A DNA stretch of 64,000 nt from Daucus carota subsp. sativus (lineage: Eukaryota > Streptophyta > Magnoliopsida > Apiales > Apiaceae): NCBI RefSeq assembly GCF_001625215.2, contig NC_030381.2:46622689-46686688 (forward strand), read 5' to 3'. A program made the position numbers and the translations under genes. Below the pieces are notes generated by a model. That model was given only the letters and a program-made list of their open reading frames with translations, made no database searches and was not told where the DNA came from. This document shows, in pieces, positions 1 to 64,000 of this stretch; positions within the stretch are counted from its first letter, which is position 1; each line of letters starts with the position of its first letter.

Positions 1-1131
1 AGAGGTCATGGAGTGTCATTCAAAAAGAACGGTATTTTTGTTACTTGATAAAGATCTTAAAACGATAAACAAAAAATAAATAGATACTTCAAAATAGAAT
101 TTCCAGGATTTACGAGGAATGAGTTGTAGAGATATAAATTACACATGTGCCAATATTTGTATCTCAAAATCAAGTTGGTTAGGTTAGAACAAAGGAAGCC
201 AAAGTAGATTTAGAAACATGAAGTACGAACACCAACAATATTGCTGCTCCACAGTCTCGCATTAAAATTAAGTGCCAACAAAGCAAGTGAGGAGGGAAAA
301 CTCAAGCTTCAGAATATATCAAACCAAATACCCACAATGCATCTAAATTATGGGAAAAGATCATGGGACAAAGGGTAAGATGTAAACATCCCTACCTCTA
401 ACTCTAAAAGGGTAGCACAGTTGTATGTGTAGAGACCACGGTGACTTGAATAAAACAAAATCTGTTAAATAGCACCAAATAGTAAAAACAGTAGCAGCAT
501 ATAGAATAACTGAACAACTGCGATTATCAACTCAGCTAGAGCTAAGAAGTCCAGAAGTCACTTGTATCAATTGGAAGAGATAAACACCTGACTCCTGAGC
601 ATATGGATTAACAAAAGATCACTGTTGACTACTGAACTCTCCATACTCCTCAGATGTAGGACTGGGGAGTTACAAACTTGCCCACTTAAATTCCTAACAT
701 CCCCATGTCAAATCCCGAGTCACAGTCCTCGATATGGGACTGAAGTGTTACATATACTTCTCATCTACTGAATGTACTCTCAAAGATGTTGGAAATCAGT
801 TAAATAACAACATTGTTCTGACTTCACTTTAGGTGGCGACACGAAATCCATGAATGAACTGAAAATTGAAGTAGCCTCAACTGACAAACTAAAATAAGCT
901 TAAACATAGAAATTCTTTTCAAAATCCAGCCACCATTTACAGCGGACCTCGATGTCTGTTATAAAACAGCTTGATCATTAATATTTTCTCATAACTCATA
1001 TGTAAACACGTGGTATAATAATGTCAACAGAGCTTTTAAGGTATATTAACAAAGTTGGTCCAGGAGTCTCGGTGCTAACAACACAGCAATTATTCAAGGG
1101 CTAATATGCACAGGACAGGCAACCGAGTTGA
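1..1131. other. Intergenic, no gene seen
   Basis: AT-rich DNA in which I could find no coding exon on either strand. If the CAX-type relic to the right had further 3' exons they should lie here on the minus strand, but I could not recognise any. Confidence 0.4.
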
Positions 1132-1697
1132 TCAAGTTATATCCAGCTTGTTGTTGAAAGCAAAAATTACTGCTCCAGCATGTTCAGTTGCATTCCTGAC
1201 AATTGGCAATAGAATGATGATGATGAAGCTTACAGATAATCCCCAGGAGGCTGATGCTTCCTGTAAAATTCTTATATCACTCAAATTTATACCAATAGAA
1301 TAGAAAAATTATATGATTTCATTAGATTAATCAAATTCTATTCAGATAATAATGAAGGGAATAAGTAGGCACAATGTTTAATTACCTCAGTAGTGCCAAC
1401 AACATACTCAGATAACACTGATATAACAACAGTCATAACAGCCAGCCAGATAAATCCACTCCAGAATCCTGTAACAGGTGTTTCATCTGAAACTAAATCA
1501 TCTTCTTCTTCATAGACAGCATGACAAAAAAGAAATTCCAAAAACCATCTTAACTATATATATTAAATTCAAATAACACGAGTTGCATCTTCTTCTCCAC
1601 ACATAAAAGTAAAGAAAAATGTACCTATTGGGCTTCAAAAACTTCGTGATGAGTCCACAACTGGGAAAAAAGGCCCTGGCTGCATGCAACATCACCA
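1132..1697 (-). pseudogene. CAX-type cation/proton exchanger relic
   Basis: Three consecutive blocks on the minus strand match the middle of plant vacuolar Ca2+/H+ exchangers (CAX family). Block 1 (about 1697-1630) resembles the short loop segment ending THHEVFEAQ and runs into an in-frame TAG. Block 2 (about 1525-1386) contains TPVTGFWSGFIWLAVM followed by LSEYVVGTTE and ends at a normal GT donor. Block 3 (1260-1132) starts after a CAG acceptor and contains SWGLSVSFI and a long ILLPIV helix. The family hallmark GNAAEHA appears as RNATEHA, and the reading frame stops at KLDIT followed by TGA, apparently through loss of one T. Introns are kept, so this is a genomic fragment and not a processed copy. 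N- and C-terminal parts of the roughly 450-residue family protein are missing. It is almost certainly non-functional. Confidence 0.75.
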
Positions 1698-1975
1698 ATT
1701 AGAACCTCAGTATCATAGAAAGCCACAAAAGGAGTAATCCTACTACCATGATCATTGGCAAATATTTCGACGTGGTTACCTTACCAAACTCAATACATGA
1801 ATACATGGTTCCCAGATCAATTCAAATTGCAGGTCCTCATTTTCCAGCCATAACATCACCAATTAGAACCTCAGTATCATAGAAAGCCACAGAATAAGGA
1901 GTAACCCTCCTACCATGATCATTGGCAATGATTTCGACATGGTTACCTTGCTAAACTCCAATACATGAGCAATTG
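1690..1975. repeat. Short direct duplication, about 160-bp spacing
   Basis: A segment beginning ATCACCAATTAGAACCTCAG occurs at about 1690 and again at about 1850, followed in both cases by similar sequence ending near GGTTACCTT. A second word (GCAATTGCAGGTCCTCATTTTCC-like) recurs at about 1825 and 1971. The second word is also the left edge of the larger tandem duplication next door, so the region has been duplicated at two scales. Confidence 0.7.
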
Positions 1976-1976
1976 C

Positions 1977-3565
1977 AGGTCCTCATTTTCCGGCCATTCC
2001 GTAAAATCAAGCATAATAGTGCAAATGGAAACTCACATAAAAATAAAGAGTTTCTCTGCCAGAGTGAGTAATTTGCAGAAAGGAAAAAATCTGAAGTAAA
2101 AGCATTCTTTTTCTCTGTCCCTTTCTTGTTCACTTTTAGCTTCTGCTCTGTACATCAGCTTCTTTTACCATCTTTTACAAGCTCTTCGTTTAACAACCTC
2201 TCCTCGTTATAGGTTGTACTTCTAATCTTATCTTTTGTCCCACACAAGCCTTTTATTCTCTCCTATAAACTGCTCTGCAAATCTCGAATCCAATCTTTTC
2301 ATAAATATCTGGAACCAAAACCAAACCCTAGAATCAACTAAAATAAATTATAATATCTTGAACCAAAATAAATCTTGGAATCAACCAAAATAGGCACCCA
2401 AATAAATCAACAAACAAAGAAGATATAACTGATCAACATGGGCGGAACCGAGGATTAACGGAGATATAAATGGATAATAAAATGGCACAAGCAGGCCATA
2501 TCAAGACCTATAACTCAGATAAAATTCATTTGAATTATTGATTAGACCTTCATCTACCGGAAGTCCTATATAAAAAGGAAAAGAGTCTTTGACTTTTATA
2601 TGACGTGATCATGTGACCAATTAAATTTTGTAAGCTTTAAATAACTACAGGAGAATGACATTTCCATCTTAACTTAAATTAAAGTAACAGCATTTCCAAG
2701 ATCAATTTCAGTTTCAACTAAATTACCATATATTTTGTTTGCCAAACTATGCAGAGTAAGGTCCTCATTTTCCGGCCATTCCGTAAAATCAAGCATAATA
2801 GTGCAAATGGAAACTCACATAAAAATAAAGAGTTTCTCTGTCAGAGTGAGTAATTTGCAGAAAGGAAAAAATCTGAAGTAAAAGCATTCTTTTTCTCTGT
2901 CCCTTTCTTGTTCACTTTTAGCTTCTGCTCTGTACATCAGCTTCTTTTACCATCTTTTACAAGCTCTTCGTTTAACAATCTCTCCTCGTTATAGGTTGTA
3001 CTTCTAATCTTATCTTTTGTCCCACACAAGCCTTTTATTCTCTCCTATAAACTGCTCTGCAAATCTCGAATCCAATCTTTTCATAAATATCTGGAACCAA
3101 AACCAAACCCTAGAATCAACTAAAATAGAGACTTAAACAAATCAACAAATAAATTATAATATCTTGAACCAAAATAAATCTTGGAATCAACCAAAATAGG
3201 CACCCAAATAAAGCAACAAACAAAGAAGATATAACTGATCAACATGGGCGGAACCGAGGATTAACGGAGATATAAATGGATAATAAAATGGCACAAGCAA
3301 GCCATATCAAGACCTGTAACTCAGATAAAATTCATTTGAATTATTGATTAGACCTTCATCTACCGGAAGTCCTATAGAAAAAGGAAAAGAGTCTTTGACT
3401 TTTATATGACGTGATCATGTGACAAATTAAAGTTTGTAAGCTTTAAATAACTACAGGAGAATGACATTTCCATCTTAACTTAAATTAAAGTAACAGCATT
3501 TCCAAGATCAATTTCAGTTTCAACTAAATTACCATATATTTTGTTTGCCAAACTATGCAGAGTAA
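1977..3565. repeat. Tandem duplication, two 0.8-kb copies
   Basis: Copy 1 is 1977-2758 (782 bp) and copy 2 is 2759-3565 (807 bp), head to tail. Both start AGGTCCTCATTTTCCGGCC (copy 2 lacks the upstream context) and end GCCAAACTATGCAGAGTAA. They are nearly identical; copy 2 has 25 extra bases near 3126-3150 (around TAGAGACTTAAACAAATC), and only a few substitutions are visible elsewhere. No convincing coding exon lies inside. High identity implies a recent event or gene conversion; alternatively it could be a local assembly duplication. Confidence 0.9.
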
Positions 3566-3635
3566 ATTATATGTCGTCCTAAAGAACAATAATAAATGGA
3601 AAATCTAGTGATATGAATCATATATAGGTATTTAC

Positions 3636-4645
3636 CAGGAGTCCGCTAGCTACATAACGAAAACCAATTGATTCTCCATACTCTTTCCAGAAGGGAAATT
3701 TTCTTTGGTTAAATGTACTCATTAACAGAGAGATGCAATGGAGTTGGCCGCACCAGTTGGTATGAAAAAATAAAAGCTCCACATGAGCAGCGAATTCCTT
3801 TTAGATACACTTAATTTAATGGAGCAAACCACCAGAAGTTACTTTATCCATAATGCTAAGAGTGACCAACTTACTTGAATTATTTCTTGATAAACTGGTT
3901 TGAAGTCAAAGATCTAGATGTAAGTTACTAATAACCCTTTACATACTTCAACACCGATCATGATAGATAACACTGTATTATGGTATAATCAGAAATTCAA
4001 CGACGACCATATTATTATTGCTAGTGCTTAAAAATGTCACTCATAACAGTAAGAGAGTTAATGGGTTAATATTTGATATAGTTATATATATATATGTCGA
4101 GACCAACAGTCAATATCCTCTTTAATGGAAATAAACAATATTAAGGACCTATGACTGCCTACTCAGTGAATTAGTCAGGTTTAAACTCTTCTGCGAACCT
4201 ATATTCAGTAAATTTGTTAAGCCCCAAAAGACAAATGTGACTAAATGGCTAGAAACTCTGGAATGACAAGATCAATATGCCAAAGAATTTGCATGTTAAC
4301 TCACTTATAAGTACTGCCCAAGAGTTAAAATATCAACATCCCCTTAAGTCAGCCATGGCTTCCTTAAGCTCATCCTCAGATTCTCCAAGTCCCAACATTA
4401 TAGAGGTTTTTGTTATCATACCCTCCTTGTCGGTCTTTGCGTGTTTTAGGACTGACAAGCTCTGTTCATACCTAGCATTTGTAGAAACCATCAACCAATT
4501 AGAGGAAAAGATATAATGTACGATATATAGCGAGTGCAGCAGTGAAATATTGCTGCAGTTTCTAATACTAAATATAACAGCAACTCCTCACCCTGCCCGA
4601 GGATCTCTAACAATTTGCTAGAGTCGTTTAACCGTCTCAATTAAG
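3636..4645 (-). pseudogene. Plastid-type lipoyl synthase relic (LIP1P-like)
   Basis: Three minus-strand blocks match plant plastidial lipoyl synthase, the radical-SAM enzyme that inserts sulfur into octanoylated proteins. Block A (about 4641-4592) reads ETVKRL, an in-frame stop, then QIVRDPRAG and ends at a GTGAGG donor. Block B starts at 4471 after a TAG acceptor and reads [12 protein letters not shown], then [15 protein letters not shown] and EAMADLR; it then shifts frame into [11 protein letters not shown]. Splicing A to B across the 120-bp intron restores a GGG glycine codon exactly. Block C (about 3756-3636) reads RPTPLHLSVNEY, shifts frame, then FPFWKEYGESIGFRYVASG, and ends at a GT donor. 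The N-terminal iron-sulfur region is not visible. Introns retained plus stops and frameshifts indicate a degraded genomic copy. Confidence 0.85.
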
Positions 4646-5950
4646 GGGCTGATTGGTAAATGTGAATAGGGTTGTTAATCAAGTTGAATCAGATACTTTT
4701 GGCAGGCATCATCGGCATTTCTCTTGAGTGCTGGCTCCAGGAGCCTTCATTGGATCTTCAACTATTTCGCTAATAAGTGGATAACAAACGACTGACAGGG
4801 TTTATTAAGTTTAAGCTGCCAAAGAATTGAGCTAACCAACATATCTGTCTTCTTGGCAATGCTCTCTGCAACAGGGTACATGCTCCACACCTTAAACATA
4901 ACTTATGGAATGATCAATTTGTCAAAGCAAAACATAAGTAAATAGTGTATGATTCAAGAAAAAGGCAGACCATTTATCTAGCCTTCAAAAAAGCTTCATA
5001 AAAATTGAAAATCACTCGGCTGAAAGCACATACCAAACCATGTTTTCACAGCAAAATTATGAGCATATCATTAAAAACATTCTGGTGGCATACTCTACAC
5101 TAATAAAATTACCTGAATTTCGTTAACAAAATTACATGAATATTTCAGAGACAATTCATATTATAATATAAAAAAATAGGACATACACACATTTATAGTA
5201 ATTTGTATATACATACAAAATAGGCTTTACGTATCATTCTATATCAAGATATGAGCCTTTTGCTCATTGTCAGTCTTTATTTTCTCCTCTCTGCACACGC
5301 ACACGTATATAATAATTTGTATATACATACAAAATAGGCTTTACAGCATAATCATGCATTTTTCCTCTTGAGCAACAAAAATTCTTCGTCCAATGTCTTC
5401 TATTTCTTATTATATAGGTAAGACTGATCTATCATCAAATGAAAATGATAATTTACCTTATATCATGATTAATAATAAATGTTAACTTGAAAAGCCAAAA
5501 AAATAATCTTGCAAACAAAAAGGACGAAGGATTTACCTAAGTGAAGAAAGATCTGCTTGTAAAATTCCAGTTGCCTCTCCTCTCCAGTTTCAGCTCTATA
5601 ACATTCGGCCTAACATCCTAAGAGCATAGGTTAAGATGTCAGTGATATACAAGAATCAGAAATATAATATAGTACTGGAATGTATGCTAAACAACTAAAC
5701 ACCAAAACAAGCATAAATGATCATAATACACATTCTTTTACATTTCACAAGAGGCATAGCTTCAAATTCAGGAGCATTTACATCCACAACCAATTGCATT
5801 AATAACTAATCGATATAGAAAACAAAGCTCAGCCATGTAAATTTGAAGTAATTTAAAGAGCACAAAAAGTTTAAATCAAAGCCAGCATCATAGAGGCCCC
5901 AGAACAGCAAGTGGCTGACCAATCAAAGACTAAAAAATATTTAAATAGTA
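4646..5950. other. Intergenic, no gene seen
   Basis: AT-rich sequence between the lipoyl synthase and PORR relics. A short phrase at about 5206-5228 recurs at 5318-5345 (AATTTGTATATACATACAAA), a local direct repeat. I could not identify further exons of either relic. Confidence 0.4.
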
Positions 5951-5958
5951 ACCTGTAT

Positions 5959-6890
5959 TCAATCTTCTCTCTTAATCCAATAAAATGACTTTATAGCTTG
6001 CGGAAGATCATAATAATCAATGATATAGCGTTTCTTATTAATCAATGATATGGCCTTTCTTTGACTCATCGTATCTACCTCATTATCACTATTTTGAACT
6101 TCGGATACGGAAGAGCAATCCAGTTCTGACTCTATGTCTTGTTCCTGGATTATACTATCATTTCCTTTTCCTTCCTTCGCAGAAAAAACAGACAAGCTCT
6201 TCCGCCCGTCAGGTCTGACTTGAAATGGGTTTCTCTTCTCTATTATTTATGAGATCAATATAACATGCAATACCGCATTTCCATCAGCTGATGCACATCA
6301 ATGAAAGCAGCTATTCGATATGACTTCCTCAAAGCCAACAGTCTGTGCTCTCATCTTTTTGGACATATGAAAAATCCCAGAATGATGTACCACAGCCTTC
6401 CTAAATCTGTTCCTGAATCCCAAATAATCTCCAAACAACATACATTGTCTTCTTCAGCTCACAAAAATAAAGCAACTCGTGCAGAACCGCCACAGTCCAT
6501 TTCTCTGCCTGATAATTATCATGGCCCAAATAAAAAGCACCCTCATAAGGCGAAATATATGGCATATTTCGTCCCTCAGTAACCCAATCCCTTACCTTCT
6601 TTTGCAAATTAAACCCTCTGGGCAAAGCCATCGAGAAGCTAATAGGTATTCTTCTCTCCTCCCTCATCCTCAATTCCATAACAGTGAAAGGGCAAATCTT
6701 CTCTAGGAAACCAATTTCAACCCAAAACCAAATTTCTCCATCCTAACAATCTGAAAATAATCAGGAAAGTCAGGAAGTAAAGCAAAAGCATAACTAAAAG
6801 GTAAGCCCAAATCAAATTTAACCTTATCAACAACAAATAAAGGAAGCTTGTTTCTTTCGTCAACATCAAAAGCTTCGCAAGTCTTTCGGT
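5959..6890 (-). pseudogene. PORR-domain organelle RNA-binding protein relic
   Basis: Minus-strand translations in several frames match the plant organelle RNA recognition (PORR) family, whose members promote splicing in plastids or mitochondria. In order: RLAKLLML, a frameshift near 6862, LPLFVVDKVKFDLGLPFSYA and LLPDFPDYFQIVRMEKFGFG, then VS followed by TAG (6703-6705) where the family has a tryptophan, another frame change, MELRMREER, ALPRGFNLQKKVRDWV, MPYISPYE, EKWTVAVLHELLY, and further downstream RKAVVHHSGIFHMSKKMRAQT and DVHQLMEMRY in broken frames. An acidic serine-rich tail (6195-5959) follows. The usual gene is intronless, so the breaks cannot be explained as introns. It is a pseudogene with nearly the whole domain recognisable. 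Confidence 0.85.
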
Positions 6891-7350
6891 GTCACAAAGG
6901 TTTAAGAGACAAGATGTGAATAAATATAGATGGGTATTTATCGATGAACTTACTGGCGGTGGTAGGGAGTTTCATGTGGCTGGAGACGGCGGCCACGGGG
7001 AGGGTTTTAGAGTGGTGAGAGATTGATAATGCTCTTGAGAAATAGGAATGTCTTCAGCTTTTCATCTCCCCACAGCGTCGCCACTTAGTTAACAGATATT
7101 GTAACGGAGTTATGACAGATGCCTACGTGGAATAAAATGGCTCACGGTTTCTGTCAAAACCCTATGTTGCAGTATTATATATATAATAGATAGATGTAGC
7201 ATAATTCAATTTACATCGGATAGGCACACATCTATTCGTGATTTAATTTTCACTTTTATCATTTATATATTTTTCAAAAATTAATTGATTATGAACAAAT
7301 TTTAATATTTTATAATCTAAATTTAACAAATTATTTGAATATATATATAT
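6891..7350. other. Upstream of the PORR relic; possible Helitron 5' end
   Basis: No gene of its own. On the minus strand the sequence starting near 7195 reads TCTATCTATTATATATATAA preceded by an A, which resembles a plant Helitron 5' terminus (A followed by TC). The match rests on this short AT-rich motif and no partner 3' end was found, so it is only a candidate boundary. Confidence 0.25.
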
Positions 7351-7508
7351 AAACCGCACCGCAACCGCACCGCCTTTTTGTGGTGCGGTTTATGTGGTTT
7401 TAACTTTTCGTGGTGCGGTTGCGGTTTGAGAATTTGGCAAAACCGCATATGCGGTTTGGTTTGCGGTTTTAGCCAAAAACCGCACCGTCCGCACCGCGAT
7501 CACCCCTA
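7351..7508. repeat. AACCGCACCG subterminal-repeat MITE remnant
   Basis: Dense copies of AACCGCACCG in one orientation at the left and GGTGCGGTT in the opposite orientation in the centre, then AAACCGCACCG again, ending CGATCACCCCTA. The CACCCCTA terminus and clustered inverted GC-rich words in AT-rich DNA are typical of hAT-type non-autonomous elements. I could not find a matching TAGGGGTG left end or a target-site duplication, so the element seems truncated. Confidence 0.55.
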
Positions 7509-9629
7509 CTAAAAAGGTCCGATAATAATACAACAAACACCATAACTTGATTTTCTATATTGGAAACCTGGAAATAATAGCAAAAAAAAAAAAAGAGTAA
7601 AAAACACACCATGCACGACTAAAACGTGAATCTGCTGTCAATTTTGACCATTATCGTATTTAACTAGCTGCTTATGATTGACTCTTCAAATAAAAATTAT
7701 TTAACTTAGGAATGTGATTTCAACCTATTGGAATATATAGCGACAGAGTCAATACAATTAAAACGAATCCGAGACTAAATAAATAATTTGATTATCGGAA
7801 CAACTAAACCTCTAACTGCATACTTTAAGGACCCATTACGCTGTTTGAATCTTGTTTAAGAAATAATAAATATTAGTGAAAGTGATGCATGGTCCCCTGA
7901 CAACTTCGACGGTGGACAAACACTAAGAGTATAAACAATTATACGAGCACGACTGCTATCTATTTTAAAACATTGATCGCTTGATTTTTTAACTGATATT
8001 TCTAAATTTTTTTCATTCAATAATTAAAATTATTATTTTCTTTTAAAAAATAAAATTATAATATTACTCATATATGTTTATTTAATTTTTTTAAAATAAT
8101 AAATTTAATCTTTCAAAAATAATAATTATAATAATAATAAATTTCACTACACATTAAAAGATAAGAATGCATGTCAAAAAATCAAACGAACAGCAAACAT
8201 GTCTCGTGCATCTACAGCCTCGGGCCTAAAAGTAGGCATTACAATACTACTTTGCAAGAAAGCGTTTTTTGTTGAATCTTCAAAACATCTCATGTGTAAA
8301 TTGCACTTCGGACAAATGCATAGCTATGTCCTGGCAGTTCGGTATCAAATCATAAACCTCAAGCTATGCAATGTATCTATGCAAACACAGATTCGATTAT
8401 TGAATTTAGCCTTCTGTACGACTTCATGCTTATTTGAAGATGTATAGAGCTCGAGTGCCCAAAAATCATGTCTAAAATTCACAAATTAGACCTCAAATGG
8501 TTAAACCCTGTTTACTCATCAACATAGAATATGTAATTTTGTTATTGCAACTAAAAGATCACAAACCCACAATTTTGGATTATGTCATGCTAAGACACCT
8601 CTATACTGTATTCTCAAACAAATCATGTGAAATGGAGCCTAAAACACCAATTAATGATAAACTAAAACAATTTCAGCTAATTTTGTTATATTAACCACAA
8701 TTATGTCGCCGACTCGCAAGTAAACCAGAGAGTAGCTTGTCATATCCTGCAACTTCCATTCTTGTACTAATAATCCATCAAACTGAATTTAGAACTCGGT
8801 CACCAAACTGACAGCCAGAACATAAAATAAATGACACCAAAATGATTACCCTTCATGCCTCTTTTTAAAAACTTGAAAATTGCAACAGAGCCATTGCCCG
8901 CTAAGCAATTTGGGTCAGGGAGAACAAATTAGCATATACTAGAGAGAATCAACTACTTACTGAAGCAAGACTCGTCACAAGCTGATTGTCCCTCTTTAAA
9001 ACATTACCTTCAACAAGATGACATTAACAAAGAATGTCTCTTCTAAACAACATTCAAATAGAGTGCATTTATCTTGGGAGATGAGTGATTTAATGGGAGC
9101 CATTACAATTTACAATTGCCTAACTCTGTTCTTTGTTAACTAATAGGTATATGTCATGTTATATATATATATATATATATGCTGCTATAGGAATTTAAGA
9201 TAATTAAACCCAACTGAAATACCGCCTCCACCTTACTCGGCGGCTTATAACCAATTGCTTTCATGGAGACCTTTTGATGAATGGAAGTAGCATATGATGT
9301 AATAATGCACAACATGTTTAGAATTCTTACGTAAAGCATGAAAGACTTCATTGCAAACAAAACAAGTTAGGTATAGAAAAAACTTTGGATATATTTGATT
9401 GCTTCTCCCACTAGCGGTAATGCTACGAACAGTAAACATAATCTTGGGGACTTCTTTCAAGGCAAAAAGAAACATGGTTAACATCAAGTTCCTATTACAG
9501 AGGGTATACCAAACAACCAATTTTTTACCTGTAAATTACGGTGTAAAAGAGTTTAATAAGTGTTCCCACCTCACTGCAGGAATCTAGCTTTTTGAGATAT
9601 TAACATATTCTTGTGGATGAAGACAACTA
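7509..9629. other. Intergenic and GPA1 3' flank
   Basis: No convincing gene. AT-rich DNA; a (TA)n microsatellite lies at 9160-9180. The last few hundred bases before 9630 are the likely 3' untranslated region of GPA1, but no single poly(A) site can be assigned. Open frames around 8199-8694 on the plus strand show no recognisable domain and are not supported. Confidence 0.45.
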
Positions 9630-10186
9630 TCACAACAGACCCGCTTCAAAGAGATTTCGCCTTCTTAAGGTCTCGTCAACCAGTTTGAAAGTCTTCTTCA
9701 CGAGCTTCTGGTCAAGAGCAGTGGTCCTATATATCTTAAAAACTCGGTCCACACAGTGAGGGGCAGTGCTCTGAAAATATAGCTCCTCAAATTTCTTTTT
9801 CACAAACCTGAAGAAAAATAATATCAGATGGGTGTTAATATGAGTAAATTCATCAAGATGTGGTACAGGCTAAGAGGACTAGTAGCTGTTTATGCTATCA
9901 TCAAGAATATATGTCTGGTCACTCGTATTCATAAATTGATAAACAATAAAAGGCAGAACATAGATATACTATCATCCCCAGTTCCCCACAATTTATCTTT
10001 GAAAAATCTACACTTAATTTCATTGACCTAGAATCTTTAGAGTAAAGGACCATAACAACACAATGAAAACAGAATGTATCCAAAATAGCACTCTTGTTGG
10101 CCCCACCCCAGCACTTGCACAACGGAACTAAACAATGCATTTGGTAATCCATGTATGCAGGTTCCTACATCAATTAATGTAAAGTG

Positions 10187-10247
<61 letters not shown>

Positions 10248-13200
10248 GTGCATGAGGATGATATAACATGTGTGTTGTGGCATATTGGATTATATGGTGC
10301 ATGCAGAAAACTGAGTGAATTCATGTAACCCATATGTTCAGATGATAAGTGATAACGCATGTATTCCATGGCTTTGATGATATCGCATGTAAATATGAAA
10401 TACTGAAATCAAATGGGTGCACGCTTCCAGAAAACGAACATAACGTGTCGTGGACATGCGTTAAACTCTGAAGCATTTTCTATATGTGTTATCTAAGTGG
10501 CCCCCGAGAGCCAATTTTTCTGCAGTTGCTATTTTGGAAAATATTTTTATAAACTGTACTAGAGTGGATCAACACCCGAATCTTTAGCTCCAGAACTTTA
10601 GTTTTATATTATTTATTTTTGTTTTAACTTCAATTATATACACTGCTCAGACCGTTAAAATTAAATTCTAAGATAAGTAATGACCTATTTATAACTGTTA
10701 AATTCCAGTGCGAAGATTAATAATTTTTCCTCGCGTGTTGATTGTTACAAAAAGTTAATTAATATTTGCTTCACACGTGTCACACAGAGTGGAAAGTATT
10801 CGAAAAGGAGTTGAGGACTGTTATCCAAATTGGAGCATAACTGTCTACAGAGAAATTTGTCTCGCAAACATATCATAATTCCTACAGTAGTACCCATATT
10901 ATTGGCAACACAGCACAAATTATGTTGCCAATCTGGGCATTATTCACCCACAATCAGAGGATACTTTTTGCAAGAAAACAATCCCCCAGGTATGGATATA
11001 TCTTGAACTTATTAGCTATCACAATATGAAAAAGCACTTCCAGTCTTCCAATCATCTATAGTAAGGTAGTGGTAAATAAGCGGCAAAATTTGCAACTTCC
11101 TCCTAGCAGGGTTTTATAACATCAGATACCAAGTCGTAAGAGCATAATGCAGAAAAAAAAAACTTACTCATAAGCATGCTCAACTTCCTGCTTTCCCGAG
11201 TATACGGGTTGGTAATCTTTAAACCAATCGCATACATTTAATGGCACCTACATAAAAAAATTCATTCATCAAAAATAATAAAATGATGTGCCGCTTCCTT
11301 ATGTAAATCTCTACAGTTCATATGCCCTTACATCTAGAACCTTCTTCTCAAATATATCAAATTTGTTCAGAAACAACATGAAGGATGTTTTCTGCATAAC
11401 AATAAAACCAAGAGAAAGTGGTGAGTGGAGGAAATAAAGAGCAATAAAAACATCAGGAAAGAGAAACTATGTAAGCTCAAATTCTAGAAACCTCAAAACA
11501 TGGCTGCTTGAGGACCCACTCAAAGAGCTCTCTTGTCTCCATCATTCTGTTCCGGTTCTCATCCTCAAAAAGAGTTTGATCATACCTGGAATCATATATG
11601 ACAAAAACAAATCATATTACTAGTATACAGAAATAAAATATGTTAACTGACTATTAGCACCACTGAAAGAAACATCAAAGTAATGGGTATTACAAGTTAT
11701 TAGTATGATAATAGTAATTATGTTTCAGGTTGCAGCATAAGGTTTTAATTTCAAACATGCAACAGTCTTATAGAGAGAATAATTCTTACTCACTAACAGC
11801 AGCACAAAAAATCACAGCTGTAACACCTTCAAACAGATGAATCCATTTTCTTCTCTCATTTCTCTGACCTCCAACATCAAATAGTCTATATACTTCACCA
11901 CTTTTTTTGTTCTCCCCAACCGGGCTGCAGGTATCAAGATCACAAATAAGTAACCGCCAAGAGATCATAAGCAAATTATAGAATATGATTTGTGGCAAAA
12001 AGTGAAGACACTAAACATACAGGGTAACATCAAAGGCTTGCATGTCGCCATTCTCGTACAAAATGCAGTCAAGATGCTATAGAGAGCACTAGATTTATAC
12101 TAATGCAATATGGATATAATTTCGATGATGTGGGGATGTGATAGCCTGATAGGATATACGTTGTGCTTAAGTAAAAATTTATGGAGATGGAAATTTAAGC
12201 AACTTTTGGCGGAAGGAAATGTATACTTCAGAAAACAGTGGCTGTCGCTTGCCAAGTGAAAGTATACAGTGAAGAGAACAATATTGATTTATATTCTAGG
12301 CAAAAAAACAAATGAATCTAACCACAGTTGCATGCCACCATTGGGGGTGCCATCATATATACATTTCGTTTAACTGTAATTATAGCAGCTACTAGGACCC
12401 AAAATGAAAACAAAGAACATCATACAAAAAATATATAGCTGAAATATAACTTTATGGGGGACGAGACATAGATTGCAAAACCAAATTTGCAGAAAATGTG
12501 ATGCAATATATATAGCCCAAAGAGCAACTGATGTTGAAATGAAATTTATACAAGATTTACAATCTACAAATAATAAGTTAATTCTCTATAGAAAATTACC
12601 AACTCTTATTCAGAGAAAAACAAAATTAATGACATCCTATAGATTATGGGTTTTAAAATTATGCATACTTAGGTTGTATATACAAAGATGCTTCTGTGTG
12701 CTAATACCTTGTTGACATCAGAAGGAAAAATGATCACTTCAATACATAATGTACTCCATATATAACAAAATTCGATCACTAATTACTTTGAAAGGGAAAC
12801 CTCAGATCTTAACCAGCAAGACTAAAAATAAAATGATAGATTTAAGCGCTGAACAAATAAATCACCTGAACTGAATTTCTACAACACCAGATGTACGGAT
12901 CCTTGCATAAAGAACATCCTCCTGCAAAGAAGTACAAAAACATAACAAGTTATAGCCTTAATACAGCATGTAAATTAGAGAAAGTTTTACGAAAATAGCC
13001 ACTTCTTTCAATATACAATTAACCACTATCTTTCCAGGCTATAGTTTCACAAATGTATTCAAAATATATTCATTTGGTTGTAAAGACCAAGGTGGAAAAA
13101 GTAATCTTACAAGTTACAACTATTGCCCTCGTAACACATTTATCCTAAAATGTGAGAGCTTAATATATTTCCTCTTAACTAAAAACTGCTAGTGATTACA

Positions 13201-15939
13201 AAATATATAATAAAATATAATACGTGTAAGTTCTAACATTGAATACCTTTGTTGGAATATAATCTGCAACAGCCAACCTTTGCAAATTTTCCATAAAATA
13301 AAGAGTGCAGTCAGGAACTTGGAGTTCATTACCCCGCGAATACGTTTCCTGCAATAAATGAGTAATCTCAACACTTGCAAACTTTATCATGTGATAATTG
13401 CCGAAAAACAGAGAATGGAACCATTTATGATATAACTTGCATGCTAATCAAAGTTGATTAAAGTTGTATCCACAACTACACTGTAAAACTGAATTTATTT
13501 ATAAAAAAAAAATACCTGTATCGCGTCGTCTTTCCAGAGAGTTTCTATTTCTTGAGCAAGCTCTTTAGTGAGGCGAGGATAATCCAACCTGCCACCAATT
13601 TCCGACAGTTTCTCCCCTATTTCCTGAATACACAATTATCACAATTAAATAAGTATCACAAAACCAGTTCAATTCTTCCACCTAGTTTAGAAAGCACAAC
13701 CGCGTTATGTCCTGTTCTAAAGCTTTGAATAAAAAGGAAAGCAGATGAAAGAAATATAGCACCTTTATTTCATCCGATAAGGCATAATTTGATGATTCTT
13801 CTTCATTTTGAGCCAATTCCTTTGCCCCGTCATACAATATCTGTTCAGGCAAAGTAAAAAAAATTCAATATTGATCCAAGTTCCAGAATATAGTTTTGTG
13901 TTACAATGAAAAAACAAAAAATAAATGCTGCAAGGTATTCCTTCTAAGCAGATAACAATTTATGTGTTACTCTGCAATAAAGGAAATAATCAACACAAGC
14001 TTACAAGTATCGCATACTTTTATTATCTGATACACATTTGCATGAATAACTGTAATATAACTCTTTAGCTCTGCTTCATTAAATCCAGTTTGAAATAGAA
14101 GTTTTATCTGCAAAAGGCTTGAGAAAACATCAGTCTCCATACATGAAAAATACTATAAATTTTATGAAAGAAATTTATGAGGCATGAATATTTTACCTGT
14201 TTAAAAATCGTCGATTTTCCCGACTCTCCAGCACCTTTACATTAAAAAATACACGACATCAATTACCCCAAAAAAATGTATATGATACATGCGTGAATTC
14301 ACTTGAAAGATACATACGTGAATTCACTTATTTAACTATTAAACACGGTAAGCATTTAATAGCTCATAAAGCCACATGTCACTCCTCTAGATCCATGAAT
14401 TATACAAATACAACACAAGTTTCTAAAATGTACAGATGTATAGAATAAGGATAAGAGTGCAGCCAATAAGGATGACGTCAAAAAAGTCTCATCAACTACA
14501 CATATTGTATAGTGTTCAATACTTCAATTAGATAGCAGAATTAAAATATCAATTGGCCACGTCTAGCAGTCAATTTTCATCTTCATTACCCAGACTCGGC
14601 TGGGAGTGTCCAACATAGATGTGACCAAGTGTCGAAATCAACAATATTTTCAAGAAATTTACAATTTTTTTTAAGTAAGTGTACAAGTGTCAACTGTCAA
14701 ATACAGGTAAATGAGACAAAATGTAGAGTACAAACTTTTGATTTCTTTCTGACCATACAATATGAACATATACATCATTCAAAAGTCAAAAGACAACGCC
14801 ATCCAGTATGAAAAGAATGTATTATGAGATCAACAGCGCCGAGCGGCCGACTGTATAACATGACAAGAAAATTTTCCTTAAGACCAATAGCAGCTAATTG
14901 CTCCATAAATTCTAAGAGTAGTCCATTAAAACAATATCAATCTAACATTGCCTTTCAAGTTAACATTTGAAATTATATCTAGTTAAATTACCTGGCTAAT
15001 GCCTAAAATCATACAAGCTATTCTCCTTGTAAAACTATTTTATCCTTTAATCAGAAATCTAGCACATAGGAATATCCATTTTAAGTATTCTGATTAAAGT
15101 TTAACGAGTTGAATGGTTTTTAGGTTGACAGTAACTTGTATTTTGTAAATAAAATAAACAGTTCAAACTTCATTGGTGTTATGGAACATAGAATTCATTT
15201 TAGTTAAGTAGAATGAATTAATGTTACTCTAGTTTACTTAAGTTACAGGTGATATTATCATTTCACTTGCATCAGGCCTTTGCTAATAGAGGTTTATGAC
15301 TAGGCTTTAAACCAAATTATACATCCACTTGTTCTGCGTTAGACACACACAAGACTTTACTTAAAACCAAAATAATAGACAAAATTGTGATTGCATGGCA
15401 GTGGCTTTCTGTATAACATCTTTATATACATATTATAATAAAGAAGACCAATACCTCAAGCCCAAGCAACCCACATCTTTAAAGAGTACAAAGTCTAGGC
15501 AACGATTATAACAACACTAAGACACTGTTGAAACATTGATGTACTGGAGCGCATAAGATTAGTACATTGAACTCACTGATAGTTAATGGGAATACAATCA
15601 TTAACATAAGTTAATGCAACCCTAACTTGAGAATTATATACCAAGTAAAAGAAGCTTCTGTATATGTTTCTCTGCCTTTGTTTCTAGCTCAATTCGCCTT
15701 TCTATTTCTGCAGTCTGGAAAAAATTAGTTGATTTAGTCCAAAACAATATCAAAGTGAAGTGTAGGTTCTCAATTCTATATAGAATGCGTCCTTTAAAAC
15801 TAAAAAAATTCTCTAGTTTGTGCAGTTTTACTTTAATTACAAAACTTATAAGAAAAATAATAAATCACAAAGATTCCACCTGTGCATTTTCTTCGGAATC
15901 AGCTGGATTGTGTCGCTGTTTACTGCAGAGAGAACCCAT
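9630..15939 (-). CDS. GPA1: Heterotrimeric G-protein alpha subunit
   Basis: Encodes the GTP-binding alpha subunit that pairs with G-beta/gamma at the plasma membrane. Thirteen exons: 15939-15880, 15714-15642, 14234-14197, 14107-14018, 13840-13763, 13623-13516, 13348-13247, 12921-12866, 11924-11790, 11585-11492, 11391-11332, 11247-11168, 9807-9630. Phases agree and the product is 383 aa, the same length as Arabidopsis GPA1. Visible motifs: N-terminal MGSLCS (myristoylation Gly2, palmitoylation Cys5); P-loop GAGESGKS at 45-52; switch I RIRTSG with Arg190; switch II DVGGQR with catalytic Gln222; NKFD at 287-290; TTALD near the end; C terminus [10 protein letters not shown]. Everything needed for GTP binding is intact. 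A TATTTTCAG-like acceptor just 5' of the ATG (near 15955) suggests a 5'UTR intron. Intron 12 contains a long (AT)n tract. Divergent from GCR1. Confidence 0.97.
10191..10244. repeat. (AT)27 microsatellite in GPA1 intron 12
   Basis: Uninterrupted AT dinucleotides for 54 bp, within the 1360-bp last intron of GPA1. Self-complementary and likely length-polymorphic. Confidence 0.95.
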
Positions 15940-16169
15940 ATTTTCTAATACTGAAAACAGCATATAAAAGTGCACTTGTCAAGCTACAACTGGCATCACA
16001 AGGCCCGACCCCTTAGTTCCCGTCCAGCTCCCACCTTGAAGCCTGCGTAGATCAGCCATACACCATCAAAAGTATACAAGTAAAAGCAGCAAGCAAAAAA
16101 ATACTGTATAATAAGATCAAAAGTCAATCGCCACGTCACCTTTATGGTACATTATGTATAATACACTTA
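15940..16169. other. GPA1 5' flank, likely 5'UTR intron
   Basis: No coding sequence. On the minus strand an acceptor-like TGTTTTCAG lies 12-20 bases before the GPA1 start, so the untranslated leader is probably split, with the first exon near the CT-rich stretch at 17.2 kb. This is an inference from splice-site shape only. Confidence 0.4.
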
Positions 16170-16435
16170 GACCATGTTTGTTTAAGTATTGTAATCCCCG
16201 GACAACTACATTATATCTTCAAATTTAAGGGATTATAATCCCATGGGATTGTATTGCAATCACCTTTTGATTCATTGGTATGGATTACAATACCTTCGCT
16301 CACAAGGTATTATAATCCCACGGAGATGAACTAAAACAATGATTGAAATATGAATTTGTGGGATTACAATCCTTTACATTTGAGATAAATAAGGTAATAA
16401 TCGGGGGATTATAATCCCTTCTAACAAATATGGCG
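16170..16435. mobile_element. PIF/Harbinger (Tourist-like) MITE, 266 bp
   Basis: Terminal inverted repeats GACCATGTTTGTTTAAG at the left and the complement of CGCCATATTTGTTAGAAG at the right, with TTA flanking both ends (16167-16169 and 16436-16438), the target size expected of PIF/Harbinger elements. The arms contain repeated GGGATTATAATCCC-type words. A related copy lies at about 31546-31804 inside GCR1. No coding capacity. Confidence 0.7.
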
Positions 16436-18721
16436 TTAGTTTCGCATAAGGCCGGAAACAATTTTCATATCATAGATGACTTGCAACAAGTTTGAAAGAT
16501 TTAAATGTGTTAGGTAACCTAGTAGATTACTTGCAAATGTATGACGAATTAGCTTTAACCTTTACCCGTCAAGATGTTCAAATAGTCTAGTATATCCTTT
16601 ATAATGCATATAGTTAATAAAAAAGTGGCAATTTGTGCTCCATTCATCTCATTTCCAGAAACAATTTAAGACCTATTCATCAAGTCCAAAACCAATGCAG
16701 AAACTTTAAGATAACAAATTTATCAAGTACAACAGATATTTAGACAGTCTACAATCATCAACATAAACTTTTTCAGTTGACATTGTATTCAGAACCTAAA
16801 AGCAACCAATCACACTCAATTCCACTTGAGGAACAAATCCAAAATTCAGAAAAGAAAAATCAGAATCTAAATTTTCCACAAAAAGAAACAAACAACAGGC
16901 ATCAACTCAAACCCAACAAAAACATACACAAAACAAACGGTAAATTCAACATCAATCAAACATCAGTAAATTTCCCAAATAAAAAACAAATTCCCAGTAA
17001 AAAAACAATTAAACCATACAGAGTAAAATACACACATTTCCCCACACAATTCACACAGTCATAACAACATAAAGCCATTCAAACTATCATTCTTCTAAAG
17101 ATTGCATATTGACATTATCACATGTCAAAACAGCCTCATATGAATGTCAAAAAGCGATATAAAAGAGACAACTTTATATAATCGCGAGAGATAGAGAGAG
17201 AGAGAGAGAACCAGAGAGAGGGAGTGACGGGAGATCGACGACGGTGGAGAGATCGGAGAGAGAGCTGTGTGTGTATTTTGTGTGTGTGTGTGTGTGTGTG
17301 TTTTTTAACTACAGAGTGACTAGTTTCTAACCATAGTCAAATTTGGACATATGTTAGTATATACTGTACAACGTATGTGTGTAGTTTATTTACATGTATG
17401 AAAAGGAAAATTGGCTGGATTTCGGCGTACACACTTTTGACTAAGACCCTATGCCTTTTTGACCGGTCAAATTCATTTCAATCCTTGTCTGTTTTGCTTC
17501 CATTTCTTCTTGTCTATTTTCAACATTATCGACTATGCTTGTGCCACCGTCCAACCGGGTTCAATTGATTTTTTTTATGTCAGGAGGTTCAATTGATTTT
17601 TTACTAAACTACAAATGGGTAGAATTTCTTATTGAAAAAATCATTTAATTAGGCAGAAGTGAGTTGCAGACCCTTAATTTTTTGTGAAAGGAATAATTTT
17701 ATATAAAAACTCAAACTCGTTTATCATCAATCGAATGAGTAAATTTCAGGAGTTTGGTTACGTTTTACATGGATTTATAAAATTGTGGCTGAATTTTAAA
17801 ATTTGCAGAATGGTGAATGTATTTCGACTCTACCTTTCAAAATGTTGACCCCCGTTAAATCTACCTAACGGATGTAGCAGAGTAACGGGTACATCTATAT
17901 TTTTAAAATTTATAACGGGTCATATTATATTCATTCGGGTCATATAGAACCCGAACAAGAGATACAGGAAATACAATGCAAAACACACCTATGCACGTCA
18001 CCATCCACTCTCATCATCTCTTTCCACCATCTATCTCGCAAACAATCTCTCCCCCTCAAACCTCTGCCCATGAAACCGTCGACAAATTGTTCAGATGGTA
18101 GACAACAATATTGTGGGTCGGCCTATCCTACTCGCCAGCCCAACCTGGTACCGGAAAACCCCTTTTTCGCTGTAGGTATATTTTGTGAACTAATTGTTTG
18201 TATTCTGTGATAAAATGATTCATTTTGCGAGTCTTGTTTAGGAATAAATGGTTTCAACATCCCATGCAAGTCTTCTGTACTCTCATTTCTCTTTGCTCCT
18301 TGTACATTTAGAATGATAAGATTGTTGGGTTATTCCTCGTTGATCGATTAGGGGTTGCTGGGTGAGTTGACTTTTCGGCAGTGGAAGCGGCGGTGTAACT
18401 TCTGATCATCAGGTGATGATCTCAGTCATCATACATATCTCGATGATAAGAGAGGAAAGAGATTGAGTGAAAGTTGAGAGAAATGATGGCGTTGACTTTT
18501 AACAAAAGGAGACAAGCGGCAGCAGGATTAAATCGGAAAGAAAGTAAAAAGAGTAAGGAGGGTTCGCTGAAGAAGAGACTACCCAATTTTGTTAACTTTA
18601 TATTTTTACGTAACCGCCCCTTCACTTTCGCTGAGAGGTGATGTATTGACTACCTTAATTGAATGTTACATGTTACTGCATCTTCATTTAAGGCGAATTT
18701 TTAACATGCTTTGTGTTCATA
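16436..18721. other. Intergenic with GPA1 leader region
   Basis: Contains a lysine/asparagine-rich open frame at 16777-17064 without recognisable domain (not supported as a gene). At 17186-17212 there is a (GA)n tract, CT-rich on the GPA1 sense strand and typical of plant 5' leaders, and at 17263-17306 a (GT)n tract. The likely GPA1 transcription start is near 17.2 kb. Between 17.6 and 18.7 kb I see no gene. Confidence 0.45.
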
Positions 18722-19172
18722 GGATGAAAGCAATCTTAAAGATTATCCGAGTGAATTGAAAGCTATTCATGGAAAGGAGTTCACTTTCAAGATTGAGCTC
18801 AATGAAGACAATATCCTTCTCAAGAGCACCGTGTACAATGCTACAGATGCATTTGATCGTGAATTCACAGTTTCGTCAAAGTCAGAAGCAAGTACCTCAG
18901 ACCTAGAGATCACTGGCTACAAAGATGTAGGTCTATATGTCACTTGCCCACACGTTAACATTATTATATCATTGTACAAATACTATATGTTTTCTTTTAC
19001 TGAAGAAGGCCGAAGATGTTGCAGATAATGGGAATACACCAGGTTCAGCCAAATCGTGCAGCAAAAAGATAAAAATGGTTAAATTATTATGTGCAGTATG
19101 ATCATATAATTTTAATCTTGCAGGAAACTTGAGGAAGAAAATGGCACGCACCAGCTATGCATTGATTGATTC
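18722..19172 (+). pseudogene. RPA1-like (replication protein A large subunit) fragment
   Basis: After an acceptor at 18721 a block reads SELKAIHGKEFTFKIELNED, followed by STVYNATDAFD and a serine-rich stretch up to about 18929. This pattern resembles the C-terminal OB-fold domain (Rep_fac-A_C) of RPA70-like proteins. A second block (about 19007-19078) gives AEDVADNGNTPGSAKSCSKK, a linker with a basic patch, and a third possible exon begins near 19124. The zinc-binding residues and all upstream OB folds are absent and no start codon belongs to it. RPA1-like genes are commonly carried by plant Helitrons, and a Helitron-like 3' terminus lies 300 bp downstream. The domain call rests on short motifs. 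Confidence 0.55.
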
Positions 19173-19439
19173 TGTGAGGAAGGATCTAGCTTATGCATAT
19201 TTGTTTCTTTTGAACATGATTTCTAGCTAAAACAATATTCTACGACGCTATATAATTCATGTATCGTATTTAAAGTTATTGTTGACTTCAAAGTGACGTG
19301 GCTTATATGTATGTCTGTTCGATAATAAAATATATACATGACAAAAATATTCACTTACTCCTCTCGAAATAATATATCTCTTTATCACCGCCAACAATAG
19401 CTAATAATATATAATTTTGGATCAAAGAAAAAGGAAAAA

Positions 19440-19470
19440 TTCCATGTGCGAAGTACGGGCAAACAGCTAG
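19440..19470 (+). mobile_element. Helitron-like 3' terminus
   Basis: Sequence CCATGTGCGAAGTACGGG followed by CAAACAGCTAG and then T. This has the plan of a plant Helitron 3' end: a short GC-rich hairpin (here with substitutions), a few bases, then CTAG with insertion before T. The matching 5' end was not found. Together with the RPA1-like fragment upstream it suggests the remains of a larger Helitron. Confidence 0.5.
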
Positions 19471-19793
19471 TGTTTTTAAATGAGCTAACAGCTGAAAACT
19501 AACCACTAACGGCAGTCAATTTTTCGAAAGGTTGAACCAAAATCCAGCCACCATTGTGGAAATTTTAAAATTTATCCACATTTTTGCAAATCGATGTAAA
19601 CGTAGCCATACTCCTGAAATTTACTCCTTATCAAATTTTAATTGTCAACTAATATTGAGATACGAGTTTAAATCGAATTGAATTGCTCAATAATGACATA
19701 CTTTAATGAGAGATAATATAGAATGGTTATGACCGATATAAAGTATGTTTTAGATTTCACAAGATATTTTATTCAATACAACATTTCTGTATA
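19471..19793. other. Spacer between Helitron end and fold-back MITE
   Basis: AT-rich; nothing recognised on either strand. Confidence 0.4.
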
Positions 19794-20347
19794 GGGTTAA
19801 TTATCTAGTTGGTCACTGAAGTGGGTTTAATGTATCAAATTAATCACTGAAATGAAAACGGTATCAAGATGGTCACTAAAGTCACCATAAATATCAAACA
19901 AGTACCCCGAAATATAAGTTCAAGCAGTAAAACTATTATTTATAGAGTTTTACACATTATTTATGAATGTTACCACAATCAAGTGAAAGGTTATGACTTC
20001 TAGTATTTATGATAATATATTTAGATTTTATCAAGTTTATTTATTATTTATTTTTAATTAAAACAAATAAATTAACTATATAATAAAAAATAAATAATAA
20101 AAAAACTTGGAAAAATCTAAATATATTATCATAAATACTATAAGTCATAACCTCTTAGTTGGTTATGGTAACATTTAAAAATGATGTGTAAAATTCTATA
20201 AATAATATTTTTATTGCTTGAACTCATATTTGAAGGTACTTGTTTAATATTTATGGTGACTTTAGTGACCATCTTGATACTGTTTTCCCTTCAGTGACCA
20301 ACTTGATACATTAAGCCCACTTCAGTGACCAACTAGATAATTAACCC
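19794..20347. mobile_element. Fold-back Mutator-type MITE, 554 bp
   Basis: The element starts GGGTTAATTATCTAGTTGG and its right end is the inverted match. The inverted repeats run through almost the whole element (about 260 bp per arm) with scattered mismatches and a short AT-rich centre. A perfect 10-bp target-site duplication TTTCTGTATA flanks it (19784-19793 and 20348-20357). Long inverted repeats with 9-11-bp duplications are characteristic of Mutator-like elements. No open reading frame. An RNA through it would form a long hairpin. Confidence 0.9.
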
Positions 20348-20357
20348 TTTCTGTATA

Positions 20358-21370
20358 TTAGTGTTAGATACAAATATCAAAATTGTATAAAAGATTAAAG
20401 AGAGTAGATAAAATATAGGTCATTAACATTGAATTAATAAGTTGAGATATATGGATAAAAAGATGAGATTAATATTTAGGTTATAAAATTTTATTTAATT
20501 CAGAATATTTAAAATATAAATATTTAGAATATCTCTGTTATTTATGTCGAAACTTGAATTTCACTGCTGGATTAATTATTATCTTTGAATTACTTGCATC
20601 AATTTGTATCATTTGCATATTGTTTCTCAATTTTATAGTTGTTAGTTTTGTAATCAAAACCAAGCCGAACCGAGATTTTTAGAACCGAATCCGAACCGGC
20701 AGTTGTGATCTTGGATTTTAAAAAACCGAAGATGTGGTTACAATTTTATCCAAAAATCGAGCTGAACCAGCCTATACTCTTTCCTAAATATATGTATGAT
20801 CCTGCATCTGCTAATAAAAGCTTTTTAATGTTTAAAACAATATACATAATAAATTTCAAAACTAAGTAGGATTCTATCTCAAAATTGGTAGTAAGCTTTT
20901 CTAGTTGGACTTTAATTGGGTTTGTATAATTAATTGAAAAGAAAATATTGAAATAAGAAGAGGGCTAATATTTTAAAAAAATATGTGAGAGCTTAACATC
21001 TCATTTTCAGGAAGAAGCTTGTGGAGAAAACAGTGAAAGCTTTTTGTCTAATTGTTTTGTTTCTTCTAAAAACAAACTCGGAAGCACAATATGAAAAGAA
21101 AATCTTTTCATTCTATTATACTCTCTTCTCTGTATATTATAACTCAAAAACTTGGGGATAAGAACGGGGAAGGAAAGAAAAATGAATTTTGTCTATCGTC
21201 GATTACTGAACCGGACTAGAATATCTGACATTATAATTTTGGGACGATACAAGAAGCTGTACATATATTATATTTGAACCATCAAAACTCGAAAGTTTGG
21301 CAAAATGGTACTCTACAAGTAAAATAATTGAGAAAACTAATCCATATCTTGCAACAAATTAATTAAGTAT
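20358..21370. other. Hydrolase 3' flank and repeats
   Basis: Contains the AACCG-type remnant annotated separately; otherwise AT-rich without recognised genes. The final 200-300 bases are the probable 3'UTR of the alpha/beta-hydrolase. Confidence 0.4.
20654..20786. repeat. AACCGAACCG MITE right-end remnant
   Basis: Similar in order and orientation to the right half of the hAT-type element at 25188-25952: AAGCCGAACCGAG, GAACCGAATCCGAACCGGC, AAACCGAAGAT, then ATCGAGCTGAACCAGCC and the terminus TACTCTTTCCTA. The left half is missing, so it is a degraded relative. Confidence 0.6.
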
Positions 21371-23539
21371 CTATAATCCACATAAATAATTCTTGAGAAT
21401 GGTATTGAATTGTTTCGGATGCTCCAGCTGCGGTACATGTGCTGCATTCTTTATCACTTCCAATTTTACATTCCCACCCAGCATCCTGCATCCATTTTAT
21501 AACATTATCATCAAAATAATTAATTTCTGGTAAACCTTTCTTCTTTTCAGCTGGCTACAAAAAGACCAAGTGATACGAAAGATATTCCATTATCATTTAA
21601 CACCAAATCTTACATGTATCCTTAATTATGAGTATTATATAATGCTTTTAACGTGAAGAAAAGTAAGTTGCGTACTCTTTAAGCTCCTGTGCTTTCTCTA
21701 ACAAAAATATTCTATCATTGTCTCCCCAGATGATCAGCACCTCCTGCATAACAACACATATTGTATCCATTTTAATTTTGGCCGTCCAATTATAGAAAGT
21801 GGCACTAAAAAGGTGGGTGAGAGCTGGGAGATACCTGTTTAAGAGGAGACAAGTTGACGATGTCGTTCTGTCCAATTGTCAATCCCTTTAATAATTCTAA
21901 CTTCTCCTCTCTATTTTCATTGTACAATGTCTGCAAAATTATGGTACATTATATAGAGGCCGTTTGGGCAAATTTAAAAAAAATGCTTCCTTGCTTAAAG
22001 TAAAGAAGTGGATGAGAAGTGAGAAGTAAATAAGTTAATAAAGTGTTTGGAAAAAAAACAGAAGCTGTGAGAAAGAAGCTAGCATTCTCAACTTCTTAAA
22101 AATGCTTGTACTTTGTTACACAAACGGGTCAAAAAAGCAGAAGTAAGAAGTAGCTTCTGCTCCTCGGAAAGAAACAGGCCCATAATCTCCCCTCATCCTC
22201 ATATTATTATTATTATTTATCCGCTTTCAATTTTTTCCAGATCACTTATTCTTTTTTATTTTGACTTAAGTTTTATGATTTTTAAAATCTGGACAATATA
22301 ATTTTACTAAAACTATTTTTTCAACTTTTTATGATCATATAATAATATATATAATTTTTGATCAAAATTAAATGATTTAGCTAGTTAAAAATGGACAAGT
22401 ATTTTAAAACTGGAAATATCAATTATAATCTAATTAACCAGCTTGTTGATTAAAGAAATCTGGACCATGGTCTAGTTTGATGCGACTAAATAGTGTAAAA
22501 GCTAATAACATGACCCTCATTTCTTGTCTAATTTCCTCAATTCAAAAGGTTTGATCACCTACTTTTGGAAGCTACTCATTAATAAAAAAAATATGTATTA
22601 TGAACACAATACTTGTAAGCTCCCCCTGAAATTGACCCCTACCGATATTCTTTATGAATTTCGATTTTTTTTACTTCGGTTAACACCACGTTTGTAGAAC
22701 TGAATCATTAATGGTAAAATTCTTAATTACTCCATGGAGTCCCGTGACTTACGAGTATTATTGCAATAAAAAGCCAAATTTAAAATCTTGAAAACAAATA
22801 CTATTTTAGTTTCCAAACAACAATGAAAATGTTAATGATTTCGAAAAAAATTTTAGTGATAAAAAGAAATGCTAGAAATTCCGAAATGATTCAAACGCAA
22901 ACTTACCCGAATAACATCATTCAAGAAGAAATCCGGCACGCGCGTCCGCCGGAAAACCGCCAAGGCCGTCAAACTCCGCAACTGCGCCGCCGTCTTCGGC
23001 AGCATAACCTCCTCAATCCTCTCCATATTCGCTCTCTTAACCAGCTCCTTATTATCTCTCAACCTCATATTCACCCCCGAGCTGGCGATCACCACCTTCT
23101 CAACTCTCTCCGGCCACCTCACTGCCATATTATACGCCACAAACCCCCCATAACTGGTCCCCACCACCGCATAACTCTCCACACCCATCTTCTCCATCAT
23201 CTTCCCCATGCACTCCGCCTGAAAAACCTCCGACCTCTCCGGCCCCGACGTGAACGACTCCCCAAAGAACACTAAGTCCGGCACGTAAACATCGAAGAGC
23301 TTGGCGAGAAAGACGGCCTGCATGCGCCATTGCCACATGGCGGCGGGGCCGAAGCCGTGGATGAGGAGGACGGCGGGCTTGGGGAGGATGGCGTCGGAGG
23401 TGGTGTGTTTGGGGGCCCACAAGTGGATGCGGGTTTGATCGTCGATGGTGATGTGTTTGGAGGTGAGGCCGGCGGAGATGAGACAGCGGCGGAGGTAGGT
23501 GGCGTATAATGAGGTGAAGCTGAGGCAAGAGCAGCCCAT
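21371..23539 (-). CDS. Alpha/beta-hydrolase fold protein
   Basis: Four exons (23539-22907, 21930-21835, 21743-21676, 21485-21371) give a 303-aa protein. The fold signatures are all present: oxyanion-hole loop LLIHGFGP (about residues 58-65), nucleophile elbow GTSYGG with the catalytic serine, the acid in IIWGDNDRIF, and the histidine in NAAHVPQLEHP. A short hydrophobic N terminus (MGCSCLSFTSLYATYLRR) could be a membrane anchor, or Gly2/Cys acylation could apply. It belongs to the plant branch near epoxide hydrolases and monoacylglycerol lipases; the substrate cannot be inferred. Exon 1 is clearly more GC-rich than its surroundings, producing long open frames on the other strand that are not genes. 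It lies between GPA1 and GCR1, with about 3 kb of intergenic DNA on its 5' side. Confidence 0.93.
21955..22180. repeat. AGGCCGTTTGGGC-type MITE fragment in hydrolase intron 1
   Basis: Starts AGGCCGTTTGGGCAAATTT and contains AGAAGTGAGAAGTAAATAAG and an inverted AGCAGAAGTAAGAAGTAGCTTC segment, ending near GAAACAGGCCCA. The left motif is a common terminus of plant hAT/Tourist-type MITEs. Clear target-site duplications were not found. Confidence 0.4.
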
Positions 23540-23680
23540 GATTTTAGGTTAGTGTGGGGTGGGAAATGAATGGTGAGTTTGTGTTTTTGTGTTGCGTTTT
23601 GGTTGGTTGGTTGTTGAGGGAGTCATGGCGTCATAGTTGGGCAAGTCAAATTCATATAGTGCAAGTTTATACGGAGATTA

Positions 23681-23902
23681 TCCCTCTATCCCATTTTAAG
23701 TTTGACTTTTCGACAAAGGTGTAAAAAAATAGTATCTACGCTCAATAAAAAGATTTAATTCTTATATCAAATAAAAGTTTAGATTCTTAAACTTTTATTT
23801 GATATAAATTTTATAAACAATAATTATGTTTGTATGTGATTTTTTTAACACCTTAAAATACGTGTAAAAAAATCAAAAGCAGTTAAAATGGGACGGAGGG
23901 AG
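23681..23902. mobile_element. Stowaway-like MITE, 222 bp
   Basis: Left end TCCCTCTATCCCATTTTAAG, right end the inverted match of CTCCCTCCGTCCCATTTTAA, flanked by TA on both sides (23679-23680, 23903-23904). Size, TA target and CTCCCTCCGTCCC terminus fit the Tc1/Mariner-related Stowaway group. Confidence 0.75.
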
Positions 23903-25179
23903 TATTTTACATGTTTATGTGTATCATTTTAGAATTTGGAGTAAAACGTTCCTCATATTGAATTTTTTAAAAAAAAAATAAATTACCACACCATTGTTTG
24001 ACACGTATTTAAAACTTTTATAAAATATAATTTTATAAATTATTTTTAAAAATCTTTATTTTTATAAAAATCTAAATATTTCTCTCTACGTCCCACTGGA
24101 TTCTTTACGGTTTTCTACGTCCCACTCGTTTTTTTACATTACAAAACTTTTCTAAAATAGTTAATGGGTCACCGCTTTCCCACTTTTCTTCTCTTTTCAC
24201 ACTACTTTTATTCCACTACCTCTCTTTTATATATTAAAAATCAATAGGTCCCACACCTTCACTCACCTTTCTTTCTCTTTTCCACTATTTTATACATATT
24301 TTTCAACTTTCGTGCCCAAAATCATTGTAAATAATTGGATGGAAGTATATTTTAACGGATTATTGTAAATAATTGGATGGGAGTATATTTTTACGGAATA
24401 TTCTCTATTACACCACCGTACAATTGACTTATGCGAATAATATCATCACATTTTTTACTACTATTTGTGATTATTATTTACTTATGATTTTACATATAAT
24501 CCCCGAGTTATGAAAATGTAATATAATTTATTTCAAAATATTAAATAAACTATAATTAAATTTTTATTAAAAATATATAAAACAGACTCTTAAATCATAC
24601 AAACTGATTCAAAGCATAATACAGGGTTATCATAAAAAAATTGTGATGGTACCATTGACAAAAGACAATTATACGGTATACCGTAGTTAATATTTTTATG
24701 TTTATTCAGAAAAGTTAATCTATAATATTTTTTATGAATTTTGGAATTCATGTCGATTCCCGACCGAGAAGGAGTGTTTAAGACTCTCTCCGTCCTTTTT
24801 TAGTTGTCACATTTGATTTTGTACCCGTCAAATTAATCAAAGTTTTATTAATATTTATTAATATTTTATCATTTGAAAAAATAAAAAAAATATGTCATCG
24901 GAAATAATTTGGCTATCCCGTGTATACCGTGGGCACGATAACTTTTAATCTACTTTAAAATATACTTTTCAGTTTTTGAAGAATAATGAAAGAATTATTT
25001 ATAATCTTTGATAAAAAATTAGTCAAATTGACCGATAACAATACAAATGCGATAACTAAAAAAAGCAGGGAGTAATGTTAATGCATGTAGCTGATTATAA
25101 AATTTGGAATGTACCAAAAAACATGTCACCAATCCAGTTTTTAGCAGTTAGCACCGGCTATCTCAGACTAAACCCCGCA
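23903..25179. other. Intergenic, MITE-rich
   Basis: AT-rich. Around 24085-24400 there are repeated GTCCCACT phrases and a doubled TAAATAATTGGATGG word (24329-24390), probably decayed MITE pieces. At 24784-25072 a Stowaway-like pair of ends (CTCTCCGTCCTTTTTTAGTTG at the left, the inverted CTCCCTGCTTTTTTTAGTTA at the right, followed by TA) defines another likely element. No genes recognised. Confidence 0.5.
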
Positions 25180-25187
25180 ACAAGCAG

Positions 25188-25952
25188 TAGGGCTGAGCAA
25201 AAGGAAACCGAAATCGAACCGAAACCGGAAAAAACCGATCCGAAACCGAAACCGAAAAATTAAAAACCGATCCGATGTAAATGGTTCGGTTCCGGTTATA
25301 CCTCCCAACCGAACCGATAAAAACCGAACCGAACCGATTATTAAAATAATAATAAAATAATAAATAATATATGTAATATATAATAATTATATAATATATA
25401 ATATATATCATGTCTAAAAATCAATAAATCTATTCTGATGCTTAAAAGAAACATAAGAGTGTGTTAATATTTCATGCTCGGTGAATATATCATTTGCTCA
25501 CTTCCAGTTTGCCACTACCAATTCTGTATCTTCTATTTTCTATCTGGTACCTCATTAACCCATTTTCTCAATCATCCTGAATCATGCGTCAAAAAAGCCA
25601 CCTCCATATGGAGATGTCTACCATGAAGTTCTGATCTTATGATATATGATATTCAGCATGAGAATTCCAGAGCTAGTTTCATATTATTGACAGAAAGTTA
25701 TATTAATTATTATGTCCAGATAACGCGCACCAATTTGTCTCGATCGTGTATTATTTTTCATTCTTATATATGTCGGTTTTATAACCGAAACCGAACCGAA
25801 TATAACCGAACCGGTGTTTTTTAAACCGAAACCGAACCCGAACCTGAACCTGAACCGGCGGTTGCGGTTTTCAATTTTTAAAACCGAAGATATATGGTTC
25901 CGGTTCCGGTTTTATCCCAAAACCGAGCCGAACCGGCCCATGCTCTCCCCTA
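25188..25952. mobile_element. hAT-type MITE with AACCG repeats, 765 bp
   Basis: Terminal inverted repeats TAGGGCTGAGCA (left) and TGCTCTCCCCTA (right), 10 of 12 positions matching, are flanked by a perfect 8-bp duplication ACAAGCAG (25180-25187 and 25953-25960); one more A matches outside. Both subterminal regions are packed with AACCGAACCG and AACCGAAACCG words, largely in one orientation with GGTTCCGGTT copies opposite, while the centre is ordinary AT-rich DNA. An 8-bp duplication with TAGGG termini is typical of the hAT superfamily. There is no transposase. Confidence 0.85.
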
Positions 25953-26384
25953 ACAAGCAGTATGTATACATGTCGCAACTCGCTGAATGATGAAACAGAA
26001 AGAGGAAACAATTGCAGGCTTTAATATGAGAGATTCAAGTTGTCAAGTTGTCATAGAGCTTGCAAAAACCGGACGAAAAATTCACATGTTTAAAATTTAT
26101 CATGACTAAGATTTGTGATCATTGTGCAAATCCTTAAAAGATGTGATATCATATCAACAAAAAAATATTTAATTTAATATTTTAGTTTACAAGTTCACAG
26201 ATACACTTGATCTGACTGAAAAAAAAGAGAGTAACATTTGATAGATGATTTAACAATTATTTTACGCACTGGATTTAAGGGTCTCAATCCGCAAAGTTTA
26301 TATTGGTATGAATTTAACGCTCAAGTTATTTTAAGAAGAGAGAAGACGAACACGACGCCTGATACAGTGGGAAAAAAAATATTC

Positions 26385-26465
26385 GACGCCTGAGAGATTC
26401 GAACTCTCGCGGGGAAACCCCATGTACTTAGCAGGCACACGCCTTAACCACTCGGCCAAAGCGTC
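26385..26465 (-). tRNA. tRNA-Ser(GCT)
   Basis: 81-nt class II tRNA on the minus strand. The acceptor arm pairs GACGCTT with AGGCGTC (one G-T pair). The D-loop sequence is TGGCCGAGTGGTTAAGGC, the anticodon loop CTGCTAA gives GCT (26430-26432), the long variable arm is ATGGGGTTTCCCCG, and the T-loop is AGTTCGAATCT. It sits about 155 bp upstream of the GCR1 start, transcribed in the opposite direction. No CCA is encoded, as expected for nuclear genes. Confidence 0.95.
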
Positions 26466-26620
26466 ATGTTGCTTTTTGACGGATTTAAATAAAGTCATAC
26501 TCGTAGTCCTTTCCTAAATAAAATTACCCCAATTTGTTGTAATGAAAACCCTAGACACAATAATTGGACAAGATTTCCAAAAAGCCTAATTGAATTCACC
26601 GTCGGACATCGCCGGCGGCG

Positions 26621-29600
26621 ATGGCGTCATATCAGGCGATGATGGGGAACTTAACGGCCGAAGATCGCCGGATTCTGACGTCACTGAACACCGGAGCATC
26701 AAGTCTGTCATTATTAGGATCAAGTTTTATTGTGCTTTGTTACCTTCTTTTGAAAGACCTTCGCAAGTTCTCTTTCAAACTCGTCTTCTTTCTCGCTCTC
26801 TCTGTATGCATCTGAACTTATCCTATCTCCTTTCGTGTCGAATTGTATTCAGTTTTTTAATTGCATTTTGTTTCATATTGTGAAATGTATGTCGAATCGT
26901 GCTTTTAGTTATTATTTGTTTTCCAATGGCGGAATTTCTGATAGTTGGAATGCGTGTGAGAGGAAAATGTAGGTGCGGAAGTAAGTTGATGGTCTCCGAG
27001 CATTGAGATCGCGTAAATTAATTACTTAGGATCTACTTGTTTAGGATCTGGATGATGCCAGTATATACAGTTAGGTTTATGAAGTAAATAAATGTGTCAT
27101 ACTTATTGTTACTGTTGTTATCATGAATTGTTAGAGCACTTCTGATAAAAGATAATTGATGGAGAAGAATGATATTCATAATTTTGGAATTGGTGCTCAG
27201 AATTGTTAGTTAATTTTTGGTGACAGTGTAGGACTACTGAAAAAAGGTTTTATCCGACACGTGTTGTTTTGTTATATTAAAAGTGGCACTGACTTTACCT
27301 GTATGTTAAACTCTGAATTTGGTTGTTGGTACCCCTCGTTTATCCTGAAAAATTTGTTCTTATACAAGCTCCGTATTCTTGTATTATAAAATAATTGCCG
27401 ACGTATTTTTCTCCAGTATTGCTTTTAATGAGTAGGATACTAAATTACTAATCAACTCTACTTTTTTTGAACCCCGCAGGACATGCTATGCAGCTTCTTC
27501 AGTATAATTGGGTATACATATTAGATTGAATTGAAACCTGCTTCTGTTTCATATCCTTGGACTATATTTACCAGATAATATATTTAATGCTTATGCAGGG
27601 ATCCATCTAAAGGGTTTTTTTGTTACGCCCAGGGATATAGCACCCATTTCTTTTGTGTCGCTTCTTTTCTGTGGACTACTACAATTGCATTTACTCTTCA
27701 TCGTACTGTTGTTAGACACAAAGCAGATGTAGAGGACTTGGAGCCTATGTTTCATCTGTATGTTTGGGGTATGTTTTGATTAGTTGTAATTGTTTAATAT
27801 ATGCGAGATCAATTATGTGTATGTGAGTATGTCACCAATGAGCTTGCACCCCTAATGTCCCTGATCCGCTATCATTACAGCTTTGAAATGTTTATCACTT
27901 TATCTTTCATAGGAACTGATGTTTGCACAGTATTTCTACCACTTAAGAATGGGGTAGGTCCCATCATTCCGTAAGAACTTCGAACCACATGTAGGGTTAG
28001 CTGTTTTATTTGATTAAACTATTTTTTTGACTTCCCAACAACTGAAAATTTTAATGTGGTTTAGTTGATTAAGATTTTAAAAACAAATGTTTTCCAGTTA
28101 AAATCTATTTTCCTTTCCGTTAGAATGTTATATCAACTGAGACAAATGTTTTCTTTATCTACCGGGAGTACTTGGTTTCAGCACATTTCAACATACAGTT
28201 CCAGTGCATTTTAAAGATTAAGCAAGTTGTTGGGGATTTTTTTTCTTACAATTTCTAGAACTCTTCTTACATTTTCTAGAACTGGTTCTTGCACAATCTA
28301 CTTTTAATTTTGTACCACCTTATTCTTGTTAGCTGCTACATTACCATCTTTTTCTTGTTAGCTGCTACATTACCATCTTTTTCTTGTTAGCTGCTATAGT
28401 AAAGCTGAGTTGGATTTTTAAATAAATATGCAGGAACTTCATTATTGATGACTGTGATGCGCTCCATTAGTAATGACCACGAGCATATAGCTCGTGTAGG
28501 TGCATGGTGCTGGACAGAGTCAGGACGTGCAGCAAAGGCAAGTATCTGAAGTCTTGGATTCAGGCAATTGGCATTTATATCTTGCATTATTCTTTGCTTG
28601 ATTTCATGAAACTTAGAAGAATCACATATGCATGTTCTTCAATTAGATCATTTCCCTATTTATCTGCTTTAGCTTGTTGAGATGACTGGGAATGGGAAAG
28701 AAGGGTAATTGCAATATTACTATCGATGAGACGGGTTCCACCATCTAATTATGAACTCTTTTTTTTTCCTTATAATCTTGTATGTTACATTAAGTGAATA
28801 GCGCAGGACATAGGTTTCAGTAAGCAGCTCGTCAATTCTTTTGTAAATTAACCTTTTTTATCGTATCTTTTGATAACTGATAGTTAAACCTTGGCAAAAA
28901 TTGTTGCTCTTGTTACAGTCATCAAAAGTGTAGGCTATGAACTTGTAAGTTATGCTGATTTAATGTTGCTAATTTCTGCAGTTATGATCCTGAATTACTT
29001 ATAATTCTGGGTGTATCATCTTTTTTCGTTGACTTATATTTGTAGTCTGTGCAATGTGGTTCTCTGGATTCTATTTATAGTCTGTGCAATATGGTTCTTT
29101 CAGTCATACAGGGGCCTTTGTTTTGGGTATATGAATAGATATGATATCTGTAAGAGTTTCTTGGTATATATACTGTATACATATGTATATCATGTAATTA
29201 TGCAAATATATACTTTCAAATACATATTTTTGTTCTTTAATATTATGTCAATACATGACGTATCAAAATAAACGTTGATGGTATCATTGTAAATTTTAAA
29301 TTATCTTTTACTAAAGAAGAATCTTATTGCTATTTGATCATGATACAAGAGATAGAGATTACTTCTGTCATATATCAAAATTGTGCCTTAGCTTCTGTCG
29401 CCAACCCTTATCCTTTCATATTTAGCTATGGGGCTATAATTATTCATCTTAAGATTGCATGGTTGGTACCAAGATGGTTGAACCTTGGTGCTCAAGATCA
29501 TCTCCTTTCAGGCCTGATAGTGAGAGTTGTTAAAAAACCAACATTGCATGTTGATGAGATATGATTATTATATTCTTTGCATGTTTTGCATTTGACCTAT

Positions 29601-32600
29601 TAATTTATTGATGTTATATTTGCTCCTGTCTGTAGGTTGTTCACTTTGTAACATTTTATGCTCCACTATGGGGTGCAATTATCTTCAATGGAATTACCTA
29701 CTTCCAAGTGATACGAATGCTTAACAATGCAGCCCGTGTATGTGCACGCATCTCATTAGTATTCTCTTGTATTTTAGGTTTAGAGTATCTCAGCTTTTAA
29801 ATATCTAATATCTTTTGTGGTTCTGCTGAGTTCATATGCCCACAATTATCTGATATTGAATTTTCAGATGGCAGTGGGTATGGCAGATCGAGCAGTCCAC
29901 ACAAATGCACGAACAGACATGAAGGTACTCTTCTTATATTTGTTCTTTTAAAGATAGCCTGCTTGGGTTAGAACTTGGAATAGTAGTTTGTTTGTTAAAA
30001 TGGTCTATTGTGAATATATGGTTCTTTTGCGACGCTAAATACATGTTTGATCCTCCTTTTTGCTCATCATATCTGTTTCTTTTTTTATATTACCTTCCAT
30101 GTAGCCATATGCTTTCTTTTCGAGAATTAAACCCTTTATTTTCAGTATGAAATATCTTTTCTTTCTCTTTTATAGGTTCAGACTTCAGATGAACAAATGC
30201 ACTTCTAAATTTTTTGGCTTTTGAATTATTTCTTTGTTTACAATGTTGAATGTACATTAACGACATCTTGGCTGAAACTCTATGTTCAATTTATTTTATT
30301 AATTCAGGTATATAATGTTTGATATACATACAATTAACCTTATGGAAATTTAAGAATTTGCTGTAACAATTTTTATATATGCTATAAAAATATGTCACTG
30401 TTCAATACCTCTATATATGTTTATTCCTAGTCCTATGGAGCAGGACCAAGCAAAAGCTAATGGGGGAACAAGATTGATACTAACGGGGGTGTATTCGATT
30501 GGGATTTTAATGGATTGTTTTTAGTCTATGGATTTTAATGGATTGTTTTAATTTTGTGCGGATTCTTGATAAAATGTCGCAGAGTTGATAGGATTTAGGT
30601 ACAATGCTTCAAAATCCCATTGATTTTGGTGGGATTTCAAAAAACTTAAAATACACTGAAGAATGCCACAAAATCCATCATTTTATGAAATGAAAAAAAA
30701 TCCATCAGCATTTGAATACCATCAGATTTTAATGGATTTTAAACAATCCCAATTGAATACAATCGGATTTTAAAGCATAATTTAAAATCCCAATTAAATA
30801 CCACCAGATTTTGTAGCATAATTTGAAATCACAATTGAATACCTCAAGATTTTAATGGATTTCAAACAATCCCAATCGAATACCCTCGGATTTCATGAAT
30901 GCAAAAAAAATGCTTTAAAATCCCAATCCAATACACCCCTCTAAGATTACAGTAACAATCAAAATAGAAAACAAAGGACGGAGTGAAAACCCTAAATGCA
31001 AACTTATAAAGATATAGTTGTCAAATTTTGTTTTGTTTTGTGATGGATAATAGACTTGGTTGATTGTACTTGTCACCTCAAACTTTGAAGTATTATTGTC
31101 CTCGAAGTATGTTTGCTATAGGGAAGACCTAAAGATAATTAGCACAGTGTAGTACATTCTATATAATTTATTAAATAATGAAGGCTACTTATTAGACACC
31201 TAATATACTAGATGCTTGGTTGGTCTGGCATTAACTTTACTTGACCACACTAGGTATCATTGCAACCTCACACAACTAATATCTAGTGTGTGACCCCGAG
31301 TCTCAGTCTGTCATTATGCCTAGTTCATGTATAGTATCTTACTATTAAATATTCTTGATTAAACATGAGATTATATTATTTGCTTTTCTGTGAACTGTGT
31401 TATCCAGACTCTAAGTCCTTCTGGATGATACAAGTGTCTGGGTGTTTTGGACAGTTCAAATAATTAAAGCAGTCTAATGATAAGCTACATTGAGGCCTAT
31501 GTGATGCTTTTTTGGATCCATAGTGTATGTCATATGGAAACATAAAGCCAAGTTTGTTTAAATGGAATGTAATACAGGGGCTATCACGCGATTTACCTCA
31601 AATTAAAGGATTATTATCCTATAGATCTACATTTTGATCATCTTTGTAATTCATTTCTATGGGATTATAATACCCATTACTACCTCATAGAAATTAATCA
31701 AAAAGATGGTTGATATTTAGTTAAATGGGATTATTGTCCTTTAAATTTGTTTTTAAAAAACAAGGTTTAGTCTGGGCTTTATAATCCCTTGAAACAAACA
31801 TGGTAGTGAAATAGTGAATAAGATGCCTATTCATCATTCATGGTGCAATTTCTGGTAAGACAGGATTGTATCTGCCCTGTTGTTGCAAGTTGCAATATGG
31901 TGTTTAAATCAATTAACAGATTTGGGGATGTAGTTGCAATATGAATTATTTACAACTTCAGTAGGCCCTTTTGTAACTTTTAGCTTAAAAACTTTACTCA
32001 TGTACTTTCTCATCCCCATACATAAACATTACTTATGATTTCTCTAACTTGTACATAAAAAGGAGTTAAGACAATGCAATTTGTTAGCATCAATTACCAA
32101 TTCAGAAGTTACCAAAAAAAGCATTTTAAGTCTTTGAGGTATTACTGGAACAAAGCAATGAGTACTATGTTAAGTTGACATTTGTTTTGGGACATTTAGA
32201 AAGGATAAGTGGACAATAGTACTGGGAGAGAGCGAGTTCAGTTTCCACATTACTTCTTGGGTAAATCATGCATTTTAATCTGCTTGTTGCCAATATATGC
32301 AGCCGCAAGCTAGCAAAAGATTGAAGTAAGTTGTCATAGTATGATTTGCTTAGTCTTTTTTATATGTAGTTTATATACTTACTACTATCTTTCAGCGTGT
32401 ATTGGTCATAACTCGTAACATTTTTGCCTCGGCACATTGAAGAACTAATTCTCAACAGACATTGAGGCCTAGTGCCTGTTTTTAATCTACCTCTGTTTGC
32501 ATTTTCTTGCCTTCTAGGCACTAAACCGGTGGGGTTACTACCCACTCATTCTTATTGGTTCGTGGGCTTTTGGCACAATCAATCGCATTCATGACTTTAT

Positions 32601-34388
32601 TGAGCCAGGCCATAAAATCTTTTGGCTTTCAGTTCTTGATGTTGGTATGGCTGCACTTATGGTAATGTCTCTCTCTCTCTCTCTCATGTTTATATTTAAT
32701 CAGCACCTAACACAAGTGGCTTGGTACTTGTACTTAGCTGCTCCCTAATTGCTCTTGTGCTTTTCTGTCAGTGCCTTAAGCTTTGCTCTACTGAAAAATA
32801 CAACCAATATGCTATCTTATATCTTATATCTACATTGGAAAGAAATTGAGTTTCATAAAGTAGATATAATACATGCTTGTGCCAATATGACTAAATAAGT
32901 TATGCTTCATGTAACTGTATGGTTGTTTCGACTTCTTTGTTTAAAATGTTATTGTAATGCTTGCAGTTGAGGATAATTTGTGTATTGATCTTACTAACTG
33001 TTAGGGTCTGTTCAACTCTATTGCTTATGGGCTCAACTCTTCCGTAAGAAGGGCGATTCACGAAAGGCTGGATTTGTAAGTCAAAAGTTTTGAGCTACTT
33101 TACTTTTAAGAACTTCTACACTTTCTAACATGTTTACCATTGATATGTTGCACGTTAAGGCCCCATGTCCATTGAGCTAATTTTGTGCTTACTAGTGATT
33201 TTATCGTGATTATATAACTCGACTTCTAAAGGTCCTTTATCCATATTTTTGCATTGGTGTATCCATGGGGACACAGTTATTTAAATGATCCTTCACCAAA
33301 TGTGACGTGTCTTTATTTTGATTTTGGAAAAAACAATGATAGAGTTACTGTTGCTGTATAAAGTAAATACTAATTGCAAACTTAACGCAAAAATTCCAAT
33401 GAGTTATGTAACACGTCAATTCAAAATATAGTATGATCCAAGCATTTACAAGTGGAAATGGGTTATCTGAATTGGAATAGGGGGATTATTGTGTATTTAG
33501 GTAGTTTCTATCTCTAACATATCTTTATGATGATTCATGTGAATACTAAACGGGTCCAGGTCCCTAGCATATGTATGCTGGGTACCTGTTAAATAACATA
33601 CAGGTTCCTGGCCGTTGGATGAATATCCAGCGGTGAGGATTAAAACATATTTTTAATACGTCCAGCGCTTTTAAAGCGCTGCATGTATTAAAAATAGGTT
33701 TCCCCCGTCCAGCGCTTTAAAAGCGCTGGACGTATTAAAAATATGTTTTAATCCTGGCCGCTGGATATTCATCTAACGGCGAGGAACCTGTATGTTATTT
33801 ATTTAACAGGTCCCCAGCCTACATATGCTAGGGACCTGGACCCATATTAAACGCCCAGGTTTATTTCTGAAAATTAGTTTAGCATAGATAATTCTTAATA
33901 TAGTGTATCACTATATTTCTTGTTCTGTCTGTTGGTGCCTTTCCTACACTCGTACATGCAGTCTCCACAAAATTTATCTTTTAAACCTCGTTAAAGATAT
34001 ACATATATAGGTGTGGATGCCAACAGGTATTTAGAACTACAGTATGATGTCTATGCATTATCTTCTGGAACCAACTGAGTAGGATAAATTGATTTGCACC
34101 TTAGTTTCCCATGAAACGCCTTTTTTAAAATAATGGTTCTGCATGTTCATTTATTGATAATATATGATCCATTTAGTGGCTTCTACTTGAACCTTAATGT
34201 CTTAGAAGAGATGATAATGTGCTATATTCGTATTTCTAATAAGATAAAGCCTGAAATGTCTGGGTGTTTGCACATTTATTTTTAGGTTACCGGAAAGTGT
34301 CAAGAGATGGTTGCCTAAGATGGCAAAGAGCAGAGGCCAACAGGAAGAAAGTGAACTGTTATCGTTAAAAATTCAGGATCAGCAATAG
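26621..34388 (+). CDS. GCR1: Seven-helix GCR1 protein (cAMP-receptor-like)
   Basis: Nine exons (26621-26803, 27480-27511, 27599-27768, 28434-28537, 29636-29737, 29868-29924, 32518-32661, 33005-33075, 34286-34388) give 321 aa, close to Arabidopsis GCR1 (about 326). Family phrases: NTGASSLSLLGSSFIVLCY (helix 1), LRKFSFKLVFFLALSDMLC, FFCYAQGYSTHFFCVASFLW, TLHRTVVRHKADVEDLE, WCWTESG, HFVTFYAPLWGAI, FNGITYFQVIRML, LNRWGYYPLILIGSWAFG, RIHDFIEPGHKIFWL, LFNSIAYGLNSSVRRAIHE. Seven hydrophobic segments and a short polar tail ending QDQQ. GCR1 is plasma-membrane located and reported to bind GPA1 in Arabidopsis; whether it is a true GPCR is disputed. Intron 4 starts with GC (AAG then GCAAGT). Introns 6 and 8 contain MITEs. 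An upstream ATG at 26590 opens a different frame and is not the start. Confidence 0.97.
28323..28400. repeat. Three 29-bp tandem repeats before GCR1 exon 4
   Basis: TTCTTGTTAGCTGCTACATT begins at 28323, 28352 and 28381 (period 29 bp; the third copy is truncated and diverged). The array is pyrimidine-rich and ends about 35 bp before the acceptor of exon 4, so it lies where a branch point and polypyrimidine tract would be. Confidence 0.85.
30484..30941. mobile_element. PIF/Harbinger-like MITE in GCR1 intron 6, 458 bp
   Basis: Left end GGGGGTGTATTCGATTGGGA with following TTTTAATGG; right end the inverted match of GGGGTGTATTGGATTGGGAT. TAA flanks both sides (30481-30483, 30942-30944). The interior repeats many ATTTTAATGGATT and CAATCCCAATTGAATAC words. 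The 3-bp target and termini fit PIF/Harbinger. Confidence 0.7.
31546..31804. mobile_element. Second GTTTGTTTAA-type MITE in GCR1 intron 6
   Basis: Ends AAGCCAAGTTTGTTTAAATG and the inverted match of CTACCATGTTTGTTTCAAG, with internal GGATTATAATCCC-like words. Same family as the element at 16170-16435. Target-site duplication not clear. Confidence 0.5.
33552..33843. mobile_element. Mutator-type MITE in GCR1 intron 8, 292 bp
   Basis: Begins GGGTCCAGGTCCCTAGCATA and ends with its inverted copy; almost the whole element is one inverted repeat. Flanks ATACTAAAC (33543-33551) and ATATTAAAC (33844-33852) differ at one base, a 9-bp target-site duplication. The interior carries nested palindromes around AGCGCTTTTAAAGCGCT (near 33663) and AGCGCTTTAAAAGCGCT (near 33711). 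No coding capacity. It is transcribed with GCR1 and would fold into a long GC-rich stem. Confidence 0.88.
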
Positions 34389-35583
34389 TGATATGAACAT
34401 TTTTTCTTTGGTCTAACCCTGTGCAAGAGTGTGATTTTGTATGTAATTGCTCACCACGATTTTTTGATTTGAGAAACAAAATTGAGATTGATAGAAAAGA
34501 CCATGGCACCCATATCAACTGAGAAGAAGAAACTATTGTCTTGATCTTGTATTCTTCAAGATGATACGGAATGATGCTATATGTCCCTGTTGTCCCTTTT
34601 TTGTATTTGGCGATGTGTTCCGTAGCAGTTCACCGATTTGGGAAGATCTTTGGTGGTAATAACCAGTTAATTAGGAGAGTAGAATTTCTGACATTTGTAA
34701 ATTATTGTATTTGGCAAGTAAACACAGCTATTGCCTGTCATAGAATCAGTATGTATAATGTGTACACTGTACAGATGATCGTTCAGCTTTTTTTCCCTCC
34801 CTTCTCAGTTCTCACTGCCGCATTTCTGTAAAGGCTGAGGCCCGTTTTGCATTCTGTTTGTTGATAGCCTGGTACAATTTGTATTGTATGCTACCCGAAA
34901 TCGTATGGGCGTTGTATAAATATTTTATTTTTCTTTATTAATATATCTCAGAAACTATTTACATTAATTAATTAATCATAGATATACGAACAGGGTAATG
35001 AATATTTGTAGCATTTAGCATTCATGTGAGTTTGGATATATAATCAATTAAATTAGAGTAAATAATACTCCAACATATAAAAAGAGACAACATAAAAAAA
35101 GATTCAGACAATTATTGCCGTAATACTAATATAATAATACTCTTTCCATCCTAATTTAGATGGGTTATTTGAATTTGGATACACAATTTTAATGTTTAAT
35201 GTGTGTGAATTAATCATCTATTTTTATAATTTATATCTTAACTTTTTTGTAAATTAAAATTCTTTTATAAGAAATAAATAAATAAACATAGATAATATTA
35301 TTATGAGTTCAATGAAAAATGAAATCATCTTCTATTTTATAATTTATTTATGATAAAAAATTATTAAATGAGTCTTTTTAATATGTGTTCACTACTTTCT
35401 ATTTGACAGATTTTTATTTATAGAGATTTTTATGCCTAAACATGAAAGATCGGAGTCGATATATATCCGTCGTCTAACAACAAAAATCTGTCCGAATATA
35501 CACTAAAATATATTTATTAAAAAATTAATAGTAGAGAATCTAAATTGGTTGATAAGTTGAGAATGTTCTAATCTATGAAATTA
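34389..35583. other. GCR1 3' flank
   Basis: Probable GCR1 3'UTR in the first 400-500 bases, then AT-rich DNA. Around 35143 there is a CTCTTTCCATCCTAATTTAG word resembling a worn Stowaway end. No gene seen. Confidence 0.45.
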
Positions 35584-36940
35584 CTAGTTGAGAAGCCACG
35601 CGTTGCGGCGGCCTATAAAATTTTTATTAATGAATTAATATTAATATTTATAGAATAAAATAATTTTGTTGTTGTCTTTTAAAAGTATATTAATATATTA
35701 ATATTTCAAAATTAATATTTGTAGGATTCAATAAATTTATATTATAAAAATCTTGATGTAATACCAATACTAATATATAAAATTGCAAATTTGGACTATA
35801 ATTCATGATAAAAAAAAATGAAAATAAATTTATACACGTAATTAACAATTTAAAGTTTGACGAATCTTAATTTTATTTGTTTTTTTTTAAAGTAATCATA
35901 TTCTTCCATTGTCACCTTCCTCCAATTTTTTTGGATCGATTGTGCACAAATACATCTAACTTAAATATGTGAGATAGCGGTCTATAACTACCACCATTGC
36001 TTGTAACAACCTTTATTTTTAAATAGTGTATAAACAACCTTTACTTAAAAGTTTTTTGAATAGTGCAAATAGATAATGCATGAATAAATATTTTTTCCTC
36101 TATACAAAGTAAATCATATAAAAATTAACAACAACAAACATATCTGATAAACAAAACAAATATTATAAAAGAATAACCAACAAAGATACATCACTAATAA
36201 TTAATTTATTAATATCAACCATCAATATCATGTCAAGACTATATTCTTTTCTCGTGTTTGGATCTATCGACTCCAATATAGCGGTTTATAACTAGCTTTG
36301 CTTGCAACAACCTTTATTTTTTTAGTACTGCATAAACAGCATTCACTTATCGTTGTAGAAGAATGACACCTCCGAGTTAGAAATCGAGCGTAGGGTTATG
36401 GTATTGAGAGAGAGGAGATTGTGTTTAAATGATCCAAAAATCATACAATCTATAAGGGTATTTATAGGTGCAGAGAGACTTGTGTGCTACTCTTTCCCAT
36501 AATTAAATAATCTGAAACAAAATCAAATTAAAACTTTCAACCTACTATATTCCATAAATAATTTGTATATTCCATAATTAAATAATCTGAAACAGAATCA
36601 GATTAAAACTTTCAAGCTACTACATTCCATAAATAATTTGAAACAAAATCAGATTAAAACTTTGAAGCTACTATATTCCATAAATAATTTTTCTTTCCCA
36701 TAATTAAATAATCTGAAACAAAATCAGATTAAAACTTTCAAGCTACTATATTCCATAAATAATTTGAAACAAAATCAGATTCTGAAACTTGCTTCTAATA
36801 TACACGAAATTAAAAAAGGTAGTTCTAATTTTTATATTATTCATCCAAAAATTCTAGAAAATTAGAAAAATCGAACGGAGCGATGTGAGAGGCGCCACCT
36901 ACACGCCCCTCGCTTCTCCTTTATATAAGTATATTGATGA
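35584..36940 (-). mobile_element. Complete non-autonomous Helitron, 1357 bp
   Basis: Read on the minus strand it starts TCATCAATATACTTATATAA directly after A, continues GGAGAAGCGAGGGGCGTGTA and GGTGGCGCCTCTCACATCG (a common Helitron 5' subterminal sequence), and ends with GGCCGCCGCAACGCGTGGC, a spacer and CTAG followed by T. Insertion between A and T and absence of a target-site duplication fit Helitrons. No helicase is encoded. A segment near 35930-36060 recurs at about 36260-36350 (CGGTCTATAACTA / CGGTTTATAACTA ... CTTGTAACAACCTTTATTTTT). Confidence 0.85.
36486..36790. repeat. Minisatellite inside the Helitron
   Basis: Four to five head-to-tail units built from ATTCCATAAATAATTTG, AATAATCTGAAACAAAATC and AGATTAAAACTTTCAAGCTA. 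Long and short unit versions alternate because the CATAATTAAATAATCTG piece is present in only some units. Confidence 0.85.
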
Positions 36941-38820
36941 TTATCGTAAATAGAGGGCTCCCGTTATATTAATAGTTACAATAAATAAATCATAATACTT
37001 GAAATTTGAGTATGTTAATATATATTTTTATGGAAAGAGTCCAATATTAAAGTTATAGTTCAAGTTACTTTTACAGTTTTTATATTTTCTATAAAATCCC
37101 TGCAGACATAAAACCAAATTAAAGAGACACTTTCGTGTTTGTTTGAGTTGCTTTTTTTTCAGGATATATGTAAGAAAGAACGTGGTCAAATTGAGTGGCC
37201 AAAGGATAATCAAAGTCAATTCTCATTTCTCTTCAAATTTTGTGGTACCCAATATTAACCCCTAAAAGCTACAGTAATACTAATAATAAAATAAATAACA
37301 AATAATAATAATAATAAAAGAATAAACCAAAACTCGAAACCATTTTGTAAGATAACAAAATACTCTGTCAGAACGAGACTCTCACAGAAGATAGATACAG
37401 ATACAGTAGGCAATAGAACTTCCCCTTTTCACCTTCACTGTGTGTGTATATGTGTGTTTCTTAAGCTTATCTTCTTTATAATCCCCTTCAACTTATGAAC
37501 CCATTTTCCATGCTCTCAACAATTTTAGAGCTCCTCAAAGGTATAAAGATTCAATCTTTTTCAAGAATTTGACCTTGGGCTTACTGGGGTTCTCTTCCTT
37601 TTAGTTGTGCTTGAAGATTTTTGTTTTGGGTCAGATCTGTTAAGATCTAATTAAATATATTTTCGTCAAGTAATGCAAAATATGGGCTTCTTTTGTTTGT
37701 TCTTTTCTTAATTATTTTTTTTATGGCTGAAATACCTGGTTGCTTTAATTTCACATTCAGTGGATAATTACACTGAGTTTTTAACTTCTTATACAAGTGA
37801 ACTTTTATATATTACTTGTCAATTACACTGAGTTTTTATGTAAGTGAACTCTAATGTATGTTTTGATTTAGTCCGGTGTGTTTCTGTGTCTTAACTTTGT
37901 TAGTGATTGCGGTGGTGCTAATTTGATTTTTTTTTTCTTTTTGTGTATTCTGTATGTTGAATTTTTGTTGTTTTAGCTGGATTTGAGATATTCCTGTCAC
38001 AAGTCTTTACTTGTTTAGCTAAATGATCAACTTTTTCCTGCTCAATGGTTGTTGCTCGGTAGATTTTAACCTTATGTAGTTAATGTGGTGGTATGTATTG
38101 TTATATGTTTTAGTAGCATCGACTCGTAGAAGTCAGATGCTGCTGTGAGTGAACATGTTTTATAATGATTTCTTGCCCACCAACTTTCTCAAGAACTTTT
38201 CATGTGGTCATTTTTCCATTCATTTTCCACTTGGTCTATCATTCTTCATTTCAAGTTCGTATATATATAACTTTGTTAACAAATAGGAGTAAGACTGCGA
38301 GTTGCAAGTGGTTGCATGTAGTCTTTTCATCTTGATCATGTTTCACTTGTCCTTAGTTTGTGATAGAAATCTGGAATACAATGGTCTTCGCATTTTAATG
38401 TCCTTTAGGACTTTGTACTCTCAAACAAGCATGCTATGTTATGCCGAAATATTAATTTCAGCTTGAGTACCGTCACCTTTAGATATTTGACACTTTTGAG
38501 TGATGGACACTTGACACTTGCACATAGATATATGGAGACTACACTTCATTTTGGGCCAAAGGCATGCAAATTTGTCAAAGTATTTTGAGTGCCCGACATT
38601 GGGATAAATGTCCATATTAAATAGTTTGGTCGAGTCTGGGTAACATAGCAAGCATGAGGTTGTATTGGTGAATTATGTTGAGGAGTAGACTTGTATATTT
38701 TATGTATTATCCAAAGCAATTTACCTGCAATAACCACTTTCCTTTTTTCTATTCGCTTTATTCTGCAGGCTTTTAACCAACCAGTGAAGTTCATTTTACT
38801 TTACAAAGAAAATTTTAAGA
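36941..38820 (+). promoter_or_regulatory. CID7 promoter, split 5'UTR
   Basis: AT-rich intergenic DNA up to about 37.3 kb with a (TAA)n-like stretch at 37279-37320. From about 37370 a CT-rich leader follows and a likely donor (CAAAG then GTATAA, near 37541) is matched by an acceptor TTCTGCAG at 38762-38769 just before the start codon, implying a 1.2-kb 5'UTR intron. Inferred from splice-site shape, no expression data. Confidence 0.5.
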
Positions 38821-41800
38821 ATGAGCCTGTACACTAATATGGCTCTAACCAGTGACAAAAGACCGAGCACTATAGCAAAGGCAACAAGTTTGAACCCAAA
38901 TGCTGTGGAATTTGTCCCTTTTTCCCTAAGATCATCCCCTGGAAACAGTAGTGCCGTAGATGTGTCATCAATATCTCCCCCTACTGGCAATGTACCTCTA
39001 AAAAAAACAGGACTAGATAGATCAGAATCATCAGTTTCAAATAAGTCTGATGAAGAGGCTCGACAGTACTGGAGCTCCCAGCTCCCTGACGATATCACTC
39101 CTGACTTCAATGTTGTCGGAGAGGAGTATAGTATAGAAATTAATGACCTTCCATTCTCAGACTTATCCCTAATCAACGGAAATGAAAGGGCAAGGTTGCC
39201 TGGTGCTTCAACAGCCAGTAGCTTGATTTTAAAGGAACAACAGAACTTTTCTCCTCGTAGAGTTACAGGTGGAAGCTATCCTAATAAGGTGGGATTTTCT
39301 GCTGCGTCATATAGAGACGGTCAATCACCAGTCAGTTATCATACTGCAAGTACCAAACCTTGGGACAGACAAATTATAAACAATGATCATCTACTTGACA
39401 GTGTTAGCGAGGGGCCCTTATACAACCGGAATTCAGGTCATGGGTTTTTAGATGAAATGTTGAATGAGCAACATATGCCAGAGAATACAGCTGTAAACCC
39501 TCTCGAGTTTTTATCTTCACTATTTCCTGGCTTTGCAGCAGAAAGCCTTGCAGAAGTGTACTTTGCGAATGGGGGTGACTTGAACCTTACTGTTGAAATG
39601 CTCACTCAGCTAGAAGTATACTCAAATTTTCTCTCTTATATCCTACTAGATGCATATATGTGGTTTACTACTATTAGTACATTCAAGGCATATGGTTTTA
39701 TTTTGGTTACTAGATTATATTTTTGTATATATTCCACAATTCCAGGTTTATATCCTATATTATGGTCTCAGCTAGCAATTTACATTCTCTAATCTGAGTC
39801 TCTAGAGTTATGCTAAAAATCAGTATGTTATGTAGTACTATGGTGTATATCATATCAATATAAATCTTCCTTGATGGGTGCTTATGTTCCAATTTATATG
39901 TTCTTCCGAATTCTTATCACATCTCCAATTCTGAATTTTATAAGTTTTTATTTGGCAATGCCTTAGGTTGAACATTCCTAACATCATGTATTTTGAGTTT
40001 TTAACAATATGAACAGTGAAATGTGTATGTACATATGTGAATGCAAACAAATAATAATATTTATGACCCCTTTTTTGTTGGTCTTTGCATGTATTGAAGC
40101 TTTATGCATTGTTTTCTGTTTAGTAAATTTAACATCTTATTATTAATTGCAGCTTCAAGTTGAAGGTGAAATTAATCAGAACCTCAACGTAAAGGCCATA
40201 TCAGCTCAGAATCTTAGTGCACGTGATTTTCCTGCATTTGCAGAGGGTCACAGTGGTGTACCCAAATATTCTGTAGAAGAGTCCCAACAAAGTGTCAATC
40301 CATATCGAGCATCAGATAAGGAAAATCTTCTCTTCTTTAAATCTAGCTCATCCATTCCATCTAGAGGGCCAATAGACTTTGCTTCGACTGTGAGAAAAAT
40401 GGCCTCCCAGGATACTGGTATGTGGAATTATGACAGAAATGGTTCTGCTGATGTGAATATTGGTTCAAGTAGAAGTTCACATGTTCTAGCTAGTGCTTAT
40501 AATGGCGCGCAAGAGAGGGCCATTCATGGAGACAGGTTGCAAGGTCGAAGTTTGGCTCGTGCAGCTCCTGTTTGGCTCGAAACTGGAGACTCAGTGGGTA
40601 ATATTCTTGTTGCGAGAACCTTGCTTTTATTAACTTATGCGTGTGGCAGAATACGTTCCTGTACATGCTTAACTTTGTTGAGAATGCAGCAAATATGTAT
40701 TCGGAAACACGGGAGGAAGCTCGTGACTATGCTCGTCTGCGTAAGTTGTACTTTGAACAGGTGCGTCTAGCAGTTTTGGTTTTATATGTACTTTGAAGGG
40801 GTCCTAGTGGCCGTTCATTTCAGGGAACATTTACAGACCTAGAGCAGAAAGCAAATGCTTTCTTTCTAGTGCATTTAGTTGAAGATCTCCAGTCTTCAAT
40901 TGGCCATTTTGTAGTTTGGTGCCAAGCAGGTTTCTGATTTGTCAGATGTCTATCTCCTTTTAAACCTCAGTATTCTCTAAAGGGGTAGTTAATCATTAAC
41001 ATAGTTTATCATTCACTTAACGATGACTTCACGAGTTCACGTGTACTTTGGTCTGATCAGAAGTTAGATAGCATATAGGCAGGATATCTTATAAGTTGGC
41101 GTGCCAAAAGTCTTTTAGTGGTCCATCTATATGTATAAGATCATTTTTTTAAAACTTTCAAAGTCAATTGGATATCAATATTTACACCTAATTACCAGGT
41201 ATGTTTCAAAATTTGCAATGAATTACTGTCAATCTTGTACATAGGATGTCTCGAAAGAAAATAAAATAAATCTTTATATTGAAATAGGATCATATTATCA
41301 CCCACTATGTTTGGACTCCGTGTTGCTCTTGCTGTGAGTATTTATCGGGGAAACCTATGATCTCAGATCATATTACTGATAGAATATGGATAATTTAGAG
41401 AGACATAGAGAAGAGAAAGACTAAGATTAGATTCTGGAAATAGGCATGTCTTTCATTAGAACAACTCCTAATAATATATAGTAGTCTTGAACTATCGGAA
41501 GAACCTGCTCACAACACTACAACACTTCACTCCCTAAATAAATGGAACATACTGAACTGAAGACCAGTTTCTGACTTACTAAGAGGAACATAAAATCAGT
41601 CCAAACAAAGAATAAGACATGGACCAAATAAGCAGGCAAGTGCACCAAGTCAGAAGCTGGCAACATGTCGTAGTTCCTCTCCTTTGTTTTCTCTTTTCAA
41701 ATATTGGTACTAATTTAAATTTTGTTGTTGCAATCTGGAGATTAAAATCTGTCACCAGGCATACTTCTTTTTGCAAGTGGTTCACTGGTTATGTTCAGGT

Positions 41801-43154
41801 TAACTCTGTCATGGAAGTGGAAGCAACTCATAGTCTTTGGTACCCATCTTAAGAGTCGGATGAGTACTGCAAGAGTTTCAAGGTTTAAAATAAAAATAAA
41901 AAGCCACTCAACCTGAACTGATTAATTTTATTTTAATGTCAACTCTAAGCATAATTCAGACTTTTTTAAATGAAGAATTGTTTTTGGTGGTAATATCAGC
42001 CAATTATTATTGTAGAAACTACAAATGTTTTTCATGATTACTCGTAGAGTCATGGCTTAGGTAAGGTTCTATATGGCTTGTAATGTTGACTTCTCTATAT
42101 GTTGCTCCTATGTGGCCGTGCCTTACTTGTGTGGCTGGGGGGTTATGTTTCTTTGGCTTTCGTATATTTTGCATTTGCTGCAAGGAAGTGGCGGGCCTCA
42201 AGTCTACTATGTCAATATCTGTAATCTATGCTTTGTGAAATTCTCTTTTCCTTTTAGGTAGAGTTCACTTACTTCTGAGCTTGTTAATAATTAGGCTCGT
42301 GAAGCATTCCTTGTCGGTAACAAGGCATTGGCTAAAGAACTGAGTGTGAAAGGAGAGCTGCACAACATGCAGATGAAGGCAGCTCATGCCAAAGCACAGG
42401 ATTCTATCTATCAACAAAGGTTTGTTTCTTTTACTGCTTGTTTAATTATTAAGCTGTGGATGTACCTAAAAGCTAATGTATTTGGTCCTTTCTTACCTTT
42501 GAATTTTGTCACTCTTTGAGATTGGTCTGTAGTAAAATTGATTGTTTGAGAATTTAGTTAATAAACTGGGATTCGAATTGGGGCTACCACAGATATTACT
42601 CAAAGGCAACAATATTCCAATCATTTGCTCAGCGTTCTTACTGAACCAAATATTGAATAGATTATTGAGACATTCTTAACACATTTCTGCTAATGCAAGA
42701 CTAATAGAATATCATCCCATTGCTAGTGCCCTGCTGATGGCACTGGTATGCTCTTATATACAGCATATGCTAACAAGTGATTGTCACAATTTTCTCATGT
42801 CTTATCCATCATCGCTTGCTATAATTTCTTCTCATTTTCATTGGTGGCAGGAATCCTCTTGGTGCGGATATACAAGGGAATGGCAGAGGACAAGAGAGAG
42901 TAATAGATCTGCATGGGCTCCAAGTGAGTGAAGCAATTCATATATTGAAGCGTGATCTGACAGTATTAAGAAGTGCAGCTAGGTCGGTAGATCAGCGCTG
43001 GCAGGTTTACATTTGCGTCGGAACAGGCCATCATACCAGAGGTGCTCGCACTCCATCCAGACTTCCAACTGCCATCCAACGCTACTTGCTTGAGGAAGAA
43101 GGCCTCGACTTCTCTGAGCCCCAGCCAGGGGTGCTCCGCGTTGTGTTATACTGA
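38821..43154 (+). CDS. CID7: PABP-interacting protein, CID7 type (PAM2-CUE-Smr)
   Basis: Five coding exons (38821-39615, 40153-40597, 40690-40760, 42295-42419, 42851-43154) give 579 aa; Arabidopsis CID7 is of similar length. Domains in order: PAM2 motif SLNPNAVEFVPF at residues 23-34, which binds the MLLE domain of poly(A)-binding protein; CUE-type ubiquitin-binding segment at about 226-265 (NPLEFLSSLFPGFAAESLAE); a conserved helical block with YSETREEARDYARLR and AREAFLVGNKALAKELS (DUF1771-like) before the C terminus; and a C-terminal Smr domain with DLHGLQVSEA and the glycine-rich VGTGHHTRG. Smr domains in other proteins cut or bind nucleic acid, so a role in mRNA turnover or translation is plausible. 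Met7 is an alternative start. It faces the 3BETAHSD/D gene tail to tail, with about 1 kb between the stop codons. Confidence 0.95.
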
Positions 43155-44142
43155 TCAAGGAAGTTATAGGAGTTCACACCATGGAAAAACAATTGTCAAA
43201 AAGAAAAATATCTTGTACATGGAAAGATAGTAAAAGTACCAAAACAGGAAAAAGTTTTGAAAAGCGCAGGAAAATGTGTTATTTAGGTGATACTACAGTC
43301 GACCCTCATTTTGTAGCTGTTATGACGATCAGGCTAGCAGTTCAATTTTTCATATTGACGACTCTGTTGATAACAATTTTTTGGTTCTCCAGTGTAACTT
43401 GTAGAACTCATTTATAGCAACATGTGATATTGGCAATCGGGTGCAGACGTCTAAAAAATTGAAGCTCCTGTGGCATGCATGGTGCCATCAGAATGGCGCA
43501 ACAATTGATTGAATCTTATTGGTGGTAGCAAAACATGCATTACACTGAAATTATAACTGTCAAAACGGTAATCGGAATTTTTATTAGTTTTCTAAGTTCT
43601 CGGGCAACTCTGGTCATCTTATGTAAATTCTATAGAGCCAGTGTTGTCTATACATCTCAGTGAAACAACCAATTGTCAGAAAAGTTAGATTCTCATCACC
43701 AGAAGATTAGTAATTCTTACTTACTAAACTAAGAGAAACATCTGTAACGTTGTTTCAAATCCAAGTAGGAAGAATTCTTGTACTGAGAACTATATAATGT
43801 TTAGTAACAAAACCAATTAGAAAGTTCTTAGAATTTGGTTACAAACGCACAAATTAAATCATTAAGACAAAAATTAATGGCACAGAGCTTGTAAGTCTGG
43901 AAAACAAAATTACATCATGCTAGACAATACAGCTACAAAATCATTGTCCTAAACACTGTTGATTGATTGCCTGTTCGTGTTGATAAAGCATGAATCAGTG
44001 CTCTGTTTTCGAACTGAATTTAATGATTCAACCTGGACCTCTGTTACAATCAGTCAAGCCACTAGCTCTAATCGATATAGTCGAAAGGAAAACTCGCAAG
44101 GGAGAATTTCATCTTATCAAATTGGTAGCGAATTGTCAGAGA
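43155..44142. other. Convergent 3' regions
   Basis: Shared 3' flank of CID7 (+) and 3BETAHSD/D (-). No other gene seen; the two 3'UTRs probably occupy much of it and might overlap. Confidence 0.5.
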
Positions 44143-47100
44143 TCACTCACTTTTGGTGTTTGTTTTGGTACCTATGTTTCTCTCTGCATCAGACTTTAAT
44201 CTGGATCCGATGGAGATTATGCTTAGGACAAGACCATCAATTTCTTCCTCTTTTTTCTCATACACGTAAAAAGCAACAAACATCAAGGGAAAAACTGCAT
44301 AAAAAAGGGGAATCAAACGAAACAAAGGTAAACATGAGATGACAATATATGAAAATCTTTATAAACATTATAAGGTCATAGTATCACTCAAAAAACTCTA
44401 TATATGCCAGTTGTCTAAAAATTTCGAATGAATCTGAATATGATTAAGATCAGTATATCACAACCTTGAGCACGTATAAATTCTATAAATTGCAACTTAT
44501 TAGTAAAGGACTAAAGGGTTGTAAAGAAAGAGACCTAGGGTAAACAAACTCTCCAGTGAAAAGGCTCCAAGCAAGTCCAGAAGTAATAAAGAGAGAACCA
44601 CCTATTTCAACAGCAATACACTTGAAAAAATTAGACTAGAAGATCTATAAAAGTAAAAAGACCATGGGAGAACCCATGGCACCTTTCCAGTTATCATTTA
44701 AAACAATTCTATTAAAAGGGTAGGATGTTCAAAAAAAAAAAAAAACCATTTTAAGAACCAATGGCAATTAAGGGTTCCTTGTCAAAGATAAAAAACAAAA
44801 AGAAAAGTGATCATTAATAGAACATAAAAAAAAACTATACATATGTTGGACAATAAGCAGATAAGTGCTAGTCTGCATTGTTCATGCTACACCTGCCAAT
44901 CACCTAATTTGCATCCTTAAACACCTCCAATGGTATTTGTTTACAATTTGACTTCATGTCATTCACAGCTGAAAATCGTAAACTCATAGTTTCCGCTGCT
45001 AATAATTTGGTAAAAAAAAATCAGATCCGAACCTCCCCACAACTTCCAACTCCATCAACTCTCTCACTAGCACATGCAAACCTCATGCGACTAGGGGTAC
45101 CCAAGGTCTTTAATGATGCCATCTAAGAAACATAAAATGTGTAAACATATTTACTTTATATATTTGCTTAATAGGAGCTTTTGTTGTGCCTCTTACCCTT
45201 ACAATCTGATTTAGGAATACGAGTCCTACAGAGTTTCAGACGTAGCCTGTTGTGTATTTTGGACAAAAAGTCACACTCATAAATTGAAGTACTTGCACAA
45301 CTTGATGTGCAAGGTTCAATATTTATTAGAAATTTTACGGATCCGCAGAGAATATTGTAGGAGAGTGGGTTTGTACCTGATCCAAATTTAATGGGCAAAA
45401 TGTAAAATTCTTCCCGATTGATGTATCGACCTAAGAAAATGCATTCTTACCGATCGAAGTACAATGGTTAATGAGATTACTTGATCCGGTGGACCCTATA
45501 TTCCCGATGGACTTGCATATATTACCAAGGAGTTCATGTATGTTATTCCCGAATGAAATTATATCCCTGATGGATTATAATAACTTATTATATAAGGATT
45601 ATAATGTGTATTCGAGCCAAGTAAAGTTATTGAAGCCAACACACTTGAGGGCGTATGTAACACCCCAGTCCCACATCGAGGAGTGTGTAGACTTTAGTTG
45701 AGTTTATAAGCATAAATACTACTATCAATTGCACCAACAAATCATGATCTTTTGGGGGCCTGTGGTGGGCTTGTGGATTACCCAAGTTGTTGCAGTTGGG
45801 CCAGTTTATTTGGGCTTATTTTCGGATTCGGAGTTCGGGACTTGACCCGATTTTCGAAAAAGACTCGGAATTTGACACGGGTTGTTTCATATGGTATCAG
45901 AGCCAGGTTCTCGAAAGCTTGATTCGTCAAGTTGCCAGAGGTGGGGACACGAAGGCTGGTGGTATTATCCCGCAATGGACAGAGATCCGGAGGCGGGGAC
46001 ACGAAGCCAGCCGGTATTATCCCACAATGGCTAGAGGGGTTCGATCTGGGCCTATGGGCTATCCGTTTCGGCCTGACGAGGACGTCAGGAATTTAAGTGG
46101 GGGAGTTTGTAACACCCCAGTCCCACATCGAGGAGTGTGTGGACTTTAGTTGAGTTTATAAGCATAAATACTACTATCAATTGCACCAACAAATCATGAT
46201 CTTTTGGGGGCCTGTGGTGGGCTTGTGGATTACCCAAGTTGTTGCAGTTGGGCCAGTTTATTTGGGCTTATTTTCGGATTCGGAGTTCGGGACTTGACCC
46301 GATTTTCGAAAAAGACTCGGAATTTGACACGGGTTGTTTCAGCGTATGACAGTAGGAAAAGTCCTATTTTGAAATGTAATTCTACCGATGAGGAAACTCA
46401 CCGACCTAACGTAACTTGCTCCCGACCTAACGTAACTTGCTCCTAAAGAATTGGAGCATTGTAACCAGCAGACTTCTAATCGGAGAAGGTGACTTTTCCT
46501 AACACAAATACGTAGACTTGATTCTCTCTATATATAGAGATACATAGGCAACTTGAGGGTATCCAACACTCTGAGAATTCTAGAGAACCAGCTGTCAAGA
46601 TCCATCTAGAATTACCAACAAACAACATTAATTACGTCAAGTTCTTTAAGCGGAGACCCCAATCTCTGAAGCTATCATCGGGACGAAAATCAGCTTTAAC
46701 AAACTAATAGCATAAAGCCGTTCCTTTTTCTGGTTGGCTCCCTGACCTACTCATTGGCCTATTGCTACTCTCTTCTGCCAATCTCGCTCAAAAAGTACTG
46801 CAAATTGTCCACTTGAAACAACTTTTACCGATGGCAACCCTCGATGGATAAAACTTAGGGACTTGTTGGAGAATTTGTACACGATCCAATTTTTATGGCC
46901 AAATGTAAAGTTCTTCCCAAGTGATGTAATAAAATGTATTCTTACCAATTGAAGTACAATGGTGAATGAGAATCCTTAATCCAATGGACCCTATTATTCC
47001 CGATGGACTTGTATATATTACCAAGGAGTCAAGTATGTTATTCCCAAATGAAATTATATACTCAATGGATTTTAACTTCTTATCATGTATGGATTATAAT

Positions 47101-50100
47101 GTGTTTTGAGCCCAGTAAAGTTATTGAGCCCAACGCACTTGAGGGCTTATAACAGTGGGAAAATTCCTATTTTGATATGTAATTCTACCGATGAGGAAAC
47201 TCACCGACCTTGGGTAACTTGCTCCAAAAGAAGTGGAGCATTGTAGCCTACAGACTTCTAATCAGAGCAGGCGACTTTTCCTGACAGAACTACGTAGACT
47301 TGATTCTCTCTATATATACAGAAATATGTAGACAACTTGAGGGAATCCAACACTCTAAGAATTTTAAAGAGCCAGCTGTCAAGCTCAGTCTGAATTCTCA
47401 ACAAACAACATTCATTTCGTCAAGTTCTTTAAGTGGAGACCTGAATCATTTAAGCTGTCATGGGGACGAAAATCAGCTTCAACAAATATCATATAGCCTA
47501 GATGACTAGATTTTGCATTTTATTCCTTGTGTGTTCAGAACTGAGACAATAATTTTCCTTCCCATATATATCTATCATAAAATATAATAAGCAAACATAG
47601 AGATAATTTGTAGTTTGGCAATCCCTTTAATTAAAACAGTTAAAATTTTCAACTCAGATTGATGAGAACCGTTAGATACAATACTTAAAAAAATTCATAA
47701 AAAGGTCTAAGTTTCCATTCCCATCAACAACATTTGAAATTACTTTTTATAATATCAGTTTAAAAGACATAAATATATGTAAAATTCTAACAATCATATT
47801 ATATTTTACTTGGAAATTATCGAAAAATATAAGAGATGTAAAAATTATTGAAAAATAAAGCATTAAAAGTAACTTGTGTTCCACACGGCCTGTAAGCTAG
47901 TATATATATAAATTACATCGCCAGCCAAGCAAATTTACAGGGTCTTGCTCAAATGAGAACTAAATGTCTGAGAACCAGTGATTAGTACGACTAATGTGGG
48001 TAATTTTCCGTTATTCCCGGCCAATTTATGTCAATTTCAGGTGATTTGTTGGTGGTGCGGGAGGTGATGGCGGGGCTGGTGGCGGTTTGGTTCTTTAGGA
48101 TGGTTTTTGTGTAGTGGTGATATTTTTTTTTGGTTGCCAGAATTGATCATCGGAGGTATTGGTCAGGGTGGGATGGGGTGGTGCCATTATAATTGCAATG
48201 ATAAACAATCAAAATCGCCGACACATGACACATAAATCACTGTGTCTTATATAGTTCTCATTTTAAGGGAATCTCATTGAGCACCACCATATATATATAT
48301 ATAGTTTAAGAATATGAAGAGATCTTCAAACATTCACATAGATTAAGATACACATCTAAATTGAATATTACGTACAATAGGATACCCGATAAATAGGGTT
48401 TGAATTAAACTTGAACTCTATTTGGCTAACTTAAAGATAAATATGTTTCTCAACTCGAAAAGGAATTTGAGTTTACTATACTCCTTAATATATTGTCTCA
48501 TAAACAAATTGTCAATTTCATGTGCTCATAAACTTTTTTGAACCCCTCATCAAAATTTCGTAGCATATAAATATTACTCCCTCCGTCCCCCTGAGTTGTA
48601 TGTGCAGGGGGAACGGCACGCACTTTAATGCTTCTCTAAAGTATAGTTTTATAACTTATTTTTAGAATATTTATTCAGAAAAAGAAAATCTTAAAAATAA
48701 GTTATAAAACCATATTTTATAGAAACATTAAAGTGCGTGCTAAATAGTGAATGTATGGAATTAAATGGGATAGAGGGAGTGCACAACAATACCGTTAATT
48801 AGAATTCAAACAAAAACAGAGTCATATATTAGCAAAATCCAATCATGTAAAATGTAAATATACACAATATGAGGAGCGGAAATGCAAGTTAACACAAATA
48901 CCTTAAGGTACGACATCCAGTCATTCCCAGAGCAAAGTGATTTTAAACTATTTACTGCATAATTCCACAATGAAGCTATCAATAAGGCAACTTTATGTGA
49001 CATCTCTTTTGACAAATGAAATTTTGATTCTGGAACTTTCTCGATTGTATATCCCAATCTGCACAACAAGAACCATATTTTAACATTGTGATTAGACATC
49101 CCCAAGTAAGCAGTCATCTTTATATGTTTTATGTGATTGCCACAAGACAAGCAAAATGATTCAAACTCATATAGGTAGTGCCACTCAGGTATGACATGCC
49201 TGACTTCTAAATATTTATAATGAAAACAGAAATCTGTATTTCTATGGTGACCATAATTGCTGTATTAATACATAATGAAATGGTGCAAAGTGTGTGTGCG
49301 CGTGAGGAAGGGGGGAAGAAGAGGGAGAGGGGGTGGAGAGAGAGGTCAGGTACATACATTTTTCTCGGTGATATCCCGTGGAGGAACAAAAAGATGGATG
49401 CCCCCGCAAGAAGTTTGGAAACTGCAGTAATCATGGTATACCCAGATGCTACGAAGTAGGAGTAAATGGCCCACAAAACTAATATAGTTGCCAATGTTTG
49501 CCTTTTATCCCTCCAAAGAAGTATGTCAGAAACTGTGATTGCATTGACATAGATAACTGTTATTTATATGGATGCCTGATGAAATATAATTTGTTTCTTA
49601 AAACTACAGAATGAAACAACTTTATCACATGCGCACAAATGGAGTTCTGTGACCATGCAGCTAAGATGGTGACTACTTTTCCAATATAGAATCGACCACC
49701 AATATATTAATAAAAAATAAGGAGTTACAACAATAAAATTTTCTTCAAAATCAAATTTTACTAGCAGTGAAGTATAATTGTTATGAGTATGATTAGTCAT
49801 ATGAACAGTATATCAACCTAAGAAAACAGATAGTCATTCATGTGATTTAATTTTGCAAATGGTCCCTGCTGACTGTTGTCAAATGCGGAAGCGATCCAAA
49901 GCAACAAGGGGGTATCTATTAATTAATTGCCAGTGGAGGCAATCCGTTTCTTCATTAAAGATATACGTCTTGCACTTCAATTAAATATTTAGACGCATGA
50001 AAAATATTTAAAAACACATGTAGCAAAAGTTCTATTACAACTAACATTCTTATGCCAACCATGTGCAAGTAATCATTAAAGAAAAGCTATGAGTACCTAG

Positions 50101-53100
50101 AGCTAGAAGTAGGAACATCACATGCCATAACATCCATCAAAAGAAAGATGCATCATTAGCTGATTAGCAACACATAGCAAATTGAAGAGATTGTAAAAAT
50201 TCTTAATGACTGTGATTAGTAATAAAAAGTAGGAGACATTAATATGTGTGTGTGTGTGTGTGTGTGTGTCTGTATGTATGTATATAAAATAAAAATTCAT
50301 TATCATTATCCTCTTCTGCGGGGACATTATTATATATTCTTCAATGTTTGTGTTTATTTTCTATATTTTCAACTTCACTATTAAATCACAAGTTATAGTT
50401 AATAATTGAGTTTAAAATTTTAAATAATTGGTCAAAGTTTGACTTACGTTATATAATTTAAAAACAATTTAAATAGAAAAAAAATAACTTAGCAGTGTTT
50501 TAAATACACCTTTTTTAAAATCTTTATGTAAATTTCCCTTTTTACAAAAAAAGGGCGATTAATCGATCGAGCAAATCGACCGCTTTACTGAAACTGCATT
50601 GCCTTGTTGATGTGAAGCGATATTGTGTTGCATGACAAATTGACAATGCTTCTTGATTAATCGTTGTTTATTCTCGCTTTTGACAACAGTGTTTCCACTC
50701 AGAAGATGGTAGACCGCTTACTCCCACAAGAGAGCCCAGAGCCCGAGAGGAAATACATGATACATGTCTAAATCCTAACTATGAAATTTACCAATTTGAC
50801 AATGATATGTTCACTATTAGATAACATAAACAGGTCATAGAAGACAGCAATTTGCAACCTATAGATACCAACATACCGTACAGGTAACATCAGGAACTAA
50901 ATTATATGAAGAAGGAAAGTAGAGTTATAAGGAAGTATTGTATATACCCCTTCCACTGCCAAGATATATTGAAGCTTTTGATGGACCATCTTTACGACGA
51001 TACAGTTCAGCCCTTAAGTGAGAGTATGAGTCAATAGTCCTAGTAAGACCCTCCTGCAATAAGTGACTATATGTTACCAAAATTCAAAAGGATTCCTCAA
51101 AGCAAGAAACAAGCAGGCATTACATGTGCTCAGCTCAAGAATGTCTTTTATAGTTCCTATGGCGTCACGGTGTTGGCAAGGAGTACCAGGACACCGCTGT
51201 AACGCCATGGCAATAAAGCTTTCCATGATGATTACATTTTCACATACATATACACATTCAAGTTCTTTATTGATATACTATATAGCTTACTCTAAACCAT
51301 TATTTACTATCCATGTACGATATATATAGCTGACATTCAAAACTCTCAGGAAAACAAGACAATTACTCTTTCTTAAAATCATTAGTATTTTAAAAATATA
51401 TACCAATCAAATCTTACCTATTCTCATAACTGGGGGGAAAAAGTCACTGTAAAGATTAAGTAATGTTAAGTGATCTATTTATGTTATGGGTAATGGGGAG
51501 ACCTTAAGTGGCACAACTGGTGAGTAGCCAAGCAGATCATTTGCTTTTGAGCAATCAAACGTCCTGTTGCAACTGAGCAATCTGACTCTTGAGGGCGTTA
51601 GCTGAGGAACCTTCATTCCATAGGGTGCTAACACAGTATATATTGCCTCCACCAGATGTGCAATTGGCATCATGATAGACACGGGAACTTTAATTTTTGG
51701 CCTGCAGACTACAAAAAATCAGGACAAATAAAAATATATATCGCCTCCACTAAATGTGTAATTGGCATTGATATGAACTTTAATTCTTAACCTGAAGACT
51801 ACAGAATATCAGAATAAAGACAAAGAAATGGGAACACATAGAGTGCCTTTTAAATTGCAACAATGAAAAAAATTGAATTTGTGACAACCGACTCTACTAG
51901 TCATATAATATAAATCACTTTAAGTATACAATTGCCCCAGAGGGAAAAATTCCTGGATCCGCCACTTGCTGAAAGGAGGATCATGGTACCTTTCATAGCC
52001 AAGTCCATCAAGAATTAGCGACATAAACTCCCAAAACTTGATAGGCTCCATATTGGTAATAAAGTATGCCTGCAAAACAAAATCTATCTAGTCATTCAAA
52101 ATGCAAAGCATCTAATGTGGATTTCCATTTGACCCTTTATAGGCATGTCAATTCTCTATTTGTAGCTCAACAAGTTTCTAGAAATTACTATTAACAGAAG
52201 ATGATGCCCACTTCTGCATGAACTGTAGTACGGATATAGAAAAGAGAAGTAGGACAAGACCAAAGACAAGAAAGTTCTACTTCATCAGAAAGGAAAAAAT
52301 TAGCATAGAATTATGCAGGATAAAGATTATCGGGCATTTAAATTTTGAACAGCTTAATACAAAGACTCCAGTGTTACACTCATTAAAATTCTTTTAAATA
52401 AAAATGCTGTAAAACAAATTTGGGGTTCATCCTGCATAAAAATCCTCAAAATACATTTACAGCATATCTTCTTACATAACAGGGTACCCTCATCCTCAGA
52501 TCTAAACAATTATCTGAGGGGGATATTAGGCAGAGGCACATAAAAAAAAGAAAGATATATTGAGCATGTGTCTGTATATTCTGCGTTCACATCAAGCAAG
52601 TAATAGAGACGCACTTTATTCCATATTCCCATATTTAAGTTCCAGATTACTACACATAAAGTACTAACAATTTAAAGTACTAACTCTTTCAAGCAGAAGG
52701 GAACAGCAGTTCACACACTTCGTCTTAGAATAAAAGGATTTGGACAGGAATGGAATAATGCTTTTTGAATTTAACAACAATGTAACATATTCAGCATCAC
52801 AAGTGAGACAAAGGGCAAGTTTGCCATTACTGTCCCCAACTGGTTGCGAGGGAAAGTACTACCCGAGATTTTTTTTTTTTAAATGTTGAATAAGTGTTAA
52901 GTAAAAAGTAAGTTGTCCTAAGTGACATACTTTACCAGTAAATAATTGTAAAAAGCAGCTCAAATCGATCCAACCAGTGAGCTACGTCAGGTGGAAACAA
53001 CAATAAACATTATAAAGCATGCGTACAGGGGTCAAGACAGTAGAAGTAACTAAAATGAAAAATGTACCATATCTAGGAAACAAATTACTGACTAATGTCA

Positions 53101-56100
53101 CCCCCGTTACATACATGAATGCATTTACCAACTAAATGATAATTAATAAGCAGTAGAATATGCAAAAGTAATATTACCTGGCCAGCAGCTTTAAGTGCAA
53201 CTGGTCCATCAGACGCCAAAGCTCGTTCAGCACATATGTGTGCATGTGCCACATTTTCGACATAAGTGAAATCATACATATTGTTGCCATCGCCAATAAT
53301 GAACTGTCATTGCCATGTACAACAAGGGAAGGCCGCATTAACATGACATAGACCCAGACAAACATTAACAGATTCTAACTGAAAACATACTGAAGTAATA
53401 ATGTAATATGCATATATTAAACCATTGCCTAAAACACCAGATAAATATAAATATGCATATAGTATGTCACTATATATTAACCAGCAAGTATCAGGTTGCA
53501 AAAAGCAACCTTCCTCTAGTGCTTAGAAGAACAGAGCCAACTTAAATATGATGTGAATCTATTGAAGTATTTTAATATATAACAGGAACTTTTACGTAAT
53601 AAAGATAATATTTCATGAAAATGATCAACTGTCATATAGTCACAATAATCGCGTTATTTATTTAGTCTGTCCATTTGTATAAAGACACAAATCACTTCTA
53701 AACTCTAGTGGGACTGTACAACCAAATAGTTGCAAGTTGTACACTTGTGGAATGGCTGTAGAATCCCCCCCCCCCCCTCCGCGCGTGCGTGTGTGTGTAC
53801 ACATTCTTCATATTTAGATCGGTAAGTGAAACCTCACCAAGAACACCTTCCGCGATGCTTATAAGATTTGGATGTCCTGCTACTTAACAGTACTGGTTAT
53901 AGTTGTAAAAATTATTTACTATCTAGACTATTAACTTTGTACCTCTAGGAGGACTGTACTACCAAGTAGTAGCGTGTTGTACACTAGTGGGGAACGGCTG
54001 TAGAATCTCTTGAGTCATCTGATCAGAGCTCAATGACTTCCATGTTTAGAAGTTATTACTTTTTGGGACATGAAGATGAAATTTAACAGCAATAAAAAAT
54101 GAAAAATTATCTTCCTGCCTGACAAAATCAACTAGTGCCTGGGGCTGGGTCATGGCGATAAATCTGAAAGACTTGAACATAAAAATTGGCAGAAAATGTA
54201 CTTAAGAACTATAACATCATTTATTCTTAGATCTACACGTCAAGAATGTAACTACGAAATCTCAACAAACACAACATATATCAGGATTCAGGAATGAAAT
54301 AAGAAACGAAAGCAAAAAAGAAACCTTAGACTTTCCAGCCCTTGCAGCATTAACTAAAGATGGAACAAGTAACTTGTCACCAGGACCAAAAATGCTGCTG
54401 GGACGGACACAGCATGTCAGGAGCCCATTAACACCATTGGCTTTGATAACTAGTGCCTCTCCATCAGCTTTAGTTGCAGAATATGAATCATTGTGCTGGA
54501 CAGCATAATTCACATTAAAATGTTCTTAAAACCATCATACGCATATATTTACTTTTAATCAGCATAATAGCAGTAGAATACTTTTATTTGGATACCATAT
54601 CTATGTTGCTTATATCTGTCGCAATTATTATGCAATAGTTATATTAGAACTAGTTACCAAAGAACATATAAAAAGAGAGTATAACTATGCCAATAATTTT
54701 GCAGAATCGTGTAAGAAAAGACAACAAAAATTATGGAATATTAGATTAGCAACTGGTAACAATTAGTAACAACATAAGAGATGTATATAATCTTGATATC
54801 CTCTAGTAAAGCTTAGCAAAAGACGCATTGATGCGGTCAGTACCTTGGTTGGATAGGGTAGTGATTCATCGCCATTAAAAATTCCATTTACTCCATCAAA
54901 GACGACACTGGGAGAGCTTGTGTAAATGAGTCTCTTCACTTTTAACTCAACACAAGCTTCAATGACGTTCACAGTGCCTACAAGTAATAAGATTTAATTA
55001 GTAACGAAATCTAAACTTGATGAAAGAAAGTCAAAAGAGAAAGCATACTATAAAAAAACCATGAAAGGATCAGTACTTAATTGCACTATTGAGAACACAG
55101 TGATGCTTAACCTTGTACATTAACTGACTGATGGAGTTTGTGGTTATTGATGGAAGAATCCGGAGCAGCCATATGAAACACAACCTCAACACCTTCACAA
55201 GCTGTAAATAGATTCAATTCATGTAAGAACAGAGTACATGGGAAAATAATGTACACAACCACATATTTTTATATTAAAATATTAAAGATCATATAATAGA
55301 CATGTAAAAATATGCCTTTGAACATATGTATATGTTTTTGCCATTTAAAGGGGTACCAGAAGTTGGCAAATGCTCTTGGCCTTGGCACCCAAGAGAGTCA
55401 TGACACATAAATGTCGGAACTTTTCTTGGCAATATAAATGTTGACACTCTTCAGGAAACTCTTAGTTCACTCCATATATAATTTAAAAACAGGCCCGTAG
55501 TAACATAATGTATTTTTATCTCCTGCATTGCTCTTTATACTCACTTCTTGTATAACTATAAACAATATAAACAGAGCTTTTAAACGAGATTTTACTTTTA
55601 TGCAAATTGACTTTTAAATAGTGTAGATTGATCTAATGAAGTGTAGTGAACATGTTGCAATATATTGTGCTAGAGTGCATGTTATATATGAATAATCTCA
55701 TTCTCATACCACAAACATGGTCTTTGGACCAAATATATGAACTTCAATGTTGATAATTAAAGTGATTTGTAAAGGCACAATATCATGCATTTTGTGTAAA
55801 ATTAATGTATGAAGCCACAAGAGGGTTACGTTTAAAAATTATGTAAACAGGATCGAGTCAGGTAGCAGCAATGGGCTTTACACACTAAGACATGACTCAG
55901 TTAAAAAATTGCTCATAAGCATTTTATCACACATATAACAAGCATAGGAGAAAACTTTGGTCGTCACTCAAGTACAAAGAAAAGAAGGTTCCTGTCACTA
56001 CAAACACTAACTACTACTCTCTCTGTCCCTCTCATTTCTTTACACTTTTCTTGCATTACTCGACACGCATTTTAAGGCGCATATAAAACATAGTTCCATA

Positions 56101-57773
56101 ATTATTTTTTTAAAAAAAAAAATTTTGTATAAAAGTTTAGATAGTAAATTTTTAGTTCAAAATAATTTATCAAACTATATTTATGAAAGCATTAGAATGT
56201 GTGCCGAGCCCCCGTCCCTCAATGTAAACAATTGAGGGGGACGGAGGGAGTATATATTAATGAGAATATGTTTCTGAGATTACCTTGGGTAAGTTTTCTC
56301 AGGTAATAGTGAAACAAAAATGATGCTGTATTGCTAGGTGAACTCTAGCTTATATAACCCAACGTAAAATCATATCAAAAATTAATATATCACTAATAAA
56401 CTGAAGTATAATATATTTAACATTCAGACTGATATTTGTGAGTTATTTTTGAAAAAAAAAAAATTGTATACATTATGTCAGTTCCACAAAGTAGGATGCT
56501 AATTAATATGTTCTAATGTTAATTATTTTCATTTCATTACTAAAAATTCAAGTTAAAAATTGTTTTTATAATCTCTGCTACTGACAAATGAGAATAAAAA
56601 TACTTTAGTATATAAAAACAATAGGAATCTTATTTTTAGATACGAAAAGTGGTCCATCCAATCATCCAAAAATTATATGTATGACATTTTTATAATTTAA
56701 CAAGAAAAGTTTCGAAAATAAAATTAATATATTATAAAAAGTAACTTAGTGATAAATCATACCTTTATTTTATTATATTATTATGTTAACATGTTTTCAT
56801 ATTAATAGGAATTTAGAATGGCAATGCCTCTGCCAGCATAGGCATTACTACGTAGCGTCTGGACGTAGTACTGTGCAGCAGTATACAACTATCAATCTCT
56901 GTTTACCTGTATAAGTGATTCTATATTAGATGTGAAGTCAAAAAATATGCAACAAAACTCACCAATAAAAGAACTAGTTGCACACAAGAACTTCATTGCG
57001 AGCTTAATTAGTTTGTAGGTCACTAAATTGACCAATAAATATAAACTATCTATTATCCAAATATATTTAAACAGAAGTGGAGCCCCTCATATCTAAACAG
57101 GACCTTGAACAATTTAACAGATTGAAAGTATCAGCCAGCGCATATTGTTAATTCGTTATCATCAGTCACATGATAGGAAGTCACAAACTTAAAGAGGAAT
57201 CTTACAATCCGAAATCCGATATTGTACATATACCTAATTCCTACGATCGAAATTATATACATATATAGGCTACATTGGCCAAATACAAAGACATTAAACT
57301 GTACCAGCACGACTTACATCAGCAACTACTGCTTTTATCTTGGTAACATTATAATTCACGTCTACAATGCAAAGCGAAAAAGTGCTGATTGCTCAGTATT
57401 ACTGTAACTTTTATATTTATTCACGTATCGAAGATAAATCAGAGCGAGATTCAAGTTAAAAACTGAATAGAATAAAAGTGAGGGGATAAAATAGACCTTT
57501 GAAGACTTGCGATTTATCGCGAAGATCAGCGGAGACATAAGAAGCACGGCCTGATTGAAGAGCTTGACCTAGGGCACCGGTTTGCTCAGAAGGATCGAGA
57601 AGAATAGAAGGAGCTAAATCGGCGATACGAACAGAGAACATGTCGAAACGGATCAGCATTTCTACCAGATGCCGCGCCGCGAAGCCTCTTCCTCCTGTCA
57701 CTACGCACCATCTCGTCTCTTGTTTTTGCGGTTCAGCCACCTCGGGATTGTGTTGTTGCTGCTGCTCCGCCAT
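44143..57773 (-). CDS. 3BETAHSD/D: Sterol 4-alpha-carboxylate 3-dehydrogenase/decarboxylase with reticulon tail
   Basis: Removes the C-4 carboxyl group while oxidising the 3-hydroxyl during C-4 demethylation of plant sterols, at the ER. Twelve exons: 57773-57497, 55201-55112, 54977-54844, 54495-54325, 53303-53178, 52069-51990, 51701-51503, 51053-50948, 49532-49358, 49058-48902, 44601-44535, 44294-44143; phases agree and the product is 577 aa. The N-terminal Rossmann motif is [15 protein letters not shown], the catalytic pair YSATK is at 172-176, and [12 protein letters not shown] and [13 protein letters not shown] are typical of the family. From about residue 395 follows a reticulon-homology domain with two long hydrophobic hairpins (one in exon 9, one spread over exons 11-12) ending [14 protein letters not shown]. 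Intron 10 is 4300 bp and full of transposons; exon 11 (67 bp) was found by phase and motif. Confidence 0.95.
45356..47484. mobile_element. Small LTR retrotransposon without genes, interrupted
   Basis: Left LTR 45356-46701 (about 655 bp once the nested insertion is removed) and right LTR 46864-47484 (621 bp). They begin TGTAGGAG and TGTTGGAG and end TTTAACA and TTCAACA. A 5-bp duplication AATAT flanks the element (45351-45355, 47485-47489). Only 162 bp lie between the LTRs and nothing in them encodes protein; no obvious primer-binding site follows the left LTR. The LTRs have diverged visibly, so the insertion is older than the nested one. The left LTR also has a doubled CCGACCTAACGTAACTTGCT block (46400-46443). 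It lies in intron 10 of the sterol dehydrogenase gene. Confidence 0.85.
45656..46341 (+). mobile_element. TRIM retrotransposon, 686 bp, nested
   Basis: Two 234-bp LTRs (45656-45889 and 46108-46341) start TGTAACACCCCAGTCCCAC and end GTTGTTTCA; I see one difference between them (A/G in GTGTGTAGACTTT). A tRNA-Met type primer-binding site TGGTATCAGAGCCAGG follows the first LTR at 45892-45907, and a polypurine tract AAGTGGGGGAG precedes the second (46095-46105). The 218-bp interior contains a doubled GGGGACACGAAG...GGTATTATCCC unit and no gene. The target duplication GCGTA is at 45651-45655 and 46342-46346. It inserted into the left LTR of the surrounding element. Near-identical LTRs indicate a recent insertion. 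Confidence 0.93.
48577..48779. mobile_element. Stowaway-like MITE in intron 10, 203 bp
   Basis: Left end CTCCCTCCGTCCCCCTGAG preceded by TA; right end the inverted match (GGGATAGAGGGAG) followed by TG, apparently a mutated TA. The interior is a strong inverted repeat (GCACGCACTTTAATG... with CATTAAAGTGCGTGC). Confidence 0.75.
50247..50284. repeat. (TG)n microsatellite in intron 8
   Basis: About twelve TG dinucleotides followed by TGTATG units, in the intron between exons 8 and 9 of the sterol dehydrogenase gene. Confidence 0.9.
53767..53800. repeat. C-tract followed by (GT)n in intron 4
   Basis: Eleven consecutive C residues followed by TCCGCGCGTGCGTGTGTGTG, in intron 4 of the sterol dehydrogenase gene. 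About 180 bp further on, a passage near 53690-53770 (CTAGTGGGACTGTACAACCAA) recurs in modified form near 53945-54010. Confidence 0.8.
56017..56250. mobile_element. Stowaway-like MITE in intron 1, 234 bp
   Basis: Left end CTCTCTCTGTCCCTCTCATT, right end the inverted match (GAGGGGGACGGAGGGAG), flanked by TA on both sides (56015-56016, 56251-56252). It lies in the 2.3-kb first intron of the sterol dehydrogenase gene. Confidence 0.8.
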
Positions 57774-58167
57774 CTCTGATTAGTGTGTGTATTGTGATGT
57801 GTGTGTGTGTGTGTGTTATGTGTGGGAGTGCATATTCTGCTTGAGATTTGTAAAAGATTTGTAAAAGAGGTGAGTGAGGTTGTTCTTTTGTTTTTTTACT
57901 TGTCAGCAATGATCTCTTCGGCTTAAAGATGCCTTTACGGGGCCTTTATTTTTATTTTTGATTTTTCTGATAAACATAAAATTTGATATTTTTTCCATAT
58001 TTTGATCGGTCGACACCCTTTTAATAATGATGGTTCCTTGCATTCACACCATCCATACTAATGAAAACATATCAAATTTATGAATTTCGTATTAGACACA
58101 CACTAGACAAACCATTTTATTTTACTCTGCCATTTGTTTGTTGTGATAATATTTTCAATTTTTTTTA
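57774..58167 (-). promoter_or_regulatory. 3BETAHSD/D leader and promoter region
   Basis: On the gene's sense strand this is the 5' flank. A (GT)n tract (57783-57815) lies directly next to the start codon and would be a CA-rich element in the leader. No clear TATA box can be singled out. Confidence 0.4.
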
Positions 58168-58443
58168 GGACGCGGAGATCGATTGATCAATATGAATCTC
58201 GGGAGTGGATGGTTGATCGCCGCCTCCTTGTTCTGAAGGCTCTCCGGCCGGGGAGGGGCTTGCTATCGTAACCCTTTCTCCCGGCGTATGTGAAAAAGAG
58301 TGACGAACTCCTTTTTGTTCGATCATAGGTTGGTCCAAAGAACGAGAGCCGACTTCCTTAAGTCCGATGTTCCTCAGTAGCTCAGTGGTAGAGCGATCGG
58401 CTGTTAACCTACTGGTCGTAGGTTCAAATCCTGTTTGGGGAGA
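58168..58443 (+). other. Plastid DNA insertion (NUPT)
   Basis: A stretch of markedly higher GC content, from about CGCGGAGATCGATTG through CCGACTTCCTTAAGTCCGAT to the end of trnN-GUU, has the wording of the plastid inverted repeat next to trnN. It sits in AT-rich nuclear DNA between two nuclear genes. The exact ends need alignment to a plastome. Confidence 0.75.
58371..58442 (+). tRNA. trnN-GUU: Plastid-type tRNA-Asn(GUU), decaying copy
   Basis: 72 nt, TCCTCAGTAGCTCAGTGG at the start, anticodon GTT at 58403-58405, TTGGGGAG at the end. Compared with the usual plastid gene as I remember it, several positions have changed, including the T-arm (GTAGG TTCAAAT CCTGT), which now needs wobble pairs, and the T-loop G to A change that disturbs the internal promoter box. 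It is probably not expressed from the nucleus. Confidence 0.75.
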
Positions 58444-59738
58444 ATTTAGAGTTCTTTTAACGGGTAATATATGATGATTTTTATTTAGATTATATGTATA
58501 CAGTTATTTTTAATAATACGAATAGAATAAAGCAGATATTATTATTATGTAAGATGTGAGACTCGTGAATAATTTTGAAATATCCAACCTTTCGTTCTTG
58601 AAGTGCATGACATGTTACCCATCTACAATAAATTTTCTTTATAAATTCTTTGAAAAATATTTTTTAATTGTTTAGAAAGACCTCTCATACATTCTTGGAT
58701 TGGATATTATATATTATTCATTCTCTGAATAGGTAATTAACTAAATAATTTGTTTATAAATATATTTTTAAAATATGTTACGTTCGAGTATCACGTGTAA
58801 CAATAAAGTTCAATTTTTCAATTCTAAAATTCTTATCATATCCTACAAACTACACATAAACAACATTCAATTCAGCATCAACTATGATCAAGATCACCAT
58901 CTCATAATTATCCTCTCTTCAAAAAAATGTAGATAACAAATATAAATAAATTGGGTAACAAAATGATATTTTTATTCCACAAAGAGCAACTTTCATAAAA
59001 ATATGAACATCCATTGCATGTTAGAAATATTTATCCATTATGTCTAAGAAATTACTTGTCCACCCATGATTATTGGAAATTCGTTCCCACATACAACACC
59101 AAACAAGCCCTGAGTAAGCTTATTTTTCCAAAAAAAAAAAAACCAAGTAAATCAGCTAAGAATGCTCTCCCTGCTCAACAAAAAGAAAATCTCGCTGAGA
59201 TCTCTTCCTCTGGGTTGGGCTGCTGCTAACCATATATAGTTACATACCTACCATGTTTATTTAAAACAAAGGGTTCTGCACTATTAACAGAATCATGGAA
59301 CCATTACCATGTAATCAAAATTAGGGCTATGGTAGAAAGTACTTGAATATCAGTTCCTCGCCTTGCTAATTCATTTATTTAATGTACAATGCTAGCACGA
59401 CAAACTAAAACCGGAAAGATGCATTAAAAAGCTCTTAAGGTACAAGCTAATAGGACCACCCCCAGATCAAAGGACCACTTTTAGTCATCTAGACTGGAAC
59501 CCATTTTCCCTTGCGATATGCTGTCAACTACAACATGCTGTTCCGTTTTAAAAGATCGGAAACTAGCTGCTATCTATGCATGAGTCCATCCCAGAAGCTC
59601 ATAAAATCTACACACTAGCATGGCTATCTATACACACGATTGAAAAAGTCCGCAGCAAAATTGATAAACCACACCCATTATACTGAAAGGGAGGGAAAAC
59701 AAGGTCCTAAAACAAACTGCGTCAAAAAGCCCCTCGTC
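58444..59738. other. Intergenic and CTP synthase 3' flank
   Basis: AT-rich. The last 400-500 bases are the probable 3'UTR of CTP synthase. A plus-strand open frame at 59014-59229 is lysine-rich because of a poly(A) tract and matches nothing I recognise. Confidence 0.45.
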
Positions 59739-62700
59739 TTAAGCATGCAAGCCATTCCCATTGCTGTAGATGACTCCATCTAATGATCCATTTCCGTTTG
59801 CAAGCTTTACTGAATAGCCATTTTGGTGTGGTGCCATTGCTGAGGTACCATTGCTCATCTTCGCCACACCCTTGTTCAGGAGAGAATCCAATTGTCCACA
59901 TGATGCTGCTATTAGCCCTGTATTAAGCAAAGATAATTAGTCAAGTCATTCAAATCATGAATACCAGGCCTATCACAAATTACTATTGGTTCTTGTATAA
60001 ACTGAACTCAATATTGACACTCGGCAGAGAAATCAGATTGCTGTTTAAGCACAGAGAATAATCAGTTCATCACATTATTTTATAGAGGTATAGTAGACTC
60101 AACGACACCGATAAGGAAAAAAACTTCAATTACATATTAAACTGAGGGTAATCTCCCGGAGTAAATTAGGTTAAGGAAAGGATCAGATGAACAAAAAGCA
60201 TGTAGAGTTGCAGACACAAATGTGTACATAAACATGTGAGCCTTTATGTATGCTTGGTGCAAATTAAAGCTGCCTCCACAAAATGTAAAATCTTAATCTA
60301 GCAATTCGACAGAAGATTCATGGCATGGATAAACAACAAAGACAAGTACCTAAGAAAAGAGCAGAAGGTTTCCCTGGCCTTGACTTGAACTCTGGATGAA
60401 ATTGAACACCCACATAGTATTGATGACTAGGTAACTCAACAATCTGAAAGCCAACACAAGAAAACTATTGTCAGACCACTAAATATAAAAAACTCCCATT
60501 GCAGAATCTCCGCCTAGCAGATATACAAACACAAAGGACCTTTTTTACGATACAAGGGAGTGGTTTACATATTCAGCGTCAATAATCACCTACAATAATA
60601 AACTTATTATCCCACAAGCCAAAACACCTACCTCCATGCGCTGGCCAGTTTCGTCTTTTCCGGCAAACGAGAGACCTGCTTTTTCAAGTTGCGGTACCAT
60701 ATCAGGGTTTACCTACATAGAGTAAAGACCAAGTCTTGAGTCAATGTTTATTACCATTAACCTGTACTATTACTGAACATGGAATGCGATGAGCCACTAA
60801 AGGATTGTATATATAAAATAATTATAATAAAATTAAAAATAAAACATCCAGCGGGGCAAACCTCATATCTATGCCGATGTCGCTCATCTATGAAGCTTCT
60901 ATTTCCATATCTAAAGCACGAAATATCACATGTTAGCACAATTGGAATTTGCCAGAAATAAAATGAAACACAGCAAAAGTACACTTTAGGGAGAAAATAT
61001 AAATATGAGGACATATAATGTGTGTGTGTGTGTGTGTATTTAACTGTTGGGCAATATTAGCCGAGTTAATTACTTGAATATAATTTTTGGCAACACCCAA
61101 AGTTTCATATAGTCTATTATGACTGCAAATAGACATGTATACTTCTCCTGCTCATAGTGATATTTATAAGAGTAAACTAATCTGAAAGGATGAACAGTTC
61201 AGTGATTTCGAACAGAACACAAAGAAAACAATTTCAAAAAATTTGGAAATGTAAAAGTATATGTCTAATCTATCCACCTATCAGTTGAGTACCACAGGAT
61301 CCATCCAACCTTTACGAGTCAAACATGTAATGTGTTTAATTTACTATGCACATCCGCTATAAATTTCAAGTTCCATATTTGATTTTGCATAACTGTGTTA
61401 AATTGTTAATAGCAGGCACTTGAGTGTGGGAACTTGCAAAAGTGGCTTACAATTTTGCAGATTTGCAGTCTTTAATCTGAAAATATGTCCTCCTTGATCC
61501 AAGGCGCATAGTACCTCCCATATGAGTCTTCGAACCCTGTAAACAAGAGTTACAGGAGCAGAGTTAGAGTTGCATAAAACTATAAAAAAAACTCAAGAAC
61601 ACTAGACTGTGTGAAGAAGAACCTCCGGCATAAATATGACACAAGGGTTTTGAGTGTTGGGTTCAAACTCAGTGCTGTTTGCATCTTCGAGTCCAAGAAC
61701 AGAACGAGCGAACTCGATAACAGCAATTTGCATTCCTAGGCAAATTCCAAGAAAAGGAATCTTATTTTCTCGGGCATACTTTGCAGCAAGGATTTTTCCT
61801 TCGACGCCTCTGTCACCAAACCCTCCTGGTACTAGAACTCCATCAGCACCCTATTGTAAAATACAGGCTTGTGAGAATGTTTACAAGAACAATGAAGACA
61901 TTGTTGTTTGAATAATGCAATATGAACAGATTCTAAAATATAATACACTAAGCCCAACCTTTAAAAAGTTCCAAGCAGCTTTGTAAGCGTCGGGATTCTG
62001 TTAAAGGAGAATATATCCGTCATGTTCTGATACAAGCTAGATATAATATAATGAGAAGGGCAGCCTGAAAATAACCTCTTGTCCTGTTGTTTCTTCAAGA
62101 TCACTGGCAGGGACCCAATCAACGATCAATTTCCTGTGGCAAGCAACAGACGCATGCAACAAAGCCTGAAACACAGGAATACTTAGATAAGTTACCAAGT
62201 TAGCGTAGACTTTTAACTCGTATGAGTTGTCTTGTCACTGCACACTATAGAATAGTAACAGATGTCAATTGTTAGTATTTATAAAAAAGATCTTTGGAAT
62301 GCTATACTAAGTGAGGCCCAAAGTGTACTACTTATTAATCACAAACATGCACAGATAGTATTACATTGTAAATCATGAATAATGTTAAAGGACAATGTAA
62401 AATCAAATTTATTATATATAATGTATATAAACATGAGAAGAGAAAAGAAACACATTGAAATACGTCTACAGGTCACTGAATCAGTACATCTTAAAAGGAG
62501 CCAGAAGTGAAAAAAAACTAGCAGTTGTAGCATGTAAAGTGAGTGCTAAAAATATATTTTCACCAAAAACATGTCCACAATGTGAAAATATAGAGACACT
62601 AAATCTTCACAAAACATTCTAAAATCAATTTCGAGAAACACAACATCCAACATCCTTGTTTAAGTGATCGGAGATATTCTCCAATATGTTACGTGCATAA

Positions 62701-64000
62701 ATCGTTAAAAAGGTAAAAAATTAAGTATGAATTCAAGTAAAGAACTGTTGAAAACCACGTTTTTACCTTCAGCACAGATAGATAAGAATCTGAAAGGCCT
62801 GTGTACTTGCCAACCATGGCTATTCTAACCTGAAAAATAAATATACACAATAAATAATATATAAAAAAGAAAGAAATAGTAGTAAAATTGATAATTCTCC
62901 ATCTAAATTACTTGAGCAATTTCATTCATATTAAATGAATACCCCAAATTATACTGACAATATTAAGGGCTCAGTTGACAATGCTTCAACAGCTCATGAC
63001 CTTACAAAGTAAAAAAGACAAGCCCTTTTGTTTAAAGTATTGAATTAAGTAAAATTTTATGTATGTATCTGGACATGTGATCTATAAATCGAAATATAAT
63101 GAAATTCATGTGCATAATTATTTTACAGTCAGCTCTAGTCATAGGTAACATAAAGGATAATAATTAAATCTCACAATTTACAAACAGCTTACTGATATAA
63201 TGAATGTGGTTTCAAATTTTAAATTGTGGAGAGCATACCGGATGATGTAACATGTCACAAAGTTGGGCTCTCGATGTCCACTCCCCCAACACAGGTTTCC
63301 GAGCAACACTATATAGTGGACTTTGTGTCAGACTTAGTTGAAAAAGAACTTCATTGATAGAATTGTGAAAAAATAAACCCAAGGATAGTCTAAAATGGCA
63401 GGAGCAAGTAATTGCCTTCACCAAATGGATCAAACCTTGGAGGGCTAATGACTTGAAAACAAATGAATGAATTATATAGCCATATGTGACACAGGAAAAG
63501 AAGTGGGTGTACCCTGTAAGGTTCAGTACTTTTAAGATTGCTTCATGAGCCTTCTGCTCCTATTTAAGAAGAGAAAAGAGATTCAGCATTCTTTAACTAC
63601 AATATGATGGCAGAATACAATTTCTCTAGAATCATCTAATAGAAGTAATTACTTTTAACAGCAAGGGAACACGCCATATGTTGGAAACATCATAAAGTGT
63701 AATAATGTTTTGTGCCTGAAAAAATGAGAAAGGAGCTGTTTAATTGACATGCAAATTAACATCCATAACGTTTATATGAATGTACTGTATACAGTATAGA
63801 GTTCACTTACAGGAACATGGCAAAATCTGGAGAGTTTCTCTATCACATTTTCTTCAAGTTCCTGCAAATTACGTGAAAGTATATAAATGTTAACGAGGAT
63901 ATAACCAAGAATGTAAGTTATACATGGACACAAGTTCATAGAATATTAAGAAGGATGAAAGAGACCGTTGTGCTCCTGCAAGCTAGAATATGGGGTGTCA
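59739..64000 (-). CDS. CTP synthase, 3' part (gene runs off the window)
   Basis: Converts UTP to CTP with glutamine and ATP in the cytosol. Exons visible: >64000-63966, 63861-63811, 63715-63653, 63559-63513, 63308-63239, 62829-62767, 62165-62076, 61997-61959, 61850-61623, 61536-61451, 60910-60862, 60712-60632, 60443-60350, 59917-59739, about 391 codons of roughly 600. The end of the synthase domain is seen as [30 protein letters not shown] and [13 protein letters not shown]; then [19 protein letters not shown] opens the class I glutamine amidotransferase domain. The nucleophile cysteine is in FLGICLGMQ, the catalytic His and Glu in [18 protein letters not shown] and HRHRYEVNPDM are also conserved. 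The tail after [11 protein letters not shown] is Asn/Gly/Ser-rich and ends NGNGLHA. The N-terminal P-loop and start codon lie outside. Which paralogue it is cannot be decided. Confidence 0.96.

Follow-up and report, generated by a model that had tools for sequence, protein, structure and literature searches.

The window analysed here is a stretch of 64 kb (64,000 nucleotides) of the Daucus carota genome, at positions 46622689-46686688 of contig C1. On its minus strand lies a gene for a canonical plant G-alpha subunit, GPA1, whose coding sequence (9630-15939; 13 exons, 1152 nt including the stop codon, 383 aa) was assembled manually from its exons and verified with a script, with GT-AG borders in all 12 introns. 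The deduced protein carries a complete G-alpha domain (Pfam, 353.6 bits, residues 20-371) including the GAGESGKS P-loop and the DVGGQR switch, and its top match in the PDB is 2xtz (E 6.1e-203). In alignments it is identical at 330 of 384 columns to tomato G-alpha, at 322 of 383 to Arabidopsis GPA1 and at 287 of 384 to rice G-alpha; 39 of its 40 final residues are the same as in Arabidopsis GPA1.

The second gene of the pair, GCR1, occupies 26621-34388 on the plus strand and encodes 321 aa (966 nt including the stop codon; 9 coding exons, modelled in the same way). Its assignment follows from a Dicty_CAR-type domain (Pfam Dicty_CAR, 63.6 bits, together with 7tm_2), from its presence as a single full copy and from its closeness to Arabidopsis GCR1, to which it is identical at 240 of 329 alignment columns. 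Seven of its eight introns have GT-AG borders; intron 4 (28538-29635) is GC-AG, with a GC donor. Intron 8 contains a MITE-like fold-back (33590-33801) with 92-nt arms that are 96% complementary. The splice models bear out the preliminary description, which had reported an intact GPA1 of 383 aa and an intact GCR1 of 321 aa: coordinates and lengths were both right.

A search of the whole genome (441 Mb in 11 contigs) with GPA1 gave 26 matches, 11 of them in the window gene and 15 at nine other places with 34-43% identity. By this level of identity the nine places are putatively XLG-like, and no second copy of GPA1 was found in the genome. Two of the XLG-like genes stand in tandem at C2:55.68-55.70 Mb; Arabidopsis presumably has three XLG genes, fewer than the nine places here. 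The corresponding search with GCR1 placed eight of nine matches in the window gene. The ninth, at C1:29.62 Mb, is a fragment that covers only window positions 27235-28059 with 86% DNA identity, corresponding to the end of intron 1, exons 2 and 3 and the start of intron 3 (1168-1983 of the piece read). Scraps resembling an ABC transporter and DnaJ surround it (by eye), a setting reminiscent of the capture of gene fragments by mobile elements. This match was rejected as a duplicate gene, given its limited extent, its 86% identity and its unrelated-looking surroundings.

Other components of G-protein signalling are located elsewhere. All nine matches to an RGS1 query fall at C2:46.37 Mb (46-63% identity); a search for the RGS family found nothing here and nothing in the controls either, and is no sign of absence, the RGS1 query having matched. 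With AGB1 as query, 51 matches were obtained, and G-beta has two strong places among them, at C1:24.37 Mb and at C6:20.63 Mb. GPA1, at C1:46.63 Mb, is thus unlinked to RGS1, which is on another contig, and both G-beta copies are far from it. Each G-beta copy is itself near an XLG-like gene, at C1:24.08-24.37 Mb (281 kb) and at C6:20.63-21.01 Mb (386 kb, or about 380 kb if taken between the nearest match ends). We take AGB1 (At4g34460) and XLG2 (At4g34390) to be close together in Arabidopsis also. When two G-beta and nine XLG-like places were distributed at random, at least one G-beta copy fell within 385 kb of an XLG-like place in 3% of trials and both did in 0.02%, figures to be read with the copies not being independent and the 386-kb spacing lying just above the 385-kb limit. 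The two linkages probably represent a duplicated segment.

GPA1 and GCR1 are transcribed divergently, and their coding sequences are separated by 10,681 bp (15940-26620), which confirms the divergent orientation and the spacing of about 10.7 kb given earlier. One protein gene lies in this interval, on the minus strand at 21371-23539 (low end approximate): an alpha/beta hydrolase gene of 4 exons and about 303 aa, whose first exon matches Pfam Abhydrolase_1. Enumeration of splice sites left four variants that fit, with open frames of 299-303 aa. A tRNA-Ser gene (anticodon GCU; 26383-26466, minus strand) stands between the hydrolase and GCR1, 154 bp ahead of the GCR1 ATG and probably inside the GCR1 promoter or leader. 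The statement that a single hydrolase gene separates the pair is therefore right for protein genes and incomplete as regards the tRNA. An open reading frame scrap at 18723-19025 had no Pfam match. The 56.3-Mb contig contains no N in the 64-kb window or in the 264 kb that were read, so that there is no assembly gap between GPA1 and GCR1.

In their divergent transcription the two genes resemble gene pairs with bidirectional promoters. Such pairs, however, start within about 1 kb of each other with nothing between, whereas the coding starts of GPA1 and GCR1 are more than 10 kb apart and enclose two genes, the hydrolase and the tRNA. A promoter common to both is implausible in view of this distance and of the gene between.

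The wider neighbourhood was examined over 100 kb to the left and 100 kb to the right of the window; positions are given in window coordinates, negative values being to the left. Across window and flanks the order is 3betaHSD/D - CID7-like - GCR1 - hydrolase - GPA1 - ERECTA - PEX10. The CID7-like gene (38821-43154, plus strand) has a PAM2 motif in its first large exon and an Smr domain in its last. With the exons searched apart, PAM2 scored 20.0 bits, at the Pfam cut-off, and CUE (18.5 bits, cut-off 21.1) and Smr (23.2 bits, cut-off 25.7) fell below theirs. Between this gene and the next, at 45646-46341, are two 244-bp direct copies, 98% identical and 452 bp apart. The 3beta-hydroxysteroid dehydrogenase/C4-decarboxylase gene (3betaHSD/D; 49357-57773, minus strand) matches Pfam 3Beta_HSD on three exons, and an exon with a Pfam Reticulon domain at its low end would belong to the same gene. 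Its Arabidopsis counterpart At2g26260 presumably carries a reticulon domain, and a paper on reticulons reportedly contains this code. Outside the block, a single exon at 61605-61850 (minus strand) matches Pfam GATase and was named CTP synthase-like by eye; the genes beyond 3betaHSD/D, in the window and to its right, resemble by eye CTP synthase and a GALS-type glycosyltransferase. The Arabidopsis counterparts of these two genes are, we assume, on chromosome 4, and the block resembling At2g26 seems to end beyond 3betaHSD/D.

To the left of GPA1, the kinase region of ERECTA is at -23.6 to -22.3 kb on the plus strand, and exons with leucine-rich repeats, recognised visually, extend to about -28.8 kb. 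Three pieces of it are 89.6, 82.9 and 74.1% identical to ER and 78.4, 74.8 and 61.0% identical to ERL1, ER being the nearer in all three. PEX10, which we take to be At2g26350 in Arabidopsis, follows in minus orientation between about -45.2 and -40.1 kb, where the Arabidopsis protein as query matched in 10 pieces with 39-87% identity. At least one more gene is located between ERECTA and GPA1, represented by an exon that matches GH9 glucanase with 100 bits in Pfam. We know of no counterpart of this glucanase or of the hydrolase in the Arabidopsis At2g26 segment, where At2g26290 is presumably a kinase gene and not a hydrolase. Pieces resembling FAP2 were noticed by eye at about -11.9 to -7.8 kb, also between ERECTA and GPA1. 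Three short pieces had no Pfam match to chalcone isomerase, one of them giving a weak match to PTP_N (E 0.089; 0.098 on rerunning); a longer first-exon piece had no Pfam match, one piece had no PDB match, and the exon joins that were examined by eye did not fit. FAP2, which is At2g26310 in Arabidopsis and by its code lies between GPA1 and ERECTA there (PMC9039136), was consequently not counted as a member of the block.

The order of the Arabidopsis genes was read off their locus codes, which follow the chromosome. Read in this way, At2g26260-26280-26300-26330-26350 reproduces the D. carota order without GCR1: 3betaHSD/D2, CID7, GPA1 and ERECTA, and PEX10 if At2g26350 is taken as such, stand in the same sequence, microsynteny being defined by a conserved order of at least three non-homologous genes. 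The codes are those published for 3betaHSD/D2 (At2g26260; PMC10649741), CID7 (At2g26280; PMC5712850, PMC13120122), GPA1 (At2g26300; PMC4156303) and ERECTA (At2g26330; PMC6068134), and At2g26350 is printed in PMC3633942 without the name PEX10. GCR1 is absent from this segment, being At1g48270 on another chromosome (PMC4156303); both Arabidopsis loci were given correctly in the preliminary description. This comparison also bears on the assembly. A false join of two separate loci is hardly conceivable, since the 264 kb contain no N and the genes on either side of the pair belong to one Arabidopsis segment. At1g47290 and At1g48270 were not used as a sister block of At2g26, because the chromosome 1 region that holds them presumably pairs elsewhere, with chromosomes 3 and 5. 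The first of these two codes is 3betaHSD/D1 (PMC10649741).

Rice would retain a different part of the block. Its GCR1 is a single homolog (PMC2530877), LOC_Os06g09930 (PMC11195488; PMC2530877), at 5,060,660-5,065,027 (PMC13088633). In one table LOC_Os06g09890 is annotated 'smr domain containing protein', the entry for LOC_Os06g09930 being 'G protein coupled receptor' (PMC10095077). The ERECTA locus is LOC_Os06g10230, and LOC_Os02g53720 is a second copy (PMC6068134). A mapping interval within 122.1 kb comprises 20 genes, LOC_Os06g09910 to LOC_Os06g10109, of which two are named, the receptor and a decarboxylase, and the others are called 'unknown'; the two names are swapped in the discussion of that paper relative to its results (PMC4049401). 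Judged by locus codes and annotations only, the order Smr gene - GCR1 - ERECTA is the same as in D. carota; other genes separate GCR1 from ERECTA in rice. By its annotation alone, LOC_Os06g09890 would be the CID7 ortholog. For an assumed total of loci, rice GCR1 would lie no more than 30 loci from one or other ERECTA copy with a chance of about 0.2%. Unlike in D. carota, G-alpha appears to be outside this arrangement: the rice gene, RGA1, is, we assume, Os05g26890. That code heads the list of rice G-protein genes in PMC4156303, and no G-alpha is named among the genes covered for the chromosome 6 segment, which run up to Os06g10109 and resume at Os06g10230.

Arabidopsis and rice thus appear to keep complementary parts of the D. 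carota block, and for this reason the ancestor common to D. carota and Arabidopsis most simply had GPA1 and GCR1 adjacent. We consider it very probable that the closeness of the two genes is inherited microsynteny and that this ancestor held the whole block. The ancestral arrangement, and the way in which it changed, would be as follows. The ancestor of D. carota and Arabidopsis would have carried 3betaHSD/D - CID7 - GCR1 - GPA1 - ERECTA - PEX10. D. carota would have kept this block, and the Arabidopsis lineage would have lost GCR1 from it, the gene being now on chromosome 1. The rice block would retain CID7-like - GCR1 - ERECTA, with G-alpha on chromosome 5. The exit of GCR1 in Arabidopsis and that of G-alpha in rice may have occurred by transposition or, following a genome duplication, by the loss of one of the copies. 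If D. carota is taken as a eudicot, in keeping with its GPA1 being closer to the tomato and Arabidopsis proteins than to that of rice, the place of GCR1 between CID7 and ERECTA would predate the monocot-eudicot split. The place of GPA1 in the block would date back at least to the ancestor in common with Arabidopsis; for the monocot-eudicot ancestor, a gain in eudicots and a loss in rice fit equally well. The joint presence of both genes in the ancestor is a parsimony argument, as they are found together in neither Arabidopsis nor rice.

Inheritance from an ancestor was among the options of the preliminary description, and the complementary gene orders of Arabidopsis and rice support it. A gene order common to no other angiosperm had been named there as evidence against the linkage; each half of the block appears to be shared, but GPA1 and GCR1 occur together in neither outgroup. 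A more recent and fortuitous origin, in which GCR1, with or without the hydrolase, moved between GPA1 and CID7 in the D. carota lineage, would agree with the near adjacency of CID7 and GPA1 in Arabidopsis (At2g26280 and At2g26300), where GCR1 is on another chromosome, and the fragment at C1:29.62 Mb indicates that GCR1 sequence can be copied elsewhere. Such a move is nevertheless unlikely, because in rice, too, GCR1 has an Smr-domain gene next to it and ERECTA not far off, and the same place would have been reached twice. The chance that two named genes have at most one gene between them is about 1.1-1.5e-4 (27,000-35,000 genes assumed), and rises to about 5-6% for any of 430 possible partners, 430 being what we take to be the size of the GPA1 interactome. 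The pair is therefore improbable by itself and unremarkable once the number of partners is allowed for.

It might be supposed that the linkage is maintained by selection, for co-regulation or for the co-inheritance of interacting alleles. The interaction of GCR1 with GPA1 was reported in Arabidopsis with support from split luciferase, and in a published model the C-terminal helix of GPA1 contacts GCR1 (PMC11843928); this helix is nearly unchanged in D. carota, and the loose linkage of G-beta with XLG-like genes in two places (about 281 and 386 kb) could be viewed in the same light. However, disagreement over the interaction has been noted (PMC6456573), the status of GCR1 as a true receptor of GPA1 is disputed (PMC11843928; PMC6456573), and RGS1 is termed the confirmed primary regulator of GPA1 (PMC11843928). 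Seven of eight 7TM candidates tested by split ubiquitin bound GPA1 (PMC2530877), which makes partnership alone a weak criterion. Linkage is not required for function, given that the interaction was detected in Arabidopsis, whose GPA1 and GCR1 genes are unlinked, and that RGS1 of D. carota is not linked to GPA1 either. With GPA1 and GCR1 unlinked in both Arabidopsis and rice, a shared promoter implausible, RGS1 on another contig and neither G-beta copy near GPA1, selection for linkage is very unlikely, and the option of joint inheritance or co-regulation, also raised earlier, finds no support. The closeness of the two genes is probably inherited rather than required for a joint function of the proteins, and the linkage itself probably does nothing: GPA1 and GCR1, if they act together, would meet at the plasma membrane irrespective of the positions of their genes.

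As in plant metabolic gene clusters, genes of one process are adjacent; unlike in these, GPA1 and GCR1 are two signalling genes among unrelated ones, and their grouping is broken in both outgroups. A broader proposal would posit a G-protein neighbourhood of angiosperm age or older, composed of a G-alpha/GCR1 block and a G-beta/XLG block, the first being kept in D. carota and some relatives for a small benefit in allele compatibility or expression domain, from which Arabidopsis and rice escaped. This scenario is speculative and quite unlikely.

The GPA1-GCR1 pair is a new case of conserved microsynteny, an arrangement that is well known in general. Among the matches listed from the open-access literature, the linkage is stated in no title or opening of an abstract, and the accessible part of PMC5924551 contains nothing on gene order. 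The linkage by itself is no evidence for GCR1 as a receptor of GPA1. The debate on GCR1 could draw on a comparison, offered by nature, of co-expression and co-evolution between species with and without the linkage. GPA1 and GCR1 gain a common positional history, and the block shows where orthologs of both genes are to be sought in other genomes.
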